Assembly: GCA_014239155.1 (NCBI GenBank)
Contig: JAAZZQ010000072.1
Location: 1 to 64,000 of the forward strand
DNA: 64,000 bases
DNA from: Lachnospiraceae bacterium
Lineage (GTDB): Bacteria > Bacillota > Clostridia > Lachnospirales > Lachnospiraceae
Reading direction: 5' to 3'
Numbering within the stretch: the stretch's first letter is position 1; each line of letters opens with the position of its first letter. The notes below the pieces were generated by a model. It saw only the letters and a list, made by a program, of their open reading frames with translations. It searched no databases and was not told the DNA's origin. Of the stretch, positions 1 through 64,000 are shown in pieces. The position numbers and the translations under genes were made by a program.

Positions 1-78
1 CGACGAGGTAGATAGGATATAGATGGAAGTACAGTAATGTATGAAGTAGAATATTACTAATAGGTCGAAGGCTTATCC
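1..78 (+). rRNA. rrl: 23S ribosomal RNA, 3' end (partial)
   Basis: The first ~78 bases match the conserved 3' terminus of bacterial 23S rRNA: GAGGTAGATAGG near the left edge, then TACTAATAGGTCGAAGGCTTA, which corresponds to the TACTAAT...CGAGGACTTA ending of Bacillus 23S. The gene enters from outside the window, and the exact 3' end is uncertain by a few bases. No 5S gene follows before the tRNA. Confidence 0.88.
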
Positions 79-168
79 TGAAAGGTATGGAGAAGGAAAT
101 GTTGAAGAGAATTAATTTTTGTGTTCGGTTTTGAGGGAATAAATTTTATGACCTTAATATGAGAAGAT

Positions 169-242
169 GGCGAAGTAGCTCAGTTGGCTAGAGCACGCGG
201 TTCATACCCGCGGTGTCGAGGGTTCAAATCCCCCCTTCGCTA
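169..242 (+). tRNA. tRNA-Met (CAT), elongator type
   Basis: A 74-nt cloverleaf can be folded. The acceptor stem is GGCGAAG with CTTCGCT (G1-U72). The anticodon stem is CGCGG/CCGCG around loop TTCATAC, giving anticodon CAT. The T-loop is TTCAAAT and the discriminator base is A. A paired position 1-72 and no three-GC anticodon stem argue against initiator tRNA. CCA is not encoded. The T-stem GAGGG/CCCCC contains one A-C mismatch (positions 50-64). It lies ~90 nt after the 23S end, so it is probably part of the rRNA transcript. Confidence 0.93.
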
Positions 243-333
243 TTTTTTATTTTATAAAAAATTGTAATAGTGTATATGTTAAAGATAGGAATGCTTGTAC
301 ATAACAGCACGTTCTTTTTATTTCTAAAAAATA

Positions 334-362
334 TTGACTTTACGCTGTAAAAGTGATAAAAT
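334..362 (+). promoter_or_regulatory. Promoter upstream of the cold-shock gene
   Basis: TTGACT at 334-339 is separated by 17 bases from TAAAAT at 357-362, with a TG one base upstream of the -10 (extended -10). This is a strong vegetative sigma-factor promoter. Predicted transcription starts near 369, about 20 bases before the hairpin at 390-433 and ~115 bases before the csp start codon. Confidence 0.75.
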
Positions 363-389
363 TTGATAGTATTCAATTAGAACTATGAG

Positions 390-440
390 CTGACTTGTTC
401 TGCAAATCATTCCATTTGATGCAGACAAGTCAGTTTTTTT
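390..440 (+). terminator. Hairpin plus T7 in the csp leader (terminator or attenuator)
   Basis: CTGACTTGTTCTGC at 390-403 pairs with GCAGACAAGTCAG at 421-433 (one bulged T), followed by seven T residues at 434-440. It has the form of an intrinsic terminator. It lies downstream of the promoter at 334-362 and upstream of csp, so it could end rRNA-tRNA transcription, act as an attenuator of csp, or both. Confidence 0.75.
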
Positions 441-485
441 AGGCGTATGTAGAGTACATAAATATTTTTATTGGAGGTTTAAGAC

Positions 486-698
486 ATGAACAATGGTACA
501 GTAAAGTGGTTTAATGCTCAGAAAGGTTATGGATTTATTACAAATGAGGGTACAGGAGAGGATGTATTTGTCCACTTTTCAGCGATTGTATCTGATGGGT
601 ACAAGACTCTTGAGGAAGGGCAAAAAGTTACTTTCGATATCGAGCAGGACCCAAAGAATAGTTCTAAGCTTAGAGCTACAAATGTAGTACTTGCATAA
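486..698 (+). CDS. Cold-shock protein, CspA/CspB family
   Basis: A 70-residue single cold-shock domain, the full usual length of the family. It has the N-terminal GTVKWFN motif, the RNP1 motif KGYGFI and the RNP2 motif VFVHF, which bind single-stranded RNA or DNA. Family members act as cytoplasmic RNA chaperones that melt mRNA secondary structure. The start ATG is preceded by GGAGG with good spacing. The gene is monocistronic: it has its own promoter, a ~115-nt leader with a terminator-like hairpin, and an intrinsic terminator straight after it. Long structured leaders are typical of regulated csp genes, so post-transcriptional control is plausible (inference). Which csp paralogue it is cannot be told from sequence alone. 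Confidence 0.96.
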
Positions 699-726
699 TG
701 TGCAGGTGTTATATCGTGGAAGAAAA

Positions 727-771
727 CAAACCCCTTCTGGCAGTTGCGTCTGTCAGAAGGGGTTTGCTTTT
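727..771 (+). terminator. Intrinsic terminator of csp
   Basis: CAAACCCCTTCTG (727-739) and CAGAAGGGGTTTG (754-766) form a perfect 13-bp stem followed by CTTTT. It lies 28 bases after the csp stop codon. Confidence 0.9.
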
Positions 772-852
772 ATGCACAGACTCGTGCAGAGGAAATATGC
801 CACTAACGTGGCGCATAGGTCGTGTGGCGAGGTAGAGGAAAAATTTTCCCTT
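771..852 (+). repeat. Dispersed palindromic repeat, family P, copy 1
   Basis: The element starts TATGCACAGA then CTCGTGCAGAGGAAAT and ends near a GGAAAAATTTTCC palindrome. The first ~35 bases are nearly identical to 6397-6431. Internal inverted repeats (GCCAC/GTGGC and outer arms) allow a nested hairpin. Both copies begin directly after the T-run of a terminator. No open reading frame with a ribosome site was seen in it. Confidence 0.65.
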
Positions 853-865
853 ACTCCATTTAAAA

Positions 866-2062
866 TTAGAAGAGCTTGTCAATTCGTTCCATTGCTTTAA
901 TTGTGCTATTGTGTGTTCCGAACGAAGTGAGACGGAAAAATTTTTGGCCGTTTTTGCCAAAGCCTGCACCTGGGGTTCCGACTACTTGAGCATTGTTTAG
1001 TAGGTAATCAAAGAAATCCCAAGAATCCATATCATTAGGGCATTTAAACCAAATATAAGGAGAGTTGACCCCACCATAACAAGAAATGTTCTTTTTGGTA
1101 AGACTATTCATAATTATATGTGCATTTTCTTGATAATATTTAATGTTCATTTTACATTGGGACATCCCTTCAGGGGAGAATACCGCCGCTGCGCCTCTCT
1201 GAACAATATAGGATACGCCGTTAAATTTTGTGGTTTGACGACGATTCCACATCGCGTTTACAGAGATTTTGGCACCAGCCGAAGAAAGAAATGTTAAATC
1301 TTCTGGAACGATTGTGTATCCGCATCGCGTTCCGGTAAAACCCGCCGTCTTTGAAAGAGAGCAAAATTCAATTGCACATTTTTTTGCACCTTCTATTGCA
1401 TAGATACTTCTTGGAAGGGTTTCATCTGTTATAAAGCATTCATAGGCAGAATCATATAGGATAATAGCATTGTTCTTTAGAGCGTAATCAACCCATTTTT
1501 TTAACTGCTCTATATTATATGCTGCACCTGTTGGATTGTTTGGGGAACAAATGTATATAATATCAGCATGAACGTTAAAGTCCGGCATCGGCAGAAAGTC
1601 GTTTTCTTCGTTGGCGTCGATATAAACGATATTTCTGCCATTCATTAAATTAGTGTCAACATATACTGGATAGACCGGATCAGGTATCAGAACGATATTG
1701 TCCGTGTCAAAAAGGTCTGTAATATTTCCGGTATCGCTTTTGGCACCATCGGATACAAATACTTCACAAGGATGAAGAGTGACATTGTTTCTGTGATAAT
1801 AATCGACAATTGCGTTTCGCAGAAAGTCATAGCCTTGCTCAGGACCATAGCCTTTGAAGGTTTCGGCACTTGCAAGTGCGTCAACACCTTTGTGGAGTTG
1901 TGAAATAATCTCAGAACCAAGCGGAAGTGTCACATCACCGATACCTAGACGAATAACTTTCTTGTCAGGATTTTTTTCAGTATAAGCATTGACACGGTGC
2001 GCTATTTCAGAGAAAAGATAGCTTTCTTTTAGATGAAAATAGTTTTCATTGAATTTTGGCAT
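866..2062 (-). CDS. dapL: LL-diaminopimelate aminotransferase
   Basis: A 398-residue class I/II aminotransferase. It matches the DapL family, which converts tetrahydrodipicolinate directly to LL-2,6-diaminopimelate with glutamate as amino donor (one-step bypass of lysine/DAP synthesis). Visible motifs are SDGAKSD (cofactor phosphate loop), SPNNPTGA, YDSAYE and the pyridoxal-phosphate lysine in SLSKTAGFTG (about residue 238). The reading frame extends 25 codons further upstream. The start at 2062 is chosen because AAAGGAGG lies correctly before it and family members begin MPKxNxNY. The product agrees with the DAP-type MurE at 48169. It is transcribed opposite to csp and convergent with it, with its own promoter at 2109-2137. 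Confidence 0.95.
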   Translation of the reverse strand: MPKFNENYFHLKESYLFSEIAHRVNAYTEKNPDKKVIRLGIGDVTLPLGSEIISQLHKGVDALASAETFKGYGPEQGYDFLRNAIVDYYHRNNVTLHPCEVFVSDGAKSDTGNITDLFDTDNIVLIPDPVYPVYVDTNLMNGRNIVYIDANEENDFLPMPDFNVHADIIYICSPNNPTGAAYNIEQLKKWVDYALKNNAIILYDSAYECFITDETLPRSIYAIEGAKKCAIEFCSLSKTAGFTGTRCGYTIVPEDLTFLSSAGAKISVNAMWNRRQTTKFNGVSYIVQRGAAAVFSPEGMSQCKMNIKYYQENAHIIMNSLTKKNISCYGGVNSPYIWFKCPNDMDSWDFFDYLLNNAQVVGTPGAGFGKNGQKFFRLTSFGTHNSTIKAMERIDKLF

Positions 2063-2108
2063 AATAGATTCCTCCTTTATAGTTGTCCTTAATAGGAACA
2101 CTATTGTA

Positions 2109-2137
2109 ATCATAACTGTATTGCATATATTTGTCAA
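2109..2137 (-). promoter_or_regulatory. dapL promoter
   Basis: On the reverse strand, TTGACA (complement of 2132-2137) and TATGAT (complement of 2109-2114) are separated by exactly 17 bases. This gives a leader of roughly 40 bases before the dapL start. Confidence 0.8.
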
Positions 2138-2223
2138 TTATGAGATGAATTATTGAAAAAATTGATTGAATATGATAAGTTTATTCGAGAGGAATAGAAG
2201 ACAGATTTGAGAGGAGTAAAATA

Positions 2224-2775
2224 ATGTATGATAAAGAAATAGGCGACGCAAAAAGAGTAGTCGCAGAATTTTTGGGTCAGATACAACTTAAGCGTGGAAG
2301 TTTAGTTGTGATAGGATGCTCTACGAGCGAGATTGCTGCACATGGTATAGGTTCCTATTCTAATGCAGAGCTTGGGGAAGCCGTTTTTGTGGCTCTGTAC
2401 GAAGAATTGATAAAAGCCGGGCTGTCGGTCGCTGCACAGTGTTGTGAACATTTGAATAGAGCCTTAATTATGACAGAGAAAGATGCAGAACGTTTTGGAT
2501 ATGAGATTGTGAATGTGATACCGCAACCAAAAGCGGGAGGTTCTTTTTCTACTGCGGCATGGAAGCATATGGAAAATCCAGTTGCTGTGGAACAAGTACA
2601 GGCTCATGCTGGTATTGATATTGGAGACACGTTGATTGGCATGCATTTAAAGTCAGTTGCAGTGCCAGTTAGAATTGAGCATCCTATGATTGGCGCCGCG
2701 CATATTGTATGTGCAAGAACCCGTCCTAAATATGTAGGAGGTGGCAGAGCATATTATAATGAGGATTTGGAATAA
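2224..2775 (+). CDS. UPF0340 (YwlG-like) family protein
   Basis: A 183-residue cytoplasmic protein of the UPF0340/YwlG family (DUF436). Recognisable family features are the GCSTSEIAAHGIG segment near residue 36, the AQCCEHLNRALI segment with paired cysteines near residue 80, and the C-terminal ARTRPKYVGGGRA. Length is typical. The molecular function of the family is not established. In Bacillus it sits near serine hydroxymethyltransferase and ribose-phosphate isomerase genes, but here it is between dapL and a deacetylase. The ATG is preceded by GAGAGGAG. The AT-rich space after it contains a promoter-like element for the next gene. Confidence 0.9.
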   Translation: MYDKEIGDAKRVVAEFLGQIQLKRGSLVVIGCSTSEIAAHGIGSYSNAELGEAVFVALYEELIKAGLSVAAQCCEHLNRALIMTEKDAERFGYEIVNVIPQPKAGGSFSTAAWKHMENPVAVEQVQAHAGIDIGDTLIGMHLKSVAVPVRIEHPMIGAAHIVCARTRPKYVGGGRAYYNEDLE

Positions 2776-2832
2776 TAGTTCTTTAAATTTTTAAACTTTT
2801 GTGAAAATGTCTTTTCTAAAGTGGTGGATATG

Positions 2833-2841
2833 TGTTATAAT
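2833..2841 (+). promoter_or_regulatory. Extended -10 element upstream of the deacetylase gene
   Basis: TGTTATAAT is a perfect extended -10 sequence; no good -35 box was found. Two further TATAAT matches occur downstream (near 2855 and 2889). The leader also holds a 7-bp hairpin, GTATCAT with ATGATAC, in about 2892-2920. Which of these is used cannot be decided by eye. Confidence 0.45.
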
Positions 2842-2974
2842 CGGTATGTCTGTATAATAAAAGCAGATGGTTATTTTGCTCACTGGTATAATGGTATCAT
2901 TGGTTGAGACAGGATGATACAGCAGTTTGTGCTGAATTTACAGGATATGTCTGTGCAATACGAAAGGGTAACAA

Positions 2975-3958
2975 ATGCTGCGGGATAAAATAGACTTGGA
3001 TGAGAGCGTAGAGACAAATGATAGGATAACAGAGGCAAGGAAACTAGGTTTTATTGATATTTTGGTTCCAGTACTTACACTGATAACGATAGTCAACTGT
3101 ATTGTGATATTGATATTGGTGATGAATATTGGAAAAAAGGTAAATGGATTGGAACAGCGTTTGTTGCTTTTAGAGAAAAAGGCACTCTATGAAGAGTATG
3201 AAGCTGTAAAGGATAAAAATCAGATGGTGGTTGACGATAGTGGAAATTCTTCTGAGGTGTCAGAAGTGGCAGATATTGTAGCAGTGGCTGAACTGGAAGA
3301 TACTTATAAATGGAATGGCAGTGAAGACAGTGCGTCTGATATAAGGAGAGTATATCTAACATTTGATGACGGACCAAGTATCAATACAGACAGAATATTG
3401 GATATTCTTGCACAGTATGGCGTGAAGGCAACATTTTTTGTTGTTGGCAAGAATGGCTATACAGAGCAATATCAGCGGATTGTTGAGGAAGGGCATACGC
3501 TTGGTATGCATTCGTACAGCCATAGATATAGTGAAATATATGCTTCGTTGGACGCATATAAAGAAGATTTGACAAAGCTTCATGATTTTCTGTATGAACT
3601 TACAGGAGAAGATTGTAATATTGTGCGGTTTCCCGGAGGCAGCAGCAATACCATTAGCAAAGTGGATATGCAAGAGCTAATCCATTATCTAAATCAGGAG
3701 AATATGGTGTATTTTGACTGGAATGTTTCGAGTGGTGACGCGTCTGGAGAAAGCAAAAATGCAGATCAGATTGTGAACAATGTTCTGAATCAGATTGACA
3801 AATATAATAATGTGGTGATTTTATTTCACGATGCAGCAGGAAAAGGGACAACAGTAGATGCCTTATCTGAGATTATAGAAAAGATATTAGAGTCTGATAA
3901 CACTGTTATTTTGCCAATATCAGAAGACACTATAAAAGTACAACATTTGCACGAATAG
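2975..3958 (+). CDS. Membrane-anchored polysaccharide deacetylase (NodB domain)
   Basis: A 327-residue protein. Residues ~28-50 form one membrane segment without a cleavage site, followed by a short heptad-like stretch (~51-75) and an acidic spacer. A NodB/CE4 deacetylase domain runs from ~residue 125. The CE4 motifs are present in order: TFDDGPS (catalytic Asp and metal Asp), HSYSHR (metal His pair), RFPGGSS, DWNVSSGD and ILFHDA. Such enzymes remove N-acetyl groups from cell-wall peptidoglycan or other polysaccharides outside the membrane. The exact substrate, peptidoglycan GlcNAc or MurNAc, cannot be told. The start ATG follows AAAGGG. It is probably monocistronic; the bactofilin gene that follows has its own promoter-like site. 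Confidence 0.9.
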   Translation: MLRDKIDLDESVETNDRITEARKLGFIDILVPVLTLITIVNCIVILILVMNIGKKVNGLEQRLLLLEKKALYEEYEAVKDKNQMVVDDSGNSSEVSEVADIVAVAELEDTYKWNGSEDSASDIRRVYLTFDDGPSINTDRILDILAQYGVKATFFVVGKNGYTEQYQRIVEEGHTLGMHSYSHRYSEIYASLDAYKEDLTKLHDFLYELTGEDCNIVRFPGGSSNTISKVDMQELIHYLNQENMVYFDWNVSSGDASGESKNADQIVNNVLNQIDKYNNVVILFHDAAGKGTTVDALSEIIEKILESDNTVILPISEDTIKVQHLHE

Positions 3959-4023
3959 TTTAGAATTTTGCAGGGAACCGTAATTTGGCGATTGTTTAGA
4001 CATCAATGAAATTTGAGGTTAGG

Positions 4024-4051
4024 TTGCCATTTTAGTACAATACTATATAAA
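4024..4051 (+). promoter_or_regulatory. Candidate promoter of the bactofilin gene
   Basis: TTGCCA (4024-4029) and TATAAA (4046-4051) are separated by 16 bases and lie ~20 bases before the start codon. The start codon has its own GGAGGAG ribosome site. Confidence 0.5.
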
Positions 4052-4070
4052 AATTGGAGGAGAAGTTATT

Positions 4071-5009
4071 ATGGGTTTTTTTCAGGATTTAAAGCAGGAT
4101 TTATCACAGACAGTAAATGATCTGGAAGCAGATGATGCGATGAGCGGACTGAATCTCGGCAATGCAGAAGAACAGTCTTCGGAGGATTTATTTGGTGCTG
4201 CGGAAGATACTGACTTTGCGGATCTTGAGGCTATGCTAAAAAAGAATGTGGCTGCACTTGATGATGAATCGGTAAAACCGGCAGATCTTCAAGAGAGTAC
4301 AATGCAGGCGGATATCAATGCAGCGGCAATAATGGATACAATAAATAGTGAATCAGAAATAGATGTGAATTCCTCCGCCGAGTTGGAACAGGAAACAACA
4401 GAAACAGCAGGGGCGGCAGTAATTGAGCAAGAAATAGAGAACGAACAGGTATTGAATGTGGAGGAGCAAAATCCAGAGGAATCTGTGGAGCCATCTTTAG
4501 CGGCAGCATCTATAGATAACTTTGAGACAAGTGCGGCGTCGGCAGACACGGCAGTTATTACTTCCAGAATGAGTATTATCGGCGATGTGACAAGCAGTGG
4601 CAGTATGAATCTGATAGGAACTGTTACCGGTAATATTGAAATTCTTGGAAAATTGAAGGTGACAGGCAGTATTACTGGCAATTCTACAGCGGCAGAGATT
4701 TATGCGGACTCAGCACAAATCAACGGGGAGATACGAAGCAGCGGCAGTGTAAAGGTTGGGCAGAACTCTGTGGTGATTGGAAATATTTTTGCGGCGAGTG
4801 CAGTGATTGCAGGTGCAGTAAAGGGAGATATTGATGTGCAGGGACCAGTTATTCTTGATACATCGGCGATTGTGGTGGGCAATATTAAATCGAAGTCTGT
4901 ACAGATTAATAATGGTGCAATCATTGAGGGAATGTGTTCTCAGTGTTATGCTGATATTAGCCCTACAGCGTTTTTTGATGATGTGAAAAAAAGTAGGAAA
5001 TTGGAGTAG
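4071..5009 (+). CDS. Bactofilin-type polymer-forming protein with long acidic N-terminus
   Basis: A 312-residue protein. Residues 1 to ~160 are strongly acidic, low in aromatics and rich in Ala, Glu, Asp and Ser, and are probably disordered. Residues ~163-300 form a bactofilin (DUF583) domain. Its short periodic repeats of hydrophobic-Gly-x pattern (for example IIGDV, LIGTVTGNIEI, VTGSITGN, VKVGQNSVVIGNI, VIAGAVKGDIDV) build the right-handed beta helix that polymerises into cytoskeletal filaments. Known bactofilins are usually 100-200 residues, so the acidic extension is unusual. No membrane segment is seen. The position between a cell-wall deacetylase and pyrH-frr fits a role in envelope or cell-shape organisation (inference). 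Confidence 0.85.
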   Translation: MGFFQDLKQDLSQTVNDLEADDAMSGLNLGNAEEQSSEDLFGAAEDTDFADLEAMLKKNVAALDDESVKPADLQESTMQADINAAAIMDTINSESEIDVNSSAELEQETTETAGAAVIEQEIENEQVLNVEEQNPEESVEPSLAAASIDNFETSAASADTAVITSRMSIIGDVTSSGSMNLIGTVTGNIEILGKLKVTGSITGNSTAAEIYADSAQINGEIRSSGSVKVGQNSVVIGNIFAASAVIAGAVKGDIDVQGPVILDTSAIVVGNIKSKSVQINNGAIIEGMCSQCYADISPTAFFDDVKKSRKLE

Positions 5010-5027
5010 AGCAGGAGCTGAGAGAAT

Positions 5028-5723
5028 ATGAAAAGAATATTGTTAAAGCTGAGCGGAGAAGCGCTTGCGGGGGACAAAAAAACGGGATTTGATGAAGCTA
5101 CAGTATTGGCAGTTGCAAAACAGGTAAAGGAGATTGTGGATACTGGGGTACAGACGGCAATTGTGATTGGCGGTGGAAATTTTTGGCGAGGAAGGACAAG
5201 TGAGACAATTGATCGCACAAAAGCAGATCAGATTGGCATGCTTGCTACGGTTATGAATTGTATTTATGTATCTGAGATTTTTCGGTATTTAGGTATGGGA
5301 ACTGAGATATTTACGCCGTTTTCATGTGCTTCTTTCACAGAAGTTTTTTCAAAAGATAAGGCACTGTCAGCACTCAGTGCGAATAAGGTTGTATTTTTTG
5401 CAGGAGGTATTGGTCATCCATACTTTTCAACTGATATGGGCACTGTCTTGAGAGCTGTTGAAATTGAGGCGGATATGATTCTCTCTGCGCGGGCTGTGGA
5501 TGGCGTTTATGACTCTGATCCGAAGCTCAATAAAGAGGCAAAGAAATATAGTACAATTCCAATTAGGGAAGTGGTAGACAAACAGCTTGGTGTGATGGAT
5601 CTTGCGGCGGCAGTGCTCTGTATGGAAAATAAAATGCCAATGACCATCTTTGGATTAAATGAGGAAAACAGTATTATCAATACAGTAAAAGGAAAATCAA
5701 ACGGCACTGTAATTACAGTCTAA
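5028..5723 (+). CDS. pyrH: UMP kinase
   Basis: A 231-residue amino-acid kinase family enzyme of normal length. It phosphorylates UMP to UDP with ATP in pyrimidine nucleotide synthesis and works as a hexamer in the cytoplasm. Visible features are the N-terminal LLKLSGEAL, the phosphate-binding IGGGNFWRG, the TDMGTVLRAVEIEAD segment and the conserved DGVYDSDPK. The start ATG follows a GGAG sequence. Order pyrH-frr-uppS-cdsA-dxr-rseP is the standard arrangement in Firmicutes, and the 75-base gap to frr suggests cotranscription. Confidence 0.97.
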   Translation: MKRILLKLSGEALAGDKKTGFDEATVLAVAKQVKEIVDTGVQTAIVIGGGNFWRGRTSETIDRTKADQIGMLATVMNCIYVSEIFRYLGMGTEIFTPFSCASFTEVFSKDKALSALSANKVVFFAGGIGHPYFSTDMGTVLRAVEIEADMILSARAVDGVYDSDPKLNKEAKKYSTIPIREVVDKQLGVMDLAAAVLCMENKMPMTIFGLNEENSIINTVKGKSNGTVITV

Positions 5724-5797
5724 AATTCCGCAGAGACAGATTACTGGAGCTATCGATTTAAAGTAAAATAAGAATCAGAAATTAGGAGGAGACAGAA

Positions 5798-6349
5798 ATG
5801 GACGCAAGAGTAAAAACATATGATGACAAAATGCAAAAAGCACTTGATTTTCTTTTATCAGATTATCAGACAATTCGTGCAGGACGCGCAAATCCACATG
5901 TACTTGACAAGTTAAAGGTTAATTATTATGGCACGCCGACCCCTATCCAGCAAGTTGGCAATATCACTGTTCCGGAAGCTAGGATGATTCAGATTGCACC
6001 GTGGGAGAAAAGTTTAATCAAAGAAATAGAAAAAGCAATCATGGCATCTGATATTGGTATTACACCAAATAATGACGGCGCAGTGATTCGTCTGGTATTT
6101 CCAGAATTGACAGAGGAACGCAGAAAGGATCTTGTGAAAGATATTAAGAAAAAGGGTGAAGAGTGCAAGGTGGCAGTCCGCAATATTAGACGGGATGCGA
6201 ATGATTCATTTAAAAGGCTTGCAAAATCTGAGGTATCCGAAGATGAAATTAAAGATTTGGAGGATGCAGTTCAAAAACTTACAGACAAATATATTAAAGA
6301 TGTTGACAAGGCAATCGAAGAAAAATCAAAAGAGGTGCTTACAGTATAA
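5798..6349 (+). CDS. frr: Ribosome recycling factor
   Basis: A 183-residue protein, the usual RRF length, with the typical YQTIRAGRANPHVLDKL near residue 25 and the C-terminal helical segment ending in KSKEVLTV. It acts with EF-G to split post-termination ribosomes into subunits. AGGAGGAG precedes the ATG. A GC-rich hairpin with a T-run (6360-6397) follows directly, so the pyrH-frr transcript may end or be reduced here before uppS. Confidence 0.97.
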   Translation: MDARVKTYDDKMQKALDFLLSDYQTIRAGRANPHVLDKLKVNYYGTPTPIQQVGNITVPEARMIQIAPWEKSLIKEIEKAIMASDIGITPNNDGAVIRLVFPELTEERRKDLVKDIKKKGEECKVAVRNIRRDANDSFKRLAKSEVSEDEIKDLEDAVQKLTDKYIKDVDKAIEEKSKEVLTV

Positions 6350-6359
6350 ATGAACGGTA

Positions 6360-6397
6360 GGGGGGCGTGCATAAGGGATGTAGTGCCCTCCTGTTTT
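6360..6397 (+). terminator. Probable terminator after frr
   Basis: GGGGGGC (6360-6366) pairs with GCCCTCC (6385-6391, one G-T pair), followed by TGTTTT. The loop is long (18 bases), so strength is uncertain. Confidence 0.55.
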
Positions 6398-6475
6398 ATG
6401 CACAGATTCGTGCAGAGGAAATAAGCCATTATGCGGCACGGGTTGTGCAGTGAGTAGGGAAGATAAGACTTCCCT
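6397..6475 (+). repeat. Dispersed palindromic repeat, family P, copy 2
   Basis: This copy starts TATGCACAGA then TTCGTGCAGAGGAAAT like 771-852. TGCACA pairs with TGTGCA and CGTGC with GCACG around an inner GCC/GGC, giving a nested hairpin. The tail is AGTAGGGAAG...CTTCCCT, itself a hairpin. The tail module recurs at 6540-6561 (GAGTAGGGAA...TTCCCT), next to a GTCAGC/GCTGAC hairpin at about 6509-6523, so 6397-6565 holds about one and a half elements. Confidence 0.65.
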
Positions 6476-6610
6476 GTTCGATTGCACATGGGCACCCAAT
6501 GGAATATTGTCAGCGAAGCTGACGGATGCTCAGCGCGGCGAGTAGGGAAAAATATTCCCTGGTTGATACAGTACAGACCTATGCAGTGGAAGATAGAAAG
6601 GAAGTGTACT

Positions 6611-7321
6611 ATGAGTGTACCAAATCATGTAGCAATTATTCTTGATGGAAATGGGAGATGGGCGAAGGCAAAAGGGCTTCCGCGTACTGCTGGGCATGTG
6701 CAGGGAGCAAAAACTGTCGAACAAATTTGTGAAGATGCATACAATATGGGAATTAATTATCTTACAATATATGCATTTTCAACAGAGAACTGGACGCGAC
6801 CAGATAATGAAGTGGCAACTCTAATGAATTTGCTCAGAAATTATATGAAAAACAGCATCAAGCGGGCGCAGAAAAATAATATGTGTGTGCGGGTGATTGG
6901 TGATAAAACACAGCTTGCGGAAGATTTGCAGGTAAGCATCGCGGAACTAGAACAAGCAACACGAAATAATACAGGGCTTCATTTCCAAATTGCAATTAAT
7001 TATGGGGGGCGTGATGAGCTAAGAAGGGCTGTCACAAAGTTGGCACAACAGGTAGCGATAGGCATTTTAAAACCAGATGAGATAGATGAGGATAAAATTA
7101 CTTCTCTGCTTGACACAGTAGGGCTTCCAGATCCCGATCTGCTGATTCGGACATCGGGAGAGCAGCGAATCTCAAACTTTTTGTTGTGGCAGACTTCTTA
7201 TGCAGAACTTTATTTTACATCGGTGTTGTGGCCGGACTTTGACAAAAATGAGCTTGCCAAGGCAGTGGAAGCTTATCAAAAGAGGGATAGAAGGTATGGG
7301 CTTGTGAAGGAGGAGTCATAA
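6611..7321 (+). CDS. uppS: Undecaprenyl diphosphate synthase (isoprenyl transferase)
   Basis: A 236-residue cis-prenyltransferase. It condenses isopentenyl diphosphate onto farnesyl diphosphate to make the C55 carrier lipid for cell-wall precursors. Motifs present are HVAIILDGNGRWA (catalytic Asp), GHVQGA, YAFSTENW, and RTSGEQRISNFLLWQ with downstream AELYF and LWPDF. The frame is open back to 6482, but the start at 6611 is supported by AAAGGAAG and by the usual family N-terminus. It is followed by cdsA with no gap. Confidence 0.96.
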   Translation: MSVPNHVAIILDGNGRWAKAKGLPRTAGHVQGAKTVEQICEDAYNMGINYLTIYAFSTENWTRPDNEVATLMNLLRNYMKNSIKRAQKNNMCVRVIGDKTQLAEDLQVSIAELEQATRNNTGLHFQIAINYGGRDELRRAVTKLAQQVAIGILKPDEIDEDKITSLLDTVGLPDPDLLIRTSGEQRISNFLLWQTSYAELYFTSVLWPDFDKNELAKAVEAYQKRDRRYGLVKEES

Positions 7322-8170
7322 ATGGCATCTAATATTCTTGGAAAAATAAGCAAGGAGCGAACAATTAGTGCAGTTATTATTGTCATAGCAGCGTTGGCGT
7401 CTATCCTCCCGGGAGGAATAATACTGGCAGTAGTGTTGTATGTGATTTCGATTATTGGCTTTTTGGAGTTGACAAAGGCATGCGGTGTCAGGGAGGGAGA
7501 GAGGCAAAGTGCCCTTGAAATTGTGGGAATTGCAGCGATTACTTGCTATTATCCAATCCTTTATTTTGTGCAGAATTCTTCATATGGCGTGATGGTTATT
7601 CTTTTGGCAATGATTGCAATGATGTCTGTGTATGTGTTTGGTTTTCCAAAGTATCATGCTAATCAGGTAATGAATGCTTATTTTGCATTAATTTATGCAC
7701 CTGTAATGTTATCTTTTGTATTTTTGACGCGGCAGCTTGAAGACGGTATCTATCTGGTGTGGATGATTTTTATTAGTTCCTGGATATCAGATACGTTCGC
7801 TTATTTAACAGGTGTGATGATTGGAAAGCATAAACTTGCACCAGTGCTAAGCCCGAAAAAATCCATTGAGGGGTCAGTGGGTGGTATTGTGGGCGCTGCG
7901 CTGTTTGGTGCATTGTTTGGTGCATATATGGACAGCACGCTTGGACAGGAGCAGTATATAGTGATACTGACAGTGGTTGGCGGTGTTGGTTCTATTATAT
8001 CGCAGGTGGGGGACTTGGCAGCGTCGGCTATTAAGCGAAATTATGAGATTAAGGACTACGGGAAATTAATACCTGGGCATGGTGGTATTATGGACCGATT
8101 TGACAGTGTGATTTTTACAGCGCCAATTACCTATTTTTTAATTACGATTCTTATGAATGGGCATGGATGA
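7322..8170 (+). CDS. cdsA: Phosphatidate cytidylyltransferase
   Basis: A 282-residue integral membrane enzyme with about eight hydrophobic segments. It makes CDP-diacylglycerol from CTP and phosphatidic acid, the precursor of acidic phospholipids. The family signature is visible in the C-terminal half: [12 protein letters not shown], then [18 protein letters not shown] and [13 protein letters not shown]. The ATG follows the uppS stop codon directly, and its GGAGGAG ribosome site lies inside the end of uppS, which implies translational coupling. Confidence 0.96.
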
Positions 8171-8204
8171 ATTATTTTAGGAATATAATAAGGAGGAGAA
8201 CTTT

Positions 8205-9350
8205 GTGAAGAAAATAGCAATACTTGGTTCTACGGGGTCAATTGGCACACAGACGCTTGAGATTGTGCGTGATAATCCAGATTTACAGGTGGTAGGATTG
8301 ACTGCGGGAACAAATATTGATTTGTTGGAAAAACAGGTAAGGGAGTTTCATCCACGACTGGTTTCGCTGCAAAGTGAGACGGCTTGTAAGGAATTAAAAG
8401 TGAGATTGGCGGATATAGAGGTTCAGATCATACCTGGTATGGAGGGATTACTTGCCGTTGCAGAGATGGAGGACTCGGAGATTGTTGTGACTGCTGTTGT
8501 TGGTATGATTGGCATTCAGCCGACAATTGCTGCAATAAAAAAAGGAAAAGATATTGCCTTGGCAAACAAAGAGACATTGGTGACAGCAGGGCATATTATT
8601 ATGCCGCTTGCCGCCAAAATGGGTGTGCTAATTCTGCCAGTTGACAGCGAACACAGCGCTATTTTTCAGTCATTGCAGGGAGAAAATAAAAATACAATCA
8701 GTAAACTTTTGATCACGGCATCTGGAGGACCATTTCGAGGACGAACTAGACAGGAGTTAGCGTTGGTGCAACTTGAGGATGCACTAAAACATCCGAATTG
8801 GTCTATGGGGCACAAGATTACAATTGATTCGGCGACGCTTGTCAATAAAGGGCTTGAGGTTATGGAGGCGAAATGGCTTTTTGATGTCAGTTTAGACCAG
8901 ATTCAGGTGGTAGTGCATCCACAAAGTATTATTCATTCAATGGTAGAATATGTGGATGGCGGGATTATGGCACAGCTTGGAACGCCTGATATGAAACTGC
9001 CAATACAGTATGCACTGTTTTATCCAGACAGGCGTCCAATGGCAGGAAAACGAGTCGATTTCTATGCGCTTGGAAGTATTACTTTTGAGAAGCCAGACAT
9101 GGATACTTTTGTGGGCTTAAGGCTGGCAATGCGGGCAGCAGAAAAAGGTGGTAGTATGCCAACAGTATTTAATGCGGCAAATGAGAAAGCGGTGAGTTTA
9201 TTTTTAAATAAAAAGATTCAATTTTTACAGATTCCTGAAATAATTGAAATGTGTATGGATGCACATCACAGAATTGAAAATCCGAATGTGGAAGAGATTT
9301 TAAAGATAGAACAGGAAACTTATGAGTTGATTTATTCTAAGTTTATATAA
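8205..9350 (+). CDS. dxr: 1-deoxy-D-xylulose 5-phosphate reductoisomerase
   Basis: A 381-residue enzyme of the MEP isoprenoid pathway that converts DXP to MEP using NADPH. Motifs present are the N-terminal NADPH-binding ILGSTGSIG, ALANKETLV, PVDSEHSAIFQSL (metal and substrate binding), SGGPFRG, and HPNWSMGHKITIDSATLVNKG. Length is normal. The start is GTG, with AAGGAGG at proper spacing. Together with ispG downstream it indicates the MEP route. It is the usual fosmidomycin target (family knowledge). Confidence 0.97.
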   Translation: MKKIAILGSTGSIGTQTLEIVRDNPDLQVVGLTAGTNIDLLEKQVREFHPRLVSLQSETACKELKVRLADIEVQIIPGMEGLLAVAEMEDSEIVVTAVVGMIGIQPTIAAIKKGKDIALANKETLVTAGHIIMPLAAKMGVLILPVDSEHSAIFQSLQGENKNTISKLLITASGGPFRGRTRQELALVQLEDALKHPNWSMGHKITIDSATLVNKGLEVMEAKWLFDVSLDQIQVVVHPQSIIHSMVEYVDGGIMAQLGTPDMKLPIQYALFYPDRRPMAGKRVDFYALGSITFEKPDMDTFVGLRLAMRAAEKGGSMPTVFNAANEKAVSLFLNKKIQFLQIPEIIEMCMDAHHRIENPNVEEILKIEQETYELIYSKFI

Positions 9351-9446
9351 AAGAAGTTATATTAGATTCTTTGAAAGTACAAAGTGTTTTTATAGAAAGG
9401 GAGTTATGCGACTTGCAATGATTTCGGTCGCAGGACGTTAATTTTG

Positions 9447-9500
9447 TAAGGAATTGTAGAAAGATAGGTGATACAAATTTATTTTTCTACAGTTTCTAAA
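9447..9500 (+). repeat. Dispersed hairpin repeat, family E, copy 1
   Basis: GGAATTGTAGAAA (9450-9462) pairs with TTTCTACAGTTTC (9484-9496). The loop contains ATAGGTGATACAAAT. The left arm and loop share a ~33-base pattern with copies near 17047, 39101 and 40534. The loop could also be read as an extended -10 (TG, one base, TACAAA) for rseP. Confidence 0.6.
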
Positions 9501-9528
9501 GATAAAAATAGGGAGGAAAAAATAAGGA

Positions 9529-10605
9529 ATGATTGTCACAATTATTGTATTTGTGCTAATTTTTGGGGTGGTGGTGATTGCGCATGAGCTTGGTCATTTT
9601 CTGATTGCAAAGCTGAATGGTATTACGGTATTGCAGTTTTCAATTGGTATGGGACCAGACATTATTAAATTTACAAAAGGCGGGACAAAATATGTACTCA
9701 AGTTGCTGCCAATTGGCGGTGCTTGTATGTTTGAGGGCGAAGATGGCATTTATTCAACTGCGTCTGACGGTGAAGAAAAAAAAGGACAGAAACCGGAGGG
9801 GGCATTTAATGATGCAAATGTTTGGGCGAGAATTGCAACTGTTTTTGCAGGACCATTCTTTAATATTATTCTTGCATTTTTGTTGTCGCTAATTGTGGTT
9901 GGTTTTTCCGGTGAGGTGATTCCAATAATTAATTCTCTGACAGAGGGATATCCAGCGTTGGAGGCAGGATTGCAGGAGGGAGATATCATCACAAGAATTG
10001 ACGGAGAGCGTATCTACCTGCAAGGAGAAGTAACTTTTGCGTCTGCATTGAGCGGTGGGGAGCCGATGGAGATTGAGTATAAGCGGGATGGTGAGAAGTA
10101 TACAACAATAGTCACACCAAAATTTAGCGACCAGGATAATCGGTATTACATTGGATTTACGATTGGAGAGACAATTAAATGCAAGGGATTGGACTTGATT
10201 AAGTACAGTGTCTATGAGGTGCGTTATTGGTTTAAGACAACAATTAAAAGCCTTTTCATGTTAGTACAAGGAAAACTTTCTGCAAATGACTTATCTGGTC
10301 CAGTTGGTATCGCAGCGACAATTGATGAGACGATTGAAGTGACAAAACCATATGGTTTGCCGACAGTAGTGCTCACCATGATTAATTTTGCGGTGCTGCT
10401 CAGCGTGAATCTTGGCATTATGAATCTACTGCCATTACCTGCGCTTGACGGCGGAAGGCTTTTGTTTCTGTTTATTGAAGTTGTTCGTGGTAAGCCAGTA
10501 TCACCTGACAAGGAAGGATTGGTGCACTTTATTGGATTTGTCGCGCTGATGGTGTTGATGGTATTTGTATTATATAATGATATTACTAGAATCTTTGCAC
10601 GTTGA
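9529..10605 (+). CDS. rseP: Site-2 intramembrane zinc metalloprotease RseP/RasP
   Basis: A 358-residue membrane protease of the M50 family. The zinc motif HELGH is at residues 19-23 in the first membrane segment. A PDZ domain lies about residues 125-205 (segment EAGLQEGDIITRIDGERI). The C-terminal MNLLPLPALDGGR supplies the third metal ligand. Family members cleave anti-sigma factors, signal-peptide remnants and division proteins within the membrane. It sits at its usual place after dxr. AT-rich spacer DNA carries family E repeat copy 1, and GGAGG precedes the ATG. Confidence 0.95.
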   Translation: MIVTIIVFVLIFGVVVIAHELGHFLIAKLNGITVLQFSIGMGPDIIKFTKGGTKYVLKLLPIGGACMFEGEDGIYSTASDGEEKKGQKPEGAFNDANVWARIATVFAGPFFNIILAFLLSLIVVGFSGEVIPIINSLTEGYPALEAGLQEGDIITRIDGERIYLQGEVTFASALSGGEPMEIEYKRDGEKYTTIVTPKFSDQDNRYYIGFTIGETIKCKGLDLIKYSVYEVRYWFKTTIKSLFMLVQGKLSANDLSGPVGIAATIDETIEVTKPYGLPTVVLTMINFAVLLSVNLGIMNLLPLPALDGGRLLFLFIEVVRGKPVSPDKEGLVHFIGFVALMVLMVFVLYNDITRIFAR

Positions 10606-10689
10606 GATGTGCCAGTTATTTTCCTACAGTTTCTTGAGAATTTTTTAGTGTGCGGACTCTCAAAGGCGTATAAAAATAGGAGGAAAACA

Positions 10690-11742
10690 ATGTATCGAGA
10701 TAAAACCAAAGTGGTACACATTGGGAATCGTGTTATTGGCGGTGGAAACCCAATTTTGATTCAGTCTATGACAAACACAAAAACAAATGATGTGGCGGCG
10801 ACAGTGGAACAGATTCAGCGTCTTGCAGAGGCGGGCTGTGATATTGTGAGATGTACTGTTCCAAATATGGATGCTGCAAAGGCGATTGCTCAGATCAAGA
10901 AGAAGGTATCCATTCCCTTGGTGGCGGATATTCATTTTGACTATAAGATGGCAATTGCTGCTATGGAGTATGGTGCTGATAAGATTCGCATCAATCCCGG
11001 AAATATTGGAAGCAAAGAAAAGATGGCTGAGGTTGTGCGCGTTGCTAAAGAGCGGAACATTCCGATTCGTGTCGGTGTAAACAGCGGTTCACTGGAAAGG
11101 GAGCTGATCGAGAAAAATAATGGAGTCACCGCGGAAGGTATTGTAGAGAGTGCATTGGATAAAGTGCATATGATTGAAGCGTTAGGGTATGATAATGTTG
11201 TAATTAGCATTAAATCATCTGATGTTATGATGTGTGTAAAGGCACATGAATTGCTTGCTGACAAAACGCAGTATCCGCTGCATGTGGGTATTACGGAGGC
11301 TGGTACAGTGACAAGCGGAAACATTAAGTCGGCAGTAGGGCTTGGTATTATACTGAATCAAGGAATTGGTGATACAATTCGCGTATCGCTTACAGGAGAC
11401 CCCATTGAGGAGATTAAATCTGCAAAATTGATTTTGCGCACATTGGGGCTGCGAACGAGTGGCATTGAGGTGGTTTCTTGCCCAACATGCGGTAGAACGA
11501 ATATAGACTTAATTGGATTGGCAAATCAGGTAGAAACAATGGTGCAGGGATACAATCTCAATATTAAAGTGGCTGTGATGGGCTGTGCAGTCAATGGTCC
11601 GGGTGAGGCGAAAGAGGCAGATATTGGAATTGCGGGTGGTATTGGAGAAGGGCTTCTTATTAAGAAGGGAGAAATTGTCAAAAAAGTACCAGAAAATGAG
11701 CTTTTGGATACACTAAAGTATGAATTAGACCATTGGAAGTAG
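10690..11742 (+). CDS. ispG: 4-hydroxy-3-methylbut-2-enyl diphosphate synthase (flavodoxin-dependent)
   Basis: A 350-residue iron-sulfur enzyme of the MEP pathway that converts MEcPP to HMBPP. The N-terminal TIM-barrel part carries IQSMTNT and VADIHFDY. The C-terminal part holds the [4Fe-4S] ligands Cys264 and Cys267 (CPTCGRT), Cys299 and the following Glu (CAVNGPGE). The frame is open to 10609, but TAGGAGG before the ATG at 10690 and the family N-terminus fix the start. The short compact form without a large insert is the usual bacterial type. Confidence 0.96.
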   Translation: MYRDKTKVVHIGNRVIGGGNPILIQSMTNTKTNDVAATVEQIQRLAEAGCDIVRCTVPNMDAAKAIAQIKKKVSIPLVADIHFDYKMAIAAMEYGADKIRINPGNIGSKEKMAEVVRVAKERNIPIRVGVNSGSLERELIEKNNGVTAEGIVESALDKVHMIEALGYDNVVISIKSSDVMMCVKAHELLADKTQYPLHVGITEAGTVTSGNIKSAVGLGIILNQGIGDTIRVSLTGDPIEEIKSAKLILRTLGLRTSGIEVVSCPTCGRTNIDLIGLANQVETMVQGYNLNIKVAVMGCAVNGPGEAKEADIGIAGGIGEGLLIKKGEIVKKVPENELLDTLKYELDHWK

Positions 11743-11755
11743 GCTGAGGTTAAGA

Positions 11756-14700
11756 ATGGAAAAGAAATTTTTCGAGGCATTTCCAAATCTTGAATTAATT
11801 GGTGTGCAGAAGGATTTATTTGAACAAACCATAGTGGAGCGAATTACTGCGACAAAACGGAAAGATTTGTTGCGCATTTATTTTAAAAGTGAACGATTGA
11901 TTCAAAAAGAACTTGTGTATGCAGTGGAAAAGGAGATAAAAAAACAATTTTTTCCGCGGGATAATATTCATATAAAATTATATGAGCGGTTTATTCTTTC
12001 TGGGCAGTACAACCCACAAAGGCTGATGGAGCTATATCGAGAAAGTATTTTAAAGGAGATAAAAGAATGTGACCATATGCTCTACACAATGTTTCGCCAG
12101 GCAGATATACAGTTTCCAGAAGAAATGGTTATGGAGATTGTGCTTGAGGACAGTGTGATTGCAAAGTCCAAGGAAGATGAATTAATTGGTATTTTGGACA
12201 AGGTGCTGAATGAGCGCTGTGGCTTTCAGGTAAAATTTCAGACTGTGTACAAGAAAGCAGCAGTAGGCAGGTATAAGAAGGAAGATGAACTTCGCATCCG
12301 AAAGATTGTAGAGGTTATTAGAAGTCGCTTTGAAGGAAATGCTGAAGTCACACAGGAAGAACCACCCCAATCCTTTCCCTTGCCAAAACCCAAGGAGGAT
12401 ACGAGTGTTGTTAGTTCCGAGAAGCCTAAGACAACTGTGACAGCGAAACAAAAAGATACAGCAGTCGCCTCCACAGTAGAACGAAAATCTTATGGAAAAT
12501 TCGACAGGGGCGCAGACAAGGTAATGCAGCGGAGGGCATTAAAGCGCTCTGATAATCCCAATGTTATTTTTGGGCGCGATTTTGAGGATGAGAGTATCAA
12601 TATTGAGGAAATTTGGGGCGAGATGGGAGAAGTGGTGATAAAGGGCAAAGTACGTGCACTGGAAACCCGCGAAATCCGTAATGAGCGCACAATTGTAAGT
12701 TTTGAAATCACAGATTTCACAGATACAATTAAAGTAAAAATGTTTATTCATAATGATCATCTTGCAGAGCTTATGACAGATTTAAAAGTTGGCGCATTTT
12801 TGAAAATAAAGGGTGTTACAGTAAATGATACATTTGATAGGGAATTGACAATTGGTTCTGTTGTCGGTGTTATGAAAATTCCTGATTTTACGACGATTCG
12901 CATGGACAATAGTGCCAGAAAGCGCGTGGAGCTGCACTGTCATACCAAGATGAGTGACATGGACGGAGTTTCCGATGTCAAAGACCTCATCAAACGTGCA
13001 AAAAAGTGGGGACACACAGCGCTTGCTATCACAGATCATGGTTGTGTACAAGCTTTTCCAGATGCGAACCATGCCCTTGACCACGGGGATAAATTTAAAG
13101 TTATATATGGTGTGGAAGGGTATCTAGTCGATGACCTGAAAGAGATTGTAACCAATGACAAAGGGCAGTCGCTCAACGATACGTTTGTGGTATTTGATAT
13201 TGAGACAACAGGGTTTTCACCAGTTACAAACCGCATTATAGAGATTGGCGCAGTGAAAGTGCAAAACGGACAGATTGTGGACCGTTTTTCTACCTTTGTC
13301 AACCCCGAAGTGCCGATACCATTTGAAATTGAAAAGCTGACCAGCATTAACGACAGTATGGTGATGAACGCGGAGACAATTGAGATGGCGCTGCCTAAGT
13401 TTTTGGAATTTGTGGGAGATGCAGTGCTTGTAGCGCACAATGCGAACTTTGATGTGAGCTTTATTAGAGAAAATGCACAAAGGCAGCAGATTCCAGTGAA
13501 TTTCACTTATGTGGACACAGTTGGCATTGCGCGGATGTTGCTCACAGGGCAGGCAAAATACACGTTGGATGCGGTTGCTAAAACGTTAAAGATTTCGCTC
13601 GAAAATCATCACAGAGCAGTTGACGACGCAGAGTGTACCGCAGAGATTTTTGCAAAATTTATTGAAATGCTGGCGAAGGAAGAAGTTTACACGCTTGAGG
13701 CGATGAATGAGATGGGAAAGTCGAGCGTGGATGCTGTTAGAAAACTTCATTCTTTTCACATTATTATATTGGCGAAAAATCAGACAGGGCGTATTAATCT
13801 GTATAAGCTTGTGTCAGAATCCCATTTAACATATTTTTATAAAAGACCGTTGATTCCAAAAAGTTTAATTATGCAATATCGAGAGGGACTTATTTTGGGA
13901 AGCGCCTGCGAGGCAGGAGAATTGTTTGGTGCGTTGTTGGATGGACAGAGTGAGGAGCAGATTGCGCGCATAGTAGATTTTTATGATTATCTTGAAATAC
14001 AGCCGATTGGTAACAATCGATTTATGGTTGCGTCAGAGCGACACAGGAATATCAATTCAGAGGAGGATTTAATCGCATTAAATAAACGTGTTGTCAAGCT
14101 TGGAGAACAGTTTCGGAAGCCGGTGGTTGCCACCTGTGATGTGCATTTTCTTGACCCAGAAGATGAGGTGTACAGGCGTATTATTATGACAGGAAAAGGA
14201 TTTAAAGATGCAGATGATCAAGCGCCCTTGTATCTGCGTACAACGGAAGAGATGCTAGATGAATTTTCTTATTATCTGGGCAGTGAGAAGGCAGAAGAAA
14301 TTGTAATCACAAACACAAATAGGATTGCGGATATGTGTGATAGAATCGCACCAGTGCGTCCAGATAAATGTCCGCCAGTGATTGAGAACAGCGACCAACA
14401 GCTCACAGATATCTGTTACAGGAAGGCACATGAAATGTACGGTGACGAGCTTCCTGATATTGTGGAGGCAAGATTGAAGCGGGAATTAAACTCAATTATT
14501 AGCAACGGATTTGCCGTGATGTATATCATCGCCCAAAAACTTGTATGGAAGTCTGTGGAAGATGGTTATTTAGTAGGTTCGCGCGGCTCTGTAGGCTCCT
14601 CTTTTGTGGCGACGATGGCTGGGATCACGGAGGTGAATCCACTCAGCCCGCACTATTATTGTAAAAATCGTCATTACAGTGATTTTTATTCAGATGAGGT

Positions 14701-16285
14701 TAAAAAATTTGCTGGAATGGCGGGCTGTGATATGCCTGACAAACTCTGTCCAGTCTGTGGAGAAAAACTGATTAAGGATGGTTTTGATATTCCATTTGAG
14801 ACATTTCTTGGTTTTAAGGGAAACAAGGAACCAGATATTGACTTAAATTTTTCAGGAGAATATCAAAGTAAAGCACATAAATATACAGAGGTTATCTTTG
14901 GATATGGTCAGACTTTTCGCGCGGGGACAATTGGTACATTGGCGGACAAGACAGCTTTTGGATATGTAAAGAATTATTATGAGGAGCGCGGGAAACATAA
15001 GCGAACCAGCGAGATTAATCGTATTGTGGAGGGGTGCGTGGGTGTGAGACGCACCACGGGACAACACCCCGGTGGTATTGTTGTATTACCAGTGGGGGAG
15101 GAAATTAATTCTTTTACACCAGTGCAACATCCCGCAAATGATATGACAACGGATACCATCACAACGCATTTTGACTATCATTCGATTGACCATAATCTGC
15201 TTAAACTTGATATTCTTGGGCATGATGATCCGACCATGATTCGTATGTTACAGGATTTAACAGGCATTGATCCGACAACAATACCACTTGATGATAAAGA
15301 AGTTATGTCACTCTTTCAAAACACGTCAGCGCTTGGTATTACGCCAGAAGAGATTGGCGGATGTAAGTTAGGGTGTCTTGGGATTCCTGAGTTTGGTACA
15401 GATTTTGCGATGCAGATGGTCATTGATGCACAGCCAAAATATTTTTCTGATCTCGTTAGGATATCCGGACTGTCACATGGGACTGATGTTTGGCTTGGCA
15501 ATGCACAGACTTTGATTCAGGAGGGAAAGGCGACAATTTCTACGGCAATCTGTACACGTGATGATATTATGACCTATCTAATTGGTATGGGATTGGATTC
15601 TGAAGAGTCCTTTAAGATTATGGAGGCTGTGCGAAAAGGGACTGTCGCTAAAGGCAAGTGTGGTAATTGGGCGGAGTGGAAACGGGATATGCTGGATCAT
15701 AATGTGCCAGACTGGTATGTGTGGTCGTGTGAAAAGATTCAGTATATGTTTCCAAAAGCACATGCGGCAGCGTATGTTATGATGGGCTGGCGTATCGCAT
15801 ACTGCAAGATTAATTATCCATTGGCATATTACTGTGCCTTTTTCAGCATTCGGGCTTCGGCATTTTCTTACGAGACAATGTGTCTGGGGCGTGAACATTT
15901 GGAACATGTTATGGCAGAGTACCGAAAACGCAGCGACAGTTTGTCAAATAAGGAACAGGATGCACTGAAGGATATGCGCATTGTGCAGGAGATGTATGCG
16001 AGAGGTTTTGCGTTTGAGCCAATTGATATCTTTAGGGCACATTCGAGAAACTTCCAGATTGTTAACAATAAAGTGATGCCATCATTAAGCAGCATTGAGG
16101 GACTTGGCGAGAAGGCGGCAGATGCGATTATGGAGGCGGCTAAGGACGGACCATTCTTGTCAAAAGATGATTTTCGGAGTCGGACGAAGGTGTCTAAGAC
16201 TGTAATAGATTTAATGGCGGACTTAGGATTATTGGGGGATATTCCAGAGTCAAATCAAATAAGTTTGTTTGATTTGGTTGGATAG
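11756..16285 (+). CDS. polC: DNA polymerase III PolC-type alpha subunit
   Basis: A 1509-residue replicative polymerase of the low-GC Gram-positive type, slightly longer than the ~1440 usual for Bacillus. In order it has N-terminal regions, a Pro/Thr/Lys-rich linker (~residues 200-270), an OB-fold, a PHP domain split around the exonuclease (HCHT near residue 394), and an inserted DnaQ-type 3'-5' exonuclease with DIETTG at ~481 and a later HNANFD. A zinc-finger stretch with CPVCGEK lies near residue 998. Polymerase motifs include GSRGSVGSSFVATM and PDIDLNFSGEYQ, and it ends QISLFDLVG. The ribosome site is weak (GAGG). The gap to ispG is 13 bases, so it is cotranscribed. Confidence 0.98.
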   Translation: MEKKFFEAFPNLELIGVQKDLFEQTIVERITATKRKDLLRIYFKSERLIQKELVYAVEKEIKKQFFPRDNIHIKLYERFILSGQYNPQRLMELYRESILKEIKECDHMLYTMFRQADIQFPEEMVMEIVLEDSVIAKSKEDELIGILDKVLNERCGFQVKFQTVYKKAAVGRYKKEDELRIRKIVEVIRSRFEGNAEVTQEEPPQSFPLPKPKEDTSVVSSEKPKTTVTAKQKDTAVASTVERKSYGKFDRGADKVMQRRALKRSDNPNVIFGRDFEDESINIEEIWGEMGEVVIKGKVRALETREIRNERTIVSFEITDFTDTIKVKMFIHNDHLAELMTDLKVGAFLKIKGVTVNDTFDRELTIGSVVGVMKIPDFTTIRMDNSARKRVELHCHTKMSDMDGVSDVKDLIKRAKKWGHTALAITDHGCVQAFPDANHALDHGDKFKVIYGVEGYLVDDLKEIVTNDKGQSLNDTFVVFDIETTGFSPVTNRIIEIGAVKVQNGQIVDRFSTFVNPEVPIPFEIEKLTSINDSMVMNAETIEMALPKFLEFVGDAVLVAHNANFDVSFIRENAQRQQIPVNFTYVDTVGIARMLLTGQAKYTLDAVAKTLKISLENHHRAVDDAECTAEIFAKFIEMLAKEEVYTLEAMNEMGKSSVDAVRKLHSFHIIILAKNQTGRINLYKLVSESHLTYFYKRPLIPKSLIMQYREGLILGSACEAGELFGALLDGQSEEQIARIVDFYDYLEIQPIGNNRFMVASERHRNINSEEDLIALNKRVVKLGEQFRKPVVATCDVHFLDPEDEVYRRIIMTGKGFKDADDQAPLYLRTTEEMLDEFSYYLGSEKAEEIVITNTNRIADMCDRIAPVRPDKCPPVIENSDQQLTDICYRKAHEMYGDELPDIVEARLKRELNSIISNGFAVMYIIAQKLVWKSVEDGYLVGSRGSVGSSFVATMAGITEVNPLSPHYYCKNRHYSDFYSDEVKKFAGMAGCDMPDKLCPVCGEKLIKDGFDIPFETFLGFKGNKEPDIDLNFSGEYQSKAHKYTEVIFGYGQTFRAGTIGTLADKTAFGYVKNYYEERGKHKRTSEINRIVEGCVGVRRTTGQHPGGIVVLPVGEEINSFTPVQHPANDMTTDTITTHFDYHSIDHNLLKLDILGHDDPTMIRMLQDLTGIDPTTIPLDDKEVMSLFQNTSALGITPEEIGGCKLGCLGIPEFGTDFAMQMVIDAQPKYFSDLVRISGLSHGTDVWLGNAQTLIQEGKATISTAICTRDDIMTYLIGMGLDSEESFKIMEAVRKGTVAKGKCGNWAEWKRDMLDHNVPDWYVWSCEKIQYMFPKAHAAAYVMMGWRIAYCKINYPLAYYCAFFSIRASAFSYETMCLGREHLEHVMAEYRKRSDSLSNKEQDALKDMRIVQEMYARGFAFEPIDIFRAHSRNFQIVNNKVMPSLSSIEGLGEKAADAIMEAAKDGPFLSKDDFRSRTKVSKTVIDLMADLGLLGDIPESNQISLFDLVG

Positions 16286-16535
16286 ACAAAAGAAACTTTA
16301 TTGCAGGCGTGCGAATCTGTAATCTGTCAGCAGAGCTGACTCGCACACTGCAGCAAGAATGCCAATGGCATTCTTGGAAAAAATGGAGACTGTTATTGTT
16401 GCATTTTAACAAGAATGGTCTCTTATTTTTATGTCGTTTCACAAAAAATAGTGATAGTTTTTATCAATGTATACACCTTTTTGTAAAAAAGTAAGACTAA
16501 ATATTATAAAATTTTTTGCATTGGGAAATAAACAC

Positions 16536-16564
16536 TTGTTATTTCATTTCTTTTCATGTAAAAT
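16536..16564 (+). promoter_or_regulatory. mraZ promoter (start of the dcw operon)
   Basis: TTGTTA (16536-16541), a 17-base spacer and TAAAAT (16559-16564). It lies immediately upstream of the four MraZ-type repeats, so a bound repressor would cover the transcription start. Confidence 0.7.
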
Positions 16565-16573
16565 GAAGATGAA

Positions 16574-16608
16574 AGTGGCACAGAGTGGAATAAAGTGGTG
16601 CGAAGTGG
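16574..16608 (+). promoter_or_regulatory. MraZ operator: four AGTGG direct repeats
   Basis: AGTGG occurs at 16574, 16584, 16594 and 16604, exactly 10 bases apart, between the promoter -10 and the mraZ start. MraZ of other bacteria is known to bind short G-rich direct repeats spaced by one helical turn in its own promoter. The last repeat lies next to the ribosome site. Confidence 0.85.
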
Positions 16609-16618
16609 TGGTGATTAG

Positions 16619-17050
16619 ATGTTCATGGGTGAATACGATCATACAATTGATACCAAGGGCAGACTTATCATACCTGCAAAATTTCGCGAGGTTCTAGGGG
16701 ACAACTTTGTAGTGACAAAAGGGCTTGATGGCTGTCTGTTTGTGTATGGCAATACAGAGTGGTCCGCTTTGGAAGACAAACTGAAAACACTGCCGCTTAT
16801 GAACAAAGAAGCCCGCAAATTTGCTCGTTTTTTTCTGGCAGGTGCAGTCAGTGTAGAGGTGGACAAACAGGGAAGAATACTGATACCGTCTGTATTGAGA
16901 GCGTTTGCAGCGCTAGATAAGGAAGTTGTTCTTGCAGGAGTAGGCACGCGAATTGAGATTTGGAGTAAAAACCGGTGGGAGGAAACTTTGGAGTACGACG
17001 ATATGGAGGAGATTGCAGAACATATGTCTGAACTTGGACAAATGATTTAG
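16619..17050 (+). CDS. mraZ: Transcriptional regulator MraZ
   Basis: A 143-residue protein with two SpoVT/AbrB-like beta-barrel domains: [24 protein letters not shown] at the N-terminus and a second copy around [19 protein letters not shown]. MraZ forms a ring-shaped oligomer that represses the division and cell-wall operon from its own promoter. The start is the first ATG of MFMGEY. The ribosome site is an unusual GGTGGTGAT that overlaps the operator repeats. It is the first gene of the dcw cluster. Confidence 0.97.
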
Positions 17051-17206
17051 GATCTGTAGGAAAATAAGTGATATAAATTGCGCGGGATATTTCTTTGAGG
17101 GGTATGTTAAAAAACGCAGGTGTAGCGGGTTATAGCGAGATTTTTTGGCATACATAATCAAAGAAATGGACAGGTCAAGATGGGGCAGTTGTTTTTCTAT
17201 AGACTC
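17047..17206 (+). repeat. Dispersed hairpin repeat, family E, copy 2, with inner GTAGCGGG hairpin
   Basis: The outer arms are TTAGGATCTGTAGGAAAA (from 17047) and TTTTCTATAGACTC (to 17206). Inside the left part is AAGTGATATAAAT, the family E loop. The remaining loop holds a second long hairpin: ATTTCTTTGA (17089-17098) with TCAAAGAAAT (17158-17167), then GTATGTTAAAAAA (17102-17114) with TTTTTTGGCATAC (17141-17153). Its loop contains GGTGTAGCGGGTT. It fills most of the mraZ-rsmH gap. Confidence 0.6.
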
Positions 17207-17237
17207 TTAGCATGTATCCGCAGAAAGGAACCATAGT

Positions 17238-18179
17238 ATGGAGATGGAATTTAAGCACACATCTGTATTGCTTGAAGAAACGATTAAAGCGCTGGATATC
17301 AAACCTGATGGTATTTATTTGGATGGTACAATCGGGGGTGGAGGACATGCCTTTGAAGTGTGTAGAAGATTAGGGGAAAAAGGGCATTTTTATGGAATAG
17401 ACCAAGATGAGGCCGCCATAAAAGCAGCTAGTAAACGACTGGAAGAATTTGGGGAAAAAGTTACTATTTTTAGAGATAATTACTATAATGCAGGAGAGTT
17501 ACTTAAGGAGAATGGAGTAAAGTATGTAGATGGCATAATCCTTGATTTAGGTGTGTCATCATATCAGCTTGACACGGTGGAGCGTGGGTTTACTTACAAG
17601 CAGGATACCCCTTTGGATATGCGCATGGATCAGCGGCAGAAATTGACAGCGAGAATTATTGTCAATGATTATGACGAACAGGCGCTGTATCGAGTTATCA
17701 AAAATTACGGGGAAGAGCAGTTTGCAAAAAATATTGCAAAACATATTGTTCAGGCAAGAGAGCAAAAGCCAATAGAGACAACATTTGAACTAAATGAAAT
17801 TATTAAGGCGGCGATTCCGGCAAAGATGCGCGCATCAGGAGGACACCCTTCCAAAAGAACTTTTCAGGCAATTCGCATAGAGTGTAATCGCGAGTTGGAG
17901 GTGTTAAGGGAATCCCTGAGCAGTATGATTCATCTGTTAAATTCACAGGGGAGACTGTGTATAATCACTTTTCACTCATTGGAGGATCGGATTGTAAAAA
18001 ATTTTTTTAGGGAAATGGAAAATCCGTGTACTTGCCCACCAGAGTTTCCAGTGTGCGTTTGTGGGAAAATTCCCTATGGGAAAGTGATATCGCGCAAGCC
18101 TATTCTGCCTTCGTCGGAAGAGGCAGAAGCTAATCCGCGTTCAAAAAGTGCAAAGCTTAGAGTTTTTGAGCGGATATAA
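17238..18179 (+). CDS. rsmH: 16S rRNA (cytosine-1402-N4)-methyltransferase
   Basis: A 313-residue SAM-dependent methyltransferase (MraW) that methylates C1402 in the ribosomal P site. It has HTSVLLEE at the N-terminus, the SAM loop [22 protein letters not shown], the substrate region [14 protein letters not shown], and [12 protein letters not shown] near the C-terminus. Length is normal. AAAGGAA precedes the ATG; a second ATG two codons later is an alternative start. It follows mraZ across a repeat-filled gap of 187 bases. Confidence 0.97.
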
Positions 18180-18230
18180 GACATACAATCCGTTTGCTTA
18201 TCATCTTAATAAGGAAAGGATATCTTTAGA

Positions 18231-18743
18231 ATGAGACATGCCAATTCAACAACAAGGACAAGACAAAGCACAGGCAGTCAGAGCAGAACACGAAATTCCA
18301 ATCAGAATTATGGTTATGTAGAGGGAAGCGCGGTTAGAAAATTACAGACCGCTCCCGCCAGACAGGAAAGGAAAAGACCAGTTTCTCGAACACGGTCTGT
18401 GCGCAGGACAAAAATAAAAGCAGTTCCTATGAATAAGGGCTATATTGCAGTGGCTGCGGTGGCGTTTGTGATTGTCTGTGTGGTGCTTATCGGTTACGTA
18501 AAGCTGCAATCAGATATAACCAATCATATTACAAGTATTTCTAAACTTGAAAGTCAATTAAATGAGATGCGTCTTGCAAATGATGAGACTTACACAAAAA
18601 TTATGAGTAGTATTGATCTTGAAGAAATCAAACGGATTGCAGTCAACGAGCTTGGAATGAAATATGCAAAAGAGGGGCAGGTTGTCGAGTACACTGGCGA
18701 GGGAAATGATTATGTGCGTCAGTATGGGGCACTACCTGAGTAA
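18231..18743 (+). CDS. FtsL-like cell division protein
   Basis: A 170-residue bitopic protein. The basic, Arg/Ser/Thr-rich cytoplasmic N-terminus (~65 residues) is followed by one membrane segment (~70-90), a coiled-coil stretch (~91-125, LQSDITNHITSISKLESQLNEM) and a short external tail. Architecture and position between rsmH and the class B PBP are those of FtsL, which joins FtsQ/DivIB and DivIC at the septum. Sequence similarity within FtsL is always low, so the call rests on topology and synteny. Confidence 0.8.
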   Translation: MRHANSTTRTRQSTGSQSRTRNSNQNYGYVEGSAVRKLQTAPARQERKRPVSRTRSVRRTKIKAVPMNKGYIAVAAVAFVIVCVVLIGYVKLQSDITNHITSISKLESQLNEMRLANDETYTKIMSSIDLEEIKRIAVNELGMKYAKEGQVVEYTGEGNDYVRQYGALPE

Positions 18744-18768
18744 AATACAATAGGTGCAGGTGAATTTG

Positions 18769-20967
18769 ATGGCAGAGAGACGTAGAAATCAAAGAGTCAG
18801 CACAAGAGCCGACAGAAAAAAGAGACGCAGACACAGAGCAAGTTTAAACAAAGTGAAATCAATGAAGCTGGCAGTGATGATGCTGATCATACTGCTGGCT
18901 TTTGCGGGATTGGGGGGACGTTTGTATGTGCTTGCCCGAGATAATCAGAATACATATCAGAAAAAGATTTTGTCACAACAGCGTTATGATTCCAAGACAT
19001 TGCCTTTTAAGCGGGGAAATATTCTTGATGTGAACGGGACAATTCTTGCGGCGAGCGAGAAAGTGTATAATGTGATTCTTGACTGTAAGGTTATGCTTGA
19101 TGATGAGTTGAATGAGGAACCTACATTAAATGCACTTTCTGAGTGTTTTGGATTGGATTTGTCGGAGTTACGAAAATTTGTAAAGGAAAATCCCAACTCA
19201 CAGTATCGTGTGCTTAAGAAAAGGATTTCTTATGATGAGATGAGTCCTTTTTTGGAGCGGAAAAATACACATAATGAAGAGGCTTCTAAAAGAAAGGGAG
19301 ATGAGAAGATTGGCATTATTGACGGTGTGTGGTTTGAGGAGGAATATATTAGGCGCTATCCTAACAAAACACTTGCCTGTGATGTCATTGGCTTTACCGG
19401 AACAGATAACAATGGTACATTCGGCCTAGAAGAGTACTACAATGATACCCTCAATGGTACGAACGGAAGGGAATATGGATATCTCAATGACGATGCGACA
19501 TTAGAGCGCACCACAGTGCCGGCGGTAGATGGGAGCACACTTGTAACCACAATTGATGCCAATATTCAGGCGATCTGTGAGAAATATATTAGACAGTTTA
19601 ACGAAGAACATTTGAATGAGGCAAGGGAGGGTCTTGGCGCATTCAATATTGCTGTGATTATTCAGGATTGTACAAACGGCGATATTAAGGCAATGGCAAG
19701 CTATCCAGATTTTGACTTGAACAATCCAAAAGATTTGTCTGCTTATTATTCGGCAGAAGAGCTTGCTCAGTTAGAGTCAAACCAAAAAGAATATTATAAA
19801 GTATTAAATGAATTATGGCGTAATTTTTGTATATCGGATACCTACGAACCGGGGTCTACGGCCAAGGCAATTACACTGGCTACGGGAATTGAGACTGGGA
19901 GGATTCTTGGAAATGAATCCTATTCGTGCGGCGGTGCACTAAGTGTAGGAGGTCATAATATTCGCTGTAATGTTCGCTCTGGTCATGGGACGCTTGGAGT
20001 CAGCGGTGCTTTGGAGCAGTCTTGTAATGTGGCCTTTATGAAAATGGGTGAGGCGATTGGTAAGAAACTTCTATTGCAGTTTCAACAGATTTTTAATATT
20101 GGTTTAAAGACAAATATTGATCTTGCTGGGGAAGCCAAAACAGCGTCAGTGGTGTTTAATGAAAATTCGATGAATGCTTCAGAACTTGCGACTGCTTCTT
20201 TTGGACAAGGGTATAATGTCACAATGATTGAGATGATTACAGCGTTTTCTTCTATTGTCAATGGGGGATATTACTATGAGCCGCATGTAGTGAGTAAGAT
20301 TACAAATTCTAATGGAGATACCATTAAAAATATTGAACCTAGAGTGTTAAAACAGACAATATCTGCAACGACTTCGGAACAGATGCGTCAATACTTGTAC
20401 GCCTCAGTTGCACAGGGAACAGGAAAGTCGGCGCGCCCAGCAGGGTATGCGATTGGCGGCAAGACAGGGACTGCGGAGATGGTTCCACGTGACCATACAA
20501 ATTATGTGGTTTCTTTTATTGGATTTGCACCGGCAGATAATCCCCAGATTGCAATTTACTGTGTGGTAGACCGACCGAATGTGGCAGACCAACCCCATGC
20601 GACATACGCGACAGGAATTGTTAGAAATATTTTGACAGAGGTACTTCCTTATCTTCACATTGCCAAGACAGAAGAAATGACGATTGCGGAGCAGGAAGAG
20701 ATTGACAGACTTCTTGGAGGTGTTGTGCAAGGAGAGACACCGGAAGGTGAAGATGGGAATACTCCCGAGGGAGACTCTGCGGAGGGGCAACAGGCGCCAA
20801 ATGGAGAGGACAATAATCCATCTGAAGGGGAAGGCAGTGGTGCGCCTGCCTATGTGGTTGATCCGGATACAGGCGAGCTGGTGAATCCAGTCACAGGGGA
20901 GAAGGCACAGATGGATTACAGTACAGAGGATAGTAATGATAATTTAAATGATAATAGTGGTGGATAA
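18769..20967 (+). CDS. Class B penicillin-binding protein (FtsI/PBP2B-like transpeptidase)
   Basis: A 732-residue membrane-anchored D,D-transpeptidase. It has a very basic N-terminus and one membrane segment (~35-55). A PBP dimerisation region with GRL and RGNILD follows, then the transpeptidase domain. The active-site triad is complete: STAK (Ser363), SCN (418-420) and KTG (565-567). The tail after ~residue 650 is acidic and rich in Gly, Pro and Asn, with repeated DPDTGE/NPVTGE-type units; no PASTA domain is seen. The frame is open to GTG 18754, but AGGTGA before ATG 18769 fits better. It is probably the septal transpeptidase FtsI, though SpoVD-type use is possible. Family R repeat begins at its stop codon. 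Confidence 0.92.
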   Translation: MAERRRNQRVSTRADRKKRRRHRASLNKVKSMKLAVMMLIILLAFAGLGGRLYVLARDNQNTYQKKILSQQRYDSKTLPFKRGNILDVNGTILAASEKVYNVILDCKVMLDDELNEEPTLNALSECFGLDLSELRKFVKENPNSQYRVLKKRISYDEMSPFLERKNTHNEEASKRKGDEKIGIIDGVWFEEEYIRRYPNKTLACDVIGFTGTDNNGTFGLEEYYNDTLNGTNGREYGYLNDDATLERTTVPAVDGSTLVTTIDANIQAICEKYIRQFNEEHLNEAREGLGAFNIAVIIQDCTNGDIKAMASYPDFDLNNPKDLSAYYSAEELAQLESNQKEYYKVLNELWRNFCISDTYEPGSTAKAITLATGIETGRILGNESYSCGGALSVGGHNIRCNVRSGHGTLGVSGALEQSCNVAFMKMGEAIGKKLLLQFQQIFNIGLKTNIDLAGEAKTASVVFNENSMNASELATASFGQGYNVTMIEMITAFSSIVNGGYYYEPHVVSKITNSNGDTIKNIEPRVLKQTISATTSEQMRQYLYASVAQGTGKSARPAGYAIGGKTGTAEMVPRDHTNYVVSFIGFAPADNPQIAIYCVVDRPNVADQPHATYATGIVRNILTEVLPYLHIAKTEEMTIAEQEEIDRLLGGVVQGETPEGEDGNTPEGDSAEGQQAPNGEDNNPSEGEGSGAPAYVVDPDTGELVNPVTGEKAQMDYSTEDSNDNLNDNSGG

Positions 20968-21098
20968 CGGTTCAGACAGGTCTGCGCATTTACTGCGCTG
21001 ACCGTATCAAAACATAGAGCGTGGAAGCATCCAGCCCCCCGCCAAAGACGATTTTCAATGGGCTGGATGCCGTAACAGTGAAGGTATCTGAACTGTTA
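20965..21098 (+). repeat. Dispersed structured repeat, family R, copy 1
   Basis: The outer arms are TAACGGTTCAG (20965-20975, overlapping the PBP stop codon) and CTGAACTGTTA (21088-21098). Hairpin 1 is GGTC-GCGC/GCGC-GACC with loop ATTTACT, followed by CCGT and AAAACAT. Hairpin 2 is GCATCCAGCCC/GGGCTGGATGC. A competing 3' hairpin, GTAACAGT/ACTGTTAC, shares bases with the outer arm. The same layout occurs at 25557 and 47864. Confidence 0.7.
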
Positions 21099-21162
21099 CA
21101 ATGAAGGAGTCAGCCCAACACAGAACTGAGCAGATTTGTTTTAACATATATACAAACCTGTA

Positions 21163-21197
21163 TTCATAAAATAATAGTGATATAAAAATTTTATGAA
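21163..21197 (+). repeat. Family E-like hairpin, copy 3 (short form)
   Basis: TTCATAAAA (21163-21171) and TTTTATGAA (21189-21197) form a perfect 9-bp stem. The loop carries TAGTGATATAAA, matching the family E loop although the stem sequence differs. It ends 12 bases before the next start codon and abuts its ribosome site. Confidence 0.5.
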
Positions 21198-21209
21198 ATA
21201 GAGGTAAAA

Positions 21210-22964
21210 ATGGCGAACCAGAACAGTACAGGAAGACGGAATATGACCATACAGAAAAAAAAGACCTTTGTACTGTGTGCGGTGTTGGTGGTGATGCTGT
21301 TGCTGCTTAGTGTGCGTGTAGGATATTTAATGTTGATGCGCTCGGATTATTACACGGCGCGCGCCACGGATTTACATGAGCGAGAGCGAGACATTAAGGC
21401 TGCAAGGGGAAGAATTATTGATGCGACAGGAACTGTCTTGGCAGATAATAAAACTGTCTGTACCATTTCCGTGATTCACAGCCAGATTCAAGATCCAGAA
21501 CAAGTAATTGATGTGTTGTGTCGCGAATTAGAGCTTTCTGAGGAATATGTGCGCAAGCGCGTGGAGAAATACAGTGCCAGAGAACGCATAAAAAGTAATG
21601 TGGAGAAGGAAATCGGGGATAGAATACGAAATTATGATATGGCAGGAGTGAAAGTGGATGAGGACTATAAACGGTACTATCCATATGATGATTTGGCATC
21701 TAAGGTGCTAGGTTTTACAGGGGGAGATAATCAAGGCATTATCGGTCTGGAAGTGGCTTATGAAAAGTATTTGACAGGCAAAAAAGGACAGATTCTCACA
21801 CTGACAGATGCGAGAGGGATTGAGCTGGATGGCATGGGGGAACGAAGAAAAGAGCCGATAGCAGGAAAAGATCTTTATATTAGTCTTGATGTAAATATTC
21901 AGAAGTATGCGACACAGCTTGCAAAGCAGGCATATGAGACAAAACAGGCAGCCGGAGTGTCTATTATTGTAATGAATGTCAATAATGGTGAGATTCTTGC
22001 AATGGTGGATGTGCCAGAGTTTCATTTAAATCAACCATACACGTTAATAGAGGAGTTTCAAGTGCAGCAGGAGACTACTGAGGAGAGCACGCAGGATTTG
22101 TTGAATAAAATGTGGAGAAATGGCTGTATTAATGATACTTATGAGCCGGGGTCCACATTTAAAATTATCACAGCGGCGGCAGGGCTAGAGAGCGGAGCCG
22201 TTCGTCTGGAAGATAATTTCTCATGTCCGGGGTTTATCATTGTGGACGACCGAAAGATTCGCTGTCATAAGGTCGCCGGACATGGTGCGGAAGATTTTAC
22301 TCATGCGGTTATGAACTCCTGCAATCCAGTATTTATTGCAGTAGGGTTAAGAATTGGTGTGGAGCGTTACTATGAGTATTTTACAAAGTTTGGATTGAAG
22401 CAAAGGACAGGAATTGACCTGCCGGGAGAGGCAGGAACAATTATGCATCAGCTAGATAAAATTGGTGATGTGGAACTTGCAACGATTTCATTTGGGCAGT
22501 CTTTTCAGATTACACCAGTGCGGTTGATGACAACAGTAGCAGGATTGATTAATGGTGGAAATCTAGTGACGCCCCATTTTGGAGTCAAGGCAGTAAATGC
22601 AGACGGCACGTCTGTTGATGAGTTTGCATATCCAATATCAGAAGGGATTATATCGGCAGATACGACGGAAAAATTAAAATATGTTTTGGAGCAGGTCGTG
22701 GAAAATGGTGGTGGTAAGAATGGCTATGTAGAAGGCTTTCGCATAGGTGGCAAGACAGCTACAAGTCAGACACTTCCGAGGGGAAGTGGTAGATATATCG
22801 CTTCCTTTCTGGGATTTGCACCGGCAGATAACCCGAAAGTGATGGCGCTTGCCATAATTGATACCCCGCAAGGAACTTATTATGGAGGTCAGATAGCAGC
22901 GCCGGTTGTGCGTCAATTATTTGAGAATATTCTCCCATATTTGGATAAGATTGGTTATCAGTGA
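21210..22964 (+). CDS. Class B penicillin-binding protein (SpoVD/PBP2-like), KTG motif altered to KTA
   Basis: A 584-residue transpeptidase. It has a short basic N-terminus, one membrane segment (~20-45), a dimerisation region with RGRIIDATG, and a transpeptidase domain. STFK (Ser315-Lys318) and SCN (370-372) are intact. The third motif reads Lys515-Thr-Ala-Thr (GGKTATSQ) instead of Lys-Thr-Gly. No PASTA domain is present. AGAGGT precedes the ATG. It sits between another class B PBP and murD, so it may be the sporulation or elongation partner of the septal enzyme. It appears active otherwise: the frame is intact and the spacing of the motifs is normal. Confidence 0.9.
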   Translation: MANQNSTGRRNMTIQKKKTFVLCAVLVVMLLLLSVRVGYLMLMRSDYYTARATDLHERERDIKAARGRIIDATGTVLADNKTVCTISVIHSQIQDPEQVIDVLCRELELSEEYVRKRVEKYSARERIKSNVEKEIGDRIRNYDMAGVKVDEDYKRYYPYDDLASKVLGFTGGDNQGIIGLEVAYEKYLTGKKGQILTLTDARGIELDGMGERRKEPIAGKDLYISLDVNIQKYATQLAKQAYETKQAAGVSIIVMNVNNGEILAMVDVPEFHLNQPYTLIEEFQVQQETTEESTQDLLNKMWRNGCINDTYEPGSTFKIITAAAGLESGAVRLEDNFSCPGFIIVDDRKIRCHKVAGHGAEDFTHAVMNSCNPVFIAVGLRIGVERYYEYFTKFGLKQRTGIDLPGEAGTIMHQLDKIGDVELATISFGQSFQITPVRLMTTVAGLINGGNLVTPHFGVKAVNADGTSVDEFAYPISEGIISADTTEKLKYVLEQVVENGGGKNGYVEGFRIGGKTATSQTLPRGSGRYIASFLGFAPADNPKVMALAIIDTPQGTYYGGQIAAPVVRQLFENILPYLDKIGYQ

Positions 22965-23004
22965 TTATAGTTGTTATGGTAGGAAAAGGGTTGAAGTAGG
23001 AGTT

Positions 23005-24390
23005 ATGATTGAGGTTAGAAATAGACGTGTGATTGTTGTTGGAACTGGAAAGAGTGGTATTGGTTCTGCTGTGTTGCTTGAGAGACATGGCGCGTTGCCA
23101 GTTCTGTACGATGGGAATGAAAAAGTAGATATTGAGTCAGTGAAGGCTTTGATGCGAGAACGTCTTGGGTACGATACCCGAGCAGAATTTTATATTGGAG
23201 CTTTTGCAAAGGAAATTATAGAGGGAGTGGAATTGGCAGTGCTGAGTCCGGGTGTCCCCGTGGACGCAGATTTTGTAGTGTATATGAAAGCACAGGGAAT
23301 TCATATTTGGGGAGAGATTGAGCTTGCCTATCACTATGCGAAGGGAAGAGTGCTTGCAATTACGGGAACAAACGGAAAGACAACGACAACATCGCTGGTG
23401 GGACAGATTATGCAGGAGTACTATAAGGATGCCTATATTGTTGGAAATATTGGAAATCCATATACAGAAGCGGCGCCGCTTATGCACACAGACACAGTAT
23501 CGGTTGCGGAAATTTCAAGTTTTCAGCTTGAGACTATCGAGAATTTCCACCCGCAAGTATCGGCAATTTTAAATATCACCCCAGACCATTTAAATCGTCA
23601 TCATACAATGGAAAACTATGTGGCTGCAAAGGAAGCGGTGACAAAAAATCAGACGAAAGCGGATTTTTGTATTTTGAATTATGAAAACGAATATACTAGA
23701 AAATTTGGAGAGAGATGTCCGGCAAAAGTAATTTATTTTTCCTCTGCACAAAAATTGGAGAAAGGTCTTTACTGTGAGGGGGAAGAAATTTATCTTGCCG
23801 TAGATGGCAAAACGGAACATCTTTTGAATGTAAAGACAGATATGAACCTTGTGGGGATTTGCAATATTGAAAATGTAATGGCAGCAATTGGGATTAGCAT
23901 GTGTGCGGGTGTACCAATGGAAAATATTCTGGATACTGTTCGACGGTTTGTGGCGGTAGAACATCGAATTGAGTATGTTGCGACCAAGAGAGGGGTCAGA
24001 TACTACAATGATTCCAAGGCGACCAATACAGATGCGGCGATTCAGGGAATCAAAGCGATGGATAGACCAACAATCCTAATTGGAGGGGGATATGACAAGG
24101 GCAGTATTTACGATGATTGGATACGCTGTTTTGACGGAAAAGTAAAGAAGTTCGTTTTGATCGGACAGACGCGGGAAAAAATAGCAGACTGTGCAGTGAA
24201 ATATGGATTTTTAAAGGAGGATATTTTCTTTGCAGACACTTTTACGGAGGCATTAGATATTTGTGTGCGGGAGGCTATGGCTGGGGATGCAGTACTTTTG
24301 TCACCTGCATGTGCAAGTTGGGGAATGTTTCCAAATTATGAAGTGCGCGGCAGACAATTCAAGGAGTATGTAAAGCGTCTGAAGGAGTGA
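23005..24390 (+). CDS. murD: UDP-N-acetylmuramoyl-L-alanine--D-glutamate ligase
   Basis: A 461-residue Mur ligase that adds D-glutamate to UDP-MurNAc-L-Ala with ATP. It has an N-terminal Rossmann part (VIVVGTGKSGIGSA), the P-loop GTNGKTT (121-127), EISSFQLE, NITPDHLNRH, and YNDSKATNTDA in the C-terminal domain. The frame is open to 22906 inside the preceding PBP gene. The start at 23005 has a TAGGAG site and matches family N-termini. It runs into ftsW with only four bases between stop and start. Confidence 0.96.
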   Translation: MIEVRNRRVIVVGTGKSGIGSAVLLERHGALPVLYDGNEKVDIESVKALMRERLGYDTRAEFYIGAFAKEIIEGVELAVLSPGVPVDADFVVYMKAQGIHIWGEIELAYHYAKGRVLAITGTNGKTTTTSLVGQIMQEYYKDAYIVGNIGNPYTEAAPLMHTDTVSVAEISSFQLETIENFHPQVSAILNITPDHLNRHHTMENYVAAKEAVTKNQTKADFCILNYENEYTRKFGERCPAKVIYFSSAQKLEKGLYCEGEEIYLAVDGKTEHLLNVKTDMNLVGICNIENVMAAIGISMCAGVPMENILDTVRRFVAVEHRIEYVATKRGVRYYNDSKATNTDAAIQGIKAMDRPTILIGGGYDKGSIYDDWIRCFDGKVKKFVLIGQTREKIADCAVKYGFLKEDIFFADTFTEALDICVREAMAGDAVLLSPACASWGMFPNYEVRGRQFKEYVKRLKE

Positions 24391-24394
24391 TAAT

Positions 24395-25546
24395 GTGGCA
24401 AGACAAACAGTTAAATTCCGAAGCAGTAAGCATAATATGGACTATGTATTGTTGACAGTGGTACTATTCTTGGTCGGCTTTGGTCTATTAATGATTTATT
24501 CTGTCAGTTCTTATGAGGCGGGAGTGGAGTATGGAAATTCAGCTTTTTATCTACGAAATCAGGCACAGAATACAGTAGTTGGGTTTATTGCTCTGTTTAT
24601 TATGATTAAGTTTCCCTATAAAGCACTTCAGAAAATGGATGTTATGGCAATTGTCGTCTCTGCGATATTGATTATATTGGTGAAATCGCCAATTGGTGTC
24701 AGCAGAAATGGTGCAAGTCGATGGATTAATGTAGGAATCACAACCTTTCAACCTGCAGAGGTTGCTAAAATTGGTGTTATTATCTATCTGGCAAGTATTA
24801 TTCAGCGCCTGGAAAGTATTGGAAAAAATGTGATTCGAACGCCAAAAGGGCTTGCGGTTATCTTAGTGCCGCCCATAGTGATAGCGGGTCTTGTCTATAC
24901 GCTGACCAACAACTTGAGTTCAGCGATTATCATTATGGGGATTGCAGTTGCTATGCTTTTTGTGGCGGTGCCAGATTACAAATGGTTTGTGGCAATTGGT
25001 GTGACTGGCATTGCGATGGTGACAGCACTTGTCATGTATGTATCTGGCGCAGATGCATCGGATTCAAACTTCCGTCTGGCGCGAGTGAAAGCGTGGTTGG
25101 AACCAGAAGCTTTCAGCACAGATAAGGCATTCCAGACATTACAGGCGTTGTATGCAATTGGTTCTGGCGGCATTTGGGGGAAAGGGCTAGGGCAGAGTAT
25201 GCAGAAAAGGGGATTTTTGCCAGAAGCGCAGAATGACATGATTTTTTCTATTATTTGTGAAGAGTTGGGATTGTTTGGGGCGCTGGCAATTATTTTGCTG
25301 TTTGTAGTGCTAATTTGGAGTTGCATGGTGATTGCCAACAAAACTGTGGATCGGTTTGGAGCACTTTTGGTTGTGGGAGTGATGGCACACTATGCGATAC
25401 AGGTCATACTAAATATTGCAGTTGTGACCAACACAATACCCAATACGGGTATTACATTGCCTTTTATTAGTTATGGAGGGACTTCGACGTTATTTTTGTT
25501 GACAGAGATTGGTATTGTGCTCAATGTGAGCAAGAGTTGCCGTTAA
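24395..25546 (+). CDS. ftsW: FtsW/RodA/SpoVE-family peptidoglycan glycosyltransferase
   Basis: A 383-residue SEDS protein with about ten membrane segments. Conserved parts include YSVSSYEA near the first loop, GASRWINVG, FQPAEVAKIG, the PEAQNDMIFSIICEELG loop and the C-terminal PFISYGGTS. SEDS proteins polymerise lipid II glycan with a partner class B PBP. The start is GTG, with GAAGGAG inside the end of murD (coupled translation). In this position it could be FtsW or its sporulation homologue SpoVE; the two cannot be separated by eye. Confidence 0.93.
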   Translation: MARQTVKFRSSKHNMDYVLLTVVLFLVGFGLLMIYSVSSYEAGVEYGNSAFYLRNQAQNTVVGFIALFIMIKFPYKALQKMDVMAIVVSAILIILVKSPIGVSRNGASRWINVGITTFQPAEVAKIGVIIYLASIIQRLESIGKNVIRTPKGLAVILVPPIVIAGLVYTLTNNLSSAIIIMGIAVAMLFVAVPDYKWFVAIGVTGIAMVTALVMYVSGADASDSNFRLARVKAWLEPEAFSTDKAFQTLQALYAIGSGGIWGKGLGQSMQKRGFLPEAQNDMIFSIICEELGLFGALAIILLFVVLIWSCMVIANKTVDRFGALLVVGVMAHYAIQVILNIAVVTNTIPNTGITLPFISYGGTSTLFLLTEIGIVLNVSKSCR

Positions 25547-25556
25547 AAGTAGATTT

Positions 25557-25706
25557 GTTACTGTTCACATAGGACTTAGCATTTACTGCTAAGTCCGTGC
25601 CAAAACATGCATATAGCAAGTAAAAATCCATTTGCGCAACGAATTTGTTCGTTTTGTAAATTTTGCATGGATTTTTATCTGTTACTGGAACGGAGTGAAC
25701 AGTAAC
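25557..25706 (+). repeat. Dispersed structured repeat, family R, copy 2 (best preserved)
   Basis: The outer arms GTTACTGTTCAC (25557-25568) and GTGAACAGTAAC (25695-25706) are perfectly complementary. Hairpin 1 is GGACTTAGC/GCTAAGTCC (25572-25596) with loop ATTTACT, followed by CCGT and AAAACAT. Hairpin 2 is TAAAAATCCAT/ATGGATTTTTA (25621-25677). A competing 3' hairpin, GTTACTG/CAGTAAC (25681-25706), would break the outer stem. It lies between ftsW and the murA promoter. Confidence 0.75.
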
Positions 25707-25725
25707 GTAGATTTTTTGTGAGTGG

Positions 25726-25756
25726 TTGACATTTTTAATGGCTTCCTGCATATAAT
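25726..25756 (+). promoter_or_regulatory. murA promoter
   Basis: TTGACA (25726-25731) and TATAAT (25751-25756) are both consensus but separated by 19 bases, slightly long. The predicted start is ~15 bases before the ribosome site, giving a short leader. It makes murA at least partly independent of the upstream dcw genes. Confidence 0.7.
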
Positions 25757-25788
25757 ATTATGATTGATATAATGATGTGGTGAAGCCT

Positions 25789-27102
25789 ATGACCCATTGT
25801 AGGGATAATGAGTCGATATGGATAGAGGGAAAAAGACCGCTGAATGGCAGAATACAGATACAAGGGTCTAAAAATGCAGCGCTTCCAATATTGGCGGCAT
25901 GTATGCTGATACCCGGGAAGTGCGTGCTAAAAGGCTGCCCGGATATCACTGATATCAAGTGTATGTGCAGTCTTTTGCAAAGCACTGGTGCAGAGGTGGA
26001 AATATGTGGTATGAAAACAGGAAATCAGATTACAGTCGATACGCGAAATGTGAGGAAGCACCGACTGCCTGAAAAATATGTTTCTGCCATGCGTTCTTCT
26101 GTGGTGCTGATGGGAGCGATGCTTGGACGACTCGGCGAGGTTTGTGTCAATTATCCCGGTGGCTGTGTGATTGGTGAGAGACCAATTGATTTGCATTTGT
26201 GTGGATTGGAAAAGCTTGGCGCACAAATATGGACGGAAGGAAATCATATCCATGCCTACGCTGATGAGTTGAGAGGTACAGTGATTGAACTGCCGTTTCC
26301 GAGTGTGGGGGCAACTCAAAATATTATTATGGCAGCGGTGACAGCGCAGGGGACGACCGTGATTAAAAATGCGGCGCGGGAGCCGGAAGTTACAGAGTTG
26401 TGTAAATTTTTGAATCGGGCAGGCGCCAAGATTGATTATGCAGGTGCTTTTTTGCCAGAGGGAAGGATTGTCATTTATGGGATAGAATTATCTAGGCTTC
26501 ATGAAGTTTCATATGAGATTATCACAGACCGAATCGTTGCCGGAACGTATTTGTTCGCCGCACTGGCAGCAGGCGGAGAGGTGACACTGGAAAACATTCC
26601 CATCGGACAGCTAGATAGTACCTGTGATATTATAACAAGGATGGGGGCGGCTATCGCCTTAGATGAGGACAGGAATGAGGTGACGATTTATGCAGATGAC
26701 AGAAGTAAAATTTTCAATATTCCATACGTAGAAACACAGGTGTATCCGGCATTTCCAACGGATCTTCAATCACCACTGATCGCGGCAGCATGTATGGCGA
26801 AAGGACAGTTAAAAGTTCGGGAAAAGATTTTCTCTAGCAGATTCCGCATTGTGGAAGAGCTGCGGCGCATGGGTGCAGATGTGACTGTGGAAGGAGATTT
26901 GGCGGTGGTTACAGGTGGCAGAGAACTAGAAGGGCGCACTGTCATAGCGCGGGAGCTAAGAGGAGGTGCGGCGCTTGTCATAGCAGGTTTGTGTGCGTCT
27001 GGTATTACAACGGTTACAGATTCAGGCTATATTGAACGAGGATATCAGGATATTGTAGGAGATCTTACAAAGCTTGGAGCGCGTATCAAAAATAGAAATT
27101 GA
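25789..27102 (+). CDS. murA: UDP-N-acetylglucosamine 1-carboxyvinyltransferase
   Basis: A 437-residue enolpyruvyl transferase that starts peptidoglycan synthesis by adding enolpyruvate from PEP to UDP-GlcNAc. It has SKNAALPILAA at the N-terminus, the catalytic loop PGGCVIGERPIDLHL with Cys126 (the residue alkylated by fosfomycin in sensitive enzymes) and FPTDLQSP. The frame is open to GTG 25777, but GGTGA five bases before ATG 25789 supports the later start. It is located between two family R repeats and has its own promoter. Confidence 0.96.
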   Translation: MTHCRDNESIWIEGKRPLNGRIQIQGSKNAALPILAACMLIPGKCVLKGCPDITDIKCMCSLLQSTGAEVEICGMKTGNQITVDTRNVRKHRLPEKYVSAMRSSVVLMGAMLGRLGEVCVNYPGGCVIGERPIDLHLCGLEKLGAQIWTEGNHIHAYADELRGTVIELPFPSVGATQNIIMAAVTAQGTTVIKNAAREPEVTELCKFLNRAGAKIDYAGAFLPEGRIVIYGIELSRLHEVSYEIITDRIVAGTYLFAALAAGGEVTLENIPIGQLDSTCDIITRMGAAIALDEDRNEVTIYADDRSKIFNIPYVETQVYPAFPTDLQSPLIAAACMAKGQLKVREKIFSSRFRIVEELRRMGADVTVEGDLAVVTGGRELEGRTVIARELRGGAALVIAGLCASGITTVTDSGYIERGYQDIVGDLTKLGARIKNRN

Positions 27103-27104
27103 TA

Positions 27105-27241
27105 TGTTCACAGACCCAACAAAGCAGAGAGAATCGTGCGCCAAATTGATGCCCTTTATCAATTTGTGTGCATAATTGTTATTGTTCACACCACAAATAT
27201 GCGAAGTTGTGCCGAAATCAAGCAGGGGTGTGAACAGTAAC
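27105..27241 (+). repeat. Divergent family R-like repeat (copy 3) in the ftsQ leader
   Basis: It starts TGTTCACAGACCC and ends GGTGTGAACAGTAAC. Inner hairpin CAAATTGAT/ATCAATTTG lies at 27142-27166. A 15-bp 3' hairpin pairs GTTATTGTTCACACC (27178-27192) with 27227-27241 (one G-T pair). The 3' edge is nine bases before the ftsQ ribosome site. The CCGT...AACAT element of other copies is not clear here. Confidence 0.55.
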
Positions 27242-27260
27242 ATTGATATGGAGAAAGGGC

Positions 27261-28046
27261 ATGATGAGAAAACGGACTGAGAAAAAAACAGTTAAGGAGA
27301 ACGACAGTGCGATTGTAAAAATGCCAGATATAAAAACAAAAACACGTGTTATTATTGTGTTGGGTATTCTTAATGTACTGCTTGCGGTATCTTACTTTAT
27401 GTTGACACATTATGCAGTCAAAACGGTTCAAGTAGATGGAAACAAACATTACTCCGCAGAGGAAATTAAAGCGATGGTCATGACAGGCTATCTCGGGGAC
27501 AATTCCCTTTATCTGTCTCTCAAATATAAAAATAAAGGAATAGAGGGGGTTCCCTTTGTGGAGACGATGGATGTCATTATTCAGTCAAATGACACCATAC
27601 GAATTAATGTATATGAGAAGGCGCTTGCAGGATATGTGCAGTATCTGGGACGATATATGTACTTTGACAACGCGGGGGTTGTGGTTGAGGCATCTAAAGT
27701 TACAACGAAGGGAATACCGCAAGTGACAGGGCTTGATTTTGATCATATTATTCTTCATGAGAAACTTCCTGTGGAAAATAGTCAAATTTTTCAAAATATA
27801 TTGAATATCACAAAATTGCTCAATAAATATGATGTTCTGTGTGACAGAATACAATTTGATAGAAACTATAATGTCATACTTGGCTATGATGAGGTAAAGG
27901 TCGATATTGGAGCGCTGGAGAATCTGGATGAGAAATTGATGCAGCTTCCACAAATTCTACCATCATTGGCGGGAGAGCGAGGAACACTTGATCTGCAAAA
28001 CTATACTGCGGACCGAAAAAGTGTTACTTTTGAGCGAGGGAAATAA
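27261..28046 (+). CDS. ftsQ: FtsQ/DivIB-type cell division protein
   Basis: A 261-residue bitopic membrane protein. It has a basic cytoplasmic N-terminus (~25 residues), one membrane segment (about 27-47, VIIVLGILNVLLAVSYFML), then a POTRA domain beginning VKTVQVDGNKHYSAEEI and a beta domain. FtsQ/DivIB recruits or stabilises the FtsL-DivIC and FtsW-PBP complex at the septum. Frame opening at TTG 27243 is possible, but GGAGAAAGG before ATG 27261 is better placed. Its leader is the family R-like repeat, which may affect translation (inference). Confidence 0.88.
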   Translation: MMRKRTEKKTVKENDSAIVKMPDIKTKTRVIIVLGILNVLLAVSYFMLTHYAVKTVQVDGNKHYSAEEIKAMVMTGYLGDNSLYLSLKYKNKGIEGVPFVETMDVIIQSNDTIRINVYEKALAGYVQYLGRYMYFDNAGVVVEASKVTTKGIPQVTGLDFDHIILHEKLPVENSQIFQNILNITKLLNKYDVLCDRIQFDRNYNVILGYDEVKVDIGALENLDEKLMQLPQILPSLAGERGTLDLQNYTADRKSVTFERGK

Positions 28047-28086
28047 AGGTTTGTGCTGAATTGAAAAAAGAAAAGTAAAAAATAGG

Positions 28087-28115
28087 TTGATTAATTGCTA
28101 AAAAAATTATATGAT
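28087..28115 (+). promoter_or_regulatory. ftsZ promoter
   Basis: TTGATT (28087-28092), a 17-base spacer and TATGAT (28110-28115), 45 bases before the proposed TTG start. ftsZ can thus be expressed separately from ftsQ. Confidence 0.7.
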
Positions 28116-28159
28116 AAATTAGATGGAATTTAATAGGAATTATGAAGGAGGAAGGAAAC

Positions 28160-29365
28160 TTGCTCGAGATTAGATCAAATGAAACAGATGCAGCGGCAAG
28201 GATAATAGTAGTAGGTGTAGGCGGTGCAGGAAACAATGCCGTGAACCGAATGATAGATGAGAAAATAACCGGTGTTGAATTTATAGGTGTAAATACAGAT
28301 AAACAAGCTTTACAGCTATGCAGGGCACCAAAGCTTCTACAGATTGGCGAAAAGCTGACCAAGGGGCTTGGCGCTGGCGCAAAACCTGAGGTTGGAGAGA
28401 AGGCAGCAGAGGAGAGTTCAGAGGATATCAAAGAGGCGTTAAAGGGCGCTGATATGGTGTTTGTCACCTGTGGTATGGGTGGCGGAACTGGTACTGGTGC
28501 CGCACCGATTGTGGCGGCGATCACAAAGGAAATGGGAATCTTAACCGTTGGCGTTGTCACCAAGCCTTTTAAATTTGAAGCGCGCACACGAATGACCAAC
28601 GCACTCGCTGGAATTGAAAAATTAAAGGAACATGTCGATACACTAATTGTCATTCCCAATGACAAGCTGCTTGAGATTGTTGACAGGCGGACAACCATGC
28701 CAGATGCGTTAAAGAAGGCGGATGAAGTGCTTCAACAGTCTGTGCAAGGCATCACCGATCTTATTAATGTGCCTTCTGTTATCAACCTTGATTTTGCGGA
28801 TGTACAAACTGTCATGAAGGAAAAAGGAATTGCACATATTGGTATTGGGTATGGTAAAGGGGAGGACAAGGCGGCAGACGCGATTAAGATGGCTGTTGAG
28901 TCTCCGCTTTTGGAGACTACTCTGAGCGGAGCGACGGATGTCATTCTTAACATCTCTGGCGATATCTCTATTTTTGATGCAAATGATGCTGCAAGTTATG
29001 TGCAGGAGATTGCGGGGGAAGATATCAATGTTATCTTTGGTGCAATGTACAATGAAGATATGGCTGACTCTTGTACGGTTACTGTAATTGCGACAGGAAT
29101 TGTTGAGACACCGTCCAACTTACCGATTAATAATATGGGAAGAATTAACAGCAATTTTTCAGTACGACCCAACAATATGCCCAATACGCCAACTAGACCA
29201 AGACCACAGGCACCAGCGGGAATTACTCCAATACAGCCTAATGGACAAGTACCGCAACCAAATGTGCCACCAAAACCGCTTAATGGCATTAAGCCTCCAA
29301 CAGATTTAAGAAGTAATGTGAAGGAGCAGACATTGAACATACCAAGCTTTTTATCCAAACGTTAA
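28160..29365 (+). CDS. ftsZ: Cell division protein FtsZ
   Basis: A 401-residue tubulin-like GTPase that forms the cytokinetic ring. It has [15 protein letters not shown] at the N-terminus, the tubulin signature [12 protein letters not shown] near residue 102, TRPFKFE-like TKPFKFEAR, a Pro/Asn-rich linker (~315-385) and the C-terminal binding peptide [10 protein letters not shown] for FtsA/SepF-type partners. An ATG at 28142 opens the frame, but the AAGGAGG ribosome site lies inside that extension. A TTG at 28160 then gives the usual family N-terminus LEIRSNE, so TTG is chosen. An intrinsic terminator follows. Confidence 0.97.
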
Positions 29366-29412
29366 GCAACAAACATATCAATCATAAAAAGTCGAAAAAT
29401 AAACATTGTTTT

Positions 29413-29448
29413 GTCCCATGCTTTGACAAAAAAGCATGGGACTTTTTT
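29413..29448 (+). terminator. ftsZ terminator, overlapping the spoIIGA promoter
   Basis: GTCCCATGCTTT (29413-29424) and AAAGCATGGGAC (29431-29442) form a perfect 12-bp stem with a six-base loop, followed by TTTTTT. Promoter elements of spoIIGA lie inside and right after it. Confidence 0.9.
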
Positions 29449-29455
29449 GTATAAT
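29421..29455 (+). promoter_or_regulatory. spoIIGA promoter with long spacer and Spo0A box
   Basis: TTGACA (29423-29428) and TATAAT (29450-29455) are both perfect but 21 bases apart. CTTTGACAAA (29421-29430) is the reverse complement of TTTGTCAAAG, a good Spo0A box, and overlaps the -35. A weaker direct match, AGTCGAA, lies at 29390-29396. The Bacillus spoIIG promoter is known to have the same unusual ~22-base spacing and Spo0A sites at the -35. Confidence 0.75.
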
Positions 29456-29473
29456 CCATATAGACGGACGGAG

Positions 29474-30274
29474 GTGATACGAATTTATGAGGTATATATT
29501 GACATTTTTTTGGCACAAAATGTTCTAATGGATATGCAACTGCTGATTTTAACGCTGCTGCTTTTAAAGGAGAAGATTATATTTCACAGGGTGTTTGCTG
29601 CTTCTTTGATAGGAGGAGCAGGCGCAGTGCTCATTCTGATTTCTGGAATTGGATTTCAGATTGCCTATATTTTGCTGGTGCTTGCATTAGATTCAGGAAT
29701 GCTTTTAATCTGTATTGGTCAACCGATTAAGCATGGGCTGACGGGGCGAAAGCTAGTTATGGGAATTATCTATCTACATGGCATGGTCTTTGCCTATGGG
29801 AAGCTTATGGAGTGCACAGCTAGGCTTGTGGGGGAGGGTTATGCGCAGATTTTGGTGCCTGCAGCGATTGCAGGTGTTGTGCTGTTTATTCTTGCTTATC
29901 GCAAATTTGTGGAATCAAGACACATATATGAGGTAACATTGACAGAGGAGGGGGAGAATGTTGTATATAAAGCACTATTTGATACAGGAAATTTTTTGAC
30001 AGATCCCATATCCGGGAAACCAGTATCTGTTGTGGAAGAGACAGATATAACAAGAAGATGGCTGGAAATGTACCCGCAGAAATACAAGATTATTCCTTAT
30101 CAGAGTGTTGGGAGAGCACATGGGATTTTGGAAGGGATTGTAGTTGATGAACTGATGATTCAAAAAGAAAGGGAACAGGTGGTAAAAAAAGGAGCGGTGA
30201 TAGCCCTTTATAAAGGGAAATTGTCGAGGGACGGAACGTTTCAGATGATATTAAACCGCAGCCTAAATGGATAG
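29474..30274 (+). CDS. spoIIGA: Sporulation sigma-E factor processing peptidase
   Basis: About 264-267 residues. The N-terminal half has five hydrophobic membrane segments (from IYEVYIDIFLAQNVLMDMQLL-type sequence onward). The C-terminal half is an aspartic protease-like domain with the catalytic DTGN (Asp170 counted from the GTG). SpoIIGA cleaves pro-sigma-E in the mother cell after a signal from the forespore. It directly precedes sigE. Start choice is difficult: a full 9-base ribosome site (29470-29478) points to ATT at 29483 as the start codon. The only nearby standard codon in frame is GTG 29474, inside that site. The GTG is given here conservatively. Confidence 0.9.
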   Translation: MIRIYEVYIDIFLAQNVLMDMQLLILTLLLLKEKIIFHRVFAASLIGGAGAVLILISGIGFQIAYILLVLALDSGMLLICIGQPIKHGLTGRKLVMGIIYLHGMVFAYGKLMECTARLVGEGYAQILVPAAIAGVVLFILAYRKFVESRHIYEVTLTEEGENVVYKALFDTGNFLTDPISGKPVSVVEETDITRRWLEMYPQKYKIIPYQSVGRAHGILEGIVVDELMIQKEREQVVKKGAVIALYKGKLSRDGTFQMILNRSLNG

Positions 30275-30301
30275 AAAATAGAAGATGGAGGAAGTTTCAG
30301 A

Positions 30302-31030
30302 ATGATCATAAAGCTATATTTACCGGGAAAAATGCGGTTGACACTGTGGAAAAAAAGTATAAAAAACGCAGTGGGGAATGAGATTCATTATATTGGTGGG
30401 TCTGAGGTGTTGCCACCGCCACTTGAGAGTGAAGACGAAAATAAAGCAATCAATGGGCTTGAGACAGAGCATGCCAATGAGGCGAGGGCACTTTTAATAG
30501 AACATAATTTGAGACTTGTCGTATATATTGCAAAGAAGTTTGATAACACTGGTGTTGGTGTTGAGGATTTGATTTCTATCGGCACGATTGGGTTAATAAA
30601 GGCGATTAATACGTTTAACCGGAGTAAAAATATTAAGCTTGCAACCTATGCATCACGATGCATTGAGAATGAAATTCTGATGTACTTGAGAAGAAATAGT
30701 AAGACGAAACTGGAAGTTTCGATTGATGAACCTTTGAATGTCGATTGGGATGGGAATGAGCTTTTGCTGTCAGATATTCTTGGAACAGACGAGGATGTCA
30801 TCTACAAAGACTTGGAGAGCGAGGTGGAGAGAAGTCAGTTGAAACGGGCAATCTCCAAACTGGGTGAGCGGGAGAGAACCATTATTATGTTGAGATTTGG
30901 TTTGAACAATCCAGATGATATGGAAATGACTCAGAAAGAGGTGGCGGATTATCTTGGAATCTCTCAGTCCTATATCTCGCGGCTTGAGAAAAAGATTATG
31001 AAGCGACTAAAAAAAGAGATGGCAAGTTAA
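30302..31030 (+). CDS. sigE: RNA polymerase sporulation sigma factor SigE (pro-form)
   Basis: A 242-residue sigma-70 family factor. The amphipathic pro-sequence (~first 30 residues) ends at [16 protein letters not shown], which matches the cleavage region of pro-sigma-E. Region 2 ([41 protein letters not shown]) and region 4 ([19 protein letters not shown]) are nearly identical to family members. After cleavage by SpoIIGA it drives early mother-cell genes. GGAGG precedes the ATG, 27 bases after spoIIGA, so the two form one operon. Confidence 0.98.
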
Positions 31031-31128
31031 GAAATTGAAAACGCAATGTATTTACACCCTTGTACATATGTTGACAAAAGCTAAAATAGGCAATTGTTGG
31101 CATACTTAAAACAAGGAGGAGTATAGAT

Positions 31129-31911
31129 ATGGCACTTGGAAAAGTTGAGATATGTGGTGTAAATACAGCAAAGCTTCCCGTATTAAAAAACGAGGAGAAA
31201 CAGGCGCTTTTTGCAAAGATAGAACAGGGAGACAAAGAGGCAAGAGAGGAGTATATTCGAGGGAATTTAAGATTGGTTTTGAGTGTGATTAAACGGTTTT
31301 CCCAATCGAATGAAAATGTGGATGATCTGTTTCAGATAGGGTGTATTGGACTAATTAAGGCAATCGACAATTTTGATTCCAGCCTTGATGTAAAGTTCTC
31401 AACCTATGCGGTTCCTATGATTATCGGTGAAATTAGACGGTTTTTGAGAGACTCTAGCAATCCAATTCGTGTGAGTCGTTCCTTGAAGGATACAGCCTAC
31501 AAGGCGATTTATGCAAAGGAGAATTTGACGAGAAAGAACTTGCGAGAGCCAACAATCATGGAAATTTCTGAGGAAATCGGGATACCAAAGGAGGATATTG
31601 TGTACGCACTTGATGCAATACAGAATCCTATGAGCTTGTATGAGCCAGTGTACACAGAGGGAGGAGACACGCTTTATGTGATGGACCAAATTAGCGATAA
31701 AAAATGTAAGGAGGAAAACTGGGTTGAGAACATTTCTTTGAGTGAGGCGATGAAGCGGCTTGACGAGCGGGAAAATGAGATTATTAACTTGCGGTTCTTT
31801 GAGGGAAAGACACAGATGGAAGTTGCTGAGTACATTGGAATTTCTCAGGCACAGGTATCGCGGTTGGAAAAAAATGCATTGCGTACCATGAAAAAATATT
31901 TGGCGTTCTAA
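31129..31911 (+). CDS. sigG: RNA polymerase sporulation sigma factor SigG
   Basis: A 260-residue forespore sigma factor. The N-terminal VEICGVNTAKLPVL is characteristic of SigG. Region 2 (LRLVLSVIKRFSQSNENVDDLFQIGCIGLIKAID, KFSTYAVPMIIGEI), region 3 and region 4 (VAEYIGISQAQVSRLEKNAL) are all present. It drives late forespore genes. The order spoIIGA-sigE-sigG is as in other endospore formers. The 98-base gap to sigE suggests separate forespore expression, but I could not identify a convincing SigF/SigG-type promoter by eye. AGGAGGAG precedes the ATG. Confidence 0.97.
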   Translation: MALGKVEICGVNTAKLPVLKNEEKQALFAKIEQGDKEAREEYIRGNLRLVLSVIKRFSQSNENVDDLFQIGCIGLIKAIDNFDSSLDVKFSTYAVPMIIGEIRRFLRDSSNPIRVSRSLKDTAYKAIYAKENLTRKNLREPTIMEISEEIGIPKEDIVYALDAIQNPMSLYEPVYTEGGDTLYVMDQISDKKCKEENWVENISLSEAMKRLDERENEIINLRFFEGKTQMEVAEYIGISQAQVSRLEKNALRTMKKYLAF

Positions 31912-31950
31912 TAAATTTTCAAAAAAGTAACTGACAGACAATATATACTA

Positions 31951-31979
31951 TTGACTTAATCGTAGAAACAATTTAAAAT
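31951..31979 (+). promoter_or_regulatory. Promoter of the chemoreceptor gene
   Basis: TTGACT (31951-31956), 17 bases, then TAAAAT (31974-31979). This is a vegetative-type promoter; no flagellar SigD-type sequence was recognised. Confidence 0.7.
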
Positions 31980-32068
31980 AGAGGTTAAGTGGGTAAAGCG
32001 TATCAGAATTATTCTGAACCATTACCCTTACAAAACAATATAGCATATAGTGTGAAAGGATGTTACTT

Positions 32069-33847
32069 ATGAATGAACAAAACAAATCAGGTCGCAGGTT
32101 TAGCATTAAGTGGTTGGTGATTTCATTAGTCTCATTGCCGATGATGACAGCATGTATTGTGATTGTGATGGTTTCTACATTGGCACTTAGGCAGGGTATG
32201 GAGTCAGAAACATTTAAGACATTGGGAGGTTTGGCTACTGGTACATTGCTTGCCCTTGATGGTGTATCTTCGGGTGAGTATTCTATGCAGGGAGAGGATT
32301 TGTACAAGGGCGATGTCAATCTTTCTCAGCAGATGGGAGAATTGGTTGATAACTATGCAAACAAGAACAATAGTCAGATTACTTTGTTTTTTGGCGACAC
32401 AAGACGCGCTACAACGATTAAAGATGCACAGGGAAACCCAATTATTGGAACGAAAGCTGCCCCTCAGGTTATCACAAAGGTTTTGAACGAGGGTCAAGAG
32501 TATTCCAGAAATGATTTTGAAATTAACGGTGATCTTTACTATGGATATTATATTCCTGTGAGAGACAACTCAAATCAGATTGTTGGTATGATCTGTGCGA
32601 CAAAAGAAAGAGAGACAATCAAAAATTATATTGCCTTAAGACAGAGCTTTATTGTAGGTATGGCAATTTTGATCTACATTGTTTGTATTGTCTTTGCGAC
32701 GGTTGTCACTAAGAGAAAGATTCAGTACCCACTCAATTCACTTTCAATCGCTGCTAGAAAGATGGCAAAAGGCGATATTGATGTTCATGTTGAAAAGACA
32801 TCAAACGATGAACTTGGCGATTTGGCAGAAGATTTTATACAGATGGCCGAAACAATTGGAGAGCAGGTGCATATTACAGAGCAGGTTGCTGAGGGTGATT
32901 TGACTGCAACATATAAGAAGGCAAGTGAAAATGATGCACTTGGAACAGCGATTGTAAAGATGCTTCGCGATAACAATAGAAATTTATCCACAATTCGTGA
33001 TGCCGCAGCAAGAATGACGTCAGGAGCGAATGAAGTTGCGAGTGCGAGCAACTCTTTGGCACAAGGTACAACACAACAGGCGAGTGCGATTGAGGAAATT
33101 ACAGTTTCTATTGAGGAGATTGCAAACGGTGCGAAAGTAAATGCAGATGATGCGAACCGAGCAAATGAGCTGGTACAAAATACGAAAGATGGAGCAATTC
33201 GCGGCAATGAACAAATGAAGCAGATGATTGCGGCAATGCAGGATATCAATGAATCTTCAGAAAATATTTCTAAGATTATGAAAGTGATTGATGATATTTC
33301 ATTCCAGACAAATATTCTTGCATTGAATGCTTCCGTGGAAGCAGCGAGAGCAGGAGTACATGGAAAAGGTTTTGCAGTTGTTGCAGATGAGGTTAGAAGT
33401 TTGGCAAATAAATCCGCAGAGGCAGCAAAGGATTCCGCAGTGATGATCGAGGATTCTATCAAGAAGGTGGAGGTTGGTTCTAAACTTGCTGTGGAGACAG
33501 CAGCAGCACTTGAGGAAATCTTATTATCTGTTGAAAATATTGCCTCAATTGTCAGCAATATTGCAGAGGCTTCTGTAAATCAAGCAAGTTCAGTGGGACA
33601 AGTAAACGCTGGTATTACACAGATTGCGGACGTGGTACAAACAAACTCAGCGACTTCAGAACAATGCGCTGCCGCAAGTGCAGAACTTTCAAGCCTTGCA
33701 GGACAGCTTCAAAATGCAGTAGGCAAGTATAAACTTCTCGCAGGAAAAGGCAGAAACTCGGATTTTGGCTCGATATCATCTGATGATAGTGATTATATTG
33801 ACAATGAAAGCATTATCTCACTAGATTCTGATTTCGGTAAATATTAA
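32069..33847 (+). CDS. Methyl-accepting chemotaxis protein
   Basis: A 592-residue chemoreceptor. Membrane segment 1 lies at ~19-41. A periplasm-facing single-Cache-like sensor domain (~42-190) ends in [21 protein letters not shown]. Membrane segment 2 (~200-222), HAMP (~223-275) and a long coiled-coil signalling domain follow. The hairpin tip is [37 protein letters not shown]. The ligand cannot be inferred. The frame opens three codons earlier, but AAAGGA fits ATG 32069. There are no other chemotaxis genes next to it, and a terminator follows, so it is monocistronic. Confidence 0.96.
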
Positions 33848-33869
33848 AGACAAAATAAGTTGTTGTTTC

Positions 33870-33902
33870 CTACCCCGGCAGCAAAGTGCCGGGGTAGTCT
33901 TT
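33870..33902 (+). terminator. Terminator after the chemoreceptor gene
   Basis: CTACCCCGGCA (33870-33880) and TGCCGGGGTAG (33887-33897) form a perfect 11-bp stem with loop GCAAAG, followed by TCTTT. The T-run is short. Confidence 0.8.
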
Positions 33903-33927
33903 CATATGGGAAAGTAGTGGAGAAATT

Positions 33928-34596
33928 TTGAAAGTGTATATAGCACAGATGTATGAGGTAGAGGAGGCAAAAGAGCAGCGATTGTGCTCCTTGCTTGATA
34001 ATAACAGAGCGCAGAAGGTATCTGGATTTCAAAATAGAAAGGAACGAACGCGCAGTATCTTTGCGGGACTTTTGCTTCGCTATGCTTTTTTACAAGAAGG
34101 CTATGGAATTGATGCATGGCAGCAGGTGGAGATTATAGAGGGAACCTATGGCAAACCATATTTAAAAGGATATTCGGCATTTCATTACAGTCTGTCTCAT
34201 TCTGGGGAGTGGGTGGCGTGTGCAGTGGACACAATGCCTGTAGGAATAGACATACAAGAGATAAAGTCATGGAAAATGACTCTGGCAAAGAGATTTTATC
34301 ATGAGGAAGAGTACAATCGATTGATTGTGCTGCAAGACTCAGATATGAATAGACAGACAAGGGAATTTTATAGAATGTGGACTGCAAAGGAAAGTGCAGT
34401 GAAGTGGAGTGGCAGGGGAATTGGTGGTGGTATCCGCCAGCTTTTAACAGATGCAGATTACAAATTTATCTGTGATATTCATCAGAAACAGCAAATCAAG
34501 ATAAAACAGTATCACATTTCAGAAAACTATATTGTCTGTGTATGCAGCGAAAATGATAATTTCCCTGATTTACCACAACTGGTAGATTTGGAATAA
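33928..34596 (+). CDS. 4'-phosphopantetheinyl transferase, Sfp type
   Basis: A 222-residue enzyme that transfers phosphopantetheine from CoA to a serine of carrier proteins. The family motifs are present: HYSLSHSGEW, VGIDIQE (metal-binding Asp and Glu) and FYRMWTAKESAVKWSGRG. The length and two-lobed layout are those of the Sfp group, which prefers nonribosomal peptide or polyketide carriers but can also serve fatty-acid ACP. The start is TTG with GGAG upstream. No carrier-protein or synthase gene lies nearby. The large unknown gene follows after 19 bases, suggesting an operon. Confidence 0.93.
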   Translation: MKVYIAQMYEVEEAKEQRLCSLLDNNRAQKVSGFQNRKERTRSIFAGLLLRYAFLQEGYGIDAWQQVEIIEGTYGKPYLKGYSAFHYSLSHSGEWVACAVDTMPVGIDIQEIKSWKMTLAKRFYHEEEYNRLIVLQDSDMNRQTREFYRMWTAKESAVKWSGRGIGGGIRQLLTDADYKFICDIHQKQQIKIKQYHISENYIVCVCSENDNFPDLPQLVDLE

Positions 34597-34615
34597 AGTA
34601 AATGGAGGGAAACAA

Positions 34616-36937
34616 ATGCTAAAAGTAAATGGAAAAAATGCAGTGAAAAAAGGTGAGATAATTTTTCAGGAAGGCGATGAACTGAAGCAAATTGGAATTG
34701 TTCTCTCTGGAAAAGTACTCATGCAGGGAAAAAATGTAAAAATGGTTCGACCGCATGGAAGCTATCTGGCATTGAATTTGTTGAACAATTCAGTTTATAG
34801 TGCAACTTATACTGCGCTCGAAGATTCTGTGATTTATGCACTTCCTGTGGAAGGAGAGATGACAATACAGAACATCATTGCTAGGAATGCGGATTATCGT
34901 GCGATTATGGTTTCCTCTCAGTTTCGGATAGCAGTGGAACTTTATCGCATTAAGTCCAGCTTTAATGAGCGTGCGGCAAGGTTGTGTTCCTTTGCACAGA
35001 GAAGTTATGAGGAGTACAAGGAACTTTGTGCGACGGTAGGTGTTCCAGTGGCGGGCATGGAAGAACTTGAGGATCTGCAACCATTCGAGGAGACACAACA
35101 GGATAATGAATACAAAATTACATACTATGAAGAGGGTGCTAAAATTCCATTGAATGCAACAAAAATGTACTTTTCTTATAGTGAGGCGATGGCACGTTTT
35201 CAGGTTGATGAAATTACAGAACTTGTGATAGCATTTCTGGAAGAGTGTTCTGAGGCGACAGAATATATTAAGAATGTGATGGATATAATGTGCTTGCGTG
35301 CGAAGAATAATCTGTTTGAGCATATTTATGAGAAGGCGTATGAGATGAAGGAGAAAACAGATATTCCAAGCGAGATACATACACTTTTAAGCGGTATTAT
35401 TGATGAGATTGCATTTCATCATAAGGAGTTAAGAAGCCAGTCGCAAGATATACCAGAATTTTGCATGGAGTCATTTCAAGAGAAGGCAAACAACCTAGTA
35501 TCAGGGGAGGCGCTTGTCGTAGAGACAAAATCACAGGAAGAGCGGGAGGAAGAAATCCAAAGGGATGTAGTATCATTGAAAGGTTCTATGGAACAGATTA
35601 TAAAGTTTGCGGGATTTGATGAGACAGAGAGTGAGACACTTAAAAAGAATATAGACTATCTGGTGAATGCGCCAGACAGAATGTCTGTGGAGGATGATAT
35701 TAAGAAGGCAAAGAAGACGATTACACCATTAGTATTTAAGCTCTATTTATTCTGTTATCGAAAGATTAGGGAAAGACTACTCGAGCCGCCCAAAGCAGTT
35801 GAACTGTTTATGAATTATGGTATGTTGGATGAGCGTTTGCTGGATGAGGAGCATTTACAGTTTTTATGTGGTATTGAGCCGGAAGTGAATGAAGGTCCAT
35901 GTCAGGTAGTTACTATGATGGAGTGGCTTGACATGATATATGAAGGAAAACGCGATCCCTCCAAGAGTGAATTTGATGAGGACTATGTGGAAAATCTGCG
36001 CACACGAAAAAAGCAGGGTGAGATTACAGAGGCGGAACAGAAAGAGCTGTTTAAAAATATGGATTGCCGCGTAGAATATGAGATTATGAATATGCAGATG
36101 AGCAATTCTCGTACACTGTACGGACAACCGTCTTCCTATATGCCGATTCTCTACAAGGAAGCAATTTTTGGGTATCTTGACAAAATACTTGTAACCAAAA
36201 AGAAGATCAACGAGAGTGTGCTGCACTTCTCAAAATTGGATTACTCTGTATTTTATAGGGAAGTTATCTATTCCAATACAGAACTTAAGATTTTCAATGA
36301 GACAGTGATGAAAAATGTGTATCCAGATGTAATATTGTTTCCGCTGTTTGGAACAAACGCGTCTATGTGGCAAGAGATTGGAGGAAAAAATAAAGGAACA
36401 CCGGGGCGATTTTGCTTTCCAATTATGACAAGCTCTAATATTGATGATTTGATGGTAAAATTGTTTGGGCGTTTTCGCTGGGAATTGTGTCGCTGTATCC
36501 AAGGTATGGCATGGAACGATGTCAAAGTGAAATCGCTTACCTCAGAATATATGGATTATATTCAGTTTTACCGGAAAAATCGAGACTTGTCAGAAGAAGC
36601 GCGGGATAAAGTAAAATTGCAAATTCAAAAGGCAAGAAATAATTCCAGAGAGACATTTTTGATTGACTATGAATCTTGGATTAAAAATGAGGCAAACGGC
36701 TCTATGAAAATGAATAAAGTGGCACGCGAGATTCTTGCGACTTACTGCCCATTTGAAAAAGAGCTTAGAATGAAACTGAATGCCCAGAGACCATACGAGG
36801 TGGCACAGGCACGCGGTTTCCGAAATTCACAGAAAAAGAGACAGGAGTTTGAACTTAAGCTTAAGGCATTACAGAAGGTGACACAAAAAGTTCCAGCTGA
36901 GATGATGAATACCTACAAATTTTATGCAGATATGTAA
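34616..36937 (+). CDS. Large uncharacterised protein with cNMP-binding-like N-terminal domain
   Basis: A 773-residue soluble protein that I do not recognise as a named family. Residues ~1-90 have the pattern of a cyclic-nucleotide-binding beta-roll (KKGEIIFQEGDELKQIGIVLSGKVLM, then Gly-Ser at a turn and EDSVIYALP). The usual phosphate-binding Gly-Glu...Arg-(Ser/Thr/Ala) cassette is not evident, so the ligand is unknown. Residues ~90-370 are mostly helical and acidic. The middle (~480-640) contains aromatic-rich alpha/beta sequence, including NVYPDVILFPLFGTNASMWQE. The end is a basic helix. No signal peptide, membrane segment or helix-turn-helix was seen. It follows the phosphopantetheinyl transferase with a GGAGG site, and a strong terminator ends the unit. 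Confidence 0.7.
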   Translation: MLKVNGKNAVKKGEIIFQEGDELKQIGIVLSGKVLMQGKNVKMVRPHGSYLALNLLNNSVYSATYTALEDSVIYALPVEGEMTIQNIIARNADYRAIMVSSQFRIAVELYRIKSSFNERAARLCSFAQRSYEEYKELCATVGVPVAGMEELEDLQPFEETQQDNEYKITYYEEGAKIPLNATKMYFSYSEAMARFQVDEITELVIAFLEECSEATEYIKNVMDIMCLRAKNNLFEHIYEKAYEMKEKTDIPSEIHTLLSGIIDEIAFHHKELRSQSQDIPEFCMESFQEKANNLVSGEALVVETKSQEEREEEIQRDVVSLKGSMEQIIKFAGFDETESETLKKNIDYLVNAPDRMSVEDDIKKAKKTITPLVFKLYLFCYRKIRERLLEPPKAVELFMNYGMLDERLLDEEHLQFLCGIEPEVNEGPCQVVTMMEWLDMIYEGKRDPSKSEFDEDYVENLRTRKKQGEITEAEQKELFKNMDCRVEYEIMNMQMSNSRTLYGQPSSYMPILYKEAIFGYLDKILVTKKKINESVLHFSKLDYSVFYREVIYSNTELKIFNETVMKNVYPDVILFPLFGTNASMWQEIGGKNKGTPGRFCFPIMTSSNIDDLMVKLFGRFRWELCRCIQGMAWNDVKVKSLTSEYMDYIQFYRKNRDLSEEARDKVKLQIQKARNNSRETFLIDYESWIKNEANGSMKMNKVAREILATYCPFEKELRMKLNAQRPYEVAQARGFRNSQKKRQEFELKLKALQKVTQKVPAEMMNTYKFYADM

Positions 36938-36967
36938 AAAAATGAGTGCTTAGGCACTCATTTTTTT
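36936..36967 (+). terminator. Bidirectional terminator
   Basis: Seven A residues plus TGAGTGC (36936-36949) pair perfectly with GCACTCA plus seven T residues (36954-36967) around loop TTAG. The symmetrical A and T tracts allow termination from both sides, fitting the convergent genes on either side. Confidence 0.92.
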
Positions 36968-36997
36968 ACGAAAATTTATATGGTTTGTATCTCTGCT

Positions 36998-37026
36998 GTA
37001 ACAGGTTAATTTGACTGAACTGTTAC
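36998..37026 (-). repeat. Partial family R repeat (3' hairpin only) at the end of the CNNM gene
   Basis: GTAACAG (36998-37004) and CTGTTAC (37020-37026) flank a loop that ends CTGAA. The string CTGAACTGTTAC is identical to the 3' end of copy 1 near 21099. The stop codon of the reverse-strand CNNM gene (37006-37008) lies in the loop, so the repeat overlaps coding DNA. Confidence 0.5.
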
Positions 37027-38331
37027 CTCTGATTCATTCGGGTTAGATTCATATATCCCATTATCCAAGGTGCTGCCAGATTCGGGGAGAGAAATCACCA
37101 CAGTTTCAATACGGTTGTTATCGACCTTTTTTGCAGTGAGTGTAATGCCATCTACAGTGACGACTGATTCTCCTTCTGTTGGGAAGCGGTCCAGCAATTC
37201 AATCATAATTCCACCAATAGAATCATAATCCTCTGAGTCAAATTTAGTTTCCAGAACATCATTGATATCATCCAATTTCAGACTTCCGCCCACCTCATAG
37301 GTGTTATCTGCAATTTTTTTCAAAAGTTCCGCCTCATCTGCATCATATTCATCTCGAATTTCACCCACAATTTCTTCGAGAAGATCTTCTACGGTAATCA
37401 TACCTACAGTAGCACCATATTCATTTAAAATTAGCGCGACGTTGGTTGTGAGCAGTCGCATTTCCAACAATAAATCTGCCGTCTTCTTATATTCATAAGT
37501 ATAGTATCCCTCACGTAAGATATCACGGATTTTAAAATGTTCTCTGTTTTCAACTAACAGAAAATCTTTTACAATCACAATTCCAATAATGTTGTCAATT
37601 TCATTTTCATAGACGGGGATACGCGAGTACATGGACTCTCGGAACAAACTTAGTAATTCTTCGTAGGAGGCGTTGACGTCAATTGTGGTCATGTCAATAC
37701 GGGGAATCATAATATCTTTCGCCACAGAGTCGCCAAATTCAAAAACATTGTAAATCAGCTTTTTTTCTTCTTGCTCAATAACACCATCCTCATGACTTAC
37801 ATCCACATAGGTTTTTAGCTCTGTCTCAGTCATCATCACGCGAGATGAGGAATCTATATGCAGAAAATTGAGAAATAAGCCAGAAATTTTATCAATGATA
37901 AAAATGACAGGGGTCAATATCTGCATTAGAAGATAGATTGTGTTAGCATATGCAAGTGATAGTTTTTCATTGTTGCACATCGCCCATGTTTTAGGAACAA
38001 TCTCACCAAAAATCAATACAAGTAGTGTGAGAACACCTGTACCAATTCCGACAGCAGCATTTCCCCAAAGTCGAATGACAAGAGAAGTCATCAGAGAGGA
38101 AGCACTAATATTGACAACATTGTTACCAATCAAAATTGCACTGATTAGTTTGCTTCTATTGTCAAGAATTTTTTGCAACTTAAGAACCCTTTTGGAAGGG
38201 TTTTCGTCCGCCATTGCACGCACCTTGACATTGCTTAACGTGGTGAGCGCAGTTTCCGCAGAGGAAAAAAATGCAGACAAAATCAAAAGCACAACTAGAA
38301 TTACAAGTTGTATGACACCGGGGGTATCCAA
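37006..38331 (-). CDS. CNNM/CorC-type membrane protein with CBS pair
   Basis: A 441-residue protein. The N-terminal DUF21/CNNM membrane domain has about four segments, with FFSSAETALTTLSNVKVRA after the first. A CBS-domain pair (~residues 205-330) carries KDIMIPRIDMTTIDVN and IPVYENEIDNIIGIVIVKD. A small C-terminal CorC/HlyC domain (~345-420) contains GGIMIELLDRFPTEGESV. Family members are linked to magnesium export or homeostasis; older names are hemolysin-like. The start is TTG with AGGAG upstream. The last residues (VTVQSN) are encoded in a partial family R repeat. It has its own promoter on the reverse strand. Confidence 0.92.
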   Translation of the reverse strand: MDTPGVIQLVILVVLLILSAFFSSAETALTTLSNVKVRAMADENPSKRVLKLQKILDNRSKLISAILIGNNVVNISASSLMTSLVIRLWGNAAVGIGTGVLTLLVLIFGEIVPKTWAMCNNEKLSLAYANTIYLLMQILTPVIFIIDKISGLFLNFLHIDSSSRVMMTETELKTYVDVSHEDGVIEQEEKKLIYNVFEFGDSVAKDIMIPRIDMTTIDVNASYEELLSLFRESMYSRIPVYENEIDNIIGIVIVKDFLLVENREHFKIRDILREGYYTYEYKKTADLLLEMRLLTTNVALILNEYGATVGMITVEDLLEEIVGEIRDEYDADEAELLKKIADNTYEVGGSLKLDDINDVLETKFDSEDYDSIGGIMIELLDRFPTEGESVVTVDGITLTAKKVDNNRIETVVISLPESGSTLDNGIYESNPNESEVTVQSN

Positions 38332-38381
38332 AACAAAATCACTCCTTTATTCAAAACATAATTTAAAACGTACCAGCATAA

Positions 38382-38410
38382 ATTATAACAGTGTTAAGGA
38401 AATAATACAA
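38382..38410 (-). promoter_or_regulatory. Promoter of the CNNM gene
   Basis: On the reverse strand, TTGTAT (complement of 38405-38410), 17 bases, then TATAAT (complement of 38382-38387) with a TG one base upstream of the -10. It is divergent from the small membrane protein gene. Confidence 0.75.
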
Positions 38411-38443
38411 GATTATATGTGAAAAAATAGGAGGTTGTATATT

Positions 38444-38815
38444 GTGAAAAATGCATTTGGAACGGAACGTCTAGTGGCACTCTTAAAATGTCTTATAGCA
38501 GCTTATCTGATAACTGGTGTTCTTTTATTGGCAGTGGCAGGAGTGCTGTACAAGTTTTCTATTGGCGAAAATATTGTGGATGTCAGTATTATTGTGATTT
38601 ATTGTATTTCTTCTCTGTTGGCAGGACTTTTTTTCTCCAAAGGGGCGCCGAATCATAGATTTGTCTGGGGAATGCTGGCAGGGGCGGCATACTTTCTGAT
38701 TATCTGTGCAGTATCTGTAGTGGCAGAGCCTAATTTTATGCCATTGAGCAATGCTTGTATCACAACGCTTTTTATTTGTCTTGGCAGTGGGATGCTAGGA
38801 GGAATGCTGGGGTAA
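38444..38815 (+). CDS. TIGR04086-type small membrane protein
   Basis: A 123-residue protein with four hydrophobic segments (roughly 12-37, 43-64, 73-92 and 99-120) and glycine-rich ends (GSGMLGGMLG). Size and pattern fit the TIGR04086 family of Clostridia and Bacilli, whose function is unknown. As I recall, the gene is frequently found just upstream of the SCIFF peptide and its maturase, as here, although GH25 lies between. The start GTG at 38444 is preferred because GGAGG (38430-38434) is nine bases upstream. The TTG at 38435 overlaps the ribosome site. Confidence 0.72.
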   Translation: MKNAFGTERLVALLKCLIAAYLITGVLLLAVAGVLYKFSIGENIVDVSIIVIYCISSLLAGLFFSKGAPNHRFVWGMLAGAAYFLIICAVSVVAEPNFMPLSNACITTLFICLGSGMLGGMLG

Positions 38816-39197
38816 TAACATTATAGTGTTTTACCAGATATTTCTGTGTTTAGAATCATTAATATTTTGTAAAAATCATTTCTTTTTTGTTACAATATGT
38901 TATACTGGCTAAGGTGTATTTGAAAAATGCTTTCTGACAGATGTGTGTTATAGCTTGTGGGAGATTTGTGTCAAATGAAGGAGGCGTAGCGGGCTGCATC
39001 GACTAAATTTGGCGCAAATATCACACAAAGTAAAACGTGCAGATGACGGGAATAATTTTTTAAACACGCCTTAGAGCGTATGGATGAAAGTCTGTTACGC
39101 TTAGGAACTGTAAAAAAACTGATACAATCTGTGTTGGATATTTTCTTACAGTTTTTAGGAAACAGTGGGTAATAATAGAAGAACGAGGAGAGTGATT
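38816..39197 (+). other. Long leader of the GH25 gene: promoter, conserved-loop hairpin, family E copy
   Basis: No gene was seen in ~380 bases. An extended -10 (TG, one base, TATACT at 38901-38906) lies ~290 bases before the GH25 start. A 16-bp imperfect hairpin, GAGATTTGTGTCAAAT (38961-38976) with ATTTGGCGCAAATATC (39007-39022), has a 30-base loop containing GGCGTAGCGGGCT. The same loop string (11 of 13 bases) is found in the 17115-17140 loop. A family E repeat follows at 39101-39158. I could not match the leader to a riboswitch class I know. Confidence 0.6.
39101..39158 (+). repeat. Dispersed hairpin repeat, family E, copy 4
   Basis: TTAGGAACTGTAAAAAAA (from 39101) pairs with TTTTCTTACAGTTTTTAG (ending 39158) over ~17 positions with a few G-T pairs and one mismatch. 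The loop starts CTGATACAATCT, which also reads as a -10 TACAAT preceded by TG. It ends 40 bases before the GH25 start codon. Confidence 0.6.
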
Positions 39198-40220
39198 ATG
39201 AAGTACAAGTTACATAGGAAAACAGCAGGATTTAAGGCACTTTTGATGGCAATGATAATCGCTGTGTCAGTAGTTATTCCGCAGATTCGTGTACAGGCAG
39301 CGCCAAACGAGGTTGTACAAGCAGCACTGGGAATTGATGTGTCCCGTTATCAGGGGGCGATTGATTGGAATCAGGTAGCAGCATCGGGTGTGCAGTTTGC
39401 AATGATTCGGGTTGGATATCGCACACAATCTACTGGCATTTTAAATGAAGATCCTTTTGCGCGGTATAATCTCCAGGAGGCGCAACGCGTCGGGCTGAAG
39501 GTGGGAGCATATTTCTTTTCTTCTGCGGTAAATGAGGCGGAGGCAGTTGAGGAGGCATTGTTTACAGCGAATATTATTGATAAGTATCGCATTACATTTC
39601 CGGTAGCTTATGACTGTGAAGGCTTTCGGAATGCGACTCATAGACAATACGCTCTTGGAAGAGACGTCAGAACTGCACTGGCTGTAAAATTTTTGGACAC
39701 AATTGCAGCGCGGGGATATACACCAATGTTTTATGCATCCAGAAATGAGATGACGGACAATAAAGATTGGAATATGGATATTCTTAACAGATACAAAGTG
39801 TGGGTTTCGCAGTATCCGGCGCAGCCATTTCCAATCACCCCGGTCAGCAGCTATGCAGGTGTGCAGGCAATGTGGCAGTATACCTGCAAGGCAACAATTC
39901 CGGGGATTGCTGGAAATGTAGATATGAATGTTTCCTATTTTAATTATGATGGGATTGCAGAGCCAAAAGATCCAAGTGGTGCGCCTCTAGTGAATGCGGC
40001 AGTTGTACAATTTCAGGATGTAATTGAAGTTGTGACCCCTACAACCACAGTAAATTTGCGGACTGTACCAAGTACAGACAGTCTCGATACAGTTGTAGTG
40101 CCAATTAATCCGGGAGATATGATTTTCCGCACAGGAATTGGGAATAATGGCTGGTCGAGAGTGCTCTTAAATAATCAAGTGTTATATGCTTATACAGCGT
40201 ATCTGCAAAAGGTGTTGTAA
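39198..40220 (+). CDS. Secreted glycoside hydrolase family 25 muramidase
   Basis: A 340-residue exported cell-wall hydrolase. The signal peptide has a basic start and hydrophobic core, with likely cleavage after QIRVQA. The GH25 lysozyme domain (~45-255) contains GIDVSRYQGAIDWNQV and the catalytic Asp-x-Glu in FPVAYDCEGF. A C-terminal SH3b-like part begins VNLRTVPSTDS and probably binds the wall. Family members cut between MurNAc and GlcNAc. The frame opens at GTG 39165, but GAGGAG before ATG 39198 and the signal-peptide layout favour the later start. The long structured leader suggests RNA-level control (inference). Confidence 0.93.
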   Translation: MKYKLHRKTAGFKALLMAMIIAVSVVIPQIRVQAAPNEVVQAALGIDVSRYQGAIDWNQVAASGVQFAMIRVGYRTQSTGILNEDPFARYNLQEAQRVGLKVGAYFFSSAVNEAEAVEEALFTANIIDKYRITFPVAYDCEGFRNATHRQYALGRDVRTALAVKFLDTIAARGYTPMFYASRNEMTDNKDWNMDILNRYKVWVSQYPAQPFPITPVSSYAGVQAMWQYTCKATIPGIAGNVDMNVSYFNYDGIAEPKDPSGAPLVNAAVVQFQDVIEVVTPTTTVNLRTVPSTDSLDTVVVPINPGDMIFRTGIGNNGWSRVLLNNQVLYAYTAYLQKVL

Positions 40221-40243
40221 AATGAGAAAATGTGTGATATACT
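40215..40243 (+). promoter_or_regulatory. scfA promoter
   Basis: TTGTAA (40215-40220, overlapping the GH25 stop codon), 17 bases, then TATACT (40238-40243) with an extended TG. Transcription would begin ~30 bases before the scfA start. Confidence 0.75.
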
Positions 40244-40279
40244 ACTTTAGGTTAAAATAACTTGAAGGAGGCAATCAGT

Positions 40280-40426
40280 ATGAAACATATTAAGACATTG
40301 ACAACTAGAGACTATAAGGAATCTGTAAAAAAGGGTGGATGTGGTGAGTGTCAGACATCTTGTCAGTCAGCTTGCAAAACATCTTGCACAGTTGGAAATC
40401 AGAGCTGTGAGAATACAAACAAGTAA
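40280..40426 (+). CDS. scfA: SCIFF ranthipeptide precursor (six cysteines in forty-five residues)
   Basis: A 48-residue peptide beginning MKHIKTLTTRDYKESV with cysteines at positions 21, 24, 28, 32, 36 and 43. Its GGCGECQTSCQSACKTSC core (one stretch) is nearly invariant in the SCIFF family. It is the substrate of the radical SAM enzyme encoded 150 bases downstream, which forms thioether bonds from Cys sulfur to non-alpha carbons (ranthipeptide chemistry; family knowledge). Its biological role is unresolved in Clostridia. AAGGAGG precedes the ATG. The gene is too short for routine ORF calling but is clear from composition and context. Confidence 0.97.
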   Translation: MKHIKTLTTRDYKESVKKGGCGECQTSCQSACKTSCTVGNQSCENTNK

Positions 40427-40428
40427 TT

Positions 40429-40517
40429 TTGCAGTAGCATTTTGTCACAGGTATAATGATTTCACAATAAAAGAATTGGAAATAAGCAGCGGTTCACATT
40501 AAAAATCGCTGCTTATT
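40429..40517 (+). promoter_or_regulatory. scfB promoter candidate followed by leader hairpin
   Basis: TTGCAG (40429-40434), 17 bases, then TATAAT (40452-40457). About 25 bases downstream, AATAAGCAGCG (40481-40491) pairs perfectly with CGCTGCTTATT (40507-40517). No T-run follows, so the hairpin may be a processing or stability element, or a weak terminator separating scfA from scfB. Confidence 0.6.
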
Positions 40518-40533
40518 ATGTGTGTGTTTAAGT

Positions 40534-40564
40534 GTAGGAACTGTTTGCGATTAGGTGATACAGG
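40534..40564 (+). repeat. Family E repeat, copy 5 (left arm and loop only)
   Basis: GTAGGAACTGTTTGCGATTA then GGTGATACAGG matches the left arm and loop of family E, but no complementary right arm follows. It lies 13 bases before the scfB start. Confidence 0.45.
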
Positions 40565-40576
40565 AAGGGAAAAAAA

Positions 40577-41965
40577 TTGATACATCAATATAAAAACAAT
40601 GGATATAATATCGTTTTGGATGTCAATAGTGGTTCGGTGCATATTGTCGATGACATTATTTATGATGTGATTGGTTATATGGTGGAAACTGGACTGGAAC
40701 ATGAGAATAAGGCGGTGGCATTCGAGACCCTTAGCAGGAAATTTGCGGACAGGGCAGAGATATTATCTGAACTTGTCGATGAGATATATGTGTTGAGAGA
40801 GGAAGGAACGCTTTTCACAGAGGATATTTATGAGAAAAGCATTGACGCCTTTCAAAAACGAGAGACAGTGGTGAAAGCACTCTGTTTACATATAGCCCAT
40901 GACTGCAACCTCAAATGTAAATATTGTTTTGCGGAGGAGGGAGAATATCATGGTCGGAGGGCATTAATGAGCTATGAAGTGGGAAAGAAAGCATTGGATT
41001 TTCTGGTGGCAAATTCCGGCAGTCGTGTGAACCTTGAAGTGGATTTTTTTGGCGGGGAACCGTTGATGAACTGGCAAGTCGTAAAAGAGTTGGTCTCTTA
41101 TGGCAGAAGCCTTGAGGAGCCGCATCACAAGAAATTTCGATTTACACTCACAACAAATGGAATATTGCTCAATGATGAAATCATTGATTTTATGAATCGC
41201 GAGATGGCAAATGTCGTGCTGAGTGTGGATGGACGAAAAGAAGTCAACGACAGAATGCGTCCGTTGGCTGGTGGACAAGGCAGCTACGATTTCATTATTC
41301 CAAAATTTAAGAAGGTGGCGGAGAGCAGAAATCAGACAAACTATTATGTGCGTGGTACTTTTACACACTGGAATAAGGATTTTGCAGCGGATGTTTGCCA
41401 TCTTGCCGATTTGGGATTTAAGCAGATTTCTGTTGAGCCAGTAGTAGCACCAGAAAGTGCGGATTATGCGCTTGTCCCATCAGATATTCCAGAGATTCTT
41501 ATGGAATATGATAAGCTTGCGACAGAGATAATTAAGCGATATAAAGAAGGAAAGCCTTTTCAATTCTTTCATTTTATGATAGATTTAAAAGGAGGTCCTT
41601 GTGTTTACAAGCGTCTGTCTGGCTGCGGATCAGGTACAGAATATCTGGCAGTGACACCGTGGGGAGATTTTTATCCGTGTCATCAGTTTGTGGGACAGGA
41701 CAAGTTTCTGATGGGAAATGTGGATGATGGGATTACCAACACAAATATTCGGGAACAATTTAAGGCATGTAATGTATATTCAAAGGAGAAGTGTAAGAGT
41801 TGCTTTGCAAAATTTTACTGCAGTGGAGGATGTGCGGCGAATTCTTATAATTTTCATGGAGACATCAATGATGTTTACGACCTAGGTTGTGAGCTTCAGA
41901 GGAAACGTGTTGAATGTGCAATCATGATAAAAGCTGCTCTTGCCGAGGAAGATGCCAAGGCATAA
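40577..41965 (+). CDS. scfB: SCIFF maturase, radical SAM/SPASM enzyme
   Basis: A 462-residue enzyme that installs thioether crosslinks in the SCIFF peptide. The N-terminal region (~1-95) resembles a peptide-recognition (RRE/PqqD-like) domain. The radical SAM cluster motif is CNLKCKYC (Cys110, Cys114, Cys117), followed by GGEPLMNW. The C-terminal SPASM region carries CGSGTEYLAVTPWGDFYPCHQ and CKSCFAKFYCSGGCAAN with further cysteines for auxiliary [4Fe-4S] clusters. The start is TTG with GGAAGGG upstream. Adjacent scfA and downstream secDF match the common clostridial arrangement. The exact product structure cannot be read from sequence. Confidence 0.97.
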   Translation: MIHQYKNNGYNIVLDVNSGSVHIVDDIIYDVIGYMVETGLEHENKAVAFETLSRKFADRAEILSELVDEIYVLREEGTLFTEDIYEKSIDAFQKRETVVKALCLHIAHDCNLKCKYCFAEEGEYHGRRALMSYEVGKKALDFLVANSGSRVNLEVDFFGGEPLMNWQVVKELVSYGRSLEEPHHKKFRFTLTTNGILLNDEIIDFMNREMANVVLSVDGRKEVNDRMRPLAGGQGSYDFIIPKFKKVAESRNQTNYYVRGTFTHWNKDFAADVCHLADLGFKQISVEPVVAPESADYALVPSDIPEILMEYDKLATEIIKRYKEGKPFQFFHFMIDLKGGPCVYKRLSGCGSGTEYLAVTPWGDFYPCHQFVGQDKFLMGNVDDGITNTNIREQFKACNVYSKEKCKSCFAKFYCSGGCAANSYNFHGDINDVYDLGCELQRKRVECAIMIKAALAEEDAKA

Positions 41966-41994
41966 GCTGCAGAAAGTAAAGGAGTATACGGGCA

Positions 41995-44232
41995 ATGAAA
42001 AAAAGTAAAGGGATAACTACTTTGGTCCTGACAGTGCTGATTATGGCAGTATTAGGATTTGTGGCAATATGGGGGATTGGCACAAAAAAGGCAGGTTCTG
42101 CATCGGGAATTCGGCAGGGACTTGACCTTGCAGGCGGCGTGAGCATCACATATCAGGTGATAGGTGATGAAAATCCCTCTGCGGAGGATATGGGAGATAC
42201 TATTTATAAACTGCAAAAGAGGGTGGAAACATACAGTACAGAAGCGCAGGTTTATCAAGAGGGTACTGACCGCATTAACATTGAGATTCCGGGTGTGTCA
42301 GATGCCAACTCAATTCTTGAGGATTTAGGCAGACCAGGTGCATTGTATTTTATTGCGCAGACAGATGCAGATGGCAATCAAAATTATTCTTATACTGGTT
42401 CAGGACTGACAGGATATTCCCTAGACAAGACAATCGAGGAGTTGCAGGCAGCAGGTAGTATTGTGTTGGAAGGAACAGATGTTGCGACCGCACAGGGCGG
42501 TTCTGGCAGTGACAATCTTGGAAACAGTCAGTTTGTTGTGGACCTTACATTTACAGGGGAAGGGACAACAAAATTCGCCGATGCGACAACAAAAGCATTT
42601 GCGAAGGGAGAGACAATTGGTATCTACTATGACGGAGACTTTATCAGTGTACCCACTGTGCAGGCAGCGCTTACAGATGGCAAGGCTCAGATTACAGGTA
42701 TGGGTAGTTTTGAGGAGGCAGAAAAAATAGCAAGTCAGATAAGAATTGGCGGCTTGAAGCTGGAGTTGGAGGAGTTGCGTTCTAATGTGGTAGGAGCACA
42801 GCTTGGTGAGGAAGCAGTAAAGACAAGCTTACAGGCAGCGTTGTTTGGTTTGATCATTATTGCGGTATTTATGATTGTAGTGTATCGCTTGCCTGGTTTA
42901 TCTTCTGTGATTGCGCTGATTATTTATACCTGTTTGATTGTGATTTCCCTCAATATATTTGAAATTACGCTGACACTTCCGGGAATTGCAGGTATTATTC
43001 TTTCAATTGGTATGGCAGTGGATGCAAATGTTATTATTTTTGCGCGTATCAGGGAAGAAGTTACGGCAGGAAAGACAGTTCGGAGTGCAATTGAAGCAGG
43101 CTTTCAGAAGGCGCTTTCTGCAATTGTGGACGGCAATGTGACGACTTTGATTGCTGCTTTTGTGTTGGGGACTAAAGGTTCAGGTACTGTGAAAGGGTTT
43201 GCTTACACGCTTGCGCTTGGTATTATACTTTCTATGTTTACAGCACTTGTTGTTACAAGACTGATTCTTCGGGCATTTTTTGCGGTGGGCTTTAAAGATG
43301 TGAAATACTATGGTACAAATAAGGAAAGGGGAACAGTTAATTTTCTTGGAAAGAAAAATATATTTTTTGCTGCTTCTATTGCAGTGATTGTTCTCGGTTT
43401 TGTATTTATGGGTATCAATGGCGTTTCCACTGGCAAAGTGCTGAATTACAGCCTTGACTTTGTGGGTGGTACTTCGACAAATGTTACGTTTAATGAAGAC
43501 ATGGAATTATCCGCAATTGATGCAAATGTGGTTCCTGTGTTCAGTGATGTGACAGGAGATGGTGCAGTACAGGTACAAAAAGTAGCGAATTCTAACGAGG
43601 TAATTTTTAAGACGAGAGAGCTGAATGTGGAGGAGCGGCAGACTCTGGAAGATGCACTGGTTGAAAAATTTGCGGTCAATAAGGAGCTAATCACAGCAGA
43701 AACAATCAGTTCGACAATTAGCTCAGAGATGAAAAGCGATGCTGTTGTTGCAGTTATCATTGCCACAATCTGTATGTTGATTTATATATGGTTCCGGTTT
43801 AAAGATATCCGATTTGCGGCAAGCTCTGTTGCGGCATTGGTACATGATGTACTTGTTGTACTTGCTTTCTATGCTGTTGCAAAGGTGTCTGTGGGCAGTA
43901 CATTTATTGCATGTATGCTTACAATTGTCGGTTATTCTATCAATGCGACGATTGTTATTTTTGACCGTATCAGAGAAAATCTTGGCAGTATGTTAAAGAA
44001 GGATACGCTAGAAGATTTGGTCAACAGAAGTATCAGCCAAACTCTTTCAAGAAGTATTTTTACATCTCTGACTACTTTTGTTATGGTTGCGGCACTATAT
44101 GTTCTGGGTGTGACTTCCATCAAGGAATTCGCACTGCCGTTAATGGTAGGTATTGTATGCGGTACGTACTCTTCTGTGTGCATAACGGGTGCACTTTGGT
44201 ATGTGCTTAGGACAAGAATAAAGAAGGCATAA
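41995..44232 (+). CDS. secDF: Fused protein translocase subunit SecDF
   Basis: A 745-residue membrane protein with about twelve segments. SecD comes first (RQGLDLAGGVSITYQV after the first membrane segment, then a P1-type external domain to ~residue 270 and five segments). SecF follows after ~residue 445 (LNYSLDFVGGTSTNVTF and AVDANVIIF/NATIVIFDRI-type conserved membrane sequence). SecDF uses the proton gradient to help SecYEG export proteins. The fusion is common in Firmicutes. AAAGGAG precedes the ATG; the gap to scfB is 29 bases, so it is cotranscribed. A terminator follows. Confidence 0.96.
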   Translation: MKKSKGITTLVLTVLIMAVLGFVAIWGIGTKKAGSASGIRQGLDLAGGVSITYQVIGDENPSAEDMGDTIYKLQKRVETYSTEAQVYQEGTDRINIEIPGVSDANSILEDLGRPGALYFIAQTDADGNQNYSYTGSGLTGYSLDKTIEELQAAGSIVLEGTDVATAQGGSGSDNLGNSQFVVDLTFTGEGTTKFADATTKAFAKGETIGIYYDGDFISVPTVQAALTDGKAQITGMGSFEEAEKIASQIRIGGLKLELEELRSNVVGAQLGEEAVKTSLQAALFGLIIIAVFMIVVYRLPGLSSVIALIIYTCLIVISLNIFEITLTLPGIAGIILSIGMAVDANVIIFARIREEVTAGKTVRSAIEAGFQKALSAIVDGNVTTLIAAFVLGTKGSGTVKGFAYTLALGIILSMFTALVVTRLILRAFFAVGFKDVKYYGTNKERGTVNFLGKKNIFFAASIAVIVLGFVFMGINGVSTGKVLNYSLDFVGGTSTNVTFNEDMELSAIDANVVPVFSDVTGDGAVQVQKVANSNEVIFKTRELNVEERQTLEDALVEKFAVNKELITAETISSTISSEMKSDAVVAVIIATICMLIYIWFRFKDIRFAASSVAALVHDVLVVLAFYAVAKVSVGSTFIACMLTIVGYSINATIVIFDRIRENLGSMLKKDTLEDLVNRSISQTLSRSIFTSLTTFVMVAALYVLGVTSIKEFALPLMVGIVCGTYSSVCITGALWYVLRTRIKKA

Positions 44233-44243
44233 GATTTCGTTTG

Positions 44244-44272
44244 GGCTGCGGCTAATGCCGCGGCCTTTTCCT
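44244..44272 (+). terminator. Terminator after secDF
   Basis: GGCTGCGGC (44244-44252) pairs with GCCGCGGCC (44257-44265, one G-T pair) around loop TAAT, followed by TTTTCCTT. Confidence 0.85.
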
Positions 44273-44321
44273 TAGAAATGATGAACAAATGTATAGTTTT
44301 TGAAAGAAGGAGGCGCGTCGA

Positions 44322-45014
44322 ATGAAGACTATTACAAAAAAATATGGGATTTCGGCGGCTGTTTTAAAGTGGATTGCAGTTGTGACAATGATAATCGATC
44401 ATTTTGCAGTGGCTGTTTATCCACAGTTTGTAAGTTATGAGTACAGTGTTTATTATATTATGCGAAAAATAGGTAGAATTGCATTTCCCATCTATTGTTT
44501 TTTGCTTGTGGAAGGTTTTTTTCATACGAAAAATGTAGTAAAATATTTTCGGAACTGCTTTTTGTTTGCCATATTGTCAGAAATTCCTTTTAATATGGCA
44601 ATTTTTGGGAAAGTGCTTTATCCGAGGGGGCAGAATGTGTATTTCACGCTGTGTATTGGACTGGCGACTCTAATGATTCTCAATAGATTAAAGGAGCGTC
44701 AAGCACCACAGTATATGTTGCTGCGGATAGTTATTATTGTATTGGCAGCGGGAGCAGGGCAAATTTTGGATGTGGATTATCATTGGAAAGGCGTTTTATT
44801 TATTATAATGTTTTATTATATGCGTAATATGCAAGAGTGGATCCGCAATCTTGTTGGAATTTGTGCATTTGCATATGAGGTTACAGCGCCACTTGCATTT
44901 ATTCCAATTCATTTTTATAATGGAGCGCGCGGCAGGCAGATGAAGTATCTTTTTTATGCAATTTATCCAATACATTTACTCATTTTTGGTCTAATAAGAT
45001 TATATTTGAGTTAG
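44322..45014 (+). CDS. TraX-family membrane protein
   Basis: A 230-residue protein with six to seven hydrophobic segments. It matches the TraX family: LKWIAVVTMIIDHFAVAV near the N-terminus, the KIGRIAFPIYCFLLVEGFFHT block, LSEIPFNMA and a C-terminal IYPIHLLIFGLI. TraX of the F plasmid acetylates pilin. Chromosomal homologues in Firmicutes have no established function and are probably membrane acyltransferase-like. No conjugation genes are nearby. AGAAGGAGG precedes the ATG. A promoter for the next gene overlaps its stop codon. Confidence 0.85.
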   Translation: MKTITKKYGISAAVLKWIAVVTMIIDHFAVAVYPQFVSYEYSVYYIMRKIGRIAFPIYCFLLVEGFFHTKNVVKYFRNCFLFAILSEIPFNMAIFGKVLYPRGQNVYFTLCIGLATLMILNRLKERQAPQYMLLRIVIIVLAAGAGQILDVDYHWKGVLFIIMFYYMRNMQEWIRNLVGICAFAYEVTAPLAFIPIHFYNGARGRQMKYLFYAIYPIHLLIFGLIRLYLS

Positions 45015-45033
45015 AACTTTAAAGAACTATAAT
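45006..45033 (+). promoter_or_regulatory. Promoter of the thioesterase-recJ unit
   Basis: TTGAGT (45006-45011), 16 bases, then TATAAT (45028-45033), overlapping the end of the traX-like gene. Confidence 0.7.
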
Positions 45034-45097
45034 AAAAGTGGGAGTTTTCTCCAGTTGAGATAAAATGACAATGATGAATAGAGAAGGAGTAACAAGA

Positions 45098-45811
45098 ATG
45101 TACACTTATGAAATTAATGCGGGATACAGTGTGATGGATGCATCTCTACATATGAAAATTCCTGCGATACTGGATTGTTTTCAGGATGCGGCAATCTTTG
45201 AGGCAGAGAATGGAAAAATTACAGTTGCGTATCTCTATAACAGACAACTTGCATGGCTTCTCAGTTCTTGGCAGATTGTGATTGACAGGTGCCCAAAGCT
45301 AAACGAAAAAGTTAAAATAACAACAATGCCCTATGCTTTTAAGGGTTTCTTGGGATACCGTGGCTTTACCATGACAGGTGAGGATGGTGTAGTTATTACC
45401 AAGGCGGCATCTATCTGGACTTTAATGAATACAAAAAAGCAATGTCCATCGCGGTTGACACAAGAACTTCAAGAGGGATATGAGATGGGAGAAAAACCTG
45501 TCATGGACTATGCACCAAGGAAGATTGCTTTGTTGGGGGAACCTCAAATTAAGGAGCAGTTTAAAGTCAGAAAATTTCAAATTGATTCCAACCAACATAT
45601 GAATAATGTAGTGTATGTTAAGCTTGCAATGGAGGTGTTGCCAGAAGATATTTCTATCAAAGAGTTGAGAGCAGAGTATAAAAAACCTGCACATTTAGGA
45701 GAGGAAGTGGTGGCTGCAGTCTGCAAGGCAGAGGGTAAATATCAGGTGGTTTTGCAGAATCCGGCGGGGGATATCTATGCGGTAGTTGAATTTTCGGTAT
45801 TAGAAAGGTAG
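45098..45811 (+). CDS. Acyl-ACP thioesterase
   Basis: A 237-residue enzyme of the acyl-ACP thioesterase (Fat) family, with two tandem hotdog domains. The N-terminal half has DCFQDAAIFEAEN and WLLSSWQIVIDRCPKLNEKV; the C-terminal half has KFQIDSNQHMNNVVYVKLA with the conserved Asp-x-Asn-x-His. It hydrolyses acyl-ACP to free fatty acids. Bacterial members are common in Lachnospiraceae and other anaerobes. An upstream ATG at 45065 opens the frame, but AAGGAG before 45098 fixes the start. It is 11 bases before recJ, so probably cotranscribed. Confidence 0.92.
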   Translation: MYTYEINAGYSVMDASLHMKIPAILDCFQDAAIFEAENGKITVAYLYNRQLAWLLSSWQIVIDRCPKLNEKVKITTMPYAFKGFLGYRGFTMTGEDGVVITKAASIWTLMNTKKQCPSRLTQELQEGYEMGEKPVMDYAPRKIALLGEPQIKEQFKVRKFQIDSNQHMNNVVYVKLAMEVLPEDISIKELRAEYKKPAHLGEEVVAAVCKAEGKYQVVLQNPAGDIYAVVEFSVLER

Positions 45812-45822
45812 GGTATAGACAG

Positions 45823-47625
45823 ATGAGTAGATGGATGGTAGCTGCAAAGAGGGCTGATTTTGATGCGGTTGCTAAGAAGCATCAGATTAGCCCTGTGCTT
45901 GCACGGATAATCAGGAACAGAGATGTAACAGATGACAAAGATATTGACAAGTTTTTAAATGGTACAAGGAAAGATTTGTATGCACCAGAACTTTTGAAAG
46001 ATATGGAGAAAGCAGTAGAGATTCTTCTGGAAAAAATAGCGCAGGGAAAACAGATACGAATTATAGGGGATTATGATATTGATGGAATTTGCTCTACTTA
46101 TATTTTGTACAAAGGACTTACAGCGTGCGGTGCGCGGGTAGACACAGCGATTCCGCACAGAATACGCGATGGATACGGACTGAATGACCATTTGATACAG
46201 GAAGCGTATGATTCTGGAACAGACACAATCATTACATGTGACAATGGAATTGCCGCTTATGATCAGATTGTGTTTGCCAATGAATTGGGTATGTGTGTGG
46301 TGGTGACAGACCACCATGAAGTTCCTTACGATGAAGTAAATGGAGAGCGGCAGTATAAGGTGCCGCCGGCAAAAGCAGTTGTTGATCCCAAGCAGGAGGA
46401 TTGTAACTATCCTTTTCCAGAAATCTGCGGTGCAGTTGTTGCATACAAACTAATTTTGATGCTCATTGCAAAACATACACAAAAAAATTGGCGTGATGTA
46501 ATGGAGTCTGAGGTTGGTCTTGAACTTTTGGAATTTGCAGCGTTTGCGACAATTGGAGATGTGATGGAGTTACGCGACGAAAACCGCATTCTGGTTAAAA
46601 GTGGTTTGGAGTTAATGGCACATACAAGAAATATAGGATTGGGAGCACTAATGCAGGCGACGGGAACAGACCCAATGCACATAAAACCCTATACCATTGG
46701 TTTTATTCTTGGTCCTTGTTTAAATGCGACTGGAAGATTGGACACTGCGGTCAATGCGCTGGAGCTTTTTCAAACTATAGATGTGGACAAAGCGGCAACC
46801 TTAGCAGGAGATTTAAAGGCTATGAACGATAGTAGAAAGGATCTTACTACAAAAGGTGTTAAGGAGGCTATAGAGCAGATAGAGGAGACAGGATTAGATA
46901 AAGATAAAGTGCTTGTTGTGTATCTTCCCGAGGTGCATGAGAGTCTTGCAGGGATTATCGCGGGCAGAATCCGTGAAAAATATTACAAACCAGTTTTTAT
47001 ACTTACGAGAGCGGAGGAGGGGGTAAAAGGTTCTGGGCGTTCTATTGAGGCGTTTCATATGTATGATGAGATGACAAAGTGTAAGGAGTTGTTCACAAAA
47101 TATGGCGGACACAAACTTGCAGCAGGATTGTCCTTGCCAGAAGAAAATGTGGAGATGTTTCGGCAGAAACTTAATGAGAACTGTCAGCTTACAGAGGGAG
47201 ATTTTGAACAAAAAGTGCTGATTGATGTGCCAATGCCAATGGCATACGCTAGCTTTCATTTTATTGCGGAACTTGAGAGACTGGAACCTTTTGGAAACGG
47301 CAATCCCAAACCGCAATTTGCACAAAAAAATATTCAATTTATCAGTGGAAAGTTGTTAGGGGCAAATCACAATGTTGGGAAATATACAGTTGCGGATGAG
47401 GAGGGCAGGCGATATGAGTTGATTTACTTTGGTGATATTGAGGCGTTTCATACATATGTGGAGACGAAATGCGGCAATAGCGCACTGGATTATCTGTATC
47501 GAATCCAGCGGGGAACTTTAGAGGCTGCTCCCGTGCCAATTGTGTTGTCGGTGGTGTATTATCCCGATATAAATGAATATAAGGGAACAGTCACATTGCA
47601 GATGGTGATGAAATATTACCAATAA
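45823..47625 (+). CDS. recJ: Single-stranded-DNA-specific exonuclease RecJ
   Basis: A 600-residue 5'-3' exonuclease of the DHH phosphoesterase superfamily. The metal-binding motifs are IIGDYDIDGICS (near residue 85), DNGIAAYDQ and VVTDHHEV (DHH). DHHA1 follows with a GGHKLAAG segment near residue 428, and then a C-terminal OB-like part. It acts in recombination and mismatch repair. Length is typical. No strong ribosome site is seen (ATAGACAG), suggesting translational coupling to the preceding gene. The gene is followed by a long non-coding stretch. Confidence 0.95.
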   Translation: MSRWMVAAKRADFDAVAKKHQISPVLARIIRNRDVTDDKDIDKFLNGTRKDLYAPELLKDMEKAVEILLEKIAQGKQIRIIGDYDIDGICSTYILYKGLTACGARVDTAIPHRIRDGYGLNDHLIQEAYDSGTDTIITCDNGIAAYDQIVFANELGMCVVVTDHHEVPYDEVNGERQYKVPPAKAVVDPKQEDCNYPFPEICGAVVAYKLILMLIAKHTQKNWRDVMESEVGLELLEFAAFATIGDVMELRDENRILVKSGLELMAHTRNIGLGALMQATGTDPMHIKPYTIGFILGPCLNATGRLDTAVNALELFQTIDVDKAATLAGDLKAMNDSRKDLTTKGVKEAIEQIEETGLDKDKVLVVYLPEVHESLAGIIAGRIREKYYKPVFILTRAEEGVKGSGRSIEAFHMYDEMTKCKELFTKYGGHKLAAGLSLPEENVEMFRQKLNENCQLTEGDFEQKVLIDVPMPMAYASFHFIAELERLEPFGNGNPKPQFAQKNIQFISGKLLGANHNVGKYTVADEEGRRYELIYFGDIEAFHTYVETKCGNSALDYLYRIQRGTLEAAPVPIVLSVVYYPDINEYKGTVTLQMVMKYYQ

Positions 47626-47693
47626 AGTGAAACGGCTATTGATTTATCTTTTGTTAAGAAAAATAATGTTATTTTTATGAAATAAACACATTT

Positions 47694-47804
47694 TTGACAC
47701 ATTTATTGGGTATAGTAATATACAGATAGTTGAAACACTCACTATCTCCCCCCTCATAAGAAAATATACAATAAGGGCCATGCTGTGCATGGTCCTTATT
47801 GTAT
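47694..47804 (+). ncRNA. Candidate small RNA: promoter plus strong 3' hairpin
   Basis: TTGACA (47694-47699), 16 bases, then TAATAT (47716-47721) form a promoter. About 40 bases after the predicted start, ATACAATAAGGGCCATGC (47766-47783) pairs with 47787-47804 over 18 bases with a single G-T pair and a three-base loop. Only T-rich, not pure T, sequence follows. The transcript would be ~75-90 bases without coding capacity. An alternative is that the hairpin is the recJ terminator and the promoter match is chance. Confidence 0.45.
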
Positions 47805-47863
47805 GTATTTCTTCTAATATTTTTTAATAGATTGTTGCAGTCTTTTATATCTGATATTGCGTT

Positions 47864-48016
47864 TACAGTTCAGCCTAGGACTTTGTACTACGCTACAAAG
47901 TCCGTAAGAGAACATAGTGGCAGAGGTGCGTCAAGCCACAGAACGTGACTTTGACACCACAAAGTGGTTTTGCATAGCTTGATGCTTGCAATAGAAAGCT
48001 GAAGGCTGAATTGCTA
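47864..48016 (+). repeat. Dispersed structured repeat, family R, copy 4
   Basis: The outer arms are TACAGTTCAGCC (47864-47875) and GGCTGAATTGCTA (48004-48016). Hairpin 1 is GGACTTTGT/ACAAAGTCC (47878-47903), followed by CCGT and, seven bases later, AACAT. Hairpin 2 is GCGTCAAGC with GCTTGATGC (one G-T pair). The layout and the CCGT...AACAT link are as in copies 1 and 2, although the stem sequences differ. Confidence 0.7.
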
Positions 48017-48168
48017 TAGATTGCGAGAAGATTCCAAGAGGCTATCTTGATAAAAAGAAGGGGATATGGTATTCTTTAGGGTAGGGTTTATGGATTTTGA
48101 ATATATTATAATAAACGTAAAGCAGGATGGAAGTTTGTTATAAGCTAGGAAAGGCAGGAAAAGGGTAA

Positions 48169-49671
48169 GTGAAAGGGATATATCGGTGCAGGGATTTACT
48201 AAAGGGGGTTGCATATGAATGCATCAAGGGCAATGCAGATGTGGAGATATCTGCGGTGGCAAGTGATTCCAGAAAGATTGTAGAGGGCTGTGTTTTTGTA
48301 TGCATACAAGGAATTAACTTTGACGGGCATACAGCGGCGGCAGAGGCAGTTCAGAAGGGAGCGGCAGCACTTGTAGTCAGTCATGAGGTGACGCTTCCAA
48401 AGGAGGCGGAAATTACTATAATTAAAGTGGCAGATACGCGATATGCTATGGCGTTTATCTCAGCAAATTATTTTGGCAATCCGGCGGAAAGTATGAAGAT
48501 TATCGGTGTGACAGGCACAAAGGGAAAAACAACAACGGCGTATTTTGTGAAATACATATTGGAAAAAGCAGGTTATAAGGTTGGTTTGATAGGTACGATT
48601 GAAATAATTATTGGGGAAAAGGTGATTCCCTCATCACATACGACGCCTGAAGCTTATGATTTGCAGCAGTATTTTAAGCAAATGAAAGATGCGGGCTGTC
48701 AAGTGGTTGTAATGGAAGCGTCTTCACAGGGATTTAAGATGCATCGAACCCAAGGGTTTATTTTTGATTATGGCATATTTACCAACATTGAGCCGGACCA
48801 TATTGCGCCGGGGGAACATGCGGATTTTGCGGAGTATTTGTCATGCAAGGCAATGCTGTTTCGCCAGTGTAAGGTCGGAATTATAAACAGTGATGATAAG
48901 CATTGGCAACAGGTTACTGCAGGGCATACTTGTTCATTGGAAACATATGGCTTTGAGGAGCGTGCAGATCTGCGCGGGAGTGATTTAAAATTGGTGACGG
49001 GCGCAGGATATTTGGGAATTGATTTTAAGGTGTCAGGGCTAATGAATCTTGAGATTGAGACAGATATTCCCGGAAAATTCAGTGCTTACAATGTACTGAC
49101 TGCTATTGCAATTTGCCGACATTTTGGTGTGGGAGAACAGGATATAAAAAATGCTCTTCTAAGAGCAAAAGTGAAGGGCAGAATTGAGATGGTAAAGGCG
49201 TCAGACGATTTTACGCTAATGATTGATTATGCACATAATGCTATGGCGTTGGAAAGTCTGCTCACCACATTGCGGGAATATCAACCCCACCGTCTGGTAT
49301 GTTTGTTTGGCTGTGGTGGGAACCGCTCAAAACTTAGACGCTATGAGATGGGCGAGGTAAGTGGAAAGTTAGCGGATTTTACGATTATCACTTCGGACAA
49401 TCCGCGCTTTGAAGAACCGCAGGATATTATTGAGGATATTAAGATTGGTATTGGCAAGACAGAAGGAAAGTACATTGAGATCTGTGACCGCAGGGAGGCA
49501 ATTAAATACGCAATTACACATGGGGAAAAAGGAGATATTATCGTGCTTGCTGGAAAGGGACACGAGGATTATCAAGAGATTAAGGGGGAAAAATACCCAA
49601 TGGATGAACGAGTGATGATTCAGGAAATTTTGGAGGAACTTGCTCTGGACAGGAGACAAAAGAAGCAATGA
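48169..49671 (+). CDS. murE: UDP-N-acetylmuramoyl-tripeptide synthetase, meso-DAP type
   Basis: A 500-residue Mur ligase that adds the third peptide residue to UDP-MurNAc-L-Ala-D-Glu. The N-terminal domain has SDSRKIVEGCVFVCIQG, the P-loop is GVTGTKGKTTT, and the middle has HTTPEA, MEASSQGF and NIEPDH. The specificity loop reads SDNPRFEEP; DNPR is the signature of meso-diaminopimelate-adding enzymes, in agreement with dapL. The start is GTG with GGAAAAGGG upstream. It lies outside the dcw cluster and overlaps priA by four bases (ATGA). Confidence 0.95.
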   Translation: MKGIYRCRDLLKGVAYECIKGNADVEISAVASDSRKIVEGCVFVCIQGINFDGHTAAAEAVQKGAAALVVSHEVTLPKEAEITIIKVADTRYAMAFISANYFGNPAESMKIIGVTGTKGKTTTAYFVKYILEKAGYKVGLIGTIEIIIGEKVIPSSHTTPEAYDLQQYFKQMKDAGCQVVVMEASSQGFKMHRTQGFIFDYGIFTNIEPDHIAPGEHADFAEYLSCKAMLFRQCKVGIINSDDKHWQQVTAGHTCSLETYGFEERADLRGSDLKLVTGAGYLGIDFKVSGLMNLEIETDIPGKFSAYNVLTAIAICRHFGVGEQDIKNALLRAKVKGRIEMVKASDDFTLMIDYAHNAMALESLLTTLREYQPHRLVCLFGCGGNRSKLRRYEMGEVSGKLADFTIITSDNPRFEEPQDIIEDIKIGIGKTEGKYIEICDRREAIKYAITHGEKGDIIVLAGKGHEDYQEIKGEKYPMDERVMIQEILEELALDRRQKKQ

Positions 49672-51926
49672 CAGGCAGATTTGCGAATATTATTGTGGAT
49701 ATATCCCATGAGAAAGTTGATCGGCCTTTTCAGTATCGCATACCAGAGAAATTGATGGGAAAGTTAACAGTTGGAATGGCAGTGATAATACCTTTTGGGC
49801 GTGGAAATAAGCGGATGAAAGGGTATGTAATGGAAATTACAGACCGCGTGGAATACGATGAAAAAAAATTAAAGTATATAGATTCTATTGTGAAAGATGG
49901 TGTCAGTGCGCAGGGAGATTCGCTTAGGTTAGCATGGTGGATTAGAGAAAATTATGGTTCTACTATGATTGCTGCATTAAAGACGGTGCTGCCAGTAAAA
50001 CAGAAGTTAAAACAGGTAGTCAAAAAGACAGTAATCTGTAAGGCTGATATGAATACAGCGATGGCGAAGGCAGAGGAGTTTGCAAAAAAACACCAAAATG
50101 CAAAAGCGCGTTTAATGAAGGAATTGGCAACGCAGCCAACACTGCCATATACATTGGTTACAAGTAAGCTAAATGTTACAAATCAGACGATACAGGCATT
50201 GGAAAAGGCTGGATTGGTCGAGATACAGGCAGAGGACACTTATCGGAATGTACTGCCGGGAATGATGGCAGAGTTGGATGGGTGGAAGAAAAAACAACTT
50301 TCTGAGAGCCAGCGCACGATTGTAATGAGTATTATGAAAGATTACAAGACAGGTATTCGCAGCACATATCTGATTCATGGAGTGACTGGAAGCGGTAAGA
50401 CAGAAGTTTATATGGAATTGATAGAACAGATGCTAAATGAGGGTAGGCAAGCAATTATGCTGATACCAGAAATCGCACTTACTTATCAGACCTTGGTGCG
50501 TTTTTACCAGCGTTTTGGCGACAGGGTATCTGTGATGAACTCCCGGCTCTCAGCGGGTGAGCGTTCTGATCAGTATGAGCGCGCAGCGCAGGGGGACATT
50601 GACATTATGATTGGTCCGCGGTCTGCGCTGTTTACGCCATTTGAACGGCTTGGACTTGTGATTATTGACGAGGAGCATGAAAATAGCTACAAGAGTGAAA
50701 GTATGCCAAAGTATCATGCAAGGGAAGTGGCTGGTGAGCTGTGTCAAATGAAAAATGCCAGTTTGGTTTTGGGATCAGCAACACCGTCCATTGAGTCTTA
50801 TTATAGGGCAAAGAAGGGAGAGATTCAGCTTTTTACTTTAAAAGAGCGACTTGCAGGTGGTCAGTTACCCAGAGTGTATGTGGAGGACTTGCGCGATGAG
50901 CTAAAAACTGGAAATCGTTCGATTTTTAGCAGACGGCTCTACAGCCTGATTGCAGACCGGTTACAAAAAAGAGAACAGACAATTCTGTTTCTTAATCGCA
51001 GGGGATATGCGGGATTTGTATCCTGTCGGGCTTGTGGGCACGTTATGAAGTGCCCACACTGTGATGTATCCTTGTCTGAGCACACAGACCGTTTTCAGAA
51101 AAATAGCAAGTTGGTTTGTCACTACTGTGGTTATATGATGCCAGGAGTAACAAATTGCCCTCAATGTGGATCTAAGTATATTTTGGGTTTTCGAGCAGGT
51201 ACGCAGCAAATTGAAGAACTTTTGCACAAAGAGTTTCCGGCGGCGCGTGTGCTTCGCATGGATGCTGATACGACGAAGACCAAAAACAGCTATGAGCAGA
51301 TTTTATCTCAGTTTGCCAATGAAGGGGCTGACATTCTTGTAGGGACGCAGATGATTGTGAAGGGACATGATTTTGCAAAAGTTACACTGGTGGGAATACT
51401 GGCGGCTGATATGTCTTTGCATGCTGGGGACTATCGGGCAGGTGAGCGCACTTTTCAACTGCTTACACAGGCAGCAGGCAGAGCAGGAAGAGGTGCACTT
51501 CCCGGAGAGGTTGTGATACAGACATATCAGCCAGAACACTATGCAGTTGTTCATGCTGCGAATCAGGATTATGAGCATTTTTATGCGGATGAAATCGCTT
51601 ATCGTGATATAATGATGTATCCGCCAGCTGCACATATGATGGCAGTACTCGTACTATCTGACAATGAAAAATTAGGTGCAGAACAAGCAGATATGTTAGC
51701 AGCGCAGGCGAAACGGCAGTTTGGCGACCAGAGATTGGTCTTAATAGGGCCGACAGAGGCATGTATTGGCAAGATTAATGACATTTATCGATATATTTTT
51801 TACATTAAGCACAGGGAATATCAAGTATTGACAGCAGTCAAAGACGCACTGGAGCAGACGATTCATGCAATGGAGTGGAATGCAGACAGTGTGCAGTTTG
51901 ATTTTGACCCAATGAACAATTATTAA
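49668..51926 (+). CDS. priA: Primosomal protein N' (PriA helicase)
   Basis: A 752-residue superfamily 2 helicase that reloads the replisome at stalled forks. An N-terminal DNA-binding domain (VDISHEKVDRPFQYRIP) precedes the helicase core, with Walker A GVTGSGKTEVY (Lys244) and a DEEH box. The zinc-binding block is CRACGHVMKCPHCDVSL...CHYCGY...CPQCGS (eight cysteines). Motifs V and VI (GTQMIVKGHDF, QAAGRAGR) follow. The start ATG overlaps the murE stop codon, so translation is coupled. It heads the priA-def-fmt run typical of Firmicutes. Confidence 0.97.
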   Translation: MTGRFANIIVDISHEKVDRPFQYRIPEKLMGKLTVGMAVIIPFGRGNKRMKGYVMEITDRVEYDEKKLKYIDSIVKDGVSAQGDSLRLAWWIRENYGSTMIAALKTVLPVKQKLKQVVKKTVICKADMNTAMAKAEEFAKKHQNAKARLMKELATQPTLPYTLVTSKLNVTNQTIQALEKAGLVEIQAEDTYRNVLPGMMAELDGWKKKQLSESQRTIVMSIMKDYKTGIRSTYLIHGVTGSGKTEVYMELIEQMLNEGRQAIMLIPEIALTYQTLVRFYQRFGDRVSVMNSRLSAGERSDQYERAAQGDIDIMIGPRSALFTPFERLGLVIIDEEHENSYKSESMPKYHAREVAGELCQMKNASLVLGSATPSIESYYRAKKGEIQLFTLKERLAGGQLPRVYVEDLRDELKTGNRSIFSRRLYSLIADRLQKREQTILFLNRRGYAGFVSCRACGHVMKCPHCDVSLSEHTDRFQKNSKLVCHYCGYMMPGVTNCPQCGSKYILGFRAGTQQIEELLHKEFPAARVLRMDADTTKTKNSYEQILSQFANEGADILVGTQMIVKGHDFAKVTLVGILAADMSLHAGDYRAGERTFQLLTQAAGRAGRGALPGEVVIQTYQPEHYAVVHAANQDYEHFYADEIAYRDIMMYPPAAHMMAVLVLSDNEKLGAEQADMLAAQAKRQFGDQRLVLIGPTEACIGKINDIYRYIFYIKHREYQVLTAVKDALEQTIHAMEWNADSVQFDFDPMNNY

Positions 51927-51954
51927 AACATAAATGAGAAAGGGAAGAAAAATT

Positions 51955-52431
51955 ATGGCAATTAGAGCAATCAGAGAGATAGGAGATCCCGTATTAAATA
52001 AGGTTTCAAAGGAAGTGAAGGAGATTACGCCAAGAGTACAAGACTTGATTGATGATATGTTTGAGACAATGTACGAGGCAAATGGTGTCGGGCTTGCTGC
52101 AGTTCAGGTGGGAGTTTTAAAGAGAATCGTTGTGATTGATACGGGAGATGATCCGATATTGCTTATTAATCCCCGTATTGTAGAAGTTAGTGGAGAACAG
52201 ACAGGGAATGAGGCATGTTTAAGTGTTCCTGGAAAGACAGGTTCTGTGACAAGACCAAATTATGTCAAGGCAGTCGCGCAGGACGAGGAGTTGAATGAAT
52301 TTGAAATTGAAGGGGAAGAACTATTGGCAAGGGCGCTGATTCATGAGATAGAGCATCTTGACGGGCACCTATTTGTGGAGAAGGTAGAAGGTCCCCTGAT
52401 GGATGTGGAAGTCGTGGAGGAAGAAGAGTAA
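51955..52431 (+). CDS. def: Peptide deformylase
   Basis: A 158-residue metalloenzyme that removes the formyl group from nascent N-terminal methionine. The three motifs are GVGLAAVQVG, EACLSVPG (usually EGCLS; the Gly-to-Ala change is conservative) with the metal Cys, and HEIEHLDG with the two metal histidines and catalytic Glu. The start at 51955 follows GGAAG; the frame opens seven codons earlier. It ends directly at the fmt start codon with no spacer, so the formylating and deformylating enzymes are coupled. Confidence 0.96.
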   Translation: MAIRAIREIGDPVLNKVSKEVKEITPRVQDLIDDMFETMYEANGVGLAAVQVGVLKRIVVIDTGDDPILLINPRIVEVSGEQTGNEACLSVPGKTGSVTRPNYVKAVAQDEELNEFEIEGEELLARALIHEIEHLDGHLFVEKVEGPLMDVEVVEEEE

Positions 52432-53379
52432 ATGAAAGTTGTTTTTATGGGAACACCTGACTATGCAGCAAGGGCATTGGAAGCGATTATCAATGCAGGG
52501 CATGAAGTGACAGCTGCTGTCACCCAGCCAGACAGACCAAAAGGAAGAAGTGGTCAAGTGCAGTGCTCACCGGTGAAGGAGTGTGCAGTAAAACATGGGA
52601 TTACAGTGTTGCAGCCAGTTAAAATTAAGACACCAGAGGCGATTGAGGAATTAAGAAGGTATGTGGCTGATATTTATGTAGTAGCTGCTTTTGGGCAGAT
52701 TCTGTCAAAAGAGATTTTGGAGACGCCCAAATTTGGTTGTGTTAATATCCATGCGTCTTTGCTGCCAAAATACAGAGGTGCAGCGCCAATTAACCAATGT
52801 ATTATAGATGGTGAGAACGAGACAGGTGTCACAATTATGCAGATGGATACAGGAATTGACACCGGAGACATACTTACACAGAAAAAGGTTATCCTAGAAG
52901 ATAAGGAGACTGCAGAGACACTTTTTGACAAGCTTACACAGGCTGGTGCAGAGTTGATTGTAGAAACGCTCCCCAAAATTGAACAGGGTGTGCTTATACC
53001 AACCAAACAAGATGAAAGTGGTGCAAGTTATGTTAAAATGATGGATAAAGCAAAAGGAAAGATAGACTGGACTTGCGATGCAGTCTCTATAGAGCGGCTT
53101 GTCCGGGGACTGAACCCGTGGCCGAGTGCCTATACTTTTTATCAGGAGAAAACAGTAAAAATCTGGCGCAGTGATGTGGTGGAATTATCTACGGAAGATA
53201 CACAACAGCCCGGAACTATTGTTCGAGTTTCAAAGGATTTTTTTGATGTGGCTTGTGGAAAAGGGATTTTGAGAATTTATGAGTTACAATTAGAGGGGAA
53301 AAAACGCATGGATACAAAAAGCTTTTTGCTGGGAAATCCGTGGAAAACGGGAACACTTTTAGGTACAGTATCATTCTAA
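52432..53379 (+). CDS. fmt: Methionyl-tRNA formyltransferase
   Basis: A 315-residue enzyme that formylates initiator Met-tRNA using 10-formyl-tetrahydrofolate. It has VVFMGTPDYAA at the N-terminus, the formyl-donor site NIHASLLPKYRGAAPINQCI, and TGDIL, followed by the C-terminal tRNA-binding OB domain (WPSAYTFY onward). Length is normal. Its ATG immediately follows the def stop codon. Confidence 0.96.
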   Translation: MKVVFMGTPDYAARALEAIINAGHEVTAAVTQPDRPKGRSGQVQCSPVKECAVKHGITVLQPVKIKTPEAIEELRRYVADIYVVAAFGQILSKEILETPKFGCVNIHASLLPKYRGAAPINQCIIDGENETGVTIMQMDTGIDTGDILTQKKVILEDKETAETLFDKLTQAGAELIVETLPKIEQGVLIPTKQDESGASYVKMMDKAKGKIDWTCDAVSIERLVRGLNPWPSAYTFYQEKTVKIWRSDVVELSTEDTQQPGTIVRVSKDFFDVACGKGILRIYELQLEGKKRMDTKSFLLGNPWKTGTLLGTVSF

Positions 53380-53411
53380 AAACATAATTGTAAAACAAGA
53401 AAGGAGAAGTT

Positions 53412-54113
53412 ATGCCATTTGGTTTTCGATATTATTTTGATCCTACGTATATCTTAGTGCTCATCGGCGCAGTGCTTAGCATTATTGCTTCTGCGCGCGT
53501 CAACTCAACATTTAGTAAGTATGCAAGAGTGCGGAGTATGTCTGGAATGACAGGCGCACAGACCGCGGAGGCAATTTTACGTAGTAGGGGAATCTATGAT
53601 GTGCGGGTGGAGCATATCAGAGGGAATTTGACAGACCACTATGATCCGACAAGGAAGGTGGTGCGACTTTCAGACAGCGTTTATGGCTCGACATCTGTCG
53701 CGGCAATCGGTGTGGCAGCGCATGAGTGTGGGCATGTCATGCAGCATCATGAAGGCTATGCGCCGCTCAACTTTAGAACTGCGCTGGTTCCAGTGGCGAA
53801 TATTGGATCAAAGCTTGGGATACCTATTATTCTTGTTGGACTGCTGCTGGGAAGCAATCCGGTTTTAGTAAATATTGGAATCTGGGTATTTTCACTTGCA
53901 GTTCTTTTTCAGATAGTGACGCTTCCTGTGGAGTTTGATGCTTCTAAAAGGGCACTTGTCTGCATAGAGCAGTATGGAATTGTGACAAGTGATGAGCGCA
54001 AAAAGAGTGCGAAGGTATTGAAGGCGGCAGCGTACACCTATGTTGCGGCAGCAGCGGCGTCAATTTTGCAGTTGTTGCGGCTTATAATGTTGTTTGGAAA
54101 ACGGGATGATTAA
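53412..54113 (+). CDS. YugP-type membrane zinc metallopeptidase
   Basis: A 233-residue membrane protein. The first segment lies at ~10-30. A zinc site HECGH (residues 104-108) sits in VAAHECGHVMQHHEGY, followed by two or three hydrophobic segments around 130-180 and a last one near 215. It matches the neutral zinc metallopeptidase family typified by YugP. Substrates are unknown. AAAGGAG precedes the ATG. Its position between fmt and rsmB is commonly seen in Clostridia. The stop is two bases before the rsmB start. Confidence 0.9.
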   Translation: MPFGFRYYFDPTYILVLIGAVLSIIASARVNSTFSKYARVRSMSGMTGAQTAEAILRSRGIYDVRVEHIRGNLTDHYDPTRKVVRLSDSVYGSTSVAAIGVAAHECGHVMQHHEGYAPLNFRTALVPVANIGSKLGIPIILVGLLLGSNPVLVNIGIWVFSLAVLFQIVTLPVEFDASKRALVCIEQYGIVTSDERKKSAKVLKAAAYTYVAAAAASILQLLRLIMLFGKRDD

Positions 54114-54115
54114 GA

Positions 54116-55531
54116 ATGACGCAGAGACAAAATAAAACACAGAGCACAAATCAGCGCATGATTGTGCTGGAAATGCTTTTGACGGAAACGGTGTACTCTC
54201 ATATGATTGTGTGGGATGTGCTAAATAAGTACAATTATCTGCCACAACAGGAGAAATCTTTTATTAAACGGCTTTATGAGGGTACTTTAGAGCGTCAGAT
54301 AGAGTTGGATTATGTGGTTGACCAGTATTCTAAAGTGAAAACAGATAAGATGAAGAAGGTTATCCGTGCGATTATGCGTATGAGTGTATATCAGATTTTG
54401 TATATGGATGCAGTTCCTGATGCGGCAGCTTGCAACGAAGCGGTAAAACTTGCACAGAAAAAGGGTTTTTCCGCACTGAAGGGTTTTGTAAATGGTGTGC
54501 TTAGAAATATTGCACGCAATAAAAATAATATTTCGTATAATAGCATGTCCGTAAAATATTCTATGCCAGACTGGATTGTAAATCTGTGGATAGAACAGCT
54601 TGGTGTTAACAGAACAGAGACAGTGCTTGCTGGGCTTTTGGAAGAACATCCAGTGACAATTCGTTTTCGAGAGATTTTAGCGCAAAAAGGAGTCACAACA
54701 GAAACGACTGTAGATGCTGTGCAAAAGGCACTTACGGAACAAGGCGGAACAATGCAACAGCATGTATATCTGCCTTGTGCGTACAAAGTGTCAGGAACAG
54801 ATGATCTCACAAAATTACCCTATTATTTAAGTGGTGCTTTTGTGGTGCAAGATATTAGTTCCATGCTTGCAGTTATGGCGATTGGCGTTGAAGCATATGT
54901 GAGACAAAAGAAAATGCAAGACAGTGACAGAACAAAGATTCGAGTCCTTGATTTATGTGCAGCACCAGGTGGAAAGTCAATGCTGATAGCGGATATCCTA
55001 GAACAGTGTGATGTCGATTATGCTATTTTATCGAGAGATATTTCAGCAGAAAAAGTTCGTAGAATGTTGGAAAATTTTGAACGCTGCAATTTGAACCATA
55101 TGACGGTCGAGACAACAAATGCCATAGAAGAGGAAGTGCAACTTGTGGGAACTGCGGATATTGTGATTGCAGATGTTCCTTGTTCAGGTCTTGGCGTGAT
55201 TGGAAAAAAGCGCGATATTAAATATAGGATTACGCCAGAGGCAGTTGAGGAAGTTATTGTGCTGCAAAGACAGATTCTTACGGTAGCAGCACGGTATCTA
55301 AAGGCAGGTGGGCGGTTGCTATTCAGTACTTGTACCATTAATCAAAATGAGAATGAAAAGCATTTTATGTGGCTGCGTGATGCGCTGAAACTAACGCCGT
55401 TGTCGCTGGATGATATGCTGCCCTCCTGTCTACATACAGAGACAACTAAGAATGGATATCTACAGTTGTTGCCGGGTGTGCATGATGCAGATGGATTTTT
55501 TATCAGCGTGTTTTGCAGAGAGGATGAATAG
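54116..55531 (+). CDS. rsmB: 16S rRNA (cytosine-967-C5)-methyltransferase
   Basis: A 471-residue RNA methyltransferase. The N-terminal NusB-like domain (~1-140, containing AVKLAQKKGFSALKGFVNGVLRNI) is followed by a NOL1/NOP2/Sun catalytic domain. SAM motif I is LDLCAAPGGKS, the catalytic cysteine motif is ADVPCSGLGVIGKK, and the second cysteine is in STCTINQNENE. It modifies C967 of 16S rRNA. Length is slightly above the family average. It is in the same run as fmt and rlmN. Confidence 0.95.
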   Translation: MTQRQNKTQSTNQRMIVLEMLLTETVYSHMIVWDVLNKYNYLPQQEKSFIKRLYEGTLERQIELDYVVDQYSKVKTDKMKKVIRAIMRMSVYQILYMDAVPDAAACNEAVKLAQKKGFSALKGFVNGVLRNIARNKNNISYNSMSVKYSMPDWIVNLWIEQLGVNRTETVLAGLLEEHPVTIRFREILAQKGVTTETTVDAVQKALTEQGGTMQQHVYLPCAYKVSGTDDLTKLPYYLSGAFVVQDISSMLAVMAIGVEAYVRQKKMQDSDRTKIRVLDLCAAPGGKSMLIADILEQCDVDYAILSRDISAEKVRRMLENFERCNLNHMTVETTNAIEEEVQLVGTADIVIADVPCSGLGVIGKKRDIKYRITPEAVEEVIVLQRQILTVAARYLKAGGRLLFSTCTINQNENEKHFMWLRDALKLTPLSLDDMLPSCLHTETTKNGYLQLLPGVHDADGFFISVFCREDE

Positions 55532-55551
55532 AAAGGGAAGGCACCAATACG

Positions 55552-56595
55552 ATGGAGAAAGAATCCTATGATATGAAATCAATGACTTTGGATGAAATTA
55601 AGACAATTATTACAGAAATGGGCGAAAAGTCGTTTCGTGCCAAACAACTGTATGAGTGGATGCATATAAAACTTGCACGGAATTATGACGAGATGACTAA
55701 TCTGCCTAAGAGCTTGCGGGAAAAGTTAACAAAAAATTATCCATATACTTCTTTGAGAGAAGTGATGGTGCAGACATCAAAAATTGACGGAACCAAAAAA
55801 TATCTCTTTGCGCTTGCAGATGGGAACTATATTGAAAGTGTCTGGATGCAGTACCATCATGGAAATTCTGTGTGCATCTCCTCACAGGTAGGGTGTCGTA
55901 TGGGGTGTCGATTTTGCGCTTCAACGCTCGACGGATTGGAGAGAAATCTCACTCCGTCAGAAATGCTTGATCAGATTTATGCGATTGTTAGAAGTACCAA
56001 GGAGCGGGTCTCCAATATAGTGGTGATGGGCACAGGGGAACCGCTGGACAATTATGACAATCTACTTCGCTTTATACAAATGGTTTCCGATGAAAATGGT
56101 CTTCATATTAGTCAGAGAAATATTACTGTCTCAACTTGTGGCATTGTGGAGAATATGAGGCGGCTTGCCGATGAAAAATTGCAGATTACACTGGCGCTGT
56201 CCCTTCATGGCTCTACACAGGAAAAAAGACAAGAGTTAATGCCAATTGCAAATAAATATGCGATTGATGAAGTAATCGATGCCTGCCGTTATTATTTTGC
56301 GCAGACAGGTAGACGCATCACGTTTGAGTATAGTCTTGTCGGTGGAATTAATGACACAGAAGCGGATGCAGAAAATTTGTGCAAATTGGTGAGCGGACTG
56401 AACTGTCATGTCAATCTGATACCAGTCAATCCTATTAAGGAGCGCGATTACGTTGTGTCTGAGCACAGAAATGTCCTTTGTTTTCAGAACAAGTTAGAAA
56501 AAAAGCATATTAATGTTACAGTCCGCAGGGAGATGGGTAGAGATATTGATGGGGCTTGCGGACAGTTGCGGAGAAGGTTTGGAGACTTGAATTAA
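55552..56595 (+). CDS. rlmN: Dual-specificity 23S rRNA/tRNA adenine-C2 methyltransferase (radical SAM)
   Basis: A 347-residue radical SAM enzyme that methylates A2503 in 23S rRNA and A37 in some tRNAs. The cluster motif is CRMGCRFC (Cys115, Cys119, Cys122), followed by MGTGEPLDNYDN. A methyl-carrying cysteine lies near the C-terminus in DIDGACGQL. It is RlmN rather than Cfr by context. An alternative in-frame ATG lies seven codons inside. It belongs to the same housekeeping run. Confidence 0.96.
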   Translation: MEKESYDMKSMTLDEIKTIITEMGEKSFRAKQLYEWMHIKLARNYDEMTNLPKSLREKLTKNYPYTSLREVMVQTSKIDGTKKYLFALADGNYIESVWMQYHHGNSVCISSQVGCRMGCRFCASTLDGLERNLTPSEMLDQIYAIVRSTKERVSNIVVMGTGEPLDNYDNLLRFIQMVSDENGLHISQRNITVSTCGIVENMRRLADEKLQITLALSLHGSTQEKRQELMPIANKYAIDEVIDACRYYFAQTGRRITFEYSLVGGINDTEADAENLCKLVSGLNCHVNLIPVNPIKERDYVVSEHRNVLCFQNKLEKKHINVTVRREMGRDIDGACGQLRRRFGDLN

Positions 56596-56668
56596 GATTA
56601 CACATGTGCTAATATAAGTAGAAGTGTGAAAATTGATGAAATCATTTTCACTGATTGGAGGAGAAAAA

Positions 56669-57409
56669 GTGGAGTTATTTTCTATAACGGATGTTGGCAG
56701 GAGAAGAGAAATTAACGAAGACTATCTATATACTTCGGATAAGCCAGTGGGAAATCTTCCAAACCTTTTTATTGTGGCTGATGGTATGGGCGGGCATAAC
56801 GCTGGAGACTATGCGTCAAAACATGCAGTGGACAAGGCAGTATCAGTGATTGAACAGTATACACAAGAGTATGATGCAGTGAATATATTGCAAAAGGCAA
56901 TTGATGATGCAAACACATATATTCATCAGATTGCAAAAAGAAACAGCCAATTTAAAGGGATGGGAACGACGTTTGTCGCAGTGACTGTTGATGGAAATCA
57001 TGTGACTGCTGCCAATGTAGGGGACAGCAGAATGTACATTATTAATGATTTTATAACACAGATTACCAAAGATCACTCACTTGTTGAGGAAATGATTGAT
57101 ATGGGAGGAATTGATAGAGAAGCAGCGCGGAGTCATCCAGATAAAAATATCATCACAAGAGCGGTCGGTGTAAAAGAGTATGTGCTTGTGGATTTTTTTG
57201 ATGTGCACATCGGACCTGCAGAGAAATTGCTACTTTGTACAGATGGACTTACCAATATGCTAAAAGATGACGAAATACACAAGATTATCGTTGAGAGCAG
57301 CAGCTTGGAGAAAGCTGGAAGACATTTAATCGAAGCTGCCAATCAAAACGGTGGGCGAGATAATATAGCTGTGGTTCTTGTGGAACCGTTTGGAGGTCGG
57401 AATGATTAA
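56669..57409 (+). CDS. prpC: PP2C-type serine/threonine phosphatase
   Basis: A 246-residue metal-dependent phosphatase of the Stp/PrpC group. Motifs include GRRREINEDYLY (metal Asp-type N-terminus), FIVADGMGGHNAGDYAS, AANVGDSRMYII, KDHSLVEEM and the C-terminal GGRDNIAVVLV. It dephosphorylates targets of the PASTA kinase encoded next. The frame opens at 56633, but GGAGGAG before GTG 56669 gives the usual N-terminus ELFSITDVG. Its end overlaps the kinase start by eight bases, so the antagonistic pair is translationally coupled. Confidence 0.95.
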   Translation: MELFSITDVGRRREINEDYLYTSDKPVGNLPNLFIVADGMGGHNAGDYASKHAVDKAVSVIEQYTQEYDAVNILQKAIDDANTYIHQIAKRNSQFKGMGTTFVAVTVDGNHVTAANVGDSRMYIINDFITQITKDHSLVEEMIDMGGIDREAARSHPDKNIITRAVGVKEYVLVDFFDVHIGPAEKLLLCTDGLTNMLKDDEIHKIIVESSSLEKAGRHLIEAANQNGGRDNIAVVLVEPFGGRND

Positions 57410-59912
57410 GTTGGGAATGCTGATTGGCGGCCGTTATGTGATACTAGAAAAAATTGGTACTGGCGGCATGTCGGATGTATACAGGGCAAAAGATCAAAAG
57501 CTGAACCGGTTTGTGGCGGTTAAGGTGCTGAAGCAGGAGTTTTCGGAAAACCGAAATTTTGTGTCAAAATTTCGTGTGGAGGCACAGGCGGCAGCAGGGC
57601 TTATGCACCCGAATATTGTGAATGTCTATGATGTGGGAGAAGAGGACGGGATTCATTATATTGTAATGGAACTTGTGGAGGGTATCACACTCAAAAAATA
57701 TATTGAGAAAAAAGTTAGACTCACAACGAAGGAAGCCATCAGCATAGCGATACAAGTTGCAATGGGTATTGAGGCGGCCCATAACAATCATATTATACAT
57801 AGAGATATCAAGCCTCAAAATATCATTATCTCCAAGGAGGGGAAAGTTAAGGTAACAGATTTTGGCATTGCAAAAGCTGCATCGAGCAATACAATTACTT
57901 CTAACGTAATGGGTTCTGTCCACTACACATCGCCAGAACAGGCAAGAGGAGGTTTTTCGGACGAAAAAAGTGACATCTATTCTATGGGAATCACGATGTT
58001 TGAGATGTTGACAGGAAGAGTGCCATTTAATGGGGATACAACAGTGGCAATTGCCATTAAGCATATACAGGATCCTATGCCTCTACTGCGGGATTTTGTG
58101 CCTGAAGTACCACAGAGTGTAGAAAACATTGTTATGAAATGTACGCAGAAGAGTCCGGACAGGCGCTATCAGAATATGAGTGAGATGATAGCTGATTTAA
58201 AACGTTCCCTTATTAATCCTGACGCTGTAATTGCGCAGGTGGATACAGAAGATGATATAGGAAAAACTAAGATTATGCCAAACAGTGAGCGGACAGCATC
58301 TATTTCAGTACCGCCAGTATTAAATACAGTTTGGGAAGAGAAAGTGCCACGGAGAGAAACTTATGCAGATGATGCGGATTTGGAGGCCATGCCAGAGCTG
58401 ATAATGCCCGCAAATACAAAGAGAAAAAACAACAGTTATGAGGAGGACACTTACAGCGAGTCTTATTACACCGACGAAGAATATTATGAAGATGTTGAAG
58501 AGGTCGTAAAAGAGAAGCCTGTAAGGAATACCAAACAGAAAACACAGAAGGGTACAAATCCTTCTAACACAAAAAAAACAGTGAAAAAAACACAAAACAA
58601 GTCCTCAAAAAAATCTGGAAAAAAGGCTGGAAATAAATCTGAAAAAAATAATAAACAAAATACAAAGACAAAACAGAATAAAGCCAGTGTAAGCACAAGT
58701 AAGACGTATAATTATTATGACGAGGATTATGTTCAGGAGACTGTCAATCGCCAAAATGTTCGAGAGAGTACATATGATTATGAGGAGGATTTTGCCAAAA
58801 ATTATGGCAAAAATGAGTATGATTACAATCCGAAAGCGGAGGGCTTTACAACAATTCTCACTGTGATTGCTGCGGTGATTATCGGTTGCATTTTGTTATA
58901 TTTTGTTGGGCAGGCAACTGGAATGTTTGAGCAGATTGGAGGGACACCGCTTCACAATAAAGTGAATGGGAGTGAGATTGAAAATGTGGTGATGCCAGAG
59001 TTTGCAGACCGAGATGTTGAGGAAGTGAAAGAGGCGCTCAATTCCGTTGGGTTGGGATATAAAACCACATTTATTGAATCGACACAATACACAAAAAATA
59101 AGGTGATATCGGCTGCGCTAGAAGATGGTCAGACAGTGCTTGCAAATGATAGCATTCCAGTGAATACAACAATTGTACTTACGGCAAGTGCGGGCACAAA
59201 TGGAATCAATGTTCCTTCTGTGCAAGGGTTGTCGGAGGCAGAAGGAACAGCCACATTAACCAAAGAGGGATTTAAAGTGACAAAGACACAGGAGGCTTCC
59301 GCAGAATATGCAAAAGGAACAATTATTGCACAGTTCCCGGAGGCAAATACTACAGCGCCACTTGAATCTGAAATTACAATTGTCATTAGCAATGGTAGCG
59401 ATGAGGTAGAAGTACGCATGCCGGGTGTTCTTGGCAATGCGAAGGAAACAGCAGTTCATACGTTGGAGTCTGCGGGATTGGTGGTAAATAGTATTGAGGA
59501 ATCGTACAGCGAATATCCAGAAGGACAAATTTGTTATCAGAGTTATGAGGCAGGAACAACTGTCACAGCGGGGACGACTATTGATTTGAAAATAAGTATT
59601 GGAAAGGAGACTGCAACTTACAATTGCAGCCTGCTCATACAGGCACCAGAGGATTATATAGGCGGCAATGCAGAGGTACTTCTCACGACTGCAGATGGTG
59701 CACAGCAATTGTGGTCTGCGCAGAATGTAACTGCGTTTCCTGTGTCGATTAACTTAAATAATTTTACAAGTCCATCGGCTTATGGAATTGTAATTGTCAC
59801 CTATGTGAGAAATGAAGAGGAACCTGTGATAGATGCGGACGGGAATCAGACAGTGCAGGTGGTGCCAAAGGCAGTGCAGACAAGACAGAATGTACAATTT
59901 ACAAAAAATTAG
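57402..59912 (+). CDS. prkC: PASTA-domain serine/threonine protein kinase (PrkC/Stk type)
   Basis: An 836-residue membrane kinase. The cytoplasmic kinase domain (~10-272) has GTGGMSDVY, VAVKVL, HRDIKPQN and DFGIAKA. A long linker (~273-480) is acidic and tyrosine-rich at both ends, and carries a dense Lys/Asn/Ser-rich patch (~390-430). One membrane segment (~490-510) precedes three PASTA repeats, roughly 530-735, that sense muropeptides or lipid II. A C-terminal ~100-residue beta-rich domain follows. Known members control wall synthesis, division and spore germination. GGAGG lies inside the phosphatase gene. The C-terminal non-PASTA domain is less usual. Confidence 0.96.
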   Translation: MIKLGMLIGGRYVILEKIGTGGMSDVYRAKDQKLNRFVAVKVLKQEFSENRNFVSKFRVEAQAAAGLMHPNIVNVYDVGEEDGIHYIVMELVEGITLKKYIEKKVRLTTKEAISIAIQVAMGIEAAHNNHIIHRDIKPQNIIISKEGKVKVTDFGIAKAASSNTITSNVMGSVHYTSPEQARGGFSDEKSDIYSMGITMFEMLTGRVPFNGDTTVAIAIKHIQDPMPLLRDFVPEVPQSVENIVMKCTQKSPDRRYQNMSEMIADLKRSLINPDAVIAQVDTEDDIGKTKIMPNSERTASISVPPVLNTVWEEKVPRRETYADDADLEAMPELIMPANTKRKNNSYEEDTYSESYYTDEEYYEDVEEVVKEKPVRNTKQKTQKGTNPSNTKKTVKKTQNKSSKKSGKKAGNKSEKNNKQNTKTKQNKASVSTSKTYNYYDEDYVQETVNRQNVRESTYDYEEDFAKNYGKNEYDYNPKAEGFTTILTVIAAVIIGCILLYFVGQATGMFEQIGGTPLHNKVNGSEIENVVMPEFADRDVEEVKEALNSVGLGYKTTFIESTQYTKNKVISAALEDGQTVLANDSIPVNTTIVLTASAGTNGINVPSVQGLSEAEGTATLTKEGFKVTKTQEASAEYAKGTIIAQFPEANTTAPLESEITIVISNGSDEVEVRMPGVLGNAKETAVHTLESAGLVVNSIEESYSEYPEGQICYQSYEAGTTVTAGTTIDLKISIGKETATYNCSLLIQAPEDYIGGNAEVLLTTADGAQQLWSAQNVTAFPVSINLNNFTSPSAYGIVIVTYVRNEEEPVIDADGNQTVQVVPKAVQTRQNVQFTKN

Positions 59913-59966
59913 GAATTTTGTAAAGGAATAATTTATATTTGAGGTAGGAACAAAGCAGGTAATGTT

Positions 59967-60851
59967 ATGCAAGGTAAAATCATAAAAGGAATTGCAGGAT
60001 TTTATTATGTTCATGTCCCTGACGAGGGCATTTATGCATGTAAGGCAAAGGGAATTTTTAGGAAAGAGAATATTAAGCCACTTGTGGGTGACAATGTAGA
60101 TATAGAAATTACACATGTAAAAGATTGTGAAGGAAATATTAAAGCAATTCTCCCTAGAAAGAATGCATTGTTGCGTCCAGCGGTTGCCAATATTGACCAG
60201 GCATTGCTAGTTTTTTCTATGACAAAGCCAGAACCGAATTTTAATCTTCTTGACCGTTTTCTAATTATGATGCGGCAGCAGGAATTGGACTGTATTTTGT
60301 GCTTTAATAAAAGCGATCTTTCAGATAATGTTCAGAAAGAACACATTGCACGAATTTATGAGCATAGTGGATATCAAAGCCTGTTTTTGAGCGCTGAAAA
60401 TAAGGAAGGAATCGATGCGCTAGAGGAAAAACTGTACGGTAAAACGACAGCAGTAGCCGGACCAAGTGGTGTGGGGAAATCGTCAATTATAAATTGCTTG
60501 CAAAAAGATAAACAGATGGAGACGGGGAAGATTAGTGAGAAGATCGCCCGTGGAAAACATACAACGAGACATTCTGAGCTGATTACTGTTTCTGGAACGA
60601 CCTATATTATGGATACACCGGGATTTAGTTCGCTGTCCTTATTCTCGCTAAAAAAGGAAGAATTGAAAAATTATTATCCAGAATTTGCGCCGCATGAGTC
60701 TAGTTGCCGTTTTCTGACGTGTGCCCATATTCATGAACCAATATGCGGAGTGCGCGAGGCGTTGGCAAAGAGTCTCATTAGCGCGATAAGGTATGACAAT
60801 TATGCAGCATTTTATGAAGAACTAAAGGAAAAAGAAAAGAGGAAGTATTAG
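59967..60851 (+). CDS. rsgA: Ribosome small-subunit biogenesis GTPase RsgA
   Basis: A 294-residue circularly permuted GTPase. An N-terminal OB-fold precedes the G domain, whose motifs occur in permuted order (G4 FNKSD before G1 GPSGVGKSS, then G3 DTPG). The C-terminal zinc-binding part has Cys in SSCRFLTCAHIHEPICGV. It helps late 30S subunit maturation. Its place after prkC and before rpe is the standard Firmicutes order. The ribosome site is moderate (AGGT). Confidence 0.96.
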   Translation: MQGKIIKGIAGFYYVHVPDEGIYACKAKGIFRKENIKPLVGDNVDIEITHVKDCEGNIKAILPRKNALLRPAVANIDQALLVFSMTKPEPNFNLLDRFLIMMRQQELDCILCFNKSDLSDNVQKEHIARIYEHSGYQSLFLSAENKEGIDALEEKLYGKTTAVAGPSGVGKSSIINCLQKDKQMETGKISEKIARGKHTTRHSELITVSGTTYIMDTPGFSSLSLFSLKKEELKNYYPEFAPHESSCRFLTCAHIHEPICGVREALAKSLISAIRYDNYAAFYEELKEKEKRKY

Positions 60852-60852
60852 T

Positions 60853-61500
60853 ATGAATTATTTATGTCCCTCAATACTTGCAGCAGACTTTTGGGAGCTT
60901 GGAAGACAGATTGCACTTGTGGAAAAGGCTGGTGTGCCTTACTTGCATATTGATGTGATGGATGGCATGTTTGTACCATCCATCTCCTTTGGAATGCCAG
61001 TGCTTGAATGTGTGCGGAAAAAATCGAAACTTTTCATGGATGTACATATGATGGTGAAAAAACCAGAGCGCTATATAGAAGAATTGATTCGCCTAGGCGC
61101 TGACGGTGTAACAATTCATGTAGAGGCATGTGATTGTATAACGGAAACTCTTTTAAAAATTAGGAAACTTGGCGTGAAAACAGGACTTGCAGTGAATCCA
61201 GAGACTCCTGTAAGTGCAGTGTTTCCTTATATGGAATTAGTGGACATGGTATTGGTGATGACAGTGCATCCGGGATTTGGTGGGCAGAAATATATATCAA
61301 GTTGTTTTGATAAGATTAGAGAAATGCGTCGTGTAATCAACCAGAGCTATCCTGAAGCGAAACTAGAGATTGATGGCGGGGTAACGCTGGACAATCTGGA
61401 GGAGAATCTTGCGGCTGGTGCGAATGTCATTGTGACAGGGTCCGCTGTATTTAAGGGGGATATAGAAACCAATATTCAAGAATTTTTAAAGCGTATGTAG
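60853..61500 (+). CDS. rpe: Ribulose-phosphate 3-epimerase
   Basis: A 215-residue TIM-barrel enzyme that interconverts ribulose 5-phosphate and xylulose 5-phosphate. It has SILAADFWELG at the N-terminus, HIDVMDGMFVPSISFG with metal-binding His and Asp, MDVHMMV, VMTVHPGFGGQKYI and LEIDGGV. Its ATG is one base after the rsgA stop codon, and its ribosome site (AGAGGAAG) is inside rsgA. It is the last gene of the priA-to-rpe run. A weak TTCACAA/TTGTGAA inverted repeat follows. Confidence 0.96.
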   Translation: MNYLCPSILAADFWELGRQIALVEKAGVPYLHIDVMDGMFVPSISFGMPVLECVRKKSKLFMDVHMMVKKPERYIEELIRLGADGVTIHVEACDCITETLLKIRKLGVKTGLAVNPETPVSAVFPYMELVDMVLVMTVHPGFGGQKYISSCFDKIREMRRVINQSYPEAKLEIDGGVTLDNLEENLAAGANVIVTGSAVFKGDIETNIQEFLKRM

Positions 61501-61594
61501 CTGCTTTTCACAAGTCAAGAGTGCGTATTTTGTGAAGATATGATTCAAAATTTTTATAAAATGGATAAAAAAGGTTTTATTGAGTCAAAAACTG

Positions 61595-61603
61595 TGTTAT
61601 AAT
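61595..61603 (+). promoter_or_regulatory. cheY extended -10 promoter
   Basis: TG, one base, then TATAAT (61598-61603), 27 bases before the start codon. The -35 region (TTTTAT at 61575-61580) is poor, which is normal for extended -10 promoters. Confidence 0.65.
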
Positions 61604-61630
61604 ACAGAATGCCTGAAAGGTGGTGAGATT

Positions 61631-61993
61631 ATGGCAAAAGTGATGGTAGTGGACGATGCTGTTTTTATGAGAATGACAATTAAAAAGATGCTTGAAGCAC
61701 ACGGACATTCTGTGATTGGAGAAGCAGGAAATGGTGTGGAAGCAGTAAAAAAATATGTGGAGATAAATCCAGATGTTGTGTTGCTCGATATTACAATGCC
61801 CGAGATGAATGGGGTAGATGCGTTGAAACGCATTAAAGAAGTCGATAAAAAAGCAAAGGTGATTATTTGTTCCGCAATGGGACAGCAGGCAATGGTTGCA
61901 CAGGCTATTCAAAGTGGCGCGAAAGATTTTGTTGTGAAACCTTTTGAAGAGGGGCGATTGGTTGCTGCTGTGGATAGAGTAATGGCAATGTAA
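61631..61993 (+). CDS. cheY: CheY-like single-domain response regulator
   Basis: A 120-residue receiver domain without an output domain. It has acidic residues Asp8-Asp9, the phosphorylation site Asp53 in VVLLDITMPEMNG, the switch Ser in IICSAMGQQ and Lys in FVVKPF. The MGQQAMVAQAIQSGAKDF sequence is typical of the Firmicutes CheY that reports to the flagellar motor. The start at 61631 follows AAGGTGGTGA. It is monocistronic, with its own promoter and terminator; no histidine kinase is near. Chemotaxis is likely, but another two-component role is possible. Confidence 0.92.
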   Translation: MAKVMVVDDAVFMRMTIKKMLEAHGHSVIGEAGNGVEAVKKYVEINPDVVLLDITMPEMNGVDALKRIKEVDKKAKVIICSAMGQQAMVAQAIQSGAKDFVVKPFEEGRLVAAVDRVMAM

Positions 61994-62035
61994 ATGCCAA
62001 TTTGGGCGTCTTAAGAAATAAAATACATAAAAAAT

Positions 62036-62068
62036 AAAAATAATGGTAGACAAACCATTATTTTTATT
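62036..62068 (+). terminator. Terminator after cheY
   Basis: AAAAATAATGGT (62036-62047) pairs perfectly with ACCATTATTTTT (62054-62065) around loop AGACAA. The T-run is inside the right arm, so it could also work in reverse. Confidence 0.8.
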
Positions 62069-62117
62069 GTATGATATAGAAAACGTTTTCCAGAAAACGT
62101 TTTCTATATCATACAAT
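62066..62117. promoter_or_regulatory. 50-bp palindrome with two LacI-type operators
   Basis: Two perfectly complementary 25-base arms (62066-62090 and 62093-62117) are separated by CA. Each arm contains GAAAACGTTTTC (62079-62090 and 62093-62104), itself a perfect palindrome with the central CG typical of LacI-family operators. A TATAAT lies just downstream (62129-62134), so the -35 region falls inside the palindrome. It is the probable autoregulatory operator of the adjacent gene. Confidence 0.85.
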
Positions 62118-62164
62118 TGATAATAATATATAATGGATTCTGAGAAAAGCGGGTGATTTATGAG

Positions 62165-63154
62165 TTGGTTTCAATAAGAGATGTGGCAGGAAAAGCAGGA
62201 GTAGCAATTTCGACAGTATCAAAAGTGCTAAATCACTATCCTAATGTGAGCGAGGAGACAAGAAGAAAGGTAACTGCTGCAATTGAAGAGCTTGGCTTTG
62301 TCCCCAATACAATTGCGTCAGCGCTGTCCTCTAAGAAGACTGGAAGAATTGCACTTGTACTTGATGTAAACAGACATGCGCAGACGGTTGATGAGATTCC
62401 AATGCAATATATTATCGGTGCGATCAATCAAGCAAAAGAAAAAAACATGGATATTATCACTGTTTTTTTTACAATGATTGCCGAGATGAATGTGGAGGAG
62501 ATGACACGGTATTTTCAATCCCAAAGTATAGAGGGACTGTTGATCTGCGATTTGTCAAAAGATGATGCCATCTTGAGAAAGTTGGTGGAGGAAGGCAGAT
62601 TTAAATGTGTGCTTATTGATGCACCTGGTGTGAATGAAAATACATCAAGTATTCATATTGATAATGCAAAGGCGCAGTATGAGGTCGCTAAAAAATTCTT
62701 GATAGGAAAACAAAATAAGAAAATTTTATATCTGTCTGGGAAAAAAAATGGCTATGTCTCTGAGGAACGTCTTAATGGTATGAACGAGCTGGCAAAAGAG
62801 ATGGGGCTTGAGGTGTTGGTCAGAACGGGAAATTTTAGCGAACTAGAAGCAAGAAAGTTGACAATGCAGTATGCAAGGAGCAAAGATGCAATTATATGTG
62901 CGTCGGACTTAATGGCAATTGGTGCAATGAAAGCACTGATTGATATGGATATTTACAGACCTGTGTGCGGGTTTGACGGAGTAAGTCTAATGGGATATGC
63001 AGGGAAACAAATGCATACAGTAAGACAGGATTTTGAGCAGATTGCGGCGAGTGCTGTGGATGAGCTTTCCCGCTTATTAGAAGGGGGAAGCGGGCAGGAT
63101 ATTGTGATGCCGCACAAATTGATTCGTATTAAGTATTTAGATGTGATTTCATAG
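62165..63154 (+). CDS. LacI-family transcriptional regulator
   Basis: About 329 residues. The N-terminal helix-turn-helix reads VSIRDVAGKAGVAISTVSKVLN, followed by the hinge (ALSSKKTGRIALVLD) and a periplasmic-binding-protein-like sugar domain ending in a dimerisation region. The frame opens at GTG 62153, but TTG 62165, with GGGTGA upstream, gives the standard family start. The effector is unknown. Family logic suggests a sugar or phosphosugar. The operator palindrome lies directly upstream (autoregulation), and glycogen phosphorylase follows after 95 bases, so control of glycogen or maltodextrin breakdown is plausible (inference). Confidence 0.92.
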   Translation: MVSIRDVAGKAGVAISTVSKVLNHYPNVSEETRRKVTAAIEELGFVPNTIASALSSKKTGRIALVLDVNRHAQTVDEIPMQYIIGAINQAKEKNMDIITVFFTMIAEMNVEEMTRYFQSQSIEGLLICDLSKDDAILRKLVEEGRFKCVLIDAPGVNENTSSIHIDNAKAQYEVAKKFLIGKQNKKILYLSGKKNGYVSEERLNGMNELAKEMGLEVLVRTGNFSELEARKLTMQYARSKDAIICASDLMAIGAMKALIDMDIYRPVCGFDGVSLMGYAGKQMHTVRQDFEQIAASAVDELSRLLEGGSGQDIVMPHKLIRIKYLDVIS

Positions 63155-63249
63155 AAATAACAGAATATGGTTTTTTACAATGCATATAAATAAAAGCAAC
63201 TATCAACAACATTACAATGCTGCAATGGCAGCGGAAAAGGAGCAGAGCA

Positions 63250-64000
63250 ATGAATGTAAAAGCAAAATTGGAAGCGACAGCACAAAAAATGTATGGCAAA
63301 GCGATCAGAGAGCTTGATGACAGCCAGCTTTATTTCGCAATTCTAAGTATGACAAAGGAAATGATGAAGGACAAGGGCGCAATTAAGGGAAGCAAGAAGA
63401 TTTATTATATCTCGGCGGAGTTTCTGATTGGAAAATTGCTTTCCAACAATCTAATTAATCTTGGTATTTATGAGGAGTTGGAAGCAGTTTTGAAAGAAGA
63501 AGGAAAGGTGCTTAGCCGTATTGAGGAAGTTGAGCCAGAGCCATCTCTTGGAAATGGCGGACTTGGAAGACTTGCAGCATGTTTTTTGGATTCCATCGCA
63601 AGCCTTGGACTTCCGGGAGATGGTATCGGTTTAAATTATCATTTTGGTCTGTTCAAGCAGGTATTTAAGGATAGACAACAGACCGCAGAAAAGAATGATT
63701 GGATTGAGGATCAATCTTGGCTTACAAAGACAGATATTTCTTTCCCAGTATATTTTGGAAAGAAGAAAGTAATGTCCAGACTCTATGATATTGATGTGAT
63801 TGGATATGAAGAGGGTATTAATAAGCTGCATTTGTTTGATATTGAGACAATTGACGAGAGCATTGTACAGGAAGGAATTGATTTTGATAAGTCTGATATT
63901 GATAAAAACCTTACACTGTTTCTCTATCCAGATGATTCTGATGAGGCAGGTCAGCAGCTTCGTATCTATCAGCAGTATTTTATGGTGTGCAACGGCGCAC
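63250..64000 (+). CDS. glgP: Glycogen/starch phosphorylase, N-terminal part (cut by window end)
   Basis: At least 250 residues are visible and the frame is open to the window edge. The family N-terminal blocks are present: [58 protein letters not shown] and NDWIEDQ. Phosphorylases (GT35) release glucose 1-phosphate from alpha-1,4-glucans using pyridoxal phosphate; the cofactor lysine would lie beyond the window. AAGGAG precedes ATG 63250. A small GCTGC/GCAGC hairpin lies just upstream (near 63219-63232). It may be cotranscribed with, or regulated by, the LacI-type gene. Confidence 0.95.

Follow-up and report, generated by a model that had tools for sequence, protein, structure and literature searches.

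Structured repeats within the window

The 64,000-nucleotide stretch of Lachnospiraceae DNA analysed here (the window) carries three copies of a structured repeat, family R, as well as a member of a second repeat family and a lone inverted repeat:

20964..21099, + strand: family R MITE copy, 136 bp, separating two penicillin-binding-protein genes
20979..21003, + strand: hairpin 1 of this copy, GGTCTGCGC ATTTACT GCGCTGACC
21027..21070, + strand: hairpin 2 of this copy, 11-bp stem
21072..21099, + strand: 3' hairpin of this copy, in which an internal copy of the terminal repeat pairs with the 3' end
25549..25556, + strand: left target-site duplication of the 25557 copy, GTAGATTT
25557..25706, + strand: family R MITE copy, 150 bp, ends GTTACTGTTCAC
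25707..25714, + strand: right target-site duplication of the 25557 copy, GTAGATTT
27098..27105, + strand: left target-site duplication of the 27106 copy, ATTGATAT
27106..27241, + strand: member of the second MITE family, with a large 3' hairpin
27242..27249, + strand: right target-site duplication of the 27106 copy, ATTGATAT
36998..37026, + strand: lone inverted repeat resembling a 3' hairpin, GTAACAG...CTGTTAC
47854..47861, + strand: left duplication flank of the 47862 copy, ATATTGCG, matching the right flank at 7 of 8 positions
47862..48017, + strand: family R MITE copy, 156 bp, hairpin 2 holding extra sequence
48018..48025, + strand: right duplication flank of the 47862 copy, AGATTGCG

The 25557-25706 copy lies between an FtsW/SpoVE-type gene and a gene of the EPSP_synthase family (MurA type), whereas the neighbours of the 47862-48017 copy are a RecJ-type gene on one side and a Mur ligase gene on the other. 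Consistent with the initial annotation, which described three structured copies between genes, the covariance model scores all three highly (114.8 bits for 20964-21099, 98.6 for 25557-25706 and 97.3 for 47862-48017), with true ends one or two bases from those first proposed. Two of these main copies fold far below their shuffles (z of -4.77 and -7.76); the third was folded without shuffles. In the 20964-21099 copy, CCGT occupies 21002-21005, AAAACAT follows hairpin 1, and the flanking 8-mers, AGTGGTGG and AATGAAGG, are alike at five of eight positions. Other family R members show an additional tip hairpin within hairpin 2. The 3' hairpin at 21072-21099 and the outer stem are mutually exclusive.

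The repeat at 27106-27241 had been taken for a divergent family R copy and belongs instead to the second family, whose full members measure 142 bp and end in GTTACTGTTCAC or close to it; six bases of the 5' end are apparently missing from the window copy. The two families share the same kind of ends and 8-bp duplications (scanned in the second family by taking the best position per stretch, without a shuffle control), and both form a 3' hairpin with an internal repeat of the end sequence, whereas their interior sequences and first hairpins differ. The 3' fragment proposed at 36998-37026 proves to be a 3'-hairpin-like repeat and nothing beyond a lone hairpin: the family R model reaches 23.3 bits (E = 0.0016) over 36890-37026, and no clear 8-bp duplication is seen around the repeat.

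Copy number, spread and mobility

The covariance-model scan for further copies that the initial annotation had called for yields at least 132 family R matches at E < 1e-4 in the window's own genome, a figure that may be a lower bound because only 150 candidates were scored, and further matches in relatives within the genus and family. Counting the own genome, family R is present in 31 of 38 genomes of the genus and, under stricter filters, in 27 of 200 genomes of the family. Of the 132 own-genome matches, 122 were fetched and enter the counts below. These measure 68-170 bp (125-170 bp for 114 of them), too short to hold a transposase gene, and are nearly always intergenic. Their end consensus is close to GTWACNGTTCA, and the terminal inverted repeats form an outer stem; of its cells, 89.8% (own genome) and 92.9% (other set) are paired.

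Family R copies are flanked by 8-bp target-site duplications, the established sign of a DDE-type enzyme with an 8-base stagger. The duplication is perfect in 43 of the 122 own copies (0.4 in shuffles) and has at most one mismatch in 69 (1.0 in shuffles); no excess comparable to that at 8 bp was found in these copies for other lengths or offsets. At other loci, 61 elements, three of which are not independent of the own genome, show an exact duplication in 27 cases (0.36 in shuffles) and one with at most one mismatch in 43 (0.70). The IMG/VR loci L296 and L297 have flanks in common with own-genome copies, and L181 derives from G036, a genome very close to the own one.

A related locus, L130, with about 83-86% identity to the window region, lacks an element at the 25557 junction, at 20964 and at 27106; the last is the cleanest empty site, with ATTGATAT present once. 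Genome G012 holds five identical copies, each with a different perfect duplication, and G148 also contains copies with perfect duplications. Two loci of G148, L327 and L328, have a common left flank and duplication and may represent a single insertion. The suggestion of a miniature mobile element is thus strongly supported by the duplications, the empty site, the identical copies with differing duplications and the IS66-like ends described below: the family R repeats and the 27106 repeat are MITE copies, and some copies of family R have moved recently in relatives.

Conservation of the fold and its relation to host genes

The inner stems, noted from the start as varying yet paired, are borne out as such by covariation counts both within the own genome and across genera. 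Among 60 elements from outside the own genome, 32 of 36 pairs show compensated changes (22.5 in shuffles), and double-change cells number 375, compared with 117 in shuffles and 43-60 when partners are slid. The corresponding own-genome values are 493, 173 and 54-85 (109 distinct of 115 rows, 98 sources, E <= 1e-7, the set also used for decay). As the alignments are fitted to a model whose structure was supplied by hand, the signal might be an artefact of such fitting combined with few founder subfamilies. This is very unlikely: the slid controls, which keep relatedness, lose most double changes, the stems differ between genera but still pair, and an unguided RNAalifold prediction from a MAFFT alignment of 24 elements recovers three helices, namely the outer stem, hairpin 1 and the tip.

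The proposed competition between 3' hairpin and outer stem also stands, with pairing better preserved in the 3' hairpin. When A-C counts as failure, pairing at position 3 fails in 42 of 114 copies for the outer stem and in 3 of 114 for the 3' hairpin, a comparison that uses 114 of the 122 copies and somewhat favours the hairpin, since likeness to the end motif was the criterion used to place its internal arm. Two alternative folds are predicted on paper. No Rfam match was obtained at the window elements at the gathering threshold or in six loci at E up to 1, and a known RNA family was accordingly rejected for the elements examined.

The fold may be a feature of the RNA or of the DNA strand. 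The tip loop reads C-GNA-G, a loop exceptionally stable in DNA, in 51 of 109 own-genome elements and in 50 of 60 from elsewhere, and the many stem differences that separate genera include few G-U intermediates. Both observations favour a DNA-strand feature, whereby hairpins would form in single-stranded or cruciform DNA while the element replicates or transposes, and hairpin-templated repair, or selection on the DNA fold, would give the compensation. However, RNA folding is more stable for the modelled strand than for its complement in 76 of 106 own and 38 of 60 other copies, and orientation favours sense, so that we regard a DNA-strand origin of the fold as rather unlikely. A clear excess of G-U over A-C is confined to hairpin 1 in the own genome (46:19, against 8:8 across genera), and RNA-level selection on the family R fold is weakly suggested. 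The orientation bias is seen beside co-directional genes (sense to antisense 76:35, combined p = 1.2e-4; 51:27 for own-genome copies and 25:8 for the others), with genes taken from simple ORF calls rather than annotation, two of the 122 own copies lacking a flank and 47 of the 61 other elements used.

The view that the stems reflect covariation rather than simple duplication holds between subfamilies and between genera, but within subfamilies (clusters of five or more) stems change nearly like loops, at 0.039-0.060 changes per site compared with 0.063 in unpaired positions. Because of this near-equality, the fold appears to benefit the element itself and not the genes of the host. This bears on the original idea of a regulatory RNA, in which two alternative folds would control cell-wall and division genes in cis. 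A stable covarying fold, the mutually exclusive outer stem and 3' hairpin, and the sense bias next to co-directional genes are all features expected of such an RNA. It is nevertheless extremely unlikely in view of the number of matches across the genome, the near-neutral decay within subfamilies, the lack of an Rfam match at the elements examined, the empty L130 sites at the same genes and the neighbours sampled elsewhere in the genome, of which none of ten is cell-wall-like and two lack any Pfam match. A role in cell-wall regulation was rejected on these neighbours and empty sites. The association with cell-wall genes looks like chance, and the initial caution that it may only reflect the content of the window was well placed.

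A candidate enzyme and comparison with known systems

The MITE ends have 12-24 bp in common with some IS66-family insertion sequences, which likewise carry 8-bp duplications. GTTACTGTTCAC forms the ends of the IS66-family elements at L218/L244 (2251 bp) and at L230 (2358 bp), and GTTACTTTTCAC those of the elements at L246 and L257, all four with exact 8-bp duplications; the L218 protein is assigned to IS66 by Pfam, and an IS66 remnant at L227 has GTAACAGTTCAG at each end. Of the 122 own-genome copies, 9 begin on the left and 10 finish on the right with GTTACTGTTCAC itself, and 87 left and 81 right ends lie within three mismatches of it. The second MITE family shows an 18-bp end common to L218 and L358, L359 and L367, and a 24-bp end common to L257 and L375 and L377. 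The L218 transposase has nine near-full-length relatives (>40% identity), four of which lie in elements showing the two ends together with an exact duplication; at L234 and L235 the ends occur but no duplication, and a complete element was not found at L231, L245 or L252.

The transposase search covered the IS66 family only. No IS66 gene was found in the window's genome by family or by protein, nor any IS66 match in 10 of the 16 element-bearing genomes from other genera, G148 included, most of these being draft assemblies that may have lost multi-copy elements. Among draft genomes compared for recent copies, G012, G023, G040, G139 and G149 have PF03050 matches, in part mere fragments, and G148 has none. 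End-and-duplication scans of L298-L310 and L334-L337 found no element with MITE ends, and a lone-end pattern search of G012 and G023 gave no clear long element among the matches listed. The three near-identical IS66 elements of G139, which end in GTAAACGTC, were ruled out as partners by their differing ends.

These absences, and the divergent ends in G139 despite its many MITE copies, favour mobilisation by another DDE family that makes 8-bp duplications, the likeness to IS66 ends being convergent. The 12-24 bp of common ends, combined with the same duplication length in IS66-family elements of the same genus and family, argues against this, and we consider it improbable. Since the window's genome has no IS66 gene, we infer the mobiliser from the ends: the candidate is a trans-acting IS66-family transposase of the single-gene kind, now absent from the own genome.

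Taken together, family R is quite probably a MITE served in trans by an IS66-family enzyme, with a fold selected in the jumping lineage and no dedicated role in cell-wall regulation. The mostly intergenic insertions with 8-bp duplications are conventionally read as the work of a DDE-type enzyme with an 8-base stagger, and an IS66-family transposase of the single-gene kind seen in relatives would act in trans on the ends of this gene-less element. The conserved fold comprises four parts: the outer stem; hairpin 1; hairpin 2, which holds a small tip hairpin; and a 3' hairpin for which the end sequence is present a third time. Compensating changes preserve this fold across genera while inserted copies within a subfamily decay, as expected if selection acts on the lineage that jumps. 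The most likely cause would be frequent carriage in the sense direction in host transcripts, where a compact folded RNA could be less harmful or aid spread; alternatively, the folded DNA strand may have a role in transposition. More tentatively, and as a possibility short of a probability, family R may be a transposon-borne structured RNA of many Lachnospiraceae genera, whose fitness would depend on keeping an exact multi-hairpin shape in the transcribed strand, or in a single DNA strand, and not on sequence, stems being swapped while the shape and the C-GNA-G tip are kept, and the fold being active in spreading or hiding.

The identity of family R accounts for one class of intergenic sequence that had lacked an explanation in these abundant gut bacteria, and a covariance model that detects it is now available. 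It also poses a testable puzzle, as compensation maintains an RNA-like fold in a gene-less transposon even though the inserted copies decay. Should the fold promote jumping or shield the host transcript, it would be a selectable structural function in a gene-less parasite. Several genomes in which copies jumped recently provide natural material for tests, and the common IS66 ends point to a candidate enzyme. A literature search by title and start of abstract, which left most subscription journals outside its reach, returned no description of family R.

BOX and RUP of Streptococcus pneumoniae, Correia/NEMIS and ERIC are also structured repeats between genes, presumably mobilised in trans, with ends and duplications that differ from those of family R. 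The single-gene IS66-family elements (PF03050; L218, L230, L246 and L257) resemble family R in their ends, GTTACTGTTCAC or GTTACTTTTCAC, and exact 8-bp duplications, but the MITE has no gene and its hairpins are unmatched in the IS66 loci examined. The family R model finds no match at E <= 1 in 20 loci fetched with IS66 genes, and the hairpins are therefore not a feature of those IS66 ends. For two Paracoccus IS66 members, one report tabulates a value of 8, taken here as the direct-repeat length (PMC3281130). By description only, family R also resembles bcr1-bcr3 of the Bacillus cereus group, which are short, high-copy, intergenic elements termed MITE-like and found in UTRs and operons (PMC3446304, PMC6542083); they differ in that their mobility is tied there to a TTTAT motif (PMC6542083), whereas family R is marked by its 8-bp duplication.

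Architecture and mobility of the family R element

The initial annotation had named three structured repeats in the window. All three are present, and R1, a covariance model built from 11 family R copies (alignment A2), these three among them, places them as follows:

20964-21099, family R copy, 114.8 bits with R1
25557-25706, family R copy, 98.6 bits with R1
47862-48017, family R copy, 97.3 bits with R1

In 5′ to 3′ order, the element has an end repeat resembling GTWACNGTTCA, then hairpin 1, CCGT, a spacer of a few bases and AAAACAT or similar. Hairpin 2 comes next; it carries a small hairpin at its tip, and its TTTGCAT-like 3′ side is unpaired. Last comes another copy of the end repeat, the third, which pairs with the 3′ end of the element. 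The two window copies that fit the folding tool have energies far below those of shuffled sequences (z values of -4.77 and -7.76). In a subset of copies in the window's own genome (for example, loci L100, L101, L105 and L114), the 3′ half of hairpin 1 is swapped for a TTATGGCTTTATAAGCCAC-like piece with its own small hairpin.

Family R is a transposon. Among the 122 of 132 own-genome matches for which flanks were at hand, flanking 8-mers are identical in 43 and show at most one difference in 69, compared with 0.4 and 1.0 in shuffled pairings. No excess comparable to that at 8 bp was found for duplications at other lengths or offsets in these 122 copies, the largest being length 7 with one mismatch (6 versus 0.7) and length 9 (2 versus 0.03). 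The 61 elements in other loci, from relatives and three viral contigs (three are not independent of the own genome), have exact 8-bp flanks in 27 cases and at most one difference in 43, against 0.36 and 0.70. Identical or near-identical copies lying in duplications indicate recent movement in more than one genus: one relative (G012) carries five fully identical copies in five different perfect duplications, plus a sixth copy one base off; two others carry four identical copies each, of which three lie in perfect duplications and the fourth in one with a single mismatch (G149) or three mismatches (G023); and in G148 copies 0-6 bases apart have perfect duplications, two of the four being perhaps one insertion.

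At L130, a locus of Lachnospiraceae bacterium IMSAGC_011, a single ATTGATAT occupies the site where the window has an element at 27106 flanked by two copies of it. At the 25557 site L130 has a junction without insertion, though with a different 8-mer and, a few bases before it, a 2-base gap; the 20964 element is missing too, at a junction that is not clean. The same copies are present in L129, a relative's locus with 99.7% identity to the window. Of the readings first offered, that of a miniature mobile element is borne out by the 8-bp duplications, the single 8-mer in L130 and the identical G012 copies in different duplications.

The stop codon of the penicillin-binding-protein gene at 18754-20967 comes from the element at 20964 (20965-20967); in L130, where that element is lacking, the frame seems by eye about 11 codons longer. 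Head-to-tail pairs 0-9 bases apart occur in the own genome (C73:55166-55448, C8:177406-177679 and C73:3296-3568) and look as if newer copies enter the duplication of an older one.

Spread, neighbourhood and other repeats

Run on the genome and its relatives, as the initial annotation had proposed, R1 finds further copies in both. The own genome (4.57 Mb, 89 contigs) has at least 145 matches at E<=1 and at least 132 at E<1e-4, counts that come from 150 scored candidates, may be lower bounds and include a few fragments or overlaps. Matches at E<=1e-4 occur in 31 of 38 genomes of the genus and 27 of 200 of the family, the own genome being counted in both. With about 2 copies per 64 kb, three in the window are unremarkable. 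The suspected association with cell-wall genes looks like chance. Window neighbours include two penicillin-binding proteins, an FtsW/SpoVE-type protein, an EPSP_synthase-family (MurA-type) enzyme, an FtsQ-type protein and a Mur ligase, as well as a RecJ-type protein. Elsewhere, 10 neighbours were sampled by taking every third copy among the 30 best in the genome, and none resembles a cell-wall gene: they are Leu-tRNA synthetase, QueH, an ABC transporter, TrmB (one gene, sampled twice), a hydrolase, peptidase M78, RtcB and two unmatched.

The stretch at 27105-27241, read earlier as a divergent family R copy, belongs rather to a second, 142-bp MITE family (27106-27241), in which an internal end-repeat copy likewise pairs with the 3′ end; compared with full members, it seems six bases short at its left end. 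With the window copy counted, this family has nine matches in the own genome; in the genus, 17 of 38 genomes carry a match. In a scan without shuffle control, 14 of 20 stretches examined have an 8-bp duplication at one mismatch or fewer (one, with poorly matched ends, perhaps by chance) and 6 have none. The piece at 36998-37026 is a lone 3′-hairpin-like repeat, and 38896-38976 is another short dispersed repeat, 81-85% identical to two other places in L133. On the minus strand of L280 (1186-1421 and 1687-1818) a family R copy of G149 lies between T-box-like and Clostridiales-1-like matches, both under the gathering score; in L276 (1032-1368, minus) a copy adjoins a cspA-leader match that exceeds this score.

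Probable relationship to IS66 elements

The transposase at locus L218 is IS66 by Pfam (E 3.9e-25). Relatives of it turn up in 10 of 150 genomes of the family and 8 of 38 of the genus. Nine loci hold near-full-length relatives at >40% identity, and in four of them both ends are present together with an exact 8-bp duplication:

L218/L244, IS66 element, 2251 bp, ends GTTACTGTTCAC, duplication GCTGCTTT
L230, IS66 element, 2358 bp, ends GTTACTGTTCAC, duplication GCCGGAAT
L246, IS66 element, ends GTTACTTTTCAC, duplication TATCAATA
L257, IS66 element, ends GTTACTTTTCAC, duplication AAGAATAG

L234 and L235 have such ends without the duplication; scanning L231, L245 and L252 for both gave no complete element. 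Among the 122 own copies, GTTACTGTTCAC forms an exact left end in 9 and an exact right end in 10; with up to 3 mismatches the counts are 87 and 81. The 442-bp element L227 contains an IS66 remnant, has GTAACAGTTCAG at both ends and lacks a duplication. In the second MITE family the common end sequence is longer: L218 agrees with L358, L359 and L367 over 18 bp, and L257 with L375 and L377 over 24 bp. Two Paracoccus IS66 members have a listed value of 8, taken here as the direct repeat length (PMC3281130). An IS66-family transposase would, judging from sequence, be the likely mobiliser of family R. Counting against this link are the lack of an IS66 match in 10 of 16 genomes from other genera that carry family R, and the IS66 ends in G139, which are unlike those of the MITE. 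IS66 (PF03050) profile matches, absent from the own genome, occur in 18 of 38 genus genomes, often as fragments. G139 itself holds three near-identical 2.77 kb IS66 elements (L331-L333) with ends GTAAACGTCAAACCA and, by eye, 8-bp duplications in the flanks.

Conservation and possible role of the fold

The stems covary, as the initial annotation had surmised in preferring covariation to simple duplication: they are compensated between subfamilies and between genera, and double-changed cells exceed both controls. In the own-genome alignment (109 distinct rows), 89.1% of cells are paired, with 493 double-changed against 173 in shuffles and 54-85 when partners are slid by 1-3 columns; the corresponding values for the other set, of 60 distinct rows, are 91.7%, 375, 117 and 43-60, with compensated change at 32 of 36 pairs. 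Both alignments were fitted to R1 and hence lean toward the model, so 24 elements were also aligned by MAFFT with the fold chosen by RNAalifold; this recovers three helices (outer stem, hairpin 1 and tip), and 13 of its 24 pairs show compensation, but hairpin 2 is left without its long stem. The 3′ hairpin is better kept than the outer stem (720 versus 655 Watson-Crick cells of 798).

Within nine own-genome subfamilies of at least five copies each, changes per site are 0.039 in hairpin 1, 0.050 in hairpin 2, 0.060 in the tip, 0.052 in the outer stem and 0.063 in unpaired positions. Stems thus vary at nearly the rate of loops, with hairpin 1 a little slower; this, with 21 G-U against 8 A-C in hairpin 1, would allow a weak constraint there. 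From stem decay at close to the loop rate within subfamilies and compensation between them, we infer that selection falls mainly on the jumping lineage, not on resident copies.

The fold could act as RNA or as DNA. In favour of RNA, comparison with the complement shows the modelled strand to be the more stable one for 76 of 106 own copies (p 1e-7) and for 38 of the 60 other elements (p 8e-4), hairpin 1 of own copies has G-U over A-C at 46:19, and next to co-directional genes sense exceeds antisense (51:27 in the own genome and 25:8 elsewhere, across 47 loci, with a combined p of 1.2e-4). By simple ORF calls, divergent genes flank 27 own-genome copies and convergent genes flank 6, while 2 of 120 are inside ORFs. 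Favouring DNA or neither are equal G-U and A-C in hairpin 1 across genera (8:8) and the tip loop C-GNA-G, carried by 50 of the 60 elements from other loci and by 51 of the 109 own-genome rows; this loop is exceptionally stable in DNA. We lean towards a fold acting in transcribed RNA, short of claiming it.

We regard family R as a MITE family that is new and IS66-like and whose multi-hairpin fold is conserved and covaries: MITEs are a known kind of element, and the form taken by family R is new and structurally unusual.
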